In this document: positions 1 through 64,000 of the stretch, piece by piece
How positions within the stretch are numbered: the first letter of the stretch is position 1
How the letters are laid out: each line of letters opens with the position of its first letter
Origin: Utricularia gibba
Lineage: Eukaryota; Streptophyta; Magnoliopsida; Lamiales; Lentibulariaceae
Reading direction: 5' to 3'
DNA: 64,000 bases
NCBI GenBank assembly: GCA_002189035.1
Contig: NEEC01000002.1
Span: forward strand, 2,294,001 to 2,358,000
Position numbers and translations under genes: made by a program
The notes under the pieces: generated by a model
What the model was told of the DNA's origin: nothing
The model's input: the letters and a program-made list of their open reading frames with translations, nothing else
The model's database searches: none

Positions 1-429
1 GCCTGCATGGGACCCGTTGCGCGCGCCTTGGCAAAACCCAATGGGCTTTTTTGGGCAACCCCCACAACTGTACCTTAATTGTTAATGGGCTTTTAGGAGG
101 AGACCTTTTAGAGGCTCAATAACAATGGGGTGAAGTGGAGCCCACTCTCAGCAGGTACTTTGCTTGTTTTGACAACCTTACATAATAAAGTTTAATTAAT
201 TATATATTTAAATTATTTGTGCTTAAATAAATAAAAAATTACCTAGTGTTTTCTTCTGAATGTGATTTGAGAAACGCATCTACCAAACATGCATTATTCG
301 CAAAAATAGGTTTGTTTAAGTATTTAAATACTCCTTCCAACATGATATATCATTCTTTTGCACCAATGCAATATTGGGTATTACACTAGAAAAAGGGGGC
401 TGATGGAGTCAACAAAGATGGCATGCTCC
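1..429. other. Intergenic, 3' flank of the subtilase gene
   Basis: No coding sequence recognised. The first 120 bases hold several GGGCTT/GCCCA words like plant site II elements, which could belong to a promoter of a gene to the left. The remainder is AT-rich and should include the 3' UTR of the minus-strand subtilase ending at 430. Confidence 0.5.
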
Positions 430-2747
430 TCATTTTTGGGAGCCCCAGTGCACCAAAATGGGGCTTTGTACTCTGTAATGGCTGCTCTTGTCCACCCATG
501 CCAGATACCCCTGGCTGTACATTTCATCATTGGCGCCTTGCGTGACTGTTTTCTTTGATACAAACCATGCTCTGTAAGTCAGAGTTTGATTTGTACTCTG
601 GAATCTAAGATGGGGAGGTGTGAGTTTTATGCTGACCCCCTCAAGTGCTGTTGTTTCCACTGAGTAGACAGAATTGGGGACTCCCACATTTGTCACCCTT
701 CTTTGCAGCATCTTTCTTGTCTCTCCATTGCTGAAGATGACAGAAAGTGAAGGATAGTTGAGGCTGAATCCCCTGTTCTTTAGCAGAATCTCATGGCAAC
801 TTATGCTCCTTTGTGTGATGCTGAGCCAAGTGAGCACAGGTGAGTTACATAATCTTCAGGTTTTCTGTCATAGATCAGCCCTGGGTCCATGGCTCTTCCA
901 GGATTCACATGTCCTGCTCCCATTGCCAGAACATCAGCTGGTTTGGTTCCATCCATTATGGGCTGTCCTCGATGATCTGTGGCATCTGCTGTTGTCATGA
1001 ATGCAGATTTTACAGCAGCCGGAGACCAGTGTGGATGAGACGAATGAACGAGAGCTGCTAGTCCACTGAGATGGGGGCAGGACATGGAAGTTCCAGACAT
1101 GACAGTGAAGTTAACTCTTCTAGTGTCTTCTGGAAGGCCGGTTGGCCCCAGATTCTGTGGCCATGCAGCTATAATGTTCACTCCTGGAGCAATCATGTCT
1201 GGTTTGAGCACTGAGGGGTCTGCGTAGCTCGGCCCTCTAGACGAAAACTGAGCTACTGCCGGTGCTCGTGCTTTTCCAATGGAAGTTCCTCCAAATATGA
1301 TCCTTGCTCTGGGAGCTGCAGTTCTGTTTATGTAACTCTTAAACTGAACAGATTCATCATATCCGATCATTGTTGCGGGCAGGATGTGCACATCCACAGA
1401 GTCTTCCTCCAGGTTTATCTCGGTGTTGGCAAGAATCATGGCAACTCCTCCGGCTTCCTTTACGGCCTGTCCTTTCTCAGCTCGGCCATTAACGCCCCTG
1501 TCACAGACAACCATCTTGCCCTGTACTTGAGCCCTTGGAAGTGATCCTCTTAGGCATAGTTCTCTCCCATGGTTGCCTCCTGATAAGTAGACCAACTCAA
1601 GTTCTGTTTCAGCTCCGGGAAGCCCGTTCCCTGGATACATGGATTCTCCATACAGAAGTTTGCCGTTTCTCAGCCGCACTACGGCTGCGAACCTTCTGTC
1701 AAGTGTGCTTGCACCAACAGTGGCTACCCATGGTGCTCCGTTGGTGACTGATCCGTGGGTTGGTCCATTGTTTCCGGCAGAACATATCACCGATATTCCA
1801 TGCTCCATTGCTCCAAAGCTTCTGGTGGCAATGATGTCCTCGTAGAGAGGCACAGGGAAACCACCCAGGGAAAGTGAGAGCACATCCACTCCATCAACAA
1901 TGGCGGCGTCCATTGCTGCAAGAATGTCTGAGCTGTAGCAGCCACTGAACCAACAGACCTTGTAGACTGCAATATGTGCGCCAGGGGCCATTCCTCTAGC
2001 CTCACCCTCTCCAAACCCAAAAACACTTGCTGCTTGAACCGGAGATCCCCCAGCCGTGGACGCCGTGTGGGTTCCATGGCCACGAGAATCGCGCGGTGAA
2101 TCATATTCATCAGGGGCCTTAGCTGTAGTTGCAGCCGAAGAAGCCACATTGTGGCCTCTGCTAAAGAACCTTGCACCAATGAGTTTCCTGTTGCAGCTTG
2201 AGGCAGGGAAGTGTTGGCCTTGCTGGCATATCCCTTTCCATTTCCTGGGAATAGGAGGAAAACCATGATCATTGAAGCTGGGACTCCCCGGCCAAACTCC
2301 GGTATCGAGAACTCCGATGATCGATCCTCGACCGAATGATGATCGAGTCCAAGCACCGTTCTCGCTCGTGGGGCTCAGCCCCAAGAACTTGTACGAGTAA
2401 GTAGTGTGAAGCTCAAGCCTCCTGTCTGGCCTCACGGACACAACTTGGTCAGACTTCCTCAACAGCTCAACCTCAGAGAGTGAAAGCTGCGCAGCAAAGC
2501 CTTCCATGACAGAGGTGTAGGAATACAAAAGCCTTGATGAAGCATTACATTCTTCTCTAGCAAACTCAGTGATCAAAGAGAGGTGCCATTGAAGCCTGGA
2601 ACCCACGTACCCGCGGGACACGGCGGCGTCTGGGTGAAGCTGAACAAGATATGTCTGTAGGGTATCTTCTGCATTTGAACAAAGCAAGAATCCTAGTGAA
2701 AAAATGGAGAAGAAAAAGAAGATGGGACGAATATCAGAAGGTCCCAT
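430..2747 (-). pseudogene. SDD1: SDD1-like subtilisin-like serine protease (SBT1.2 type), frame-disrupted near the C terminus
   Basis: Secreted plant subtilase; the closest remembered relative is Arabidopsis SDD1, which acts in stomatal patterning. The start chosen is the ATG at 2747, because it begins a clear signal peptide (MGPSDIRPIFFFFSIFSLGF); an in-frame ATG further upstream lacks one. In order: signal peptide, I9 inhibitor propeptide, then the catalytic Asp (DTGVWPG), His (RGHGTHTAS), oxyanion Asn (SAGNNGPT) and Ser (GTSMSCPH). The gene is intronless. The open frame runs to 801 and stops after LCSLG...SHKGA. The fibronectin-III-like C-terminal domain continues in another frame (430-837, SITQRSISCHE onward, through RRVTNVG). 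At 823-824 only two bases separate LCSLG from SIT, where SDD1 has about eight residues, so roughly 22 nt appear deleted. The product would be about 648 residues and lack the C-terminal domain. Confidence 0.8.
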
Positions 2748-3236
2748 GGAGGGAGATGAGTTTTGAAAACTGCTTTTGGGATGTAGGAGTGGGGTATTTG
2801 AAGGAGCCATGCCATGGTTTGAAGAAGAAGACGCTGGCATGGCTCGTGAAGTGCAAGAGCTCTTCCTCACGAGCTTCTCCTACAAGGATAGCATTGGAGC
2901 CTTCAGTATTTAATGATATTTTTTCACGAGAAGCTTTTGCTGAACTTATTACTACACAATGCAATGCCATGCCAATACCCAGTTCATTTATTACTCTGTT
3001 GGCATCACGAATCGGAGGAACAGAGCGTAAATGGACTACTGGCTAACGCCCCTGAACCGGAAGCAATGCATTGTTCCTGTGCATCATCGAGTCATTCGTC
3101 ACAGATTAACAAAAAAACTGCAGTCAAATTTTGCTTTGGTAGATATATTCTGAAGGACAAACCAGAGGTTCAAGACGAAAAGATTACAAACCGAACAAAC
3201 GTCATTGCGAAAGTAACCAGACGAGCTTATCGAGCA
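2748..3236. other. Intergenic: subtilase promoter and ADH 3' region
   Basis: Both flanking genes are on the minus strand, so this stretch holds the promoter and 5' UTR of the subtilase and the 3' UTR of the alcohol dehydrogenase. A TTAAATA-like TATA candidate lies near 2905-2915 on the minus strand. No further gene is seen. Confidence 0.4.
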
Positions 3237-5084
<1,848 letters not shown>

Positions 5085-8000
5085 TGACGGAGAAAAACGA
5101 ATACCACCGAAGTCCTATCCCAGAGTGCGCCTCCCCTTTCCAGTAACCGTAGAAGACACCAGAAACATAAAATGAAAGTGGATAATATGAAGCAATTCAA
5201 TTGGGCCAAGCCCAATAAAGACTCATAGAGCCAGGCCCATAACCCACCTCACCAAAATCCAGTTTCTTCTTTTTTTTATTATTATTTTATAATATGGTTC
5301 AATTAACCGATAAATCAATAAATAAAATGATTAATTCACAAATAGAAAATCAACCAATTTTCAATATTCACTTTATTCGAAATTAAATCCGAAATCAGAT
5401 GTTGATTCGAGTGGTGGTGGAGACTAAAATGCGCAGGCGGGGGGATGGTCCCGCGGTTGGGCCTCACGCAGTCTCCACTTCTGCCAGCTTCACGTGAAAT
5501 CTTAATTACAGCAACTGTGTGTACGACCTTTTATTTTATAATATTAAAATATTTAAGGACACGTACAAACGTCACCTCCAAACGGCTGTCCTAAATCATT
5601 ATTCCAATATTTTCTTATTTTTTAATTATTCACGGCCCGGAACCCATCATCAGGACTCCTTTCTTGGTGTTTTTTTATTCATTATTTCCCTTGTGGGGGC
5701 CACAAATTCAAATTCAACAAATAAAATTGTTATTTACACACAAAACAAGCCGGCTTCATTTTCTAAATACGACTGAATGAATCTCCATCAGCCGATAGAG
5801 ACGTCATTAATAATATAAATATATTTAATATTATAAAAACATGGGTTGTTGATATTACTTGTTGGAGTTGGATTTTGCGAGACAAGTGGGAGGTTATTTT
5901 CGGTGTTGGTTGTAAATTCTGGGAATTGAGTATTAAAGCAAGACGCATATCAAGAAATGGGAATGGATGGCTCCACATCATCATCCCATCATCATTCCAT
6001 TAATGGCATGAATGCGATGGGATATATCACATGACTCATCATTGCCAACTGCACCACCATTATGAAAAGTCTCCATACTCCCCCATATCTATTATACTTA
6101 AATATGTACCTCGCACGGAATATAATATTAAAAAAAACAAAGAAGGAGATTATGGGGTGTTTTAAAAAAATACCCTGTACATTTCTCTCTCTCACACACC
6201 AATTCTTTTTTTTTCACAGGTATTTTTTTAACACACTAATTTCACAGTGGATATTTTTTTAAAAAAACCCAAAGATTATGGGAGTAAAATTCATTCACTC
6301 CTACTTATTACTAACTAGGGCCCATTATGTAATTTGAATATAGAATAATATTATGTAAATAGAATCAATTTGAAATCATAAAAGTGTTTTGAGTAATACT
6401 ATAAAATTATGTTATAAAGTTTAACATAATAAATTATTAGAATAGATAAAAAATGAATAATATTTTTTAATAAATTTATTATATAATTATGAAAACTGGG
6501 ATTCAATAAATTTAATAATTTCTTAAATTAATTATAGAATCTGAATTTTTAATTTTACTATAAAATTATTAATGATTGGAATTACTTATAATTAAATAAA
6601 ATCATTTCAAAAAATATTTAAATAGAAAAAAAACCCTAATTTTGATTTTGAAAAAAAAAAGGGATAAACGGTTGAAATATAAGAATCCTATCAATTTTTT
6701 ATGAGATTATTTTCAGAAAAAAAAACGTAAAATAATAAAAATTTGAAATTCAAAATAGACCTGTTGCACAGAATAAGCATGAGGTGGGTTATTGTCAGGA
6801 TCGACAAATTGTCAATTTTGGTTTCGGAAATCATGAATTTATGATGATCGCAAGGTACAATTTGGTGCGGTAATAAAAATATAGCTTGGGATGGAAGTAA
6901 AGGTCGCCCATGGGGTACGTGGAATTAATGTTACAAGCTGTACATATGAGTTAAATGCTACGGGGTTGTCACACATTTAGCCATTTTGGAAGGGAAATTC
7001 CATTTTGATTTTAGAAACAATAATTATTCTAGAAAATGTCAAAGCAAAATTATGAATCAGGAAATAAATAATCCGTACACAACACACAATTTTAAAACCT
7101 AAAAATCATTATTATATTATATGATATATTTTAAAATAATTTAAATTTAACCCGGATGAGGGAAGGGATGCTTTTAAATTACATTCTTTTAACAGCAGGC
7201 CTGACACGTCATCCGGCTGGATTTTAATCCGGACGATACGTCGTCGTTCATGTTTTTATTTAATTAATATGTATTAAAAGGAAGGGATGGGGTGTGGGGG
7301 CCACAGCGTTCTTTTTCATCCGGATTTGGTAGTAAATCCCTCACTCGGTTAAAAATTGTGGGCGGCCAGAGGGCGGATGGCGATGTGCGGTACCAAAAAA
7401 TGCCGCCGGGCGTATCCGTGTCCGCCTACGCATGTGTCGTTTTAGCATCGAAATTGTATCGGAATCGGAATCAAAATCGAAATCGAAATCGAAATTCGAC
7501 TCGTCTGTAGCGGAGATACTGTGTGCATACCATCAAAGGGGGTTGGATTTATTCTAGGAAACTCTGCGAACTAACAAAGCGAATGGTCCAAAGTCACGTT
7601 GTCATGGTATGTGGTGTGGTCCTAGACGAGGTAGTGGACCTGGGAAGGGGGTAAAATGGGGAATTCACGTGTCGGCTTCAGGCATCGCCTCTCTCCTTCC
7701 CTCCAAGAAGCTGGAAGACGCGTCAGGTCGAGGGTGGCTGGTGATTGTGCGGATCCGATTTGGAGAATGTTTCCTCTTTTGTCGTCTTCTGTCTATACGG
7801 GTTACCGAGGGGGGGGGGGGGGGGCGCCATTTGATTGATAAATAGAATTCAAATAATAAGTTTTAATTTACAAAAATGACAAATATGTTTTGTGAAAAAA
7901 GAATTATTTTCCATATGTTTTATAATTGAATTGACTAATAAAATAATATTTTTTTTTTTAATATAAATTCTCTGATTGAATTTCTTCTTTTTTTTAGTGT

Positions 8001-10292
8001 CGTCGAATATCAAATTTGTTGGACACACTATAATGAGCCATTGATTATAGACAAACTATGTATCGACAAAAAATATGGATTAAAATTCATAATATAAAGA
8101 ATTTTTTTTGGAATATAGAAGATATTATTATATTTTAAATCATGTGATTAACTCAATTTATTTAATAAGTGAATTCATGTTTCTAAAATAAGTAGCTTAA
8201 AAAAGATATTCTAATAACCAATTTAAATCACTAAATGTATATTCTTAGTAAACAAATAATTTTTTAATATTCTATAAAAAGAGTATTCAGTGATTAAAAA
8301 TGAGTAATTTTTATGCATTGGTGAATTTAAATACATAAAATTTAATAACACAAAATATTATAAAGTTTAATATATTAATTTATTTTATAATGTAGGAGTA
8401 TAATTTTTAATTAATATCGTATTTAATCATAAAAACATAAATTCAAAATATTTAATAATTTATGAAATTAATCATGAAATATGAATTTATAATTCTAATA
8501 CAGAATTATTAAAGATTAGAATTTTAAAAAATTAATATAATCAATTCAATAAAGTATATACACCAAACAAGCTCATGATTATACCACTGAATTTGAGTCA
8601 AAGTAATGACAAACAAATCAATGTATCATTTATCAAATTAGGTTTTAAAAAGTCAATACATGTTCATCTGGGGTAGGCCCACAAACCCACGTGCCTTTAA
8701 GGCGGCGGGGCCCGCATTCACATTTCAGCCAATGGGCACTCACTCACACAGGATGTCAATTTTCGCGTTCCTATACTGCCTAAATTTCTTGCCATTTAAT
8801 ATTTGTAAAATTATCATTCCAGTGTATAAATATTTTAAAATTGGATTGAACCATTTGTCGTTTAATCATGCATTCAACGCAATATTTTTTTAATAATATT
8901 TTAAAATAAAATAAAAGGATATTGTTGAAATGCAATCTGATAAAATACAAGAAGTGGAATGCGCGTTGGGGATGGGATAGGAAAAGGATGTGAAGATGTA
9001 ACTCAAAGGGAATGATTAATTAAATGATATCTGGGAGGGAAGGGATGGGACGGGACTTGGGAGCGAGCGAGGGAGGGAGGGAGCCTGGAACCAGGCAGAG
9101 GCCTCCGGGTCTGATAAGGACGTACGGTGGGGTGTGTGGCAGCAGATTGCAGCTGCAAACGCACATGTAAATTGAAATGCAAATCCCGAAAATTTCAGTA
9201 AATGCAGATCGCAGGCGGATGGCATGGCATGGGATGCCAGAAAGGGGGGACTCGGGCGAAGGCCACGACACTGGCACCGCGGATACGCCGACGCGCCCAC
9301 CACGTGCCTCCCTACTCCACCGCCATCCCCACCCCCGCCCCCCAGGTACCCCCCAACACCACCAAAATATCCATAAAAACACTCTTATCAACAACCATTG
9401 GCCTCACTTACGTTATCTCATATTGCTTATGAATAACATAAAATATGTGTTTCTTTAAATATATGTATTCTCCTAATTTTGCATAAAAACTTTTTTTTCA
9501 AAATAAGAGAACGCAAAATCATGATTATTAGGACTTGTTTAATATGAAGGTATAAGATTGTATTATGATGAGTTTGATAAAATTGTATTGTTTGATATAC
9601 ATGTATAATTATATCATATATATAGATATAATAATGATTATAACCATATAATATCTTCATATATAGGTATATATATATACCCAAGAGCAAATATGATTAT
9701 TTTTATATCCACATATTTGAGTTTATTTAACTCCAATTAATTTAAATCCACCAATATCTAAACATACTAACCAAACAAACTCTTAGTGTTTTAAATAAGC
9801 AATATCTTACAATATAATTTTTTTAATTTTTTTGGGGATTTTGGCTTATAAAAAAGAAAATATTTTCGAAATATTTTTATCTCAATCTGAAATTTGATTA
9901 TTTTTTCGATTATATTTTAAAAATATTTCTTTCTAATAAAATATTTTAAAATCAATTTTATTATAAAACATAATTAATTTCTATTTCAAAAAACTCCAAA
10001 ATTTAAAACTGTTGCATAGTTTTAATGTATATTTCATCATAAACAATAATTTTGATCGTGAAAAAATAATTTTATTATCAAATATGAATAATTTATATTT
10101 AAAAAATAGAAATATTTTGAATTTTTATTTATGAATCGTTAATCCAAGTCACTAATGGTGCTTAAGTGTAGGGTTATGTACTAACGAGGAATTAGAATGA
10201 GGTCGCGGTCTGGATGCGTCCCCACGGTCCATCACATGGACCTTTCCATGAGCCAGAAGAATGGTTAGTGGCTGCAACTTGCTTACCTTCGG
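5085..10292. other. 5.2-kb AT-rich intergenic region
   Basis: No protein or RNA gene could be supported; the open frames here are short and resemble no family known to me. Site II-like words (TTGGGCC, GGCCCA) at about 5199-5240 fit the promoter of the minus-strand GSNO reductase. Two GC-richer islands (about 7280-7835 and 9030-9360) interrupt the AT-rich DNA. A short GAAATC-type repeat lies at about 7455-7497 and a run of 16 G at 7809-7824. Confidence 0.5.
7809..7824 (+). repeat. Poly-G tract (16 G)
   Basis: Sixteen consecutive G bases, flanked by CCGA and CGCC, at the edge of a GC-richer island. Long G runs are unusual in this AT-rich DNA and could fold as a quadruplex. The true length is uncertain because homopolymer counts elsewhere in this window look unreliable. 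Confidence 0.8.
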
Positions 10293-10294
10293 GG

Positions 10295-10304
10295 TCTATA
10301 TAAA
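10295..10304 (+). promoter_or_regulatory. TATA box of the YUCCA gene
   Basis: TCTATATAAA, a near-perfect plant TATA box, lies about 120 bases upstream of the ATG at 10423. This predicts a transcription start near 10330 and a 5' UTR of about 90 bases containing a long T run (about 10372-10388). Confidence 0.75.
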
Positions 10305-10422
10305 CCGCCCGTACACCATCTTCTTCCTCATTCTCAGACCAAACAAAAAAGAAACTCACAGAGATAACAGATTTTTTTTTTTTTTTTTCCTCTGGGGAAG
10401 AAGAAAGGGAAAAGGAAGAAAA

Positions 10423-11737
10423 ATGCTTGGGTTCGAGGAAGGCGTCGGGTTCCGCAGATGTGTGTGGGTTAACGGGCCAGTCATCGTCGGGCTGGGCCGT
10501 CGGGGCTGGCGGTGGCGGCAGGACTGAAGGAGCACGGGGTGCCGTTTGTGATCCTGGAGCGCTCAAACTGCATTGCCTCTCTGTGGCAGAACAAGACTTA
10601 TGATCGATTGAAGCTTCATCTTCCCAAGAAATTCTGTGAGCTCCCTGGAATTCCGTTCCCGAGTGATTACCCTGAGTACCCTTCCAAGAGGCAGTTCATC
10701 GAATACCTGGAGGGCTACGCGAAGCACTTCGATATCAATCCTCGGTTCAACGAGTGTGTTGAGTCGGCCAAGTTCGACGAGGCGTGTAATCTGTGGCGGG
10801 TGAAGACTGTTTCCCCAGACGGCGGTATGGCGGAGTATATCTGCCAGCAACTGGTGGTGGCCACCGGTGAGAATGCCGATCCATTGATGCCGGAGATTGA
10901 GGGGTTGAATGAATTCGATGGGGAAGTGATCCACGCCTGCGATTACAGGAACGGCGAAAGATACAGGGGGAAGAAAGTTCTAGTAGTCGGGTGCGGGAAC
11001 TCCGGCATGGAGCTTTCTCTCGATCTCTGCATCCATGACGCGAAACCCGCCATGGTTGTCCGCAGCTCGGTGAGTACATATTTTCCCATATCCCAATACC
11101 TTTCATCCCCTAAACCATCAAAATCTCTAATGGGTTTTTGCTTCTTCCTCTTCAGGTTCACGTACTGCCCAGAGAAATCTTTGGGAAATCGACCTTCGAA
11201 ACAGCTGTGCTCTTCCTCAGATGGCTTCCCATATGGCTTGTAGACAAGATACTGCTTGCTCTGGCATGGATTATCCTCGGAAACGTCGAAAAATACGGTC
11301 TTAAACGCTCCCCAATCGGCCCACTGGAGCTCAAGAACACCCAAGGAAAGACCCCTGTCCTCGACATCGGCGCCCTGCAAAGAATCAAATCCGGGGAAAT
11401 CCAAATCGTCCCCGGAATAAAAAAGCTTTCTCCAGGGGTCGCAGAGTTCACCAACGGCGAAAAGATCAAAATCGACGCGGTGGTTCTCGCCACCGGGTAC
11501 CGCAGCAACGTCCCCTACTGGCTACAAGAAGCAGACTTCTTCACAGAAAACGGCTTCCCAAGATCCCCATTTCCAAACGGATGGAAAGGAAAAGATGGAC
11601 TTTACGCCGCCGGGTTCACTCGGAGAGGAATCGCCGGTGCATCTGCTGATGCGGTGAAAATATCACAAGACATCGTTTCAGTCTGGAAGAATGGCCTGAA
11701 GCAGCAGAAGGGGCGTCGACAAATCGCAACACTGTGA
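10423..11737 (+). CDS. YUC: YUCCA flavin-containing monooxygenase (YUC3/5/7/8/9 clade), apparent 1-nt frameshift
   Basis: Converts indole-3-pyruvate to indole-3-acetic acid, the last step of auxin synthesis, using FAD and NADPH. Two exons: 10423-11069 and 11156-11737 (GT-AG, phase 0). After the start [20 protein letters not shown] the frame enters the FAD-binding motif and breaks: 10489-10491 reads GGG where GGGG would give [17 protein letters not shown]. As written the frame ends at a TGA near 10525; the rest ([20 protein letters not shown] onward) is open in the next frame to 11737. With one G restored the protein is 409 residues, close to family length. Also visible: NADPH motif [17 protein letters not shown] and the conserved [15 protein letters not shown]. 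Clade assigned from CVWVNGP and [12 protein letters not shown], from memory. Confidence 0.9.
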
Positions 11738-13292
11738 TGCACACTTCTGCCGATTCATTCCCCCATTTTTGTTCATACCACATAAGCAGATAGCATTAAG
11801 ATAGTTCTTCATTAGACAGAGCTTAGCTATGTTAACCTCTCCCTGTACTCTCCGGCGAGTTTTTGAATTTTCGCCTGTAAATCGAAACAAGTTCGTTCTT
11901 TTGGGTTTTCCTCAAGTCGGGTTGGATTGCTTACTCTTTCTGGAAGGAGCAAGTTGGTGCTGCTTCCCCATCTCCAGCGGTCCCGTATCTTATCACCGCG
12001 ACGGAAACCGAAAGGACCAATCAGCGGAGCTGCTGGATCTCTTTTCCCAGAAAAAGCAGGGGATATTGTATAAAAAGGAGAAATATCGGGCTTATTAGCG
12101 AATAATGAGAAGTTATGTGGGCCAATTGTACAATAAACAAATAATGGGAGGCCCAATTTAAATACTCTGGCGGGCCTCCAGTGGGTGGGTTGGGGCCCAT
12201 ATATGCTTTAAAAATAATAGGACTGGGCCCAGAAGGGCCACATACTGCAGTTAGTTATAACTGGGCCGGCCTGATAATATTTTCTTTTTTACTTGTTAAA
12301 TTAACTTTTTATTTTTAATTAACCACTGTTTTCAAATCGAGGTTAGATTTAATTCAATTCAAATCCATTATTAATTGAATAATTAAATAATTATTTTTGA
12401 ATGATTTTAAAAAGAGCTCGATCTAAAAAAGAATATAAAGACTTTAGAATGAATTTCACATTAATTACGGACAAGATAAAGAAATAATTTATATAAAATT
12501 ATTTTTTCTATTTTTATGCAAGGTATTTTTTTTAGGATGAAAAGAATATAAAGATATGAAATTTGAATATTCGAATCAGATAATATTGTAGAATGTGATA
12601 ATGATATAATGAAATAATATATTATAAAAAGGGTACTAAATGGAGAATGAAGCAGACCCTCATATTAACATGTCTATGAACCTACTGCTCTACCTATTCA
12701 CGTTACCCTGTCCCTTCTAAACCGTTTGATGAATCACGTGAGCCACGCTGGGGAATTATAATAGCATAGGGTGGGGAGGGCTTTCTCCATTTGTATATTA
12801 AAAATTATTTTTATAAATTAACAAAAAAACAAAAGAGAAAAAAAAAATGCTGAAGTTCGCAGCACGGTGAGCGCATTCCCTTGCCGGTACCGTCTCAGCC
12901 GCTACTCGTCACGGCGGAATGTATCCCCGCCGGTGGGTTTTCTTTGAGCAGGTTTTTGAAAGGTAGAAAGAGGCTACTTTTACGGCTCCGATGTGTTGAA
13001 ACATTCATTTCGTGGGCTGTATGTGAAATTGCGTAATTTTGGAGGCAATTTTTTGTAGTCGGCATTGCTTTTTTTTTTTTGTTTTCTGGAGGTGAGGAAA
13101 CTGAGGGGATCTTCGTTTCTGTTGTATTGAAGGCTGGGCGAAAATGTGCTTTTCTGTGTCGTCGATGAAAATTGCTTTTCTTGGAGTTGTAGGTATTATG
13201 CTTTTTAATGGCGGATGGAGCTGATTCTTGTTTGTAATTTCAGAAATTGACTGAGTATTGAGTACACTGATTTAGCCACTGACGTGTTTGAG
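11738..13292. other. Intergenic: YUCCA 3' region and TRM promoter/5' UTR
   Basis: No independent gene supported. Between about 12115 and 12270 there are several GGCCCA/TGGGCC words (site II-like), probably belonging to the promoter of the plus-strand TRM gene. The 5' UTR and first exon or exons of that gene probably start around 12850-13330; ATGAGTGC at 13293 could open a short first coding exon ending near 13335, but its phase does not join the exon at 13575, so it is left uncalled. Confidence 0.4.
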
Positions 13293-13574
13293 ATGAGTGC
13301 GGGCGCGGGTGCGGCTTCGGGAAGGCTGGCATTTGGTAATCCTCATTGCTTATGATGTCTTTGTGTAAATTCTTCTACTTGTGACCTGCAATGGGAAGTG
13401 AAAGTTAGGCATCTAATGGACAGATTACAGCCTTTCAACAAGTCGTTGTGATGCTTCAGGGATGTGTTCCTCTGGTAACTGTCTGGAACAAGAAGTGGTA
13501 CTGGAGATTTATTGAGCTTACTCTGTTTGTTCATGTGGATGTTTCTTGATGCTTTTGGTTGTTGTGACTTGCAG

Positions 13575-16220
13575 AGTACATCTGAATGCATCCGGAACAC
13601 TCATCCGAATTTCAAATTCGGCGGAATGCCTGTGAAGATGTTGATTGCACAAGAGATGTCTAAAGAAGTGGACTCTGGAGTCCATCAGCATAATATAGTT
13701 GCCAAACTGATGGGCTTGATGTCTGTGCGTTAGCGGAGCATGAGTCATTTGTTCATCCACAGATTGCTGCTTCACGTTGTCAAGGGCAACAAAACAGATT
13801 TTCAGGTGACATTGATCGGAATGCATTCAAAGATGGCCATGATATATGGAAGCAAACCTGGAAATCATCACCATGTAAGGGGAGACGTAGAGGGTCTGAA
13901 AGTGATGAGAGGATGATGGCTCTTGTTGGGAAGAAGTTCTCTGAAATGAAGAGGTTATCTGCAGATGGAAACATTCGTAAGTCAAAGCAATTTGAAGATG
14001 CAATAGAAGTTTCAAGTTCCAATGATAATACATTTCTCAAGCGTCTCCAAGAACCGGATACAGTTTCCTCTGAGCAGCAAAAAGATTGGTGGTCTGTCCC
14101 TCCTCCAGAGCAAAGGCGGATCACTGTTCTTTTTCCCTCAAGGATTTCCAACAACCACAAATGTCCAAATAAGGATGCCATTGTAAATGCAGTTCTTTCA
14201 GAGAATATTAGTACTGGAAGTTCTCATTCTGCAAGCTTGAGCAATTCTGAAAATCCCTTGCAACCAACCCGAATAGTGGTTTTGAAACCAAGCCATCCGA
14301 AGGCAAATGGTGGTATTTCTGCTACTTCTCCACATATTGAACTGTTGAAACAGCCTCGTGATACTCGGAATCAAGAACCAATAGAAGATGCAAAGATTGC
14401 AGGAGAACAAGCATACCATGGCACGCTCTGCAGAGATGAAATTTTGACTTCTTATGATAAGGATGGTTCCTTCCCTTCACCTTTTCAGACATCTTATATT
14501 GACCAGCTTGGTAGCTCTTCATCTTCGCGCTCACATAGTCAGACATCATATTCTCCGGAGGTTTACCAGGTAGCAAAGAAACGGCTCTCTATAAGGTGGG
14601 CTAGGGCGTCAGCTAATGGGATATACCAAGACCAAGGATCTGCTGCGAGAAGCACCAAGTCATTAGGTGAGTTGCTTGCTCTTTCTGAAGCAAAAATGGC
14701 TTCTGTTCCTTGTGAGACGGATGGCTGTTATTCAGAAATGGAGGAACCAAAGCGCCCTGTAATTCATCAAGAGAAAAATGTGGTTGAATCTCCAATAAAT
14801 CTTATGAGGTCAAAATCTGTTCCTGCAATGCCTCCCAAGTTTGGAACAGAGCTGGATTTGGACATTTCAGTTATGAATAATGGAATGCAACATTTTTACA
14901 AGGACAAGGCCAGCTCAAAAAGTGTTAAATCATCCGTTGGGGGTCTGATTTCTAGTTTATTTCCCTTCAAAAACAAAAGATCAGCAATGGAGAAAGCCTG
15001 CAACTCTGGATCCAACGATGAAGCATTATCATTTCATGAGAAACCTTGCAACACATTTGAAAGCTGCAGAGTGAAGCTCCCTGATCAGGAATTGTACACT
15101 AAGCAACGGCCATCAAGTGAATCATCTTTTTCTCTTCAAAATGGTGACACCTCCATGATGTCTCACCTGGTGAGCTTACACTGTTCAGCTATGAATTGAT
15201 GAGTCCTTTTTATTCATCTTCTCCATAGTAAACGGTTTTCCATGGTTTGGCAGGATCAACATTTCCTTGCTAAGCCTAGTTTATCTGGAGGTCATCGTGA
15301 TGACAAGAATCAGCCAAGTCTAATGTCATTGACAGGATCGCCTTTTGGAGATGATTGCACCGGAAGAGATCTTCCAGAATGCCTTAAGCCTAACCATCAG
15401 AGTACGTGATCTGTGTTCCATAGTTGTCTTTTATATTCCTGTTGATGATTTCTTTCTCCGGTGATAATACGAGTACATCGCACTCAGGTGCAAAGCTTTC
15501 CATTGATTGCCGAGGCTCAAACGTGCTCGGTAGATCACCAGCTATTGGAACCATTCCCCGCACCATATCATGGGATGAGCCATGTAGGCAGACAGTCACA
15601 GCTCATCCTGCTGCAGAGCGCTCGAGCACTACTCAAATCAAGAATGAAGAACTAGACTGGGTTTTGCTTGCCAAAGCTTTGCTAACTGGTTCTGGTCTCA
15701 AAGACGGGGGCGCATCTAACTCATATGCTGATAGATGGTACTCTGTCGAGGCCCCATTGGATCCGCTGCTTAGAGACAAGTATATCGATATACAAGATAA
15801 GGAGATGGTGCCTGAGGCAAAGAGAAGCCACCGGAGATCAACCAGAAATCTCGTCTTCGATTGTGTGAATGCAGCATTGTTGGAAATTGCAGGACCAAGG
15901 TCGGATTTAGGACACTGCAACTTGGAAAAAGATCTCTCAGTAGACAGTGTCTCATCCCGTTAGGAGACAGGGTTTTGGAACTTCTGAACTCTTGGTTTTC
16001 TAGAGACGCCCGAAGAATGTCGGACGGATGTGAGAACAGCAACACGGTGGCCGTGGAAGCTGTAGTGAAAGATGAGGTTGTCAGTGGAAGGTGGGCGGAT
16101 CAGTTGATAATGGAGATAGAAGACATGAACAAGGATATCACAAGGACGTTGCTGGAGGATCTGGTCCATGAGGCCGTACGTGAAATGGCTTCTAGTGTTG
16201 AGGAGGAGGCAGTCTCTTGA
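13575..16220 (+). CDS. TRM-type protein (DUF3741 VAKLMGL motif plus C-terminal DUF4378), N terminus unresolved, two apparent frameshifts
   Basis: TRM/LONGIFOLIA-type proteins recruit the TON1-TRM-PP2A complex to cortical microtubules and shape cells. Exons seen: 13575-15169, 15254-15401, 15488-16220 (GT-AG, matching phases). The first carries GMPVKMLIAQEMSKEV and NIVAKLMGL. At 13712-13714 GGG replaces the GGGG needed for MGLD, giving an early TAG; the -1 frame continues open through ALVGKKFSEMKRL, a conserved block of this subfamily. The last exon holds the DUF4378 region (LDWVLLAKALLTGSGL, NLVFDCVNAALLEIAG), then breaks at 15956-15958 (CCC, CCCC expected, SSPLGDRVLELLNSWF) and ends MNKDITRTLLEDLVHEAV in the next frame. 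Both changes are one-base losses in G/C runs. I did not find a secure start codon. Resembles Arabidopsis TRM21 (At5g43880) by position and motif, from memory. Confidence 0.8.
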
Positions 16221-16684
16221 ATGCATCTAACCTCCATTTGTATCTCTGTTAGTTAACCACCCTTTTTCTGTAGGTAAATTTTTATTCATGGCGTTCTTGC
16301 GGCTTCTTCTGTTACTCCCCTGAGTTCTCAAGAAAGCATAACAGAGCAACCAAGAAATGCAAAGGCTCAGAAAATGAGAAATTCCCGGAAATGAAAAAAC
16401 TAAAATGACAATCATGGAAAACCTTAAGCCCCGCTGTAGGATCTTCTCTGTTAGTGCACGCGTCCACCACGCCCTGCGGCTGTGTCAAGGCTGTTGCCTG
16501 CAACCCATTTTAATGACTTGAATTCAATGCATGAGAATTTCCAGTTCAGAAAAATGTGGACCTTGAATGCACTGGGGTTTGTCTCTTGTGCATTCAGCGG
16601 CTCATTCACAATGCATTGCTGGTAACCACCTCTTGAATTCAAGTGACAACACTTTCGAACAGTACTTTCTCCCACGCAGCCCAT

Positions 16685-16693
16685 TCTATAAAG
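16685..16693 (+). promoter_or_regulatory. TATA box of the GDSL lipase gene
   Basis: CTATAAAGA lies about 75 bases upstream of the ATG at 16762, a normal plant spacing allowing a 5' UTR of about 45 bases. Confidence 0.55.
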
Positions 16694-16761
16694 AGCTTCC
16701 ACTCCCACAGCCATCTCCTCAGACTATCGAAGCAGAATCAGTTTCCCTTCATTTCTTCATC

Positions 16762-18239
16762 ATGCTCTCTTCTCCCTCATTCATGCTGGTTGTGGCCTTG
16801 GTATGCAGCGTTGCTGCTGTGACGGTGCCAATGGTGGAGGGAACCCGGGCCTTATTCGTGTTCGGAGACTCCCTAGTGGATAACGGCAACAACAACTTCT
16901 TGGTTACATCAGCCAGGGCGGATGTCCCGCCGTATGGAATCGACTACCCGAATCACCGTGCCACTGGCAGATTCTCCAATGGCTACAACATTCCTGATAT
17001 CATCAGTATGCTCTATTCTCCACAAACTTCTTCCATCTGCACAAGATATCATCAGTAACAATGATGTGTATGCGTCTGCGTGGGAATGAATATCATCTAT
17101 CTACAGGTAAACAACTCGGAGCAGAATCCACAATGGCGTACCTGGATCCCAGGCTACATGGGAAGAAACTCCTGGTTGGCGCCAACTTTGCTTCAGCTGG
17201 AGTAGGGATTCTTAACGACACCGGCTATCAGTTTGTAAGTTAACAAGCGCTCAGATAAAGTGCATGCTGTGAAGCTCAATGGTGAAACCTCGATGCTGAA
17301 TCTAGAATTTCATGGCATTTCCAGGTAAACATGTTGAGAATGTACAGGCAGCTTGAGTTATTCCAGGAGTACCAGTGCCGAGTCTCCAAGCTGATAGGCG
17401 AAGAACGGAAGAAGACACTAGTGGGCAACGGCCTGGTTTTCATTTCAGTTGGCAGCAACGATTTCATCAACAATTACTACTTGACACCGATCACCGGGCG
17501 AAGGCTCCAATACCCCAATCTGGAAGAATATAACCATCTTCTCATTTCCGAGTACAAGAAGATTCTGCAAGTAAAAACAACCATCCAGTATATTTCATGA
17601 TGATATTCGACATGAGAAATGAATTGAACTGACGGCATTTTGTGAAATTGCATTTACCAGAAGGTTTACGACTTGGGAGCTCGCCGGGTTGTGGTGATGG
17701 GAGCAGGTCCATTGGGCTGCATTCCGGCGATGCTCGCGTCCAGGAGTACCGACGGCAACTGCGCCACCGAGTTACAGACGGCGTCGGCCATTTTTAACCA
17801 GCAGTTGGTGGAAATGATCAGAGGTCTGAATCAAGAAATTGGATCCGACGTATTTACCGCGGTGAACACAAAAAGAGTTCAGCACGACTTCCTCGACAAT
17901 CCAAGTGATTACGGTAACCAATTGCGAGAATAGCACATAAAAGAATCCCCGTTTGACTCATCGGTTGATTCGACGTACCGCACTGCAGGGTTCACGACGT
18001 CGAAGGTGGCTTGCTGCGGGCAGGGGCCGTACAACGGGCTAGGCCTATGCACAGAGGCTTCGCATTTGTGCAGTGACAGATCCAAATATGCGTTCTGGGA
18101 TGCATATCACCCGTCGGAGAAGGCGAACCGAATCATCGTCCGCATAATGTTTAACGGCTCCGGCGAGTACATGATGCCGGTGAACCTCAGTTCTATTTTC
18201 CGACTCGACGGAGTGGCAAAAGACGGCAACAAAACTTGA
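16762..18239 (+). CDS. GDSL esterase/lipase, secreted
   Basis: SGNH-fold hydrolase of the plant GDSL family, similar to Arabidopsis LTL1/At5g33370 from memory; such enzymes act on acyl esters in the wall or cuticle, but the substrate cannot be read from sequence. Five exons: 16762-17005, 17107-17234, 17325-17570, 17661-17913, 17989-18239; total 1122 nt, 373 residues, all phases consistent. Signal peptide about 1-27. Block [15 protein letters not shown] gives nucleophile Ser37; block II Gly in NFASAGVGI; block III Asn in [12 protein letters not shown]; block V Asp and His in [11 protein letters not shown]. The start is the only ATG giving a signal peptide directly before GDSL. Frame intact. 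Confidence 0.93.
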
Positions 18240-18823
18240 AGCCTAAGATAAAGTCGAATCTCAATAGCCTTTCATCATCGACCTCCATTTCCCTTCGCTT
18301 CTTGGTTGAATTCCAGTTTTCATTTCCCATTTCTCATCAATTGCCCCAAATTTAATAATTTTTAAATTTAATGTCAAAATCTTAATTTCTATTTTTTTCA
18401 CATAACAGACTAATATTAAAATTAACAAAATTTAAACATTATCATTTCAAAACATTACATCCATAGAACAAACTCAAAATAAAAACATTAAGTATTAATT
18501 CTACATAATTTTGAAAAAAATACGAATTGTAATTATACATAAATTTTCAAATAATGAATATAAATATTATTTTTTTGAAAATCATTTATATTAATTAGAT
18601 AAATAATGGCAACAATGCAAACAATTTTCTGGCCTCCAATCCAATGGACAAGTAAACAACTAAGTATTGGAAGAAATGCATGATTTTCATTGTTTTAAGA
18701 AACGCATTGACCCATGACACGTCATCAAAGGCTAGTTAAATGAAAATATGAGAGGGAGAGCTTACAGACAGAGGGTGCAACACAAGTGCTATTGAATTTA
18801 GCTGGTTGGATGAATGGTTCTTG
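18240..18823. other. Convergent intergenic region
   Basis: Lies between the 3' ends of the plus-strand GDSL gene and the minus-strand mS33 gene, so it holds two 3' UTRs and AT-rich spacer. Nothing else seen. Confidence 0.5.
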
Positions 18824-19673
18824 TTATCTGCCACTCTTTTTTGCGCGCTTCCCTTGCCCTTTCTTCGGTGGCCCTTTTCCTCGACGCTTCAACATTTCGA
18901 GCCGGTTCAGACGCCTGCGATTCGCAAGTTAGTATATAGTCATTCAAACTGGGCAAACAAGGATTCATGTAGAGATGTAAGATCCAAAAATGCTAAAAGT
19001 GCCACTCTACGTTCAGGAGACTCCTCTACCGATCATGCTATGAGAAATGACAACCCAAGACTAAGGACCCCTTCCGAGTTATGTTCTATCAATCATGCCT
19101 TTTGAAACCTCCTATTTTTCTCATTCCGGGGAAGAAGAGTGTAGCTCATCCTGTTCATAATCCCCAGAAATTGCATTTCTTGGAAATGGTTTCCAGAGGT
19201 TCGAATTTAAGACCTTAAAGTCATATCTGTATCTCAGAGAAAACTGCTAACATTTTTGTTCCAACATTGAACGAAAAAGAGGTAGAAGACCTAGGCTTTA
19301 AACTTCATCTTTTCAAACAAGTTAATTAATCAATGCTACAGAATATATCCAATACAATGAATAGAAGCTAGAGCTTACTCCTGTTCTCATTTTTTAAAAC
19401 AAATTATCAATGCTAACGAATATATGCAATACTATGAAGAGAAGGTAGAACTTACTCCTGTTCTTTTCGGGCCATGACAACAGGATCATCCTTGTTGATA
19501 TCGTAAGGGTACCATGAGGCAACCTTTTCACCAATAAGCTTTTTACGCAGTAGCTTGTGAGCAGATCTTCTCCCAGTTGGGTTGAGTATATGACCAAAAA
19601 TCCTAGCTCTCGCCTCAGCAACCCCTTCAAGGGCTGCTTTAGCTAGAAGATTCTTTAAACCTCCAAAGCTCAT
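18824..19673 (-). CDS. MRPS33: Mitochondrial small-subunit ribosomal protein mS33
   Basis: Component of the mitochondrial ribosome small subunit. Two coding exons on the minus strand, 19673-19456 and 18914-18824, joined by a 541-nt GT-AG intron in phase 2; 309 nt, 102 residues. Exon 1 encodes MSFGGLKNLLAKAALEGVAE and the conserved ARARIFGHILNPTGRRS and IGEKVASWYPYDI; exon 2 encodes the basic tail RLNRLEMLKRRGKGPPKKG. Length and both motifs match plant mS33 (Arabidopsis At5g44710, from memory). A likely 5' UTR intron ends at 19701, just upstream of the ATG. GGGCCC/GCCCA words at about 20180-20250 fit its promoter. Confidence 0.9.
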
Positions 19674-20351
19674 TTTCTTATCTAAAACACCTCTAACACA
19701 CTGAAACCAGAAGTAGCAACAATAATCACCGAGAGTCACTACAGCTATTAAATTCATCATTACCAAACCATAAAAATTGCCCAAGGAAAACCTCTAAAAG
19801 CCAAACAAAAAAGGAACAACACTGATTAACAACATTGACAATTGAAAAAAAAAAAACCCATGAAATCAATAAAATAGAAATTACGAAGAAACGCACAGTC
19901 GAACAACGCATAATATCAAATGCAAAGAAATTACATATTCGTTAACACGCTGACAAATGACGATACAGGGATGGATACCCAAGCACAGAAAGCTTACCAC
20001 CAAATTTCAGTAAATCGACCAACAAAGAAAATAGCCCAGACACCTCCAGCATCACACACTTTGCTCTACAGTGGAGCGCATCGCGAACCCTTCGCAAAGG
20101 AGAGATCCCACTAAAACTCCCGTCCGATTTGTATAACTGCCCGAGACACCTAGCGCTTGGGCTCGCAAATTTGATTGCAGAAGTCCAATAGCCCAGTAAC
20201 GCATCATACTCAATACGAAAGGGACAGACTTACCCCTCACAGGGGGCCCAAAGACTTGCCCATGATAGAGAATACTTTTCTCCAAAATATTTAAATAATT
20301 ATAATTGAATTCCAATATAATAAGTGGGAATGCGCACAACTAGAAAGATTA
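19674..20351. other. mS33 5' UTR/promoter region up to the hAT insertion
   Basis: No separate gene supported. Contains the probable 5' UTR intron and promoter of mS33, with GGGCCC and GCCCA words near 20180-20250. The hAT element begins at 20360, about 690 bases upstream of the mS33 start codon. Confidence 0.4.
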
Positions 20352-20359
20352 TCCTAGAA

Positions 20360-20377
20360 TAGGGCTGTGCATGGATC
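20360..20377 (+). repeat. Left terminal inverted repeat of the hAT element
   Basis: Eighteen bases matching the reverse complement of the right end with two mismatches (positions 3 and 13). Preceded directly by the TCCTAGAA target duplication. Confidence 0.9.
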
Positions 20378-20717
20378 TGGCATAAACCGAAAGTCCATGG
20401 ATACCGATTCAAAACCGATCCGAATTTGAGGATATCCAATTCGGTGGATTATCCGATTATTCAAAAACTGTGGATCGGATTGGTTTACGGATTCTACTAT
20501 CAAAAATCCGATCAGATTCATTATGATATATATAAATTATAAATTCATTATATTTTTTTGTTTTTCTATACAAATGTAAAAACTAAGCCCAAATTCTAAA
20601 ACCCTACATATTCTTCTCTCATATTTCAATATCATGAACGGCCGTGTAGATTTCAGTCATAGTATTTTCTTTTTATAGTCTTGACACTTGATTAGCATTC
20701 AACTAAACCTCATGTCA

Positions 20718-22881
20718 ATGATAGGAGAAAATGAGGAGCAAGCAACCGAATAGCTACCACCTTCTTCAATGTCATCTCAAACCCCTACTCAAAGTCAAAA
20801 TGATGGAATTGGAAATAAGCGTTGTTTGGATGAAGTGGGTAAAGAAAAACCACAAGATAGACAAAAATCTTGGATTTGAGAACATTTTAATATTATTGAA
20901 GGATTGACTCAGAATGAAAGAAGAGCACCTTATGTGTATTGTTCCACATTGATTCTTTATCTATCTAAAATGGGTACTTCTTGTCTAATCAACCATCACA
21001 ATAGGTGCAAGAAAAATCCTGGCAACACATTTGAAAAAAAGCAGAAAACAATTGAATTCAAGATTACAGAAGTCAAGAGTTCTAAAGAGATGACCACTCA
21101 TTCCTTTGATCAAAACATTTGTAGGAAATCACTTGCAAGAATGATTATTTTGGATGAATTACCTTTAAGAGTAGTAGAAAAACAGGGGTTTAAGGAGTTA
21201 TGTTATCAAATGAGACCACAATTTGCAATTCCTGCTCATACTACTATTGCTAAGGATTGTTATAAATGCTTTTTGGAATTGAGAGAGAACTTGAAGGTAT
21301 GTTTTCAGAAGTTATCATCACATATTTGCCTTACTACGGATACATGGACTTCTGTTCAAAATTTATGTTATATGTCTTTGACATCACATTATATTAATGA
21401 TAATTGAATATTACATAAGTACATTATTAATTTTTGTCCAATCAGTGGTCACACAGGTGAAAAAATAACCATGTCTATAGAGAAATGCTTGTTAGGATGG
21501 GAAATTAGTAAAGTTTTTACCGTTACTGTGGATAATGCTAGTGATAATGATAGTGGTTTAATATATTTGCAAAAGAGGTTGAATAGTTGGAAGGGTATTA
21601 TTCTTAATGGTGAATATATGCACATGAGATGTGATGTGCATATTTTAAACTTGATTGTGAAGGATGGCTTGAAAGACTTGAATGAATCTATTTGTAGAAT
21701 CAGAAATGCAGTAAAATATGTCAGGTCATCACCTTCCCGAGCCTTGAAATTCAAGTCATGTGTAGAGAAAGAGAGAATTCAATGCAAGAGTAGTGTTTGT
21801 TTAGATGGGGAAACAAGATGGAATTCGACATATTTGATGTTAGAATCGGCGGTGAAATTTGAGAAAGCTTTTGAGTTGTTGGAAAAAATTGATAAAAGCT
21901 ATTTGGAAGTGCTGAATCCTAAGAATTCCAACGGTGATAACTCTCAAGACAAGCATATTGATATTGGAAAAAAATCTAAAATAAAAGGTGTGCTTGTAGA
22001 AGTTGATTGGAAAAATGCAAATAAATTGTTATTATTTTTGAAAGTTTTTTATGAAACTACTTTGAAGTATCATTTTATGTTACTGTAAATGATTACATGA
22101 AAGAAGTCTATGGGATTGGATTTTTTCTTTCCAAAATGTGTGGTAATATTGATAAGTATATTGTTTCTATGGCTTCAAGAATGAAAAAGAAACATGACAA
22201 ATATTGGGGGGACATTGATCGGATCAATATCCTTATTTTTGTGGCTACCAATGTTGATCCAAGATACAAATTGATCTATGTGAACTTAATCATTGATAAA
22301 ACATATGATAAAGAGGCTGCTACAATTGTGAAAGGAAACGTGAATTCTGTTTTGCATGCCATGTTTGATATTTATTCTATTCATTTCTTTAATGCCCAAC
22401 AAACAAAAAGTCAAGTTGAATAAAGATTCATTATGGATATTGATAATATCTCTGGATCAGTTATTTTATTTTTTTATGCAAACATATTATTGTTTCTTTC
22501 TTTCAATGTGGTGATATTTTAAGTTTTGATATAATTGATTATACGAATGCGCTTGGAGAGTTTCATAGTACTAGAATTAAATCTGAGCTTGACATTTATT
22601 TGCTAGAAGTGATGGGTGATCGAAATGCTAAAGATTTCAATATATTAGAATGGTGGAAATCAATTGCCTCAAGATATCCCATACTTGATACCATAGCTAG
22701 AGATGTGATGGTTATACCAGTCTCTACATTGGCTTTAGAATATGCCTTTAGCACGAGAGGTCGTGCTATTGATCCTTTTCGAAGCTCTTTAGGTCCAAAG
22801 ATGGTAGAAGCTATTGTATGTGCACAAGATTGGATGAAAAAAGGTCACGAGCCTACCAGCAATGAAGAAATTTTAGAATAG
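20718..22881 (+). pseudogene. hAT transposase (BED zinc finger, RNase-H-like core, hAT dimerisation domain), inactivated
   Basis: Reading from the ATG at 20718, the frame meets an in-frame TAG at 20751 and TGA codons at 20877-20879 (after KSWI, where the BED finger expects Trp) and 21405-21407 (after YINDN). Past these the sequence stays recognisable: LTTDTWTSVQNLCYM, TVTVDNASDND, MRCDVHILNLIVKDGL and DGETRWNSTYLML of the hAT core, then WWKSIASRYPILDTIARD and STLALEYAFSTRGR of the C-terminal dimerisation domain, ending at 22881. Further breaks occur near 22086 and 22421. Two of the stops read as TGG to TGA, and a BED cysteine appears as Tyr (APYVYC), all G-to-A on the coding strand. One ancestral ORF is inferred. 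Confidence 0.88.
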
Positions 22882-23329
22882 ATGTGAAAGCTAGAAAAAG
22901 AAACAGGTTAAATATTTACATTTTTATGCAATGATTTTTTCTAATTTTTTTATTTGAAACTCATTTTGTATTCTAAATTTAATTTACAGAAATTGGTAGT
23001 GAAGAACATCATGTTATCAACATTGATGTCTAGACTATGGATATTTCATTGTGTTTTTTGATAATATTTTGATTTTATACTCATTTACTTTAAATGAGTA
23101 TTTTGTTAGTGAAGATTAACATATTATGACATTTTACTTTGTTTATCATAAAAAATATGGTTAATATTCAGTAACAATATTTATTATAATTTTTTAGATG
23201 CAAATTGGTTTGATCCGTGGATTCCGAACCGATCCAATCCGATATATGCGGTTTGGATTACGGATTGCAATTATAGTGATCCGTAATGTACGGATCGGTT
23301 TGGATTTTAGGGCAATGGATCGGATATCC

Positions 23330-23347
23330 GATCCGTGCACAGCCATA
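23330..23347 (-). repeat. Right terminal inverted repeat of the hAT element
   Basis: Reverse complement of the left end with two mismatches; followed directly by the second TCCTAGAA copy at 23348-23355. Confidence 0.9.
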
Positions 23348-23355
23348 TCCTAGAA

Positions 23356-23748
23356 TACAAAATTAATCATATCATATAAACAAAACATGGGCCATGATAT
23401 TTGGTATCATAACACCCAAATGACCCATGACAACATGAAGAAAAAATTTGATTGGCCAAAGTGGGGGCGATGATAATAAATAACATAAGATTGCTGGAAT
23501 TAAATATTTCAAAAATAATATATGTGGTGCGTTTAGAATTTTAGGATTCAGCCGACGCGCATTATTGTAAATCAGACAAAAAAAACTTAAGAGTTGGGGT
23601 TTTTCAACGTACGACACTTTCGACTTAGAAACAACAAAGGTTTTCTAGACAGCAGGAAGCACACACTTGGGAAACTGCGAGTTCAACGAACAAAGCAAAC
23701 CAAAGCAACGCCAAGGGGGAAAAAATGTTTAACTAGAACAGTCAGGCT
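23356..23748. other. Intergenic: 3' flank of the glycine-rich protein gene
   Basis: AT-rich spacer between the hAT right end and the stop codon of the minus-strand glycine-rich protein; probably its 3' UTR. No gene seen. Confidence 0.5.
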
Positions 23749-24165
23749 TCAAGGTGACGGAATACCACCAGCTCCGCCAGCGCCCGCGCCCGTGCCGCCG
23801 ACGCCACCAAACGGCAAGCCGCCAGTGCTTCCAGAAATACCACCCGTGCCTCCCGGTAGACCACCGACACCGCCAAATCCGCCGGAGGGAAAAATGCCAC
23901 TGAACCCACCGCCTCCGGGAAGAGTTCCTATGCCGCCAGCGAGCCCACCAAAGCTATTGGCTCCACCAACGCCGCCTCCGGAGCCAATGCCGCCAAGAAT
24001 GCCACCGTAGGGGATACCGCTGTTATCGATGCCGGAGTAGCCGCCCATGCCGGTGAAGGAACCGATGTTCTTCTGGTCAGTCAAGCCGGCGCCTGGGACG
24101 TCCCTGGCGGCCGCGCGAGCGGCTACAAGAGCCACGAGGAAGACGAGAAGCGCAGAGTTGCTCAT
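23749..24165 (-). CDS. Small secreted glycine-rich protein
   Basis: Predicted 138-residue protein, apparently a cell-wall-type glycine-rich protein. The start chosen is the ATG at 24165 because it begins a signal peptide (MSNSALLVFLVALVAARAAA); the open frame extends 11 codons upstream without one. After a short spacer with DQKNIGSFTGMGGYSGID come Gly-rich segments with recurring GGIG, GGVGG and GGLPFGG words. There is no Cys-rich tail and no RNA-binding domain. A single exon. The long proline-rich frame on the opposite strand is its antisense shadow. A TATA box sits about 85 bases upstream. Exact role unknown; a structural wall or drought/hormone-induced protein is the usual class inference. 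Confidence 0.8.
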   Translation of the reverse strand: MSNSALLVFLVALVAARAAARDVPGAGLTDQKNIGSFTGMGGYSGIDNSGIPYGGILGGIGSGGGVGGANSFGGLAGGIGTLPGGGGFSGIFPSGGFGGVGGLPGGTGGISGSTGGLPFGGVGGTGAGAGGAGGIPSP

Positions 24166-24246
24166 CCTCTTGAACCTACAAGCGTTGAATACTCGCACGG
24201 ATTGTTTCTTCTACCAAGCAAGCGTAGGGCGCAGCAAAAAGGGTGC

Positions 24247-24256
24247 CCTGGTTTAT
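24247..24256 (-). promoter_or_regulatory. TATA box of the glycine-rich protein gene
   Basis: On the minus strand the region reads CTTTATAAAC, about 85 bases upstream of the ATG at 24165, consistent with a TATA box and a short 5' UTR. Confidence 0.55.
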
Positions 24257-25793
24257 AAAGAAAAGGATACGGGGAACGAAGACGTGACCATAATGAATGA
24301 AGCAGTTGGGAGAATTGAATGCATGCAGATCAACTGCGCTTCTTACAGGCCTCCCTTTCAATCAATGTGGTTTTTGAATGTTGTCGGATCCTCCCATTTT
24401 CTTTTTTCACCCGAATCAACCCCCGGAGAAACCTTGTCCAAAGTTTATACAACAAATACGTTGGCATTGTCGAGAACTGAATTCCATGTTTGAAGTATTA
24501 AGAATTTTAATTTATATTAAATAATAAATAATAATTATATTTTAAAATTATCAAATATTTAATAAAAATTTAATTTAAAACACGTGATAAACAAAAATCA
24601 TTTCTTACAAAACATACTCATGCTTTACAATTTCAAAACTCGATGTTATTGCCCAAATAATGACATGTCTTTATTGCCCAAATGTCCCAGTGTAGATGCC
24701 AACCCTAACCCTAATTCTCAAAAATGGTATTTTGAGGGTGTTTAGGATCCGACCCGACCCGACCCGGTTGATTGGAATACAAAAGGACGTAAATAAAAAG
24801 AAAGAATATATCTACGGAGTTGGTTGGGCGCAGGGATCGTACGATAATTTAGTGCATGCATGTGGTCTCTGAGCGTAGCCATTGACCCGCCCTGACTACG
24901 TGTCTTAATAATTCGGCATCCGGCCCGACCGGGAATTCAATCTCCACTCAACCGCTTCCACTCAATTCTTTGACGTCTGGCAGTGCAGCATCCACTGCCC
25001 TTTCATTTACATCAAAAAAAGAGAATCAAGAAACCCACACATACACCAATTTACTCCCTCCCTCTCTCTCTCCATCTATCTATTTCGCCAGAAAGATTTT
25101 TATATTCATAGATTTATTTTTTTAAAAAAAATAGTTTTAATAAGTTCGAAACTAAGATACGCTTAATTTTTATTTTTTAAAATATAACTAAAAAATAATG
25201 ATATGGATTCGATCTATTAATATAGTTTTTGATCCAAAATAAAATTCGGATTTTTTGATCCAGCGCGGATTGGGACACGTGTGGGCGTATGATTGGGTAG
25301 AGGAATCTTGGGAAGAGGGGTAAAAATGCGATACTTTTATGACTGTGCGAGTTGCAGTAAGAAAAAATGATTTGATTATTGAGGCAATTGAATGAAGGGG
25401 AAATAAAAAAATGGGGGACACAGAGAGGAGCACATGCGTCTTCCCTGCATTGATTCATTCATTCCTGTTTCAGAGAGCAGAAGACAGGTGGAGTTACTGC
25501 GCCTGCAGGAGAAGTAAATGCTCATTAACCTGTGTAGGTGAAACATGTCAAATGACTAGATTACCCCTATAGGCATTGGATCGACTAGTCTCCTTCATGG
25601 GCCCGGTGTGGGCCGCTGATGGGCCGTGGTATTTATGCAGGCCGGTGCTCCTGCGTGAATGTCGGGGGATAGGGGAGGGAAATGGAAATCCTTCATTTCC
25701 TGCCCCAGTTTTGCGAGCGGTTGAGAGCGATTTGGGAGAGGGAAATCCTCTTTTAAGCGACCGCCGGGGTGAGGGTCATGAGGCGAACGAGCA
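24257..25793. other. Divergent intergenic region between GRP and LEA genes
   Basis: No gene supported. Three TGGGCC words at about 25599-25625 probably belong to the LEA-like gene promoter. The middle is AT-rich with a CT-rich patch near 25045-25085. Confidence 0.45.
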
Positions 25794-26211
25794 ATGGCGA
25801 CGAAGTTCCGAGGGTTGAGGAATTTGATCGGCGCGCGGCGTTACTGCGCGGGAAAGAAGGGCATCGACTGCGCGGTGGACACCGGTCGGAGGGTGAAGAC
25901 GGAAGTCGCTGCCGCCGCGGATGATGTGCGAACGCGAGCAATTTGATTTCTTAATTCTTTTCGTTGACCGCGATTTGCGCGTGATCCAGGCCACTGTTTT
26001 TCAGGCATCGGAAAAGACGAAGAGAGCGGTGTCGTCCGTGGCCGGGAAATTGAAAGGTACGGCGGAGCAGGCCTTAGGATCGACTAAAGCTGCGACACAG
26101 GTGATCAAGGACACTGTTGCAGGGAAGGCGGAGGCGACAACGGAGGCCACGCGGAATGCCGTGAGGAAGGAGGCCGGCAATATCGAACGCGGCATGAACT
26201 CCAAAAACTGA
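25794..26211 (+). CDS. Small LEA-like protein, probably mitochondrial
   Basis: Two exons, 25794-25925 and 26005-26211, with a 79-nt phase-0 intron (donor GTGCGA is weak, acceptor TTTTTCAG good); 112 residues. The N terminus (MATKFRGLRNLIGARRYCAG) is basic, free of acidic residues and Arg-rich, like a mitochondrial presequence. The rest is a hydrophilic, Lys/Ala/Thr/Glu-rich helix-prone stretch (TKRAVSSVAGKLKGTAEQAL, QVIKDTVAGKAEATTEATR) typical of LEA group 3/4 repeats, with no hydrophobic core. Such proteins protect membranes and proteins during drying. An overlapping ATG at 25778 is in another frame and was rejected. LEA membership is by composition, so moderate confidence. Confidence 0.7.
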
Positions 26212-26951
26212 TCGCTCAAGGCGATTACATACGAACTTATTCAGCCATTAGTGAGATAATTAAATAAACCGAGTTTCAACCCTGTTTATCTTGGCAGTTA
26301 GCATGACACTTCATCAATTTCCCTAAACTTGTTTGGAACAAAGAACATGCCATATATAGTTGATGTGCTTACTGGCTCATGTACGATGTTTCTATTAGTG
26401 GAAATAGATTGTAATAAAAACTCGATAATATTTAGATTAGGTTGTACTAACCCTAAAATCAATCCATAATAAATAATTAGTTAAATTAAAATAAAAAAAT
26501 TCTAAAATAACAACTATTTCTAAATCTAAGTGATATGATTTTTAATTTAATAATTATAAAATATTTATCACTCATTTTGTTTTTTATCCACTAATGTGAT
26601 ATGAAAAAAAAATATATAATTTGAATTTAAAATTAATAGTAATTGATGGGATTGGTATTAGATGAATTAGGTTATATGAATTTTATGAATAGTAAGTATG
26701 TTTATTATTAATTTATTAATATATGCTTAATTTTACACTCTTAGATATTTTCCCATAAAAATATCCTAATGGGTACAAAACATTCAGATGAATTTGTTTT
26801 TATTTCTATACAATATTTTATTGAATTCAATTCCAAAAAGGAAGTAACCCTAAATTGAAACCCTGGTGGGACCCACGGAGTGGTGCGGTTGTAGTATCGT
26901 AAAATGATTAATCACGAGAGCGAAACTTACCCACATGCAACGACCTGCAAG
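26212..26951. other. Convergent intergenic region
   Basis: AT-rich spacer between the 3' ends of the LEA-like gene (plus) and the C2H2 zinc finger gene (minus); contains their 3' UTRs. No gene seen. Confidence 0.5.
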
Positions 26952-27362
26952 CTACAGATGGAGAGACAGATCAAGACCATGGTCTCGATTCCCGTCCATC
27001 TCTACAGTCCCAGAGTCAAAGACGATCTCTTCTTTTGCTCCGTTGCCACCACATTTTCCGTGTTTCAGACACATCTCGTGCCAGCTACCGGCATAAAACG
27101 GCGCCGGCCCGGAGGAGCCTAACCACCCAAACATTCCCTGAGGTTGAGCTTGAAAGAAGAGACGATTAGCAGGAGATTGTAAATGTGGGTAGCCGGAGGG
27201 GGACTTGCTTCCCCTCATGCTGCAGCTGTGCTTTCTCGCAGCACTCCTCTCTTTCCTGTGTGCATTCTGATGCCCACCCAACGCTTGTGAGCTGCTAAAC
27301 CTTCTCCCGCAGTAGTGACAGTGGAATGATCTCTGCTTTGGCCTGCTGTGTTCTCCCTCCAT
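26952..27362 (-). CDS. Single C2H2 (QALGGH) zinc finger repressor with EAR motif
   Basis: Plant-specific C1-1i-type zinc finger protein, 136 residues, single exon. One finger: Cys15, Cys18, His31, His35 in FHCHYCGRRFSSSQALGGHQ; QALGGH is the DNA-contact signature unique to plants. The C terminus ends in DLSLHL, an LxLxL EAR motif that recruits TOPLESS-type corepressors, so it is probably a repressor. A short basic KRSxxARKH-like segment follows the finger. Relatives in Arabidopsis (ZFP1/3/4/7, trichome and seed regulators) share this layout; which one it matches cannot be decided. Confidence 0.9.
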   Translation of the reverse strand: MEGEHSRPKQRSFHCHYCGRRFSSSQALGGHQNAHRKERSAARKHSCSMRGSKSPSGYPHLQSPANRLFFQAQPQGMFGWLGSSGPAPFYAGSWHEMCLKHGKCGGNGAKEEIVFDSGTVEMDGNRDHGLDLSLHL

Positions 27363-28943
27363 TACACCTGTAGGAACTGAGCTTGAGATTCATACACGGA
27401 GAGATTTGAGGGGAAAATGGGAGTACCCGGGAAGGGTGGTGGGAGCGAAGAGGAGAGTGCAGAAGCCATTGATTTAAGTAGAAGGAGACGACATGGAGGA
27501 GATAAGGTGCACGAGAAAGAGCTGTTGGATTGGTGTGAAACAGGGAAGGTAGGGTAAGTTAAACAAATTGACCGGGAACAAGAATCTCATCGCTATCTCA
27601 TCTAATCCTTCCCTTTTGTGGCAACGCTGGAGGAACCCTTTTACTTTGCAATCACATCAGAGACTTTTTGCTCCTTATCGAAAACCAGCACCGACCTCCG
27701 CCCTCTCATCTCTGTGCTGTGAAAAAAGCCAATAAATGGTTATGGGCGAAGGCAGTGAGTAGGCTCAAGAGACAGTAAATAAGAATGGCATCTGCGCAGT
27801 GAAAAAAACGCAATTCTGGGTTCTGGTAAAGAGGAGGTCGTTGATCTGGCGGTGCAAGTAGTTGCGTTGCTACTGTTGAAGAGAAAGGTATACAGTAGCA
27901 TCTGAGATTTTCGTCCAGAGAAGAAGAGGTGGTGAGTGAAAGTAGGATGCAGAAAGCTGCCAAGCACACTCGCCACACGAACTCAAGATAAGCAAATCAT
28001 GGTGGGGTTCCTTCCTTTTCGCACCATCGATCCATAACAAGACAACGCGGTCATAGGGCTACCGCGGGTTGCAGTGTTCTGCATCAGCGTTGACGCCATG
28101 TTAGTCACATCTAACTTTAACAGTTAAGTTGTTCCTTTTTGAAAAATAAAGATTTTTTATAAAATTTTGCAAAGTTATTATATTTCAATAATTTCCCTCC
28201 CTCATAAAAATTTATTGATGATAAATAAAGATGGTATGTATAGGGAATTAATTAATTCGATTTTACTAAAATGATGACTTCAAAAAATACCAAAAAATCA
28301 AAACAAAATAATGATTTTAAAAATTATATAAAAAAATGATTTTGAATCTAAGTTACACCTTGTCAAAAATCTATTATATGTGTGCATATAAATCTTGATT
28401 GCTGAACAGTTTGCAATAAGCTTAGAAAATATTATTTTAAAATAATATTACTTAATAACTGTTATACTATCATATCTCATTTAATAGGATTATCAAATTA
28501 AACATGTCACTAGAATCATTTCATTTATTGTAATAATTTATATTTTTATCAGAATCGATTCTAACTCTTACACATTACACTATCCCAAACAAACTAGGTT
28601 GAATGCGTCTTATTAATGATAATTAATTATGATTTAATAGTGGTTAAACCATTCATAATTCACGGTTTTTTTATAAAAAACGAACTATTTATCTAAAGGC
28701 AAAAACACGATTTATGAAATGAATTATGTATTATAAATTCGTTAAAATAATATTAATATAATACATTGTATGTTAAATAGATTAAAATGGATGGGTCGAG
28801 GGCCCACAGATGCGATGGGCTTGGCCCATTACAATTGAAAGCTTCACCGACATCTCGTGTGTCCCTGCCTGTCGCGAGTCTAGGGCGGAAGTCGAAAGAA
28901 ACGCCGAAGACCGGCCTGAACTTCTGATCTGAGTGAAATCAAC
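27363..28943. other. Divergent intergenic region between C2H2 and LSM5 genes
   Basis: No gene supported; the minus-strand frames at 27706-27978 look random. About 27363-27560 should hold the C2H2 5' UTR and promoter. Site II-like words GGCCCA, TGGGCT and GGCCCA at about 28800-28828 lie about 120-145 bases upstream of the LSM5 ATG and are probably its promoter elements. The middle is AT-rich. Confidence 0.5.
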
Positions 28944-29521
28944 ATGTCGACCAATACATCCGAGCTTCTGCCTTCAGGTTCTTTTTTTTTTGTTGACGAT
29001 TTAATTTTTTTTTTTGGCGAATTCTTGATTCATGTAAGAGACAATTATCTGAAAAATCCAGAGTTGATCGATCGGTGTATTGGGTCGAAAGTGTGGGTCA
29101 TCATGAAAGGAGACAAAGAACTCGTGGGCACACTCAAGGGTTTCGATACCTTCGTGAACCTGGTGCTTGAAGATGTCACTGAATAGTCCGTACAGTTTGT
29201 AGTCTCTAGGTTCTTTTTGTGTTCATCGCTTTTAGGGTGGGTTGTTTTGTTGATTTTGCAGTGAAATTACTTCGGAAGGGCGACGCCTTACCAAGCTTGA
29301 TCAGATTCTACTCAATGGAAATAACATCGCAATTGTAAGTAGTACCTTTGGGAGTTCGCTGCTCCAAGAATATAATATTTATGATGTGGTTGTGTTGGGA
29401 TTCTTCTTGACTTTGTAATGAGGAATGAGCTGCTGTGGTAATCATGGATTTACAGTTCTTCTAATGTTACAGTGTTTGTCTGATGCAGCTTGTGCCTGGA
29501 GGTTCGCCGGATCCTGAATGA
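28944..29521 (+). CDS. LSM5: U6 snRNA-associated Sm-like protein LSm5
   Basis: Subunit of the LSm1-7 (mRNA decapping) and LSm2-8 (U6 snRNP) rings; Arabidopsis SAD1 mutants are altered in ABA and drought responses. Four exons: 28944-28977, 29062-29185, 29262-29334, 29489-29521; 264 nt, 87 residues, all phases consistent. The protein begins [11 protein letters not shown] then [20 protein letters not shown], Sm motif 1 ([17 protein letters not shown]) and Sm motif 2 ([18 protein letters not shown]). The donor after the Sm1 exon is GTCCGT, weak but supported by phase and homology. The frame is intact. Confidence 0.95.
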
Positions 29522-30438
29522 TGGTAAGATGGATTATGCACGAGCCTGCTTGCCAAGAAGGCTAGTTTGTATAGCCTTCAATCCCCATGATTTTCTGTTT
29601 CAGGAAGACTGCGATGTGCTTCTACTGTAAAATACTTTTCTGTGACGAACGTAGGTCATCGGAGGATGGATATTCGTTGTTTCTTGTGTTGTCCATTTTC
29701 AAATCTGGATCGACAAACCTAACTCATACTTCTCCAGGCTTCAACCTGGAGTCGATTTATCCCATATCCGGATCTGAACAAACTTTGTCGGCAATGAAGC
29801 TCGAATCTTGCTAAAGCCATCACCTTTTATCCGTTGCACACTTTATGGGATTGTTGAGATATCTTCAGTTGACAAGCACGGTCTAATTTGAACATGGGAA
29901 TCATTGATGGGAATGTTTTTACCCTAGCCTTTTCCTTTCTGTGAAAGTTTCAAAGACTGAAGTTATTTACAATGATGAAAATGGTCCTTCGATCCACTGT
30001 GACATCCTTTTTCGCAATGAAACAAAAACCTAGCTGACATTGGGTTGGCAGGATGAAAGATGGCAGTGTCAAGCAGAAATGCAAGACCTTTTTGCAGGCT
30101 TGCACTCAGTCAATTGAATGATAAAGTTGGATTATGCTAAACCACGGAGTGGAACAGCCTGTTTGAGAGTAACTTCTCGTGAATTTTTACCTTCAGATTT
30201 TCACTGTGGCTCACCTAATGATGATGAAGCATCTAGACCACACCTTTCTTCGACCTGTCTTTCCATTCAAGGACCACATGAGTTTGTCTGTTCCTGCACA
30301 GCATAGGGATGTGCCGACTGCCGACAATGCGTATGCTCCGAGTTAAATTGTAATAAAGGGATTCTTGTGACTCTGACTAGGATTCTTCTTTTAGTGATTT
30401 GAGTAGGACGTGAAACAGTACATTGCATTCATATGCAG
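29522..30438. other. LSM5 3' region and upstream part of the next gene
   Basis: No protein exon could be secured. A frame at 30118-30303 (ending in HEFVCSCTA) may be coding or 5' UTR of the gene that follows, but it has no clear splice partners or family resemblance. The first few hundred bases are the probable LSM5 3' UTR. Confidence 0.3.
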
Positions 30439-30453
30439 GCTTCATCATTCCAG

Positions 30454-31492
30454 CATGATGTATAAAGATGGGACGAAGCTAACGGTATAAGAAGCCAAAC
30501 TCTGAGCTCTACAATTATACTCTGTTCTGTTGTCTCATCCGTCTATTTTGGATTTCAGACATTTCATACGAGCCTTTGTATTCTTCATGCAGGTGAGGCA
30601 TGTTGTATCTGCTTACCAGTGTTGTCATGCTTGATGTGGAAATTAAAGCTCTGATTTTCTTACAGGACATCCGACCAAGGAGACTGGTAGAGCCTTCAAG
30701 CAGGATGCATTTTCGAGGTGACAATCCTCTTCTTCTCTGTTACTTCAAACGATTCGTGCTGGTATCGATCTTTCTAAGTCATTGGATCCAACCCCAGATG
30801 ATAAAACCAGGCCAAGGAAGAAGCTTAGAGCGGTGGAGGAAACCGACCTGCACTGCTCCAGCATGAACCTTCTATGCTTCCTGCGAGGAAGAGACTCCAA
30901 TGCCTCTTTCAGCAGCGTCCCCAGCTCCAAGAAAATGAAGAAAGGAAACAACCCTGATTCGGTTCCTCATGTCCGACACAAAGTTCTCCCCATCACCGAT
31001 GCAGCTCACCCAACAAACTTCAACACTCACTACCTCGAACAATCCAAGGGGAGCAACCGAATGAATCCGATCTCGAGGATGAAAGAGCTGATGAGCATGA
31101 CAACAGCAACAAGGGGAGAAAGGCATCACACCAAAAGGGTAAATACATAGAATGCATTTCCATTTGGTTATGTGCTGCAGGCACCTGATGAGGAAACCAC
31201 TTAAAGCACAGGTGTTACAGTCCAAGCCACGGAAAGAAGAGTCTCCCAAGATCAGCATGAGATGGGACAGGGACGCCTACTCCAACTTCTCTGCAATATC
31301 TAATGAACTGGGATTCAACTCCAGGGATCAACTTGTTGATCGGGATGGAAACTGGATCACAACCGATTCCGAATGTAAGCAATCCCCTTTCGATCAGTCT
31401 CTCCCATAACATGAACGTGCCCCATGCTGGAAAACTGAGAAGATTTGCTTCATGTTATACCAGATGTTGTGCTCGAGCTGTCTGAAGTGTGA
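30454..31492 (+). CDS. Unrecognised conserved plant protein, C-terminal WITTDSEYVVLEL, with in-frame TGA
   Basis: Exons inferred from splice sites and phase: 30439-30484, 30559-30592, 30666-31138, 31212-31374, 31464-31492; all phases agree. The first ATG in this series is at 30454. The protein is hydrophilic and nuclear-looking: SLLLQTIRAGIDLSKSLDP, then RPRKKLRAVEE, then an ISRMKELM segment, SPKISMRWDRDAYSNFSAIS and the tail DGNWITTDSEYVVLELSEV. I recall plant proteins of unknown function with the same order (RAAIDLAKTLDP, ISRMKELLRRAAAAK, FRWD, NWITTDSEFVVLEL) but no name. A TGA at 30719-30721 interrupts the frame between AFSR and QSSSSLLLQ; it could be a real nonsense change (CGA to TGA) or the sign of an unseen splice. 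The true start is uncertain. Confidence 0.55.
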
Positions 31493-32676
31493 AGGGGTTA
31501 TACAACTGGGCAGCGTTGGAAAGGAAGATAGAAGCCGCTAGCATTCTTCATTTCAATCTTTTTACTTTATTGTATTCTACCAAAATTTAGGAAATGTTTT
31601 AAATGTTCAAATATTAGTTATTATTTTTTAAATCATTAATTTTATTATTATTCTCACCCTTGTACCTTTATTGAAAATGAGAATGAAAATATTATAAAAC
31701 CATATTTCAGAATGGATAATGAATTTTAAATAACCGCCGGAAAATTAGAATGATAATTGCGGTTTTGTCATAAATTAATTATTATTTAAAAGTGGAAAAT
31801 CGTTTTCCTATCTTCGATTATACAGTTGGAAAGTGTACGAAGCGGTCGCATCTTAGATTGATTTACCATTGAATCACGAAAGGGAGACGTGGCAAAAGTT
31901 ACTCTACTCATATGGTTTGCACAAGTATACCTCCTAGAAATAGTCACACTCCATGGCATGCAACTATTGGGTAATGGAAATATAAGGTTTCAATCTCCGA
32001 GGGCATTTTAGGAAACACTAGGACCCAAGTTGTTATTAAGTTCAACAATGTTCTAAGATGGGTAGATAATCGGAGGAAATAAGTCTATTTAAATATTCAA
32101 ATATTCATGTGTTGATAGTTTAATAATATATAAATATTTTTTATAAAACTATTGTAAAAGGTACTCTAAATTAGATATTTCAAAACTCAAATTTTTAATT
32201 TATTTTTTTTAATTATTTATTTTAAACATAGATAATATTACTTTAAAAATATATATATATATTATGTATCAAATAAATTTTACTTGTAATCATATAATAT
32301 ATTACTTATCTAAATATAAATAAATTATTAATTATAATAGACTACAAAATGCATCATTATTCAGACCTTGTAACCTAGAAAAAGTCAATTGTGATTTTAT
32401 TATGATTAAAATATAATTTTATTTTTTGTAAATAAAATATTTTTAAAAAAGAATAATTTAAATTGTAACTGGGCACAATAGTCCTTGCTTCTCGTCTTCT
32501 TACCACCTAGTGTGGGACCTCGGACCCGAATGCTGTAGGAAGATTAGGTACGAACGGGTCGGACCCGGTGTTTGAACCAAATCGGATCGGATTGCGTCAA
32601 CTGGAAAACACGAAAAATACAGGCCACGATTGCTTATGTATGATGAAGCAAAATTTTGAGGGGTTGGCTCGCTTGT
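31493..32676. other. Convergent intergenic region
   Basis: AT-rich DNA between the 3' ends of the unnamed gene (plus) and NSN1 (minus). No coding or RNA gene seen. GGACCCGA/CGGACCCG-type words cluster near 32515-32570. Confidence 0.5.
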
Positions 32677-35289
32677 CTAGTCCAGATCAACCCCAGATGG
32701 CAACTCGAACCGGTTGTTGCTACTGTGGTTGTCCCCTTGGGCAGCATTCTCGTTATCATCTTCTGCAGCGCCCATTGCGGCGTCCCCCGGAGGAACGTAG
32801 TCGGTGTTGAAGTCGTAGTCACCGTCCACGGCCGATCGGCTTTCCTTTTTGAGCCTCTTCTTGTCTGCTTTTCGCTGCTTGGGGTTCAGCATCCCTTGCT
32901 CTGAGTACAGTTTCTCATTCTGCTTTCTGTTGCCGGTGCCTTCCCTTCTTGCTGCGGCCTCTGTACCACATTCCATTGAATCATCCTCCTCGCGTTCGGG
33001 GATGCTTGTGGCTGCGGTGGCGGCTCGTCGTTCTGCAGTTGTGATGCACACAATGGAAAGTATGAGAATGATAAGAATGGCGGGGGGAATGCAACTGGGG
33101 TTGCTTGAAGAGTTATGAAGCCGAACCTCGAGAGCCATTAAGTCAAATTTCAGTGGGGAATTTGATGGTACTTCCACAGGGTTGAAATCGATCATGGATT
33201 TCAAACTGCCGATGAAGGTGGTTTCGCTGCCGTACACTTCGTCCACATTGAATTCCTTCCCAAATTCAGAAACAATGCGGGCCTCGGAGGGAATGGAGGT
33301 CTCCCTGGTTGGAGGCATCGTGTAATATGGAATTTTCCCTGCAGGGAAAGTTAGAGCCAACCAAACTTAAGTTTACACTTCTTCGATCCTATGAAAATGG
33401 CTTTTGGGTCGCAAGAGCCTACCCACATACAGTTCTAGATGTTGCAGGAAACTGCACAGAACATATGTGGACAACAGTATATGGCACAAGGAGGGAATGT
33501 GGGTGAAAGTTACCTGCATTCCATTCGTGCAAAACCATCCGGGCGGCAGCATCGACATCTACAACACCACCCTTTTTCAACCTTCCCCTGATGGTAGCAA
33601 CCTTATGGAGGAAGTCGTCGACAGAGTCGAAACTTGGGATCTTGTATAGTGGCACCAGTACTCGCTCGGGGCAAAGTTTGAGAATTTCTTTCACTGCACG
33701 GTTAGTGGTCAAGGTGAATAAGATGAAAACTCTATTGGATATTTTAATTCGAGTTTATGGAAGGAAACACACCAGAAGCCACAGGATCCTCTAATTTTTC
33801 AACTCTTTTGCAATTACGCAGAGCAATGATGGAGTCGCTGTCTGATGATTTAAGCATGACAACACCTGGGGAGTCCAACAGCGTGACGTTTTTATCCAGT
33901 TGAATCTCTTGCATAGACCTGGTTAGCCCGGGAGTTGCACCAACATTGGCAACATGGGATCTTTTCAAACTATTGATTATGCTACTCTTCCCAACATTTG
34001 GCAGACCAATGACACCAACAGTAATTGATCTCTTGATCTGCAAGGCTTCACAAGCTTAGGCGTGGCATGCAGATAAAATATTATGCTTCTTTTCAGGAAG
34101 TGATTAGCAGTCACACATTCAAAATCCCATGAAATACCTCGTGACTTCTGGAATAGTTTTTCAGCAACTTGATCAGCGTTTCAGCACCCAGACAGTCACT
34201 CGTCTGCAAAAGATTGTTAGCCTTGCCAGCTTTCGCGGTTACTTTACCAGATTTCCATCCCAGGTTATGCTTCTGTTCCTGGGTGCTAGATTTAAAAGCA
34301 ATTGTTGGTAGTTCTTCCCTAAGGTACTTCAGCCACTTCTCAACAGATTCACGAGGGACAAGATCTGAAATCATATAACCAAAGAATGAATATAGGGATA
34401 CAGTCCATCTTCTTTCAAAATAATCATTCGTACCTATTTTATTAAGAAGCAAAACAAGACGTTTATCATAACCAGACTTCAACACCATTTCTTCCATGTC
34501 AACCGATCGTGTTCCAAGGGGATCTCGAGCGTCAAGCACTTCGATTATGACATCAGAAGCATCAATTACTTTGACTAGCTCTTTGTAGAAAGCCCTCTCA
34601 GAGTGGTCTGAAAAATATGCATGAACCTCTGAAGTGAAACTCAATCATAGATAAATATGGACGGCTTTGTACAGAAAATGGAGAGTACCATTATGTTTCA
34701 CAGTCCGAGTGGAATCATCAGCTACCATTGCGTCTCCTTGATCATTCTCTTCTTCTCCTTCTTCCATTTCCTCATTTTTCCCGAGTCCAAGTTTCCTCTT
34801 TTTGGCCTGAAAGGGTGAAATACAGGATTCTGGGATTGAGATTTCCTAATTCACGATGGAGATACTCAACCCGGATTCAAATTGTCTGCAGATGGGAGAA
34901 AAATAAAATTGGAACCACATAGGAAGACTTACCCTCTCTTTGCGTGCTGCTTTCTTCTCTTCGAGCTCCTGGACAGCACGTTGGCGGCGATCCTCGAGGG
35001 CTTTGAGCTCCTGTTCCTTAAACGGCCAGTCATTTGGAATACCAGGATCCTTCTCCACCTTCGACTTCTTGTTGAAGCCCAATTTCTTGGCTTCCTTCGC
35101 CTTCTTCTTGTGGTGCTCCTTAACCTTTCTTATAATCTTGTACTTCTTCCGCAGAGGCACCCTCTTGCTCTTACTCTCTGCAAATTAAGTTTCCCACAAC
35201 AGACTACAATCAGAAAATGCATATATCACAAAATTTGCACATTAATCACCGAGGCATCGCTAAACAGTACTTTTGCTACGTTTCACCAT
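32677..35289 (-). CDS. NSN1: Nucleostemin-like nucleolar GTPase NSN1
   Basis: Circularly permuted GTPase of the YlqF/nucleostemin family, needed for 60S ribosome assembly in the nucleolus and for meristem maintenance in Arabidopsis. Eight exons, minus strand: 35289-35271, 35177-34933, 34806-34689, 34607-34434, 34364-34138, 34037-33773, 33693-33514, 33338-32677; 1890 nt, 629 residues, phases consistent. Order: basic N terminus ([20 protein letters not shown]) for nucleolar targeting; DARDPLGTR (G5 region); LLLNKIGD (G4); [16 protein letters not shown] (G1, P loop); LLDSPGV (G3); then a C-terminal tail with [19 protein letters not shown]. Oddity: the usually acidic tail contains a hydrophobic stretch ([18 protein letters not shown], about 33040-33090). 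The gene is divergent from LUH. Confidence 0.92.
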
Positions 35290-36332
35290 GCTTATAACTC
35301 CACGATTAGAAACCAAACCGGTTTGAAAGAAAAAATTGTCCGCAGCCCTAGGCTTCCGTTAAGCACGGAGTTGACGGTACCCCGACGGAGAGATTCAGAG
35401 CGGCGGCGGAGACATTTTGTACATGATATGAGATCACGGGCTACGAGAACTCCATTTACCCTAAGCCCAGTTTGTTATTTTTCAAGGCCCAAATCAAGTA
35501 CACGATAACTTATTGGGCCATTATATTTATTATGGGCCTTATAAATGGGCTTTTAAATAGGCCAGGCTTTTTATCTGACTGCATTATTCGTTAGCCCATC
35601 AAATTCACTCTTTGACAAAAACGAGGCTATTTTTGTCATTACACATGCTTCCTGGTAAATGGGCCCTGAAATGAAATCACGGTATCCGTGTACGGACGTT
35701 AACTGCAACTTCCTCCGTGTCTCGAGATCGGACCACATTTCTTTCGTCACCGATCATTCTGTAGATCTCCGTGGTGGCGCTTTCTTTCACAAAGTTGGAA
35801 GAGTTCTCAGCTTTCTTTTTTTTTCAAAGTTGTGATTCGCTGATTGACCGGAAAACGTCGGTGGGACTTGTTATTCAAGGTCGAGAGGTTTTGCAGTTCA
35901 TTTGGTTTTTTGATTAAGCCAATTTTTGAGTTTTTCGGTGTGAATGTGAATAAGGGCGAGGTGATAATCGTTTACCCTGAAAAGAAGGTTTGGTTTCGAT
36001 TCTACTAGGTGCTTTTTCGAGTTCTCGGTTTTTTGGAAGAAGACATGTGATCTGATTCGCCGAATTAAGTGAGCATTGTCTGCTTGCTGGTTCATGGTTT
36101 TGAGTTGAATCCCGGGTTCATAAGCTTGGATCTGTAGTACGATCATTGAAGGGAGTCTGATCTGTGCAGCCGGTCAGTCGATGTGCACCTTTGGGAAGTT
36201 TGCTTTATCATTCATTAAAAATTGTGATATAATAGTTGATCCATTGATGCGCTGTTGGGACATTTTTTTCATGGACAGAGAACACCTTGAGAAAAGTAGG
36301 AGTATTTGACTTCGTTTCTTGGTGTGGCATTC
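35290..36332. other. Divergent promoter region NSN1 / LUH
   Basis: About 1 kb between the NSN1 ATG (minus) and the LUH ATG (plus). It carries a dense site II cluster in its NSN1-proximal part (about 35460-35670). The LUH-proximal part (about 35780-36330) looks like 5' UTR, perhaps with an intron. No separate gene seen. Confidence 0.5.
35462..35668. promoter_or_regulatory. Site II (TGGGCY) element cluster upstream of NSN1
   Basis: About eight GCCCA/TGGGC words in 200 bases (AAGCCCAG, AGGCCCAA, TTGGGCC, ATGGGCC, ATGGGCT, TAGCCCAT, ATGGGCCC), starting about 175 bases upstream of the NSN1 ATG. Site II elements are bound by TCP factors and mark ribosome-biogenesis and cell-division genes, which fits NSN1. 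They may also serve LUH on the other side. Confidence 0.65.
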
Positions 36333-39038
36333 ATGGCGCAGAGTAATTGGGAAGCCGATAAGATGTATAGATCTTGAACTTTTATTTCGCTTAGATCTAA
36401 ATAATTCATTTCATTATGAATTTAATGCATGATGCTGCAAATTGACACTTGTTGCAGACTATTGACTTTTCATTTTCACCTTTCCTGACCAATGTGACGC
36501 ATGTGTGTATTTACTCTAGTGTTATACACGCTGATTAAGGGTATTTATATTTCTCTATAGGCTTGATGTCTACATTCATGATTATCTGTTGAAGAGAAAG
36601 TTGCATAATTCTGCCAAAGCATTCATGACAGAAGGAAAAGTGGCATCTGATCCTGTAGGTAAGCAATGTTTCTGTGAAGCAGCTCTTCTGCGACATTGTT
36701 TTTGAAAATAACCGTTATCTGTTTTCTGAGTACTTGAATCTGAACTATGTTGTAGCTATTGATGCACCTGGAGGGTTTCTTTTTGAATGGTGGTCTGTGT
36801 TTTGGGATATTTTCATTGCAAGAACGAATGAGAAGCATTCTGAGGCAGCTGCAGCATATATAGAGGTTCGGAAAAATTTTTATAAATGCCTTTGTTTTTC
36901 ATTTGATTAAATGCCATGTGATTTACACACATATACAATTAATTTTAGACACAGCATCTAAAAGCAAAAGAACAGCAGCTGCAACTACACCAGTTTCAGC
37001 TTATGCAGCAGCACAATTTACAGCGAAGGGATCCTAGCCATTCTCCACTGGGCCCCTTGTCCTCTGATGGAATTGTTGGGCAACAATCTGCAAGTTTGTT
37101 AGCAATGAAAATGTATGAAGAACGGATGAAACACCCAAATTCCATGGATTTGGAGGCATCTCTGGGTCTGATTGATCCTAATAGGATGGCACTTCTGAAG
37201 GCGCCATCGAATCAACAAGGGTCAGTTTTCTGATAAAACAACTGACCATCTTTGAAGGGTTAATGAGTCCTTTTCTTCGGTAATGTCTTTGATTCAGACA
37301 AATGATGCAAGGAAACACTGGGAGCATGTCTGCTGCTTTGCAGCAAATGCAAGGGCGCCCTCAGCTTGCCAATGTAATTTATGTTTGATTGTTTCTCTCT
37401 GCTTTCATTTTCTCTTTATTTTGGTTGCAGTGAGACCCAGTGTATACATATTTTCTGTAGGACATCAAACCAGAGGTCAACTTTGGTGGCACACAGAAAA
37501 CGCTGCCTGTGGACCCATCATCTATGTACGGGCAAGCAATTCTTCAATCAAAATCTGGACTTGGCAATGCAGGTCTGCTAGATGTTCGTAGCCCTTTTTT
37601 TCTCTGTAATTGTTGTCAATAAGATGGTTGCGGAAAATAACTTGTCATTCATCTGCTGTTCACTTTCACCCTGTTACTTTTTTAATGTATAATGGAGCGT
37701 TATACTCATTCCAGGGTTAAACCAGGGTGTAAGTGGTCTCCCCTGAAGGGTTGGCCACTGACAGTGAGTTCCTGATCTCCTTGTTTGTCACATTTCCTGC
37801 CTTTTCATGCCAAAAGAAGCACTAACAAAATCTTGTAATGATTTGGCAGGGAATTGACCAACTAAGACCAAATTTGGGTTTACAAATGCAGAACCCCGCA
37901 ATGCAGTCTCAGAATCAGTTTCTTTTGGCATCACAACAGCAACAGGCTCTGACGCAAGCTCAGTCACAGGGGAACATGGGAAACTCTAGTAACTATGGAT
38001 TGGAAGGATTGCAAAGAGGAAACTTCAGCGCAAAAGATGGTCAGCCATCTAGAAATGATGGCTCTATTTGCTCTCCAGCTCAGTCGAATTCACCAAAGGT
38101 TGTGACATTTGTAGATGTTTTTAGTGCTGTAGATGTTGTCTTGTTTTTTTTTCCTGAAAGCTGTTCTATAGCGTAAATTCTTATTATCCATTTTTAAATA
38201 GTGAAGATCTGTTAATGATTAGGATCTTCCTGCATTATGACACGAATGATATTATTTAAAATTGTTACCGAAGGTTTGACTTTGGTAGTATGTTTCTTCT
38301 CTTGTTTTCGCTTCTCCAAGAAAAGTGCTTCAGTTACATATTTGAAACTGTAGAAGTTTGCTTCTTAAGAGTTTTATTTTAACTTAGTTCAAATCATGAA
38401 AGCAGATGAAAATGACACAGATGCAGCAGCCAGCGCCTTCTCGCCAGGAGCAGTTGCAGCAACAACAGCAGATGCAGCAAGTAAGCTGAAATCACAACTC
38501 TCGACCCGTTTATTGATTAATGCCCAAGGGATTGCTAGCCTTCCTGTTTCAAAATGACTTCATTTCAACTCTTGGCTCATACATCTTTTGTTGTTTGTCT
38601 TGAAACAGAATAACAGGAAAAGGAAACAACATTCTTCGTCTGGACCAGCAGATAGTACAGGTACAGGAAATACCACCGGCCCTTCACCCAGCTCACCACA
38701 ATCTTCACACACCCCTGGAGATGGGATGACTACGGCTAGCAGCCTGCAGCATGTGAACATGGTGTCGAAGAATATGATGACATATGGCACTGATGGAGCT
38801 GGTGCATTTGCATCATCCACCAATCAGCTGGTAACCCTCTATTCTAGCTAATGAGAAGCTTGAGGATCAACCACACCCTAATTGATTATGCTCTTCATGT
38901 AGGATGATTTTGAGAACTTCGGAGACATTGGATCTCTGGATGACAACGTGGAGTCCTTGTTGTCGTCTGATGGGGATGCTAATTTATATGGCTCCTTGAA
39001 ACAACCTCTCACGGATCATAAGATGCAGACTTCCAGAG
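36333..39038 (+). pseudogene. LUH: LEUNIG_HOMOLOG corepressor, 5' half only (LUFS plus Gln-rich region), WD40 repeats missing
   Basis: LUH/LUG are Groucho/Tup1-type corepressors. Exons: 36333-36364, 36561-36658, 36756-36865, 36949-37220, 37298-37373, 37461 to about 37570, 37715-37763, 37850-38098, 38405-38480, 38609-38830, 38903-39038. They encode the LUFS/LisH domain ([40 protein letters not shown]), the Gln-rich middle, GLPLKGWPL, NNRKRKQHSSSGPA and DDFENFGDIGSLDDNVES. The exon ending at 39038 should splice to the first WD40 exon. A candidate acceptor at about 39260 gives only VSFIE-like residues, then the similarity stops. No WD40 exon appears before KRP at 41717. There is also a one-base loss at 37740-37743 (CTCCCCTGAAG; one more C needed for GLPLKGW), giving an early TGA. 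Confidence 0.85.
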
Positions 39039-41616
39039 GTGGTTCTATTTAACTCATTGGCTGGCTTTGGACTTACCTGCCTACCTACCCTTGTTGTAGC
39101 ATCTTCTTAATAACCGTGCTTCTCCATGCTTTTACCCTGAACCTCGTTGACTCATTCCTTCACTTTCGTTTGAAGCTAACTACCTTTTCACCCATGGAAA
39201 CCTTGCACTGAATCTGTATGATATGTCTCACAGCAAAGTGGAACTTTTTCTTTTTCAGTGTCTTTCATTGAAGGTATGCATTCCTTTGTAAAACACTATG
39301 AAACAGTCGAATGTATTCGAATGCGAAGGTTATTCGTGTCATGCTTATGCAACTTAGCTGCATGCTTGCTTCTGATTATCTGCTCTCTGAAAGATCACTA
39401 TCAGATCCAAGTTTTAAACTTGGGGCCGTACGACGTGTTACGACATCGTCTGACTGTTGAATTGGGGAGAGAGATTAGGGCACGGATTGACGCCAATGGC
39501 ATTTTTTAAAAAGTTCGGTATTCGGGCCACAATTCCCGCGCCTCTTCGGTCGTCTTTTTGGTTTCTACGACGATTGTCGGAGACATGGAGTGGATGGAGC
39601 GGAGGATGTTTCCGATGCGTTTGTTTTTGCCGGTAATTGTTCATTCTCGGTCAACGTTGTCTTTTTTGGTTTCTTGTCTAAGGCGAACGCCTGGATCTGT
39701 TTGTGTTGCTCTAGCCTAAGGTATTTCTTTTTCGTGTTTTTGTGAATCGCAGTTGGTTCAGCGTCACCGGAATGGCGGAGGAGCTCCTTTGTGGCTGTCG
39801 ACAATGGTTATCTGCGTGCCACTGTTTCGTCGTAACGAATAATAGACAGCGGCCGTTACACACGCCTAGCAATTGGGGCTGGGGAACAAGTCTCTCACAT
39901 CTGGGGTTCACCAGTGTTCATCTTTGATTGCGCAGGAAAAAAGACGAAGGATGTGCGTGGGGTCAGGGGCCTGCCTCGAACAACGGGCAGTGCTGCAGCC
40001 GCAGCAGAACCGAGGAGAAGAAGGTGAGTGAGTTTCAGTGGAGTTGCCTTGACATGTCGAGCACTTAGATCCATGACAGGATACGGATGCGAATAACATG
40101 AATGAGTAATGATGGGGCGGGTTGGGGCGTCGTCATCATCTCGCTTGTGCTTTTTGAATTCGTTGCTTGCATGATTCTGATTCAACACCAAACGGCACTA
40201 GCTTTTTGGCGGGAAAACTACTCTGAAGATTCTCCCTTCCTGGGGAGACGAGCTACGTGCGGTATACAGTGCAGTACAGGTACTGCTCTCTCCCTCAATA
40301 ATTTGCTTTGCTCACTGTGCACTTGCCATAATCACATGAAATTTCCTTGCCTGCCACCACATGCTTGAATAATCAAAGTTTTTGGGGGGGTTCCAATGGA
40401 AAACCCTTTGAAATCCACTTGAAAAGTTTGGCAAAGACAAAAGATCATTGTCCCATCCCCACTATGTACGCCTTTCTTTCTGCGTGTTGACATTGGAGAA
40501 AAGGGGGTGTAGCATCACCCCACAGTGGGAGAAATCAAGAAACCGGCTCATGGCCACACTACTCCCCCCCTGTCCCATGATTTTTCACCACATCTACTCT
40601 CAATCCTTGTTTAAACAGGAATGACAGCAGAAGCAGAAGCAGGTGCCGGTATTTGTGGCGAAAAGCCAAAGGCAGTGAAGGCTGAGTGCACCTCGAAAAG
40701 AAGAGCAGCAGCATTTTTAAAAGACTCGGTGTTTCAGGCAGGCAGGGTTTTTTGGGGTTTGGGGTTTAGGGTTTTGGTTTGGGATCAGGGCTCTCTCCCA
40801 TCTCATCTCATGTCACCTCCACATGTTTCAAATTCTAAGGATGACATGACTTTTGAGAAGGTGGGGAAACCCCCTTTTCGTTGGTAGTAGATAAAGTTGA
40901 GAGTTCTTAGGTTAAGGAATCTTTTCCTCCATTTTCAATACCTCATTAGAATCAACACTTCATTTATCTCAATCATATTAGATATAAGATTATTGAGATA
41001 CCCAAAATTTACGTAAAAAAAATATAATATTTAATATGTTAGTGAAATTATTTTATATTTTTTATTATAAAAATGTGTATTTAGTTCCACTCGTAAAATA
41101 GGTTTCTAAAATGATATGTATCAAATATAATTAGTCTTCAAGATTTAGGATCCGTTTGATTAGCTGGAAGAGAATAAATGGATTTAATTTTATTTGGGAT
41201 AAAAAAATACTTCATCAGTTAGATAGTAAAAAATCAATTTTTCTTTTGGGGATATTTTTATTATTTGTTTCATAATTTTAATGAATTATTCCTTATTCAT
41301 ACATAATTTAACCACCAACTAATTAAAAAAATTAAAAATAAAAAAGTTCATGTATTTTAGGCGTAGGTTATAGGCCTTCAATTTTGTAGCCCACTTTTGT
41401 AATAAGACAAAATAGGGAAGACATTTGGGAAATTTTATCTTTAGCTTTTGTAAAAATAATAAAATAAAATAAATTAGTTGTCAAGGTGGGTCCCACATTG
41501 TGAAAATTAGCCCTAACTTTTAGGGAGAAACCCTAATCACGGAATTCCCAATTTCTTTTCCCCTTTTAGTGCCCGCTCGCCCTCCCTCCCTCTCCCTCTT
41601 TCTCTCTTCTTTCTTT

Positions 41617-41659
<43 letters not shown>

Positions 41660-41716
41660 CTCTTTGTTACGAACTTCGGGCTTCTTGTCATCCGGACACA
41701 GAAGACTGTGTGAGTG
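39039..41716. other. Region after the LUH break and KRP promoter
   Basis: No WD40-coding exon, other gene or RNA was recognised. From about 39275 the sequence is no longer LUH-like. A short telomere-like stretch (GGGGTTTAGGGTTTTGG) lies near 40755-40780. An AAACCCTAA telo-box near 41528, an AT-rich patch and CT-rich DNA precede KRP. The remainder looks like ordinary spacer. Confidence 0.45.
41624..41654 (+). repeat. CT microsatellite in the KRP 5' UTR region
   Basis: About 15 CT units ending some 60 bases upstream of the KRP ATG, within a longer CT-rich stretch (about 41570-41660). CT-rich 5' UTRs are common in plants and can affect expression. Confidence 0.8.
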
Positions 41717-43399
41717 ATGGGGAAGTACATGCGTAAGCCTACAGCAAAGCATGAGGTTGCAGTGATGGATGCGCTGCATTTGCCGCCTTCCGCTGGCGTC
41801 CGGACCCGGGCAAGAACTTTAGCTATTCAGGCGCAAAGATTGGATTGTCTCGAGCTCCGTTCCAGGTGTCTTGAGAAGCCACCGCAATTACTTAGGCGAC
41901 ACCAGCAGCAATGTCTCCGGAGTTCGAATGGGAAGACGACTGCCCCTGAACGGGGCGTTGCCAGTAGAGAAAATGAAAACTCTCAACCTGGTTGTACTTC
42001 GGGGACCCACGGTATGCATTTGGGTCCTCATGCATGGAACACTAGTGAAGATGGAGCATACGTCGGGAGGAAGGGTGGCGGACTCGAATTTTTGAATTCG
42101 GAGACTGAGGACTCTTGCGGAGAAAACAATTTGGAAGCCCGGGACAGGTATTGGTATTTCCTCTAGTACTTGTATTTAATTTTTTCGAGTTCTTGGATGC
42201 TTGTAAACTTGTTCGCCTGGTAATTTTTTCTTCGAACTGCTTGTGAACGGGTTTTCTTAGTTATCCGTTTTCAAGTTAAAAAAGGTAACTTTGATGTATA
42301 CCAAAGATAGAATATTTTCTCTTTTGATACTTTGTGTTTTTAGAGTTTTCCCGGAAAACAGTACTTTGGAAATAGACTCTGCCATCAGTTTTTTTTTTTT
42401 TTTTGGGTATTGTGGGTTGATCTTACTCCATAGCGTCGTCCTTAGTCTCTGCTAGCTTCATTTTGGGTGACTGTATCCCCCTTTATTTTGGGTGGTTTTC
42501 ATACATAGCTCTTACGATGTCTTGCAAGAACACTTGTACATTACTCTGCTCAAAGCTGCAGGGTACTTGGATATTCTTCTATGCGTGTTATTATCTTTTT
42601 CAGTTTCCCTACTTCTCTGAGCCAATTGCTCTGGGTAGGCTTTGATGTTCTCAGCAGGGGTGTTTTGAAATCATCCTAGAAAGGACTGTTGAAACGATTA
42701 CATGGAGAATATTTCTCATGTTTGAACCTTTTTTCAATCACCTGATAGCTGTAGCTTGTGGCCTGTGGATTAGATTCTCAGACGAGTAAATCCAAAAACT
42801 CACGGACTCATTTCCGTACCCCTCCTGTTGACTCATGATTCACATACGATCCTTTGATTTGACCAAGTGAAATTAATGTTGTCTGCACGTATTTCTCATT
42901 TTTGTTCGCTATGCGCGGAGTGTCCAAGGACCACATAAAAGTTAGCATTTTAAAGGGATATCTGCTTTTGAATATCATGTGAATCTGCAGATTGATGATG
43001 ACGCTATTTTTTCCCATATTATATGAAGATCTGTATATTTGCCACAGTAGAACCAGAGAAAGCACCCCATGTAGCTTGATCAGAGGTGCAGATGCGGTTA
43101 CAACTCCAGGATCTTCAACAAAGGGGAGAAGCCCTGCTGCCGTGCACCTGCGGGTCCAAAATAAATACCTCAGAAATGTTCCTACATCTCTTGAAATGGA
43201 AGAGTTCTTCTCCCATTATGAACGAAAAGACCAGCAAGACTTCATGGACAAGTAGGAATCCTTTCCCACATCTGCAACTCTTACCAAATTAGACAGCCAT
43301 GTTCCAACAGATTCATGTCTTTGCAGGTATAACTTCGACATCGTAAATGACACGCCGCTCCCGGGGCGTTTTGAGTGGGTGCAGGTAGCCGGAGACTAG
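41717..43399 (+). CDS. KRP: Cyclin-dependent kinase inhibitor of the KRP/ICK family
   Basis: Binds and inhibits cyclin/CDKA complexes in the nucleus, slowing the cell cycle and promoting endoreduplication. Three exons: 41717-42147, 43048-43251, 43327-43399; 708 nt, 235 residues, phases consistent (the second intron donor GTAGGA follows ATGGACAA). The N terminus MGKYMRKPTAKHEVAVMD and GVRTRARTLAI are KRP-typical. The C-terminal cyclin/CDK-binding core is intact: MEEFFSHYERKDQQDFMDKY, then NFDIVNDTPLPGRFEWVQV. A TRESTPCSLI motif starts exon 2. Closest paralogue undecided; KRP3 or KRP6/7 are possible. Confidence 0.93.
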
Positions 43400-44412
43400 A
43401 TGCATCATCAGTCACAAGAGTGCTGGAATGAAGCAGGTTTAGCATTTGACCACTGCAGTTCCTAGTTCCTGGAACATCTGAGCAGGTGGCTGCTGTTAGT
43501 GATCTGTAGAATACCGGCCGACCGAGGTTGCCTCCCTCAGCAATCCCGGAGTCAGTAGATTGGCCACATAATGTAGAAGTTAGGTTCTTTTTTCACTTGG
43601 TTTCCTCAGTGGACATGGCTGTATGAATCTAAGTGTCAGTTGTTAAAATTTGAATTTCCGAGGCAGGTGGATGGATGGATAGAGACATTGAAGTAAAATG
43701 TTGGCCCGAAAAGGACACTGTTTGTGGCCGGTTGTGGGGACACCCCAATTCTCAACGAAGGCCTTCAGGCCCACTGATGCCTGCACGGCCCACGGCATCC
43801 GTGTTGCTTTCTTGAGGCCCAAATTAGGCCCATAAATGCCCCGTTAGTTGACTATCTGTTGTAAGGCCCATGTGTAAGATCATTTAGGCTAAAGTGCATT
43901 GTCTTATCTTCGTTTTATATGATATTATTTAATTTAATTATTCAATTCTCATAATTTTTATGCTTTTTCTTTTTACAAAATTTTTTTTAAACAAAATTAG
44001 AAAAACCTCTCAATTTAAACACATTTCTTCTCTCGTCTGTAATTAATATAAGATACTGTAAAAAAACTCATTACCTTACAAATACACAACTTTCATCCTT
44101 CTTTTTGCTTTAATCCTTGACGGTCCCTCCCTGGTCTGATCTCGACGGTTAAATCGAGGAGACAAACACTAGTGAATTGGGAGGACATTTTTGCTTTCGT
44201 GGGGTGGAAGATGAACTGTTTCCTTTCAGTTCTGGATCTGGCAATTCTCATGGCATCAGCCAAAATGCAGTAGTAACTTAAACATGGGGTTACAAGGAGC
44301 TGGAGCTCAGGATATAAATGGACTCCAACTCACCAGTCAGTCAGCAAGAAGAACAAACAAGAGTGGTGGCATGAAAAGGGCCATGGGATCAGTCCATCAG
44401 ACTCCTCTCCCA
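43400..44412. other. Convergent intergenic region KRP / callose synthase
   Basis: Lies between two 3' ends. It contains an unexpected GGCCCA cluster (listed separately) and AT-rich DNA. An open frame at 44284-44601 on the plus strand is antisense to the callose synthase last exon and is not called. Confidence 0.5.
43745..43875 (+). promoter_or_regulatory. GGCCCA (site II-like) cluster between convergent genes
   Basis: Five GGCCCA words within about 120 bases (AGGCCCACTG, CGGCCCACGG, GAGGCCCAAA, TAGGCCCATA, AAGGCCCATG). In this window such clusters otherwise lie upstream of genes; here the flanking genes converge, so the cluster has no obvious target. It may drive an unseen non-coding RNA, perhaps antisense to one of the flanking genes. 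Confidence 0.45.
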
Positions 44413-47400
44413 CTACTCCTTGTTCCTCGAGGATCTGCCTTTTCTATGCCCACCAAGAATGCGGGAAATCTGGAGACCTCGGCTGAAAGCTTGGTTGAAG
44501 AGCATTCGTGTCTGGAACTCGGAGACAAAGGGGAACCACGCCAGAAACGCCACCGGCGTGAAGAGGAACAGCCCCATAACGATCTCGTAGCCGCGAGCTA
44601 GAGTTTTGACAGATCCCCAGAATCCAGCCTTCTGCACTACAGGCTTGCATGCTTGTGCGATCTTGTGACAAAAAAAAAAAAAAAAAAGTCATTTGAAGGC
44701 TAGCAAACAGAGAATGTAAAAGATGCAGTGGGAGAGGATGTGGGGGTTCAACTCACCAGAAGTAAGCCCCAACCAGTAGGCATGAAGGCAAGCACACAGA
44801 CTACTATGTCTTGCATGGTCATGTGAGGGAGAGCGATCAGGATTGCAAGGATGGAGACGAATGTGACGAAGATCAAGCCCTTTATGAGACGGAACACTAA
44901 CTGAAAATTGGCACTGAATTTCCTTCGTCCGACTGAAATCGTCTGTGAAATAGAGGAATCATTGATCATTATCCCTAACAAGCACCAGAAAAAGTCATGC
45001 CCCTAGATGAAAAAAACAATTCACTCACTTTCAAGACAAAGAGAATCAGGAAGATCACCAGCCAGGATATGCCATACACCTGCAATGGATTGATTATATA
45101 GTGCATTCCTTGAAAGATTATGATAAAGAAGCTGGTTGAGGTATAAATACATGACAGTTCACATACCAGAACACTTTGGTTGTTCTTGGTGAGGTTCAAG
45201 TGGTACACAAGCCCGTACTGATAGATGAAGAACCTTAATGATAAGAGTATCTCAGCAGCGATACCACGTTTCCCGGAATGACGGAGATGATCTTGCTCCT
45301 CTTCCCACCAAGATTCCCAACTTTTCTCAGGGGGACACCGATGCCTCCTCTGTTACTGATCCACTTATTCCAGTCCGTCCAATCATCAACTATTTTTTGC
45401 CATTCGAATCCGGAAGGATTGAAGAGAAAGGGAGCAAAGAGCCAGGTTCCAACCATAAACCACATAGAAACGGTAATTAAAATGTATGCAACGGCACCTC
45501 TGTATGACTGACCAAATATTTGGTAAACAATTAGTAGCAGCATCAACTCAAGGCCTTGACAAAGTGACTTCGAGAATACAGCCGGTAGTTATCAGCAAAC
45601 TTCGCATGGAACACCACGAACCCTCTACCGGTAGGCCTATATTGAGCACCTCCATGAAGCAATGTCCTTCCATAATAATGGGTCTTAGTTCCGAGTGAAA
45701 ATGTGAAAAAAACTGGTGCCAGCTGCAGCTGCATTAGTATGAATTCACTCAATGCTGTACGGAAACCCCTCTCCAGACCAATTTCCATCATCATGGGAAG
45801 AGCCATCAAAAATCCAATTTGGACGAAAGACTGAGAAGCTAAAGCAACTTCAACTGATTTATTTTCCCTAATCGCTGGCTGCATGAGTATGCCCTTCTCA
45901 AGACCACTGAGAACAAGATAAAGCCGACCATAAAGGAAAACATAAACTGTGAGCACAGTTACCTGCCATAAGAGGCACAGTTTTCAGGAACAGGATTAGA
46001 TACTGAAAAGTAGATATTCTGAAGCTTGTAAATCGTACCAAGGTACTGAAGTAAAAGCCAATGGTAGTAAAGTAGCATGACAACATCCTAAAGAAGTCAA
46101 AGCGATGGCCCAGCCTATACAAATCTCGGCTTAATGTTTGCTCCCCATTCCCATTGCCAATTTTTGCTTCAAAGAGAGAGATCTGATTAAGACCGACATC
46201 CCTTCCCTTGCCAACTTGAATATACTCATGATGGGTTACATTGCCTTCCCGGAGAGTAGAATTGAAGCCTGCACAAAGAATTTCCATATAAGTCACGCAG
46301 CATTCTAAATACCAAGAATTTGAATGAATTTTGAAAACATCATGAACGTACCTGCAAATATATCCTCACTCAGGTTGATAATCTTGGAGGCTTTGCTGAC
46401 TCCTCCTCGTGTAAGGTGAAACAGTCTATCAAAGATATCAGGATGCCCATAGTGAAACCGAACTCTGCACGAAGAAAAAACACGTTTCTGTAAAAAACTG
46501 ACTAGAAATGGATGCATAACATATTGAGATAACTCACTTTAGGGGGTTCGCTAGCAACCTCTGGCCTATGGTAACAAAACTTGTCTCTTGATTAGACATA
46601 AACCAAGCTAGGGAAGAAACACTGCATAGAAAGGAAAAACATTTTTTCTCTTGGTTGCCATATGATCAAGAAAAACATTTTTCAGCTGAACAAGGAGATA
46701 ATTAGAGGACCTTCCAGTGAAGATATGCTCCCTTAGTCCAAGAATTGAAGGATATCTCACATCATGCTTTTTAAGGAATTCTTGAAGCAAGTTTCTCATT
46801 TTCAGAGCTTCTTCCATATAGTTATCCTGTAGGTCATTTTTTAAATAGTTAGTTGAATGAACGGGCATAGGAGCAAAAGTTAACAACATGCCTGATTCAT
46901 ATCAATTGTCTGCAATCCTTCTCCACGTGTAAAAATTATCGCATGATTCTGATTCTCAGGTTTCCCTTCACCCAAGATAGCTGGGCCTGGGAGTTTTATA
47001 CGGTAGATAGTCTACCAAAGCCACCAAAAAAAAAAAAAAAAAAACTCAGTAGAACTTTTAAATAAATAGCATATATGGATGTGCATTAACTCTTGAAATA
47101 CCCACAAGGTGTGCAGATAAAGACGCATCACATTTTATTGTTCAGTACTTCAGATTAAAATACAATTGATACATGTAGAGCAAGCTAATGTTTCTCATAC
47201 AGGCAAAATAATCATGGAGAATCACGGAAATATATTGACCATGCAACAATTCTATGACATGGAAATGCAGAAAGTACATTAAAAGACTCGGCCCAACCCC
47301 TCTGGTTATTGCCCTTACCATATATATATATATATATGTTATTCTAGAGCTTGCTAACCTGATCCAGATTCTGTCCCGGTTCAGAAGAGTTTGACTTTGG

Positions 47401-50400
47401 CAATGCCGCCTTTACCAAAGTCGAGTAATAAACCTTATCATTCACCTTCTTACTCCTGTCTTTATTGGGTTCTTCAACTTCATCAATATATGCTACGCGC
47501 AGAGAAGGATACCTGTTCAGATAGTACTGAAAAATTGCATCATTGCAGACAACAGACAAACACAAACATGACGGGTTTCAAGATGTACGTTGTCATTAGT
47601 CTTAATATGTCCTGTGCTCTCGAGTCCCCTGAGCGTTTCTGGATCCCATATATTTGGCAAGACACAACATAAGTAAACTTCATGTCAGCCACCGCTTGGC
47701 ATTGGGTCCAGAGTGACCTTTCCCCTTTCATCTGATCCTCGTTCAACTCAATGGCCTTGTAGCCTTCCATTAGATCTATTTATATTACACAATATAATTT
47801 GATCAACATATGATAATAATTTTTACAAAATAACAGTGAAGTGTAATCAGTTTATCATGCAAATGTTATCGTCGAAGATGCACTACCATCATCCTCAGCC
47901 ATATCGAGAAATGCTTGGAGCTCCAAAGCTTTACGATAATACATCATTCCTCTCACTGCAAAAATTTCCATGATTCAAAACTCAATATGAGAAACCTAAT
48001 AATACAAAGAGAAACCCGAAACTCAAATTAACTGAAGAGTGGATTCGTTAATCATTCAGTAAAAGTGAACCTTCATGAATTCTAATAAAAAACATAGAGT
48101 TGATATCACATGCAGAACAGTGGAGATACTGTAATAAAGGAGAGAGCGTGAAGGAGGATACTTTCAGTTTTATTTACAACAGTGACACCCTTAATAGTAA
48201 GTTTTCATCTCTAATAAGGAATCCATCATCATCCTGCCGTAAGTAAGTCTGGATTTCTCATCGAAACTGACATGAACAATTGACAAAAAACACACTCGGG
48301 CAACAAGCAGTCCAAAAAACATCTAAAATAAGACACTCAGGATGCCTAAAAAATTGATAAATAAAAAGGTAAGGCCAGCAAATCAGAGTCTCGGGATTCA
48401 AGAAGAACGTACCAGTTCGTGTCAGAGTTTGGCCTCTGTATGATGCCCAAAGACGTAGCTGTTCTTCTAACTCATTTGAGCTCCTAAGTTCTTCTAACTC
48501 ATCTGAGCCCCTAAGTTCTTCACTGAGACAGTTGACACGCTCCAGAAAATTGGTCCATTCATCTGTACCGCAGTATTAGAAGATGGCAGCAGAGAAATCA
48601 TACAAGGGAAAACCATAAATCATTATTTTAAACCTGGGAATATTTTCTGCAAGTAAAAGAGAATAGAGACACCATCTTCATTTGGCACTTCCAGCTCAGG
48701 CAGTGAAAAGAGAACTTCCTCCTTGTAATATGGCGTTAAAACACTACATGCAGTGATAGCTTGCTAAGTCAAACATTAAAGGAAAGAAGAGCAACCACAG
48801 GATCATTACATGCAGAGGAAGTAGTTTGGAAAACCGAACCACTTTTACATGTATAAGAACATTGGGATGAGTCACATGAAAAAACGAAACGAGAGAGCAA
48901 GAAAACTGCACTTACGAAAAAGAAAGCATATTCCGAACTTTGGGGGATGTTGGCATATCCATAAACAATGAGTTAGCAAAGAATGACATGCGCCTTCGAG
49001 CCTCCAAATTCGATGGTACATCCATTGCAGATTCTTTCACCGTCAACAACAAGTACAATCTCTTGATCTGCGAAGAGAGGGATCCAACACCTTGAGACAG
49101 AATACACTCTTTAAAAACTTTAGTGTAAAATCTCGTTCTAGTGTCCCTTTACCTTTTCTTTCCAAGCTTCAGATTCAGGAGCAGGGAACTTGATGGCCCC
49201 AGCAGATGCAAACAATTGATACTGTTGTTCAAGAGGGATCATACCCTCATGTCCAGATCCACCATGAATTGAATCCAACAAGCTATTAAGAAGAGAGGGA
49301 CACAAAATAAAAAATAGCACTCCAATCTATAATAAAAAAATGCAATAACCTTGGTTAGAGAACTTTACTCAGATAGAAGATCTTCCATCATTATATCTCT
49401 TGTCACAACTTCTAGCATGTCCTGGAATAGAATAACGACTTCATCTCTATCCTCCTGTTTATTCTCTAGCTGAGAAAAAGAAGAACGATCTTGTGCCATC
49501 AAGACAATCAGAAAACCTCCCGAATGAAGAATAGGATGCAGCAGCTCAAAAAAGTGTCATACCAGGTATTTTACAAGCTTAACAAATAGATCATATAGAC
49601 TTGGAAGCGCACTTAGCTTGTACTCGGATAACAGGTCATCCTCCTTAATATGCTCGTCAACTCTAGAAAATATGAACTCGATAACCCTGGTGGACACAAA
49701 AAGGTTACAAGTACTGAAAAAATGAGTGGTAGAAACAGGAACATATAAAAAAAACCTTACTTTTTTTCTCTTTGGCCACGAACTAAGAATTTCACAATGT
49801 TCTTAAATGATGCGTAGCACTCACAGACAGCTGAATACATATAATTGTCAGATTTTATGCGCTTTTTCAGTTCGCTTTGCTTGCCACTACTGTCTTTGGC
49901 CATATCCACCGCTATTGGAATCTACAGGATTCAAAAACCCAGTTCATCATACAAATTTTTGTAGAGATACAATGACCAATAAGATGTATCTATGATGAGT
50001 TCATGAAATTTGAAACACAAATTTCCACAATCCCTAAAGCCCGAACTAGAACTTGATAGCTAGAGAAAAAAGATTGGACCGAGCCAGACCTTGCTGGCAA
50101 GCAGAAAAGGAGGCCACTGCATCAGTTCCAAATCACGGTCAGCCCAATAAGGAACCAGCAATAGATCCATTTCTCTATCAATGGAAAAAAAAAATGAAAA
50201 AACAGCCAAACCAACTTTTAATTTGAACATGCACATGTCTTTTTTGGCACAAAGATTACCGGTTACTTATGAGATCCTCCTCTCTAAAACTTGAAATAAT
50301 TTTATTCCACAACTGGGCAAACCTTGCAGCTGTCTTTTCTTTGGTGGATGGATTCTAGGATATATCCACAAAAAAGAGGATAAATTTTTATAACTATATA

Positions 50401-53400
50401 GTTTCATATCATCTAACTTAGTAAAATGAAGCAAAATGGAAACTAAATAATATATCACCTCATCAAACTTGCGAGAAAATGTGGCTTTGAATCCCTTTTT
50501 CTTTCCTGCCTCTGATTTCTCCACTGGTATCAAACAGGCATTGAAAGCACCAGGAAGGGACTGAAAACGAGATCTAAGCATTCCCAGTGTTCGAATCTAC
50601 AATGCAAAGAAACTAGTATTATACAATATTCGAATCTACAATGCAAAGAAACTAGTATTATACAATATTCGAATCTACAATGCAAAAGCCACGAAAATAA
50701 TACTGTATCATTACATGGATGCACAAAGAACATAAACACTACAATAATGAAGCCAGCATAACAACAATAACATTTTTTTTTTTTTTGCGCAGGTTTCTCA
50801 CCTCTCCCAAGCGCCGAAACGCACCATACACCCCTCCGAAAAGAGTTGAAAATATAGCATACCAGATTTGTGAATCCATGAAATAAACCTGAGAGAAAAC
50901 TAAATCATGTTGATACAGGAAGGGAAGGAGCAGGAGGGGCGGGGGGTGCAGACCAAGGTACATACAAGAATAACAGGTGCCCAGAGTGCAATCACAACAC
51001 CTATGTTATTCTTAGCTGTTATCAAAGAATTTTATTAGCAATGGAATACTCATGCCATCGGTAAGTTGATAAATGAACTCATTGAGCTTTTACCTTGGGG
51101 GAAAAACTCGTGCCATTGGTAATTTGATATATGAACATCCATAATAGCTTTTGTTGGGCCAACAAGTGGCTTAATCTGAAATTGATTGCTATGTAACTAG
51201 GATGAAATTGGTCACGCCATAATAAGGATGATATGCAAACCCATAATACAGACCTCAATATAAAAACTGAAAGCCAACTTTGTGATGAGGAGTAGGAGCC
51301 AAAATGATGTATACCTAAATAAAAGTTAGTAGACGTAAGCATAAATTTGTCATGTCTACTCTAAAATATTACTTAGTTTGGCTGCAGGGCTTACTTGAAG
51401 AGAGACAACATGCTTTCATGCATTCCTCTTCCAACATAAAGTCGTGGCTGTAAGAAATTACAAAAGGAAAATGGAACTTTGCTCTATGTGTTTGTCAAAA
51501 TTTACAAAGTATAGAAGAATTACATTTACCTGTGACCACCACATCATCAGAACCACAATCTTGTAATTGGAGCTTTCAAGGAATCGACGAAAAAAAGGAA
51601 AAAGAAAGAGCAACCCAGCTAGCATGTTTGGGGAAAGGTAGATAACAACAGCCAGAATGAACAATGAAGGAGAACTCGATCCGTTGCCAAACCAACTTTT
51701 GATAGTTTGAGCAAATCCAGGAGGGTTTTCCCATGTATAAGCATAAGTAACGGGAAGAATGATGACCCAAGCAGCGGCTGACACAACCTTCAGAAGATAC
51801 CTTAATTGGACATGGCGTGTCATGCTCCGTCTAGCTTTCCAACTAAATATTAAATCCAGAATTGCTGCAAAGAATAAAGGATGCTTCAGGAACACAATAC
51901 CCCATCAAGTGTCATCATTGAGAAATCTGAGCAGAACACAATGTAGGCAACAACACCAATTGCATACAGGTGCAACAAAGTTATCATTTTTTACTAGCTC
52001 ATGCAGAATATTGAGTTAATTGCTTATCAAAGCGATAACCATTGCAAGATCATACAAGTTTTGAACATGCACGAACAGAATCTATAACAATCATACCTTG
52101 GCCAAGTTTCAATATTGCAGCAGTTATAAAAATGCTTAGTACTTTCTTGAAAACATCACCATCAAAAATTGCACTTGGATTACCCGATCCATTCCAAGCA
52201 ACAATGACCATAGCCTTGATAGATAACCAAGGTTCAAATCAACATCAAATAATATGAAATTAAAGGTGGAATAGACAGTACAGATTCAGATCATAACAAC
52301 CTGCAAGCATAATATGAAAAAACTCCACATCCTGTCAAAGCTTCTAAATATATGCCAAAATGATCTGATCTCAACAAAGTTAACTTTCCCCATCCATGGA
52401 CCTTTAGCAGGCTGAGTTTCCTGGGACCAAAAAGCAGCATCTTACATTAGACAATTTTGTGGCGGGTGAACATAAAAGATAACAAGGATAATATCCTCTT
52501 TCAACAGCAAACTAACCCCATTAATTTCATCCTGAAATCTGCCCACATGCTTACAGAAAAAATCAGCATCAGCACGCATGGGCCACCCAATATGAAAACA
52601 ATCCACGGACCTAAAATATTTGAAGATAATTCAGTAAAATCAGCGCATCTAACCATATTTTACACAATCCACACATACCAAAAGTATTCATTCAAATCAT
52701 CATAATTTCTCCAATGAGAATGTTTAGATTTCGCCCTTTTGCTTCTTGCAGCCTCCTGCAGACCAAAATATCAATGAAAAAAGGGAACAACCTCTCATCA
52801 TTCAAGGCAGCACTGGAATATAGAATACCCGAGCAATCACTTCATAAATTGGAGTGACAACTTTTTTCAGAAATGCCTCTTCCTCTCCTCCATATGCCGG
52901 TTTAACATTTTCACCAGTCATGGGGCTGACATTCCCCGCAAGCATGCCATAAAGTTCAAATGCCATCTGAAAAAAAATAATAAAAAAAGTTTAGCAAACT
53001 TTCTTGCAGCATAAAATATTCACAAGGAAGATGCTCAAATATATTGACAGATCACAAGTCCGTTTTGCAACAAAAAGTGCCTCGGGATTGTACTCTTAAA
53101 CACTGGAAGCTACGAGTTCTGACACATACTGAACCATGGATTCTAATTTTGGGTATACGGAGGTGGTGAAAGATTCATGTTATCCCCTTGCAGAAGAATG
53201 AAAAACAATTGCTTCCACATGTCAAAAACAGAATAATGTTTATACGTAACAAGAATTAGAAAGCCTACATTATGATAGATGTAGCAAAGGCATTCTGGCA
53301 TGAATCTTAAGTTTGCAGCTTCCCCCCATATTAAAAGGTACAGCCCCATGTACAACAGTTTACGTTGCTGCACCTCCTGCTGTATGGTGGGTAACCTACA

Positions 53401-56011
53401 AAACGTAAATGAACAACTTTCCATATAGCTATGCACACAATGAGAATAGAGAACAAATTGCAATTCCATTTCCAACAAGCAATTTGCCATTGAGATCATT
53501 ACACTCTTAGAAATAATAAAACTTTGAACACTGATCATGAGAGATGTAAACTCAATTACAAAGTAACTTTTTAACATTCACTAATGGGTTAGAAACACAC
53601 CAAAGGCTGCTATCACGACCCAGATACTTGCACCAATTCTTGTAGTTCTTGAACAGCCTTTTCATCACCTCATCAAGAGCACGCTGATCCAACTACCAAA
53701 GAAAAGGCTAATCTAATTAGTTATAAGAGACCGCAATAAAACACACTCACCATGAATGAAATGGGGAGGCAGATACACTCAATCAAACCACTCAAACTGA
53801 AAAAAAAAAAAAAGAAAAACAATGGAATGCATCATGCGAGGCCCTTTTTTGATATCACATGTAATTCCTGAAGTATGCTGCTTCCATCACACCCAAAATC
53901 TCAAATGCTTCTTCAGGATAAGGACTCGCAAAAAACCAATATAAAACAATACACAAAGATCATAACAGTAAGTTCATGACTCCAAACACACAAAAATGAA
54001 GAAAGAACTTTCATTCAGGAGAGCATATAACATTTAAGGCATCTGTTGAAGAGATACTCTAACACAAAATGTTCACTGAGGCAAAATTTTAGGAGCGGAA
54101 CCTTGGGCTGCTGGTCCAGGTTTGGGAATTGCCGTATGTGTACATTTGCCAGTAGCAATATAAGATGCTCACGTTGGTTTGCCACATTGTCTTTCTGCAC
54201 TCAAAAAATAGCAGTAAATGCATGCTTTGCTTCTTTTTTTTTACATTAAACTTTAAATTAGGACTAGGAAAATTGAAATTTATAAACTTTAAACTAGGAC
54301 GAAGAACTTTAAATTGAAGCGAGAAAAACAAACATGTATGAGCTTTAGGGATTATAAAGGCAAAACAGTTAATGTCCACCTGAAAACCAAACATAGCTTG
54401 AAGCCAGTCGAGAATATCTTCATCCTTTTTCTTTTTATAATCCTTCGGCCAAGTAAGACCTCTTGTATTACGCAGTGCATGCACCGCAGCTTGGATCTAA
54501 ATAGGAAATATCAGCTCAAACAAATAGAATTACAGTATATCAACGGGAATTATTGTAGTTCATTTAGGACCTCTGGATATTTCATGATTGCTTGATTTGC
54601 ACTGTCAGGATCAAGGGAAGAATATTATATGGCACATAAATTTCCGTCTTCTCTGCAACCTTATCATGCGTTTCCAATATCTATGCACACAAGTAAACAT
54701 CTCTTTAGACTGAAAAAAAGTAGAAATGAGTTTCCAATACTAATCACACTCGAGGAAACTTTTCATTATGCTGAAAACAAAAAACAGTAGACAAAAATAT
54801 AATTTAAAAAATCTTAATCTGATAACCTCACGGTCAACTTCCACAGATTGCGTTTGATTGACAGCTTTCAAAACCTCAAAGAGAACATTGGCTGTTTGGT
54901 ATGCCTTTGTTAGCTGAGCCCTGTAAAAAAACACAAGCCATGTTACATGGAGTATAAATTCAACATTCACTGGAGGGCAAAACATTTAAAAAAATTACCA
55001 AAAGAAACCCACCGATCAGCTTTATCAGAAGCATTCTGCAAAGCTTGAATATATTTCTTGTAGTAATGCTGATAAAAGCTTTGCATTTCACGCGCGTCAC
55101 TCTTTTTAACTCTTCCCTTTAAGGTGGGATCGTTCTCCTGAAAGGAGAAAATATCTTAAAAACCAACATATTAACCCACCATGCATGTTGCCATCAACCA
55201 TCATCAATGAATTTAGCATAAACCACTCTCTATATATAATACTCTAGCACTGAAGAAAATCATTATTTAACTGTAGAACCATGATTAACTTTTGATCTAG
55301 ATGTATTAACCAACGTACCGTACTAACATGGCCTACTCATCTTAAATATTACTCGGCAATGTCTGAATTACAGCTCGTTAAATGTTAGAATTTACCCTTT
55401 CTAAACGCTGCAGAAGAGCTGTTTTGAATTGCCGAACACCACGCCCACTAGAATTTGGGTCCAAACGATGTGCTTTTTCAAAAGCATAAAACCTGCCTGC
55501 AGAAATAAAAAAAAAAAAAATCTTAGAATAGACATAACAGTAAAACACAGGTCATCTTAAGAAAAAAAATATGATACTGATCGCTTCTGCTGACTCTTGA
55601 GACCCAAGTAACCGCTTACTATATAACTGGGTTTTCCAAGCCTTGGCATTCAAGAAAAAAAAAGGTGTGGACAACATCATTAGTACACATGAATTCAAAT
55701 GTGATGGGTTGTGTACAGTCGTAACCTGGAACTTCATGCTATAGATTAAGAAACGAGTAAAACAAGACTCCGGCACAAAATAAGAATCTGAGCGTACACC
55801 GCTTAACTAAAGACTCACATAAGTAAGCAACCCGTGGGTTGCTGGGCTCGACTTCATTCGCAACTCGAAGGATGGGTGCAATTTCCACCAGAGACGAAGG
55901 AATTACTTCACTATCAAAGATGGATTCCCCCATATTTCCCATAGTCTGAGTTCGTGTGAGCCGCCGCTGAAGCTGCGGATTCCTCTGTGACATTTCCCCT
56001 CTGGACGACAT
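44413..56011 (-). CDS. CALS: Callose synthase (glucan synthase-like, CALS1/2/3 type), three apparent 1-nt frameshifts
   Basis: Plasma-membrane 1,3-beta-glucan synthase that makes callose at cell plates, plasmodesmata and pollen walls. More than 35 exons over 11.6 kb. Start ATG at 56011 ([20 protein letters not shown], then [16 protein letters not shown]); end at 44413 ([18 protein letters not shown]). Seen in order: Vta1/FKS1-dom1 region ([28 protein letters not shown]), N-terminal membrane segments ([19 protein letters not shown]), the cytosolic loop, glucan synthase core ([54 protein letters not shown]) and C-terminal membrane segments. Frame breaks of one lost base lie at 54615-54617 (NILPLDPD), 45553-45556 (VKGLEL) and 45330-45334 (GVPPEKSW). 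A GC-AG intron begins at 46891. Several exons in the middle were recognised but not bounded. Confidence 0.92.
48464..48517 (-). repeat. 27-bp tandem duplication inside a callose synthase exon
   Basis: Two adjacent 27-bp copies (48464-48490 and 48491-48517) with three mismatches. They encode ELRGSDELE and ELRSSNELE-type nonapeptides where remembered family members have a single copy (ELRAREDLEEELRLW). In frame, so the product gains nine residues in the cytosolic loop. Confidence 0.85.
50592..50686 (-). repeat. 39-bp tandem repeat carrying a duplicated splice acceptor
   Basis: Unit CGAATCTACAATGCAAAGAA... of 39 bp, two full copies (50592-50630, 50631-50669) and a 17-bp partial copy (50670-50686), identical or nearly so. 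It sits at the intron side of a callose synthase exon. On the minus strand each copy contains the pyrimidine-rich acceptor TTTCTTTGCATTGTAG followed by ATTCG (the third copy has a slightly altered version). Confidence 0.88.
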
Positions 56012-58359
56012 ATTACTTCATGCACTACTTTCAATTGAGCACGCCACAGACCGCAGCTCTACAATGATGCAAATCATCAAGATCAGAAAAAAATCATCGG
56101 ATTCTTAACTCGCTCAAACACCCGTGGTAGCAGCACGCAATCATCATCCGCAGAATAAAACTATCACTACAAGTATCGCCCACACTGCTGCTTCATTCAG
56201 CCCTTGATAGGAAAAGGCCCGTAGATTCCAAATGAGGCTTCATAGAAATTCAAACCCCCGAAAAATCACACACACACGTCTAGCTTTCGCCAAAAGTACA
56301 GGAACCAGCAACCACATCCAGCTTAAACAACACCCAACATTGCCGTTGCAGAAACAGAAATTCCGTTCAGGGAACGGAAAAACAACAGCAAGTAGAAGAG
56401 TACCCGGGAATTAAAACATCACCTCACAGGCAGTTACACTAGAAAAACTCGCATCTAAGCAAAGTAGATCTACCTCGTATCAGCATTCACGGGGATTCCA
56501 CCCACCAAAAAGAAAGGGAAACGAAAAGCGCCCCCCAACCCCAACTTGCTGTACCTTGCTCAAATGCAGAGCTGCGAGCGAGGAATCAAGGAAGCGGCCG
56601 GCAATGCGAGCGCAGCAGAAGGAACGAGGAGTAGGAAATCAAGGAAGTGGGGGTCTGCCGGGAGACGCCATTATTACCTGCAGCATATGCGAAAACTACA
56701 ACAAAAGCAGGGAGCGAGAGAGAGACAGAGAGAGAAAGAGAGCTGGGGGAGGTCCAAAGAAGCTGGTCCAAATTCTACAATTTAGCAAAAGCTATCCGTT
56801 GCAGATTACCCCTGGAAGCGCTGTTAATTACGACATTGCCACCATCCGCTTTTGCAACCTTCCAAAAAGTATCTTTTGATAAAAACAAGGCAAAAGTTGT
56901 CCCTTGCAGATTCGTTTTTTTTTATTCAAATTTTTATTTGGCAGTAAAAATGTAAATTCTAAAAAAGAGCTGGGAATTGCAAAGAAATAACGTTTTATTT
57001 AAAAAATAATTATATTTATTTAGTTATTATCAAATACCAAACATTTTAATTCTAAAAAAGAAGGTAATTCTTATCTTTGACATCCGTTTTTTTTAGGTGA
57101 GATGTCACTTGGTTGAGGTCATACAAGTGTAAGGATGATAGTATATTTTTAATTAATATTGTCATTAAAAATACAAGAATTTCAGCTGCTATATGTTACT
57201 TTAGGATGTGTTTTGTTAGTAGTATAAATTATATCAAATATAAAAATGGTATATGAAAATGGAGTATATAACATAATAATTTTAGCTCAACTTTTTTTTC
57301 TTCCATTATTTTATACAATATTTATGAAATAAATTATTCGAAATCTAATTTATCTCATTTACCAAACATCATGTTTTACTTTTTTCATTTAATTATTCAC
57401 TTTTATAATTTCTACCAAACACACTCTTAATAACTTAATCAACACATACAACATGAGACTCAAGGAGAGCAACCCCAAGGGAAATTTTCCCACATTATCT
57501 TCCGTCCACACAAGCATAAAGAGTAAAACCATCGTGATGCTGCACACTATTGTTAATTCATACAATGACTCTTGTGCCGTTCCTCTAACAACTGCTAATT
57601 TTGAAGAGTGATGAGTACAAGTACGTGATCTGAAATTAGAAGCGTGTTCTTTCAAATAATTTACTTTAAATTAATTGAAGGATAGGAAAAGTAAGCTCTT
57701 TCATTTCTACTCATCAAATTGGTCTGCAACATGAGAATTTTTATGTATAATCTTATTATCAAATATTAATTGGTTTAGGGCTATGATTTCTCATTTCTCA
57801 TTTAACTATTCGATTAAAAATAGTTAATTATTCATATCAAATTTTTATAAATTCAAATATTTAAAGATAAAAATAAATGACAATAAAACACAATAAACTC
57901 ATTAAATGCTTCACCCTTTATACAATAATTGAAAAAAACCACATTAAAAATACAAATTATTTACATGATTAGAAATAATACCAATCAAATATAATTAGTT
58001 TATTAAAAATTACTTGTCGTTCAAATAAGAACGAATTTTTATTCTTAATTTATAGTAAAAATGATTGGATTTCTTTCTTCTTGCAATTGGTTCTGCTTAG
58101 AGAGAATTATATTTTTTAAAAATACTCAAAAAAATATTTTTGTTACAATTTCTATTTAAAAATATTTAAAAATTTAGAAATATTTTTATTTTTAAAAAAT
58201 TTAAAAACCATATTTTCTATTTTTTTTTTGTTTCTGAGAAAGCTTCTATACCAAGAAAGTAGGAGAAATTGAGCAAAATGTAAATTCCTTGGAGGATGTT
58301 GAGACATGGCCAACGGAAGCTAGCAAACGAAGAACACAACAGGAGGGAGAAGACTGAGC
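56012..58359. other. Callose synthase 5' region and intergenic DNA
   Basis: The first 0.8 kb contains the 5' UTR/promoter of the callose synthase, with a GA microsatellite at about 56715-56742 (CT on the coding strand). From 56900 on the DNA is AT-rich spacer, followed by the 3' UTR of the KH/CCCH gene. A hydrophobic minus-strand frame at 57389-57655 resembles nothing known to me and is not called. Confidence 0.45.
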
Positions 58360-60684
58360 TCAGACCCCGAACCGGCGCAATTCCTCTGCTCCATGAGCGA
58401 AATGGCACCTCTCACCGAAAGTGCAAGACCCTTTGGCGAAATTCTCGCAAAGCTTTGTCTTGAAATTGCTACCTACGCCGTGACTGCTCATTGCTGAGTG
58501 CCTCGCGCCGCCGGCGGAGAATGCGCCCAAGCTCGCGATGAGCTCACGGACCATCTGGGTTGCCTGTTTGATCTGATCAAACGAGCCCTCCAGTTCTATG
58601 TTTCTTAGGTTGGGGTCTGTTTCATGGTCCCTTACGGAGAGCCGGGCACCTGTCATCCTGGAGATGTTCTTCGAGTGTATCCCATCTTTACCAATCACAG
58701 CGCCAGCCATGGAGGCGTCAATGTTGATCTTGGCAGTGGCGGAAGCTCCAAAGCTGGCGGCTGCGCCATAATTTGGTAGAGTGGCCTCCATGTGACCACC
58801 AGCAAGCCTTCCAGGGTGCCCAAATGGCCGACCACTGTCATGAAATGGCACTGTTGCCTTTCCAAGCTCCCGCTCACTATGTGCAAAATGGCACTTGTCC
58901 CCGAACTTGCAACCTTCTGGTGTACCAAACTTGTTGCACATCCTTGTTTTCACAAGAGGTGGGGATGCAATATCGGGAAACGATGGTGGCCCTGCAGGAT
59001 TCCGGCCAGCTGCTGGAAGCGCGGGGTTGGTCCCAAGTATTTGAATAACAGCCTTCAGGCCACCAGGAACATAGTGCAAGAAGTGGCATCCTTCTCCAAA
59101 GGGGCAGCCAGAAGTACTGCATGTAGATGATAAGGAGAAAAAATGAGATGGTCAGCAACTGAATTATTTGATCCATGGGAACCACGGTAATTTCAACCCA
59201 GGGAGTTAACTGTTATTCTCGATATGCCATAACTATCCGACCCACATAATAAACACAGGACAGCACAAATCCAAAACAAAAAAACTTTGACTACATGTTT
59301 GTAGATATTTATAATGCAACAAAGAGGTTTTACAGTGCTCATAACAAGTGGTCGTTGTTTCCTAATCTATGATCACAAATGCAGCTAATATACGTATCAA
59401 AAAACCCCTGCTCTGGATGCATGGAAAAAATGCATTATCATTCATTAAAAAAAAAAAGAGACACAACATTGAAGTGCATCTAGTATTGCAAAATAACACG
59501 AATACCAACAAAACTTGAAGTTCTGAAGGACAGCATCAGTAAGCAACAAAAAACTACAGTTCAATGTTTATCCTGTTGACCAAACATGTTAACCATTCAT
59601 GCGCATTCCCATGGAGCCGATTCCATTCACAAGATTGATCCTTATTTTCTTGTGAATAAAGTCTTAATACGAAAATTATGGATCCGTTCGAAGGCAAGTG
59701 CCGTCATTATCAAATTATGAAGAGTACTACCTGTAACACAAACTTTAGATTCCAATTCATTAGCTCATATCAATGCCATTTTACAACATTCACAATGCAT
59801 AAAAAAAACTTGACTTGGTACTGGTTTTAGGTAAGTTCAGATTTGAACCTGAAAAACTTTGTGCAAGGCTTCGATTTGCTTCCTATACCAGTTGTAAAGG
59901 ACTCCATTTCTGTTGCAGAAATTAATGATCTTCCTTAGTTTCAATTTCTCTGAATTGTTAATATCCAAACTAAATGTCCGTGATGGGTTTATCCTCATTA
60001 ATGGCAGCATTACAGCATCTCCAGAAAGGAGACATTATTGCAACAACGGCAAAACAAAGAAATTCTAGTTTCAAGGTTCATCACGCAATACTTTTTAACT
60101 AGAAAAAAAAAAAGCAACTCAAGACACTTATACGTTTCTACTGGGAGCCTGCAGCCAGTAGACGCTAGGATAACAGGATGGACATCTCTAGCGTAGTTTC
60201 ATAACGTTCAAGGATAACCTCGGAAAAACCTCTAACAGAGCAAACTCCATTTCCCATCTGACGTTTTCCAGGAATGATTCAATGGAAAGTACGCCTATAC
60301 GGAGACGCATTTCCCACATGCATTGCATTAAACGACTTTTAAAACTGGATAAAATCGTGCAATAACCCATTTTCAGAATTTCACCAACCGAAGTAAAGAG
60401 AACCAGTGGTATTACTTTCACTCAGCTTCAAAAGCCAATATGACAATCACCCACGAAAAATGATAAAAGATACCAAACAAGCAAAAAAACTTGAGGAAAG
60501 ATTACGGGGGACTATGAGGTCTGCAAGAAGCGAACTATACCCACTCCCCAAAAGCACAAACTCGCAGCATATCCTCCTAAAAGTGAAAAATGCAGAGGAA
60601 ATGACCTTGTTTTGATCTCTTGATACCGCCATTGGTATGTCCAGCATCTTCCCTCCCTCGCTTTTTATCCCCACCGAAATCCAT
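58360..60684 (-). CDS. KHZ: KH-domain and CCCH zinc finger RNA-binding protein (KHZ type)
   Basis: Likely nuclear RNA-binding protein; Arabidopsis KHZ1/KHZ2 (At3g12130, At5g06770, from memory) regulate flowering and senescence. Three exons, minus strand: 60684-60606, 59909-59849, 59116-58360; 897 nt, 298 residues, phases consistent. N terminus MDFGGDKKRGREDAGHTNGG; CCCH finger 1 across exons 2-3 (CTKFFSTSGCPFGEGCHFLH, spacing C-x8-C-x5-C-x3-H); finger 2 CNKFGTPEGCKFGDKCHFAH; a KH domain with GKDG in place of GxxG (AGAVIGKDGIHSKNISRMTG); finger 3 CENFAKGSCTFGERCHFAH near the C terminus. Frame intact. Divergent from the DUF573 gene. Confidence 0.93.
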
Positions 60685-61039
60685 ACACGAAAATTGCTTT
60701 CCCCAAATTTTAAAAAAAGACCGCCGAATTCACCAGTTCATATTGACAACAGCTTGAATTGCGATGAATCAGGAAAACGGGTAGAGGAATCCATGAAGAA
60801 CGACGATGGATTAAAACCCTAGCCTAGCGTGCGTATGAACTCGGAACTACTGGCCAGACGATCAGGAAGGCCGAAGGCCTCATCTGCACTTCTGATAGCC
60901 CACGCTCCGGTCCAACTTCTGGCCGGTTTGGGCTGGGCCTTAAATAAAACGGCACCATCCCCGATCCACCTGGTTATCAACAGGGTTGGAAAACAGTTTC
61001 TCTTCAATCGGCTATCACCGCCGTTCGAAATCGATCTCC
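60685..61039. promoter_or_regulatory. Shared divergent promoter of the KHZ and DUF573 genes
   Basis: Only 355 bases separate the two start codons, which point outward. The region includes TGGGCC-like words near 60895-60945 (TAGCCCACG, TTGGGCTGGGCC) and no TATA box that I can support. Both genes encode nuclear nucleic-acid-binding proteins, so co-expression is plausible. Confidence 0.6.
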
Positions 61040-62154
61040 ATGGCCAAAAATCGCGATCCCCAACCGGCGAATGAAGCTACTTCGGAAGAGGAGGAATCTG
61101 AAACTGAATCTGAGTCTGAATCTGATTCAGAGGGGATCAAACCCCGGCCCTGACGAAAGGCAGATCTGAACCGTTAAAAGCCCAGCCGCCGCCGCCGCCG
61201 CAGCACACAAACTCCGATGACAGCGAATCGGGATCTGATTCTGAGTCCGATGAATCTAGTGACGATGAGGTGCCTTCTCCACCTAAGCCCGTTGCCGATG
61301 TGCAGAAGCCCAGTTCCACGAAGAGGCCCACTGCTGTTCAGGCAAGTTCGCCTAAACCTTCAACTCCATCTTCAAAATTGACTGGTGTTAAGCGAGCCGT
61401 GGAAACAAATGGTTTAAGTGATAAGGATGTGAAGAAGAGTAAGAACAAAAGCGAGACATCGGTCGATACTGATAAGGCAAACGACTCCAAAAGGCCTATG
61501 TTTCAAAGGATTTGGAGCCAAGATGATGAAATTGTTGTGTTGAGAGGGATATTTGATTATGTGGAGGAGAAGAAGGCAGACCCTTATATCGAAATCACCG
61601 CTTTTCATGATTTTATCAAAAAGAAATTGCAGGTTACCGTGAATAAGGACCAGCTGAGGAGTAAAATCAGATCACTGAAGCAGAAATTTACAAACAACAA
61701 GAGCAAAGAAGTGAATGGTGAAGATCGTGTCTTTTCCAAGCCACATGAACATCTGGTTTACCAGTTATCCAAAAAAATATGGGGAAAAGGCGACACGCAA
61801 ATCTCAGTTGGTAGTCCCAATCCCAAAGTGGTAAAGCAAGCGAAAAAGAAGGAAAAGAACTTGCCTGAGCACAACAGCGATGGTGCAAAACCAGAGGAAG
61901 TTGCTAATCCTGTTAAAACAGGTACGGATTCGAGTGCAGTCAACAAGTTTCGCACCTTTGGAGCAGCTGAAAGCATGGAAGAGATGATTCAGAGGCTTGG
62001 GACTGAGATGTTTGAAGGGGGGAAAGTGATGGCAGGTAGTAAAGCATGGATGAATCTCAAACAAAAGGAGATGGAGATGTACTTAGAGACACTGCAGGTG
62101 AAGATGGATAGGACTAAGCTGGTTCTGGATGCCTTGAAGTCGGGGAACCTTTGA
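61040..62154 (+). CDS. Storekeeper/GeBP-like DUF573 DNA-binding protein, apparent 1-nt frameshift
   Basis: Plant-specific transcription regulator family (GeBP, storekeeper). Single exon. The ATG at 61040 opens MAKNRDPQPANEATSEEEES and an acidic Ser/Glu/Asp-rich stretch, then meets TGA at 61151-61153. The downstream frame begins in the same low-complexity region (TPALTKGRSEPLKAQPPPPP, SESGSDSESDESSDDE) and runs to 62154. One base lost in the C run at 61142-61145 accounts for the shift; with it restored the protein has 371 residues. The DUF573 domain covers MFQRIWSQDDEIVVLRGIFD to LVYQLSKKIWG, followed by a lysine-rich linker and a C-terminal helix (MEEMIQRLGTEMFEGGKVM) that may form the family's leucine-zipper-like dimer region. 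Confidence 0.88.
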
Positions 62155-63317
62155 GGTATGCAACAATGTAGCTGAATCTGGCCGGGTTTGGGAATTTCAG
62201 CCTTCAGTTGATTGTGTTGTAGTCTAGTTTAGCTTCCATTAGACCCTCGTTGGGGTTCAGCTGTGTCATATGGCCCTTTTGCTCAACTTGACTCTAGGGA
62301 ACAATTCCCAGATTTTTGAGTCTCCAGACAAAAAAAGCCATCCCCCACCCACCTTTCCTGTTCTATTGTTTTCTGCAAATTGCACAGACGAAATCGAAAA
62401 ACACGGCGGCCTTCTTGGCGTCATCACGTGCATCCGCCATCACCGGTGCGGTTTGAATGTGATGGGGTTCGGAGTCGATACCCAATGTATGAGAAACTTG
62501 GCATTTCTAACGCCAGCTGTGGAACGGAATCGGCTTGAGGGTGGAATATCGAGGTTTTCTGGTGGCTTCACCGGCGGCGACCCCAGTTTCCCAATGATCT
62601 GTCTACTTTGTGAGCTTTCCATCATCCCTTCGCATGGGAAGTTAATACATCATGCTTCTTCTCCCGTTTCGAGTTCAAAACCAGAGACTAACGGAAGCGT
62701 ATTCAAGAAAGGGACAGTAACGGATTGAAGATTCAGCATGTTTCTTATGTGGAGCTTTGTGCGGAGAGCATCTCATTCTGCAATCTCCCCAAAAGGGGGC
62801 AGCTACAGTTCGCCACGAGGTTGTTCGTGGTGCAAAGGAACGCACAGACGCGGCGGCGACTCTCCGTGTCCCGGCGTCATCATCGCCACTCCGGGTGCAA
62901 TGCCCCCCTGAACAGTTCTTCACTTTCTGATCAATTTTTTCCATCGAGTAGCTACCCTTTCCCCGGTCTTCCTGTACAGGTTTTCAGTAAATCAATCACA
63001 AGGAAAGAGCATGAGAGCCTTGATCAATTCCAAAAAGGGAAAAGACACCATTTTTAGGGTTCCCCAATTGGGTATTTTTCTGTTCATCCAAAAGGTAACT
63101 GATTTCACTGCCATGGTGCGTAAAATACCTCTTCACCTGCTTCCTTTGTCAGTTTGACGAAAAGGGGTGAACTTGATCACTTTACCCCGCATAGCTTGAA
63201 TTCACATTTCAGTAACTTTTTGGGGAAGAAGATGATCAGCAGCATCCTGGTAGATCAAAGTGGTTGAACCTTCCAAGCTTAATAGTCTACAAGGGTTGAA
63301 TTGAAGTGCATTTCCCG
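62155..63317. other. Intergenic: unassigned open frames on both strands
   Basis: After the DUF573 3' UTR there are unusually long open frames on both strands (62270-62725 plus, 62675-62944 minus), in GC-richer DNA. No family resemblance, signal or splice pattern identifies a gene, so none is called. Confidence 0.4.
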
Positions 63318-63327
63318 TTATAAATAC
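63318..63327 (+). promoter_or_regulatory. TATA box of a gene at the right edge
   Basis: CGTTATAAATACC is a good TATA context and predicts a plus-strand transcript starting near 63350. Confidence 0.5.
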
Positions 63328-63349
63328 CCATACCCCCACAGGCAATCAC

Positions 63350-64000
63350 AGTGCCTGCCACTGCCACACGCATTCACATTTCACAGTTGGCAGCATTTCA
63401 AATAATACTTTATGCACAAGATTTACTAGATAGACCAGAGATACGCTTTCATACACAGCACCTTACAAAACCCAATCACCAAAATCTACGCCTTTCGACT
63501 GTCTCTAAAATCTCCTGCTCCTATCCACTTCAACTCTGTGTGTATTGGGCTGTCCGTCATTTGTTTGTTTCACCTCCACGCCGCGCCACACAGCTGCGGA
63601 TCTTCTTGTAGTGCTGCCTATTTTCATCTGGGCTGCTGTCCCTTTTCACTTTAGAGATCTTGGTTCACTTGTTCATTGATGATTCGAACGCTTTTTCAGG
63701 TCTGGGGATGGTTTGAAGCATTGGGATTGGTGATTTCTTCTGATGGTGGTGTCGGTGAGTATCAAATCTGGCCCTTTTGTGGTTTTGTTCTTCATCAGGT
63801 TGTGAACTTTTTATAGGCTATTTGTCCATGGATCTGCCTTCAATTTTGCTTGATTAGTTCAACAGGAAAACCTTGGGAGATTCCTTGTTTCTGATTTGCA
63901 TGTGTGTTGACAATCATGATTCATTGCATTTTGGTATTGATTCATTATATTAGTGTATGGCTTTAGCTAATGGATTTAGCCCTATAATTTGCTGTCTTCT
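63350..64000 (+). other. Probable 5' UTR/first exon of a plus-strand gene, cut by the window edge
   Basis: Downstream of the TATA box lies a CT/AC-rich leader-like stretch. A GTGAGTA donor after TCTGATGGTGGTGTCG (about 63755) and a T-rich intron-like region to the edge suggest a first exon, either 5' UTR or a very short coding start (ATGGTGGTGTCG at about 63743). No protein family can be named. Confidence 0.4.

Follow-up and report, generated by a model that had tools for sequence, protein, structure and literature searches.

Published work on long-read sequencing provides the closest parallels to the broken reading frames described here. In PacBio CCS and ONT 2D data, indels concentrate in homopolymers, with G/C prominent in deletions and A/T in insertions (Weirather et al. 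2017, PMC5553090). Nanopore sequencing underestimates homopolymer length, more severely for C/G than for A/T, and the effect grows with length and is dominated by deletions, while runs shorter than five are mostly called correctly (Delahaye and Nicolas 2021, PMC8486125). At the level of a finished plant genome, a polished ONT assembly of rice still carried about 1.06 errors per kb, of which about half were single-nucleotide, and 1,475 wrong gene annotations, with frameshifts resulting from one-base deletions (PMC7736813).

The Utricularia gibba sequence analysed here resembles each of these cases in part. It shares G/C homopolymer deletions with the PacBio CCS and ONT 2D data, although those were seen in reads and ours in the consensus of a plant assembly (PMC5553090). 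It follows the same C/G and length trend as nanopore data, but includes a few losses at runs of two (PMC8486125). Frameshifting one-base deletions are likewise common to the rice assembly, whereas the coding errors detected here are all single losses, our method being blind to substitutions (PMC7736813). Deletion at G/C runs is a published error bias, and the present case is an ordinary artefact, useful as a warning.

One-base losses in six genes

The window, meaning the whole 64-kb stretch that was analysed, lies mid-contig (G000:C451:2294001-2358000) and contains nine frame changes of -1 in six genes, all at G/C (Table 1). A first-pass annotation had reported eight of these as single-base losses in otherwise clean frames, and direct sequence reading recovered all eight: each is one base short overall, at or next to a G/C run, and the frame is open and conserved on both sides. 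The ninth, in the subtilase gene, was absent from that list; here I9, PA and Peptidase_S8 lie in ORF 804-2879(-) and fn3_6 lies in the other frame, ORF 433-855(-). The annotation had also placed nearly all losses in runs of at least three bases, which is too strong, since G/C is indeed found at every site but at three of the eight no more than one or two bases of the run remain: one G each at 13712 (TTGATG) and 54615 (TTGATC), and GG at 45553. The DUF573 loss, assigned to 61142-61145, shows as a one-base change of frame, but its position is certain only to about 25 bases; the GeBP-like_DBD domain is carried by ORF 61126-62151, and the acidic start, upstream, is read in a frame that closes at 61153. 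The absence of an excess of other damage held up, as the frames are clean with no surplus of stops or other indels, and a partial check of the genes that had been called intact found the Pfam domains of KHZ, GDSL and ADH in place.

Table 1. Genes with one-base losses, and a transposase relic, in window coordinates
Feature	Position	Strand	One-base loss	Remarks
Subtilase gene	433..2879	-	near 813-830	one frame change (-1); Pfam domains and frames
YUCCA-like flavin monooxygenase	10423..11738	+	10489-10491	GGG remains, in FAD-binding motif
TRM-like gene	13600..16220	+	13712-13714, 15956-15958	DUF3741 and DUF4378
hAT transposase relic	20800-22880	+		many in-frame stops; Dimer_Tnp_hAT domain
LEUNIG-homolog-like (LUH) gene	36560..39052	+	37740-37743	C2 paralogue comparison
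Callose synthase	44400..55300	-	45330-45334, 45553-45556, 54615-54617	
GeBP/DUF573 gene	61040..62155	+	within ~61128-61153	

Comparison within the same genome shows that paralogues hold the frame at four sites, those of YUCCA and LUH and the callose synthase sites 45330 and 45553. In YUCCA, alignment with four paralogues places the -1 change at one position, and a fifth paralogue (L083) is itself broken a little upstream. FMO-like and Pyr_redox_3 domains are found by Pfam downstream of the YUCCA break, where differences from the paralogue on contig C2 (90% protein identity) are distributed over the three codon positions as 16/7/57, a pattern that shows selection still at work beyond the break. 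A genome search for a near-identical second copy of window positions 10300-10700 found none. The LUH paralogue on C2 is in frame, has one extra base where the loss occurs and ends at the same place. At callose synthase 45330 and 45553, frameshift-aware alignment gives a change of -1 each against paralogues that read through, and the Glucan_synthase domain is divided between two frames. Similarly, DUF4378 is divided at TRM 15956, with its parts 6-76 and 106-166 in different frames. For TRM 13712, callose synthase 54615 and DUF573, the basis is reading frame and motif only, the callose synthase site being assigned by frame only.

The same defect in other gene families

The survey was extended to the GRAS family, which is mostly single-exon, and a genome search returned 70 matches. 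Frameshift-aware alignment against intact relatives gave 21 one-base losses in 13 of about 40 genes and one ambiguous gain, in a count that leaves out contig-end duplicates and L045, apparently a true pseudogene; 24 GRAS genes are intact over 40.8 kb. Breaks in L033, L037 (its second break), L040 and L046 were rejected as errors, as these genes look split by introns. The density of losses in the window (nine in roughly 20 kb of coding sequence, a rough estimate) does not differ from that in GRAS (21 in 57.6 kb; P 0.36). In HSP70, a check of five short stretches found three losses in three genes, one each on C496, C451 and C304/C241, all at G/C runs. Among the genes broken in the survey are cytosolic HSP70 genes and several DELLA-like members of GRAS. 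The defect in the window is part of a genome-wide phenomenon and is not local.

Two of the HSP70 sequences (L087 and L088) are identical across 1741 bases on C241 and C304 and have one frame loss in common; C241 is a 31-kb contig and probably a redundant copy. The common loss fits a reproducible error, but it fits a real loss as well.

Dependence on base and run length

All 21 of the GRAS losses are at G/C, though G/C runs make up only 49% of the coding runs of at least two bases in these genes. A/T runs of at least three bases outnumber G/C runs in GRAS coding sequence, and zero losses were assigned to A/T. With the run length of each loss assigned by hand from paralogue alignment, and ambiguous for some, the loss rate at G/C runs is about 0.07% at two bases, 0.1% at three, 2.9% at four and 8.7% at five, reaching 1/9 at six and 5/5 at seven. 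Among runs of at least four bases, 17 of about 301 G/C runs are short compared with 0 of 434 A/T runs (Fisher 2e-7).

Duplicate contig copies of one locus

Some loci are represented by overlapping copies at the ends of contigs, and a comparison of such copies shows 0-1 substitutions against 1-10 gaps, of which many span one base in a G/C run. For example, L023 and L035 have 0 mismatches and 4 gaps, L035 and L044 have 0 mismatches and 5 gaps, and L014 and L015 have 1 mismatch and 10 gaps in 4.1 kb. In the last pair, the GRAS frame is cut to 412 aa in L014 and kept at 615 aa in its twin L015. In addition, L044 is without one G that is present in both L023 and L035, and the resulting context, TTGATCC, is the one left at window position 54615. 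The contig-end copies also hold some A/T gaps and multi-base gaps, and coverage at these ends may be lower than in the mid-contig window.

Origin of the broken frames

We give a probability of about 0.96 to the reading that consensus errors broke these frames, in a long-read assembly whose G/C runs are under-called by one base. Long-read consensus would drop one base from a G or C run with a probability that climbs steeply with run length, and because of this steep rise, coding sequence with long G/C runs would be struck most. Systematic homopolymer under-calling was the interpretation of the first-pass annotation, and it is supported since all three of its predictions were found, namely that the defect recurs elsewhere, that it depends on run length and that duplicate copies disagree. 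The artefact reading is a strong inference from sequence comparison rather than proof. We infer that the nine mid-contig sites are themselves errors and that PacBio or nanopore consensus was their source, and the living plant probably carries intact versions of all six affected genes.

Paralogues are present for YUCCA and LUH (both on C2) and for callose synthase, as real and independent pseudogenisation after genome duplication would require if paralogues were to cover the lost function. However, every loss is of -1 and at G/C, and the signs of a pseudogene that were sought at the window genes (accumulated stops, mixed indels and relaxed selection) were not seen there. What real decay looks like is exemplified by the hAT relic in the window, with stops in every frame. 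On this reading, cytosolic HSP70 genes would be lost as well, together with several DELLA-like GRAS genes. The single type of damage, the selection that persists past the YUCCA break and the implied death of HSP70 thus make this explanation very unlikely. It is equally improbable that a subset of the nine losses exists in the plant's own DNA, in genes that are tolerated broken or rescued at the RNA level.

Replication slippage increases with run length, so true allelic or somatic indels produced by it at G/C runs, for instance in a mutator background, would show a similar rise. Yet slippage should also yield gains and strike A/T, whereas here no clear gain is seen and, in GRAS coding DNA, A/T runs of at least four bases remain untouched. 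Moreover, duplicate copies that are gapped with almost no substitutions are unlike real alleles, which would differ mainly by substitutions, and we regard slippage as slightly less credible even than pseudogenisation. Losses that are real in the DNA and corrected in mRNA or by ribosomal frameshifting would account for a single point, the conservation of the frames on both sides. The full-length frame is nevertheless present at matching sites in duplicate contigs and paralogues, and we know of no precedent for a system of mRNA or ribosomal-frameshift correction of such losses in plant nuclear genes; its probability is negligible. Consensus under-calling of G/C runs therefore remains the preferred explanation.

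Consequences for annotation

The biological meaning of the broken frames is ordinary. A false frameshift affects roughly one in three of the GRAS genes surveyed in this assembly, and therefore gene counts, as well as claims of pseudogenes and gene loss, would be wrong until the assembly is polished. Claims at risk include, for example, loss among DELLA-like GRAS or HSP70 genes.

Other features of the window

A point against the artefact reading is that long G runs partly survive in the window, which contains a run of 16 G and two runs of seven bases; the 16-G run, at positions 7809-7824, is apparently non-coding. In the LUH-like gene, a domain search found no WD40 match downstream, and both this gene (36560-39052) and its C2 paralogue (L092) stop before any WD40 region. 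The YUCCA and LUH paralogues on C2 are about 18 kb apart, in G000:C2:541000-562000, an arrangement that would suit a duplicated counterpart of the window.
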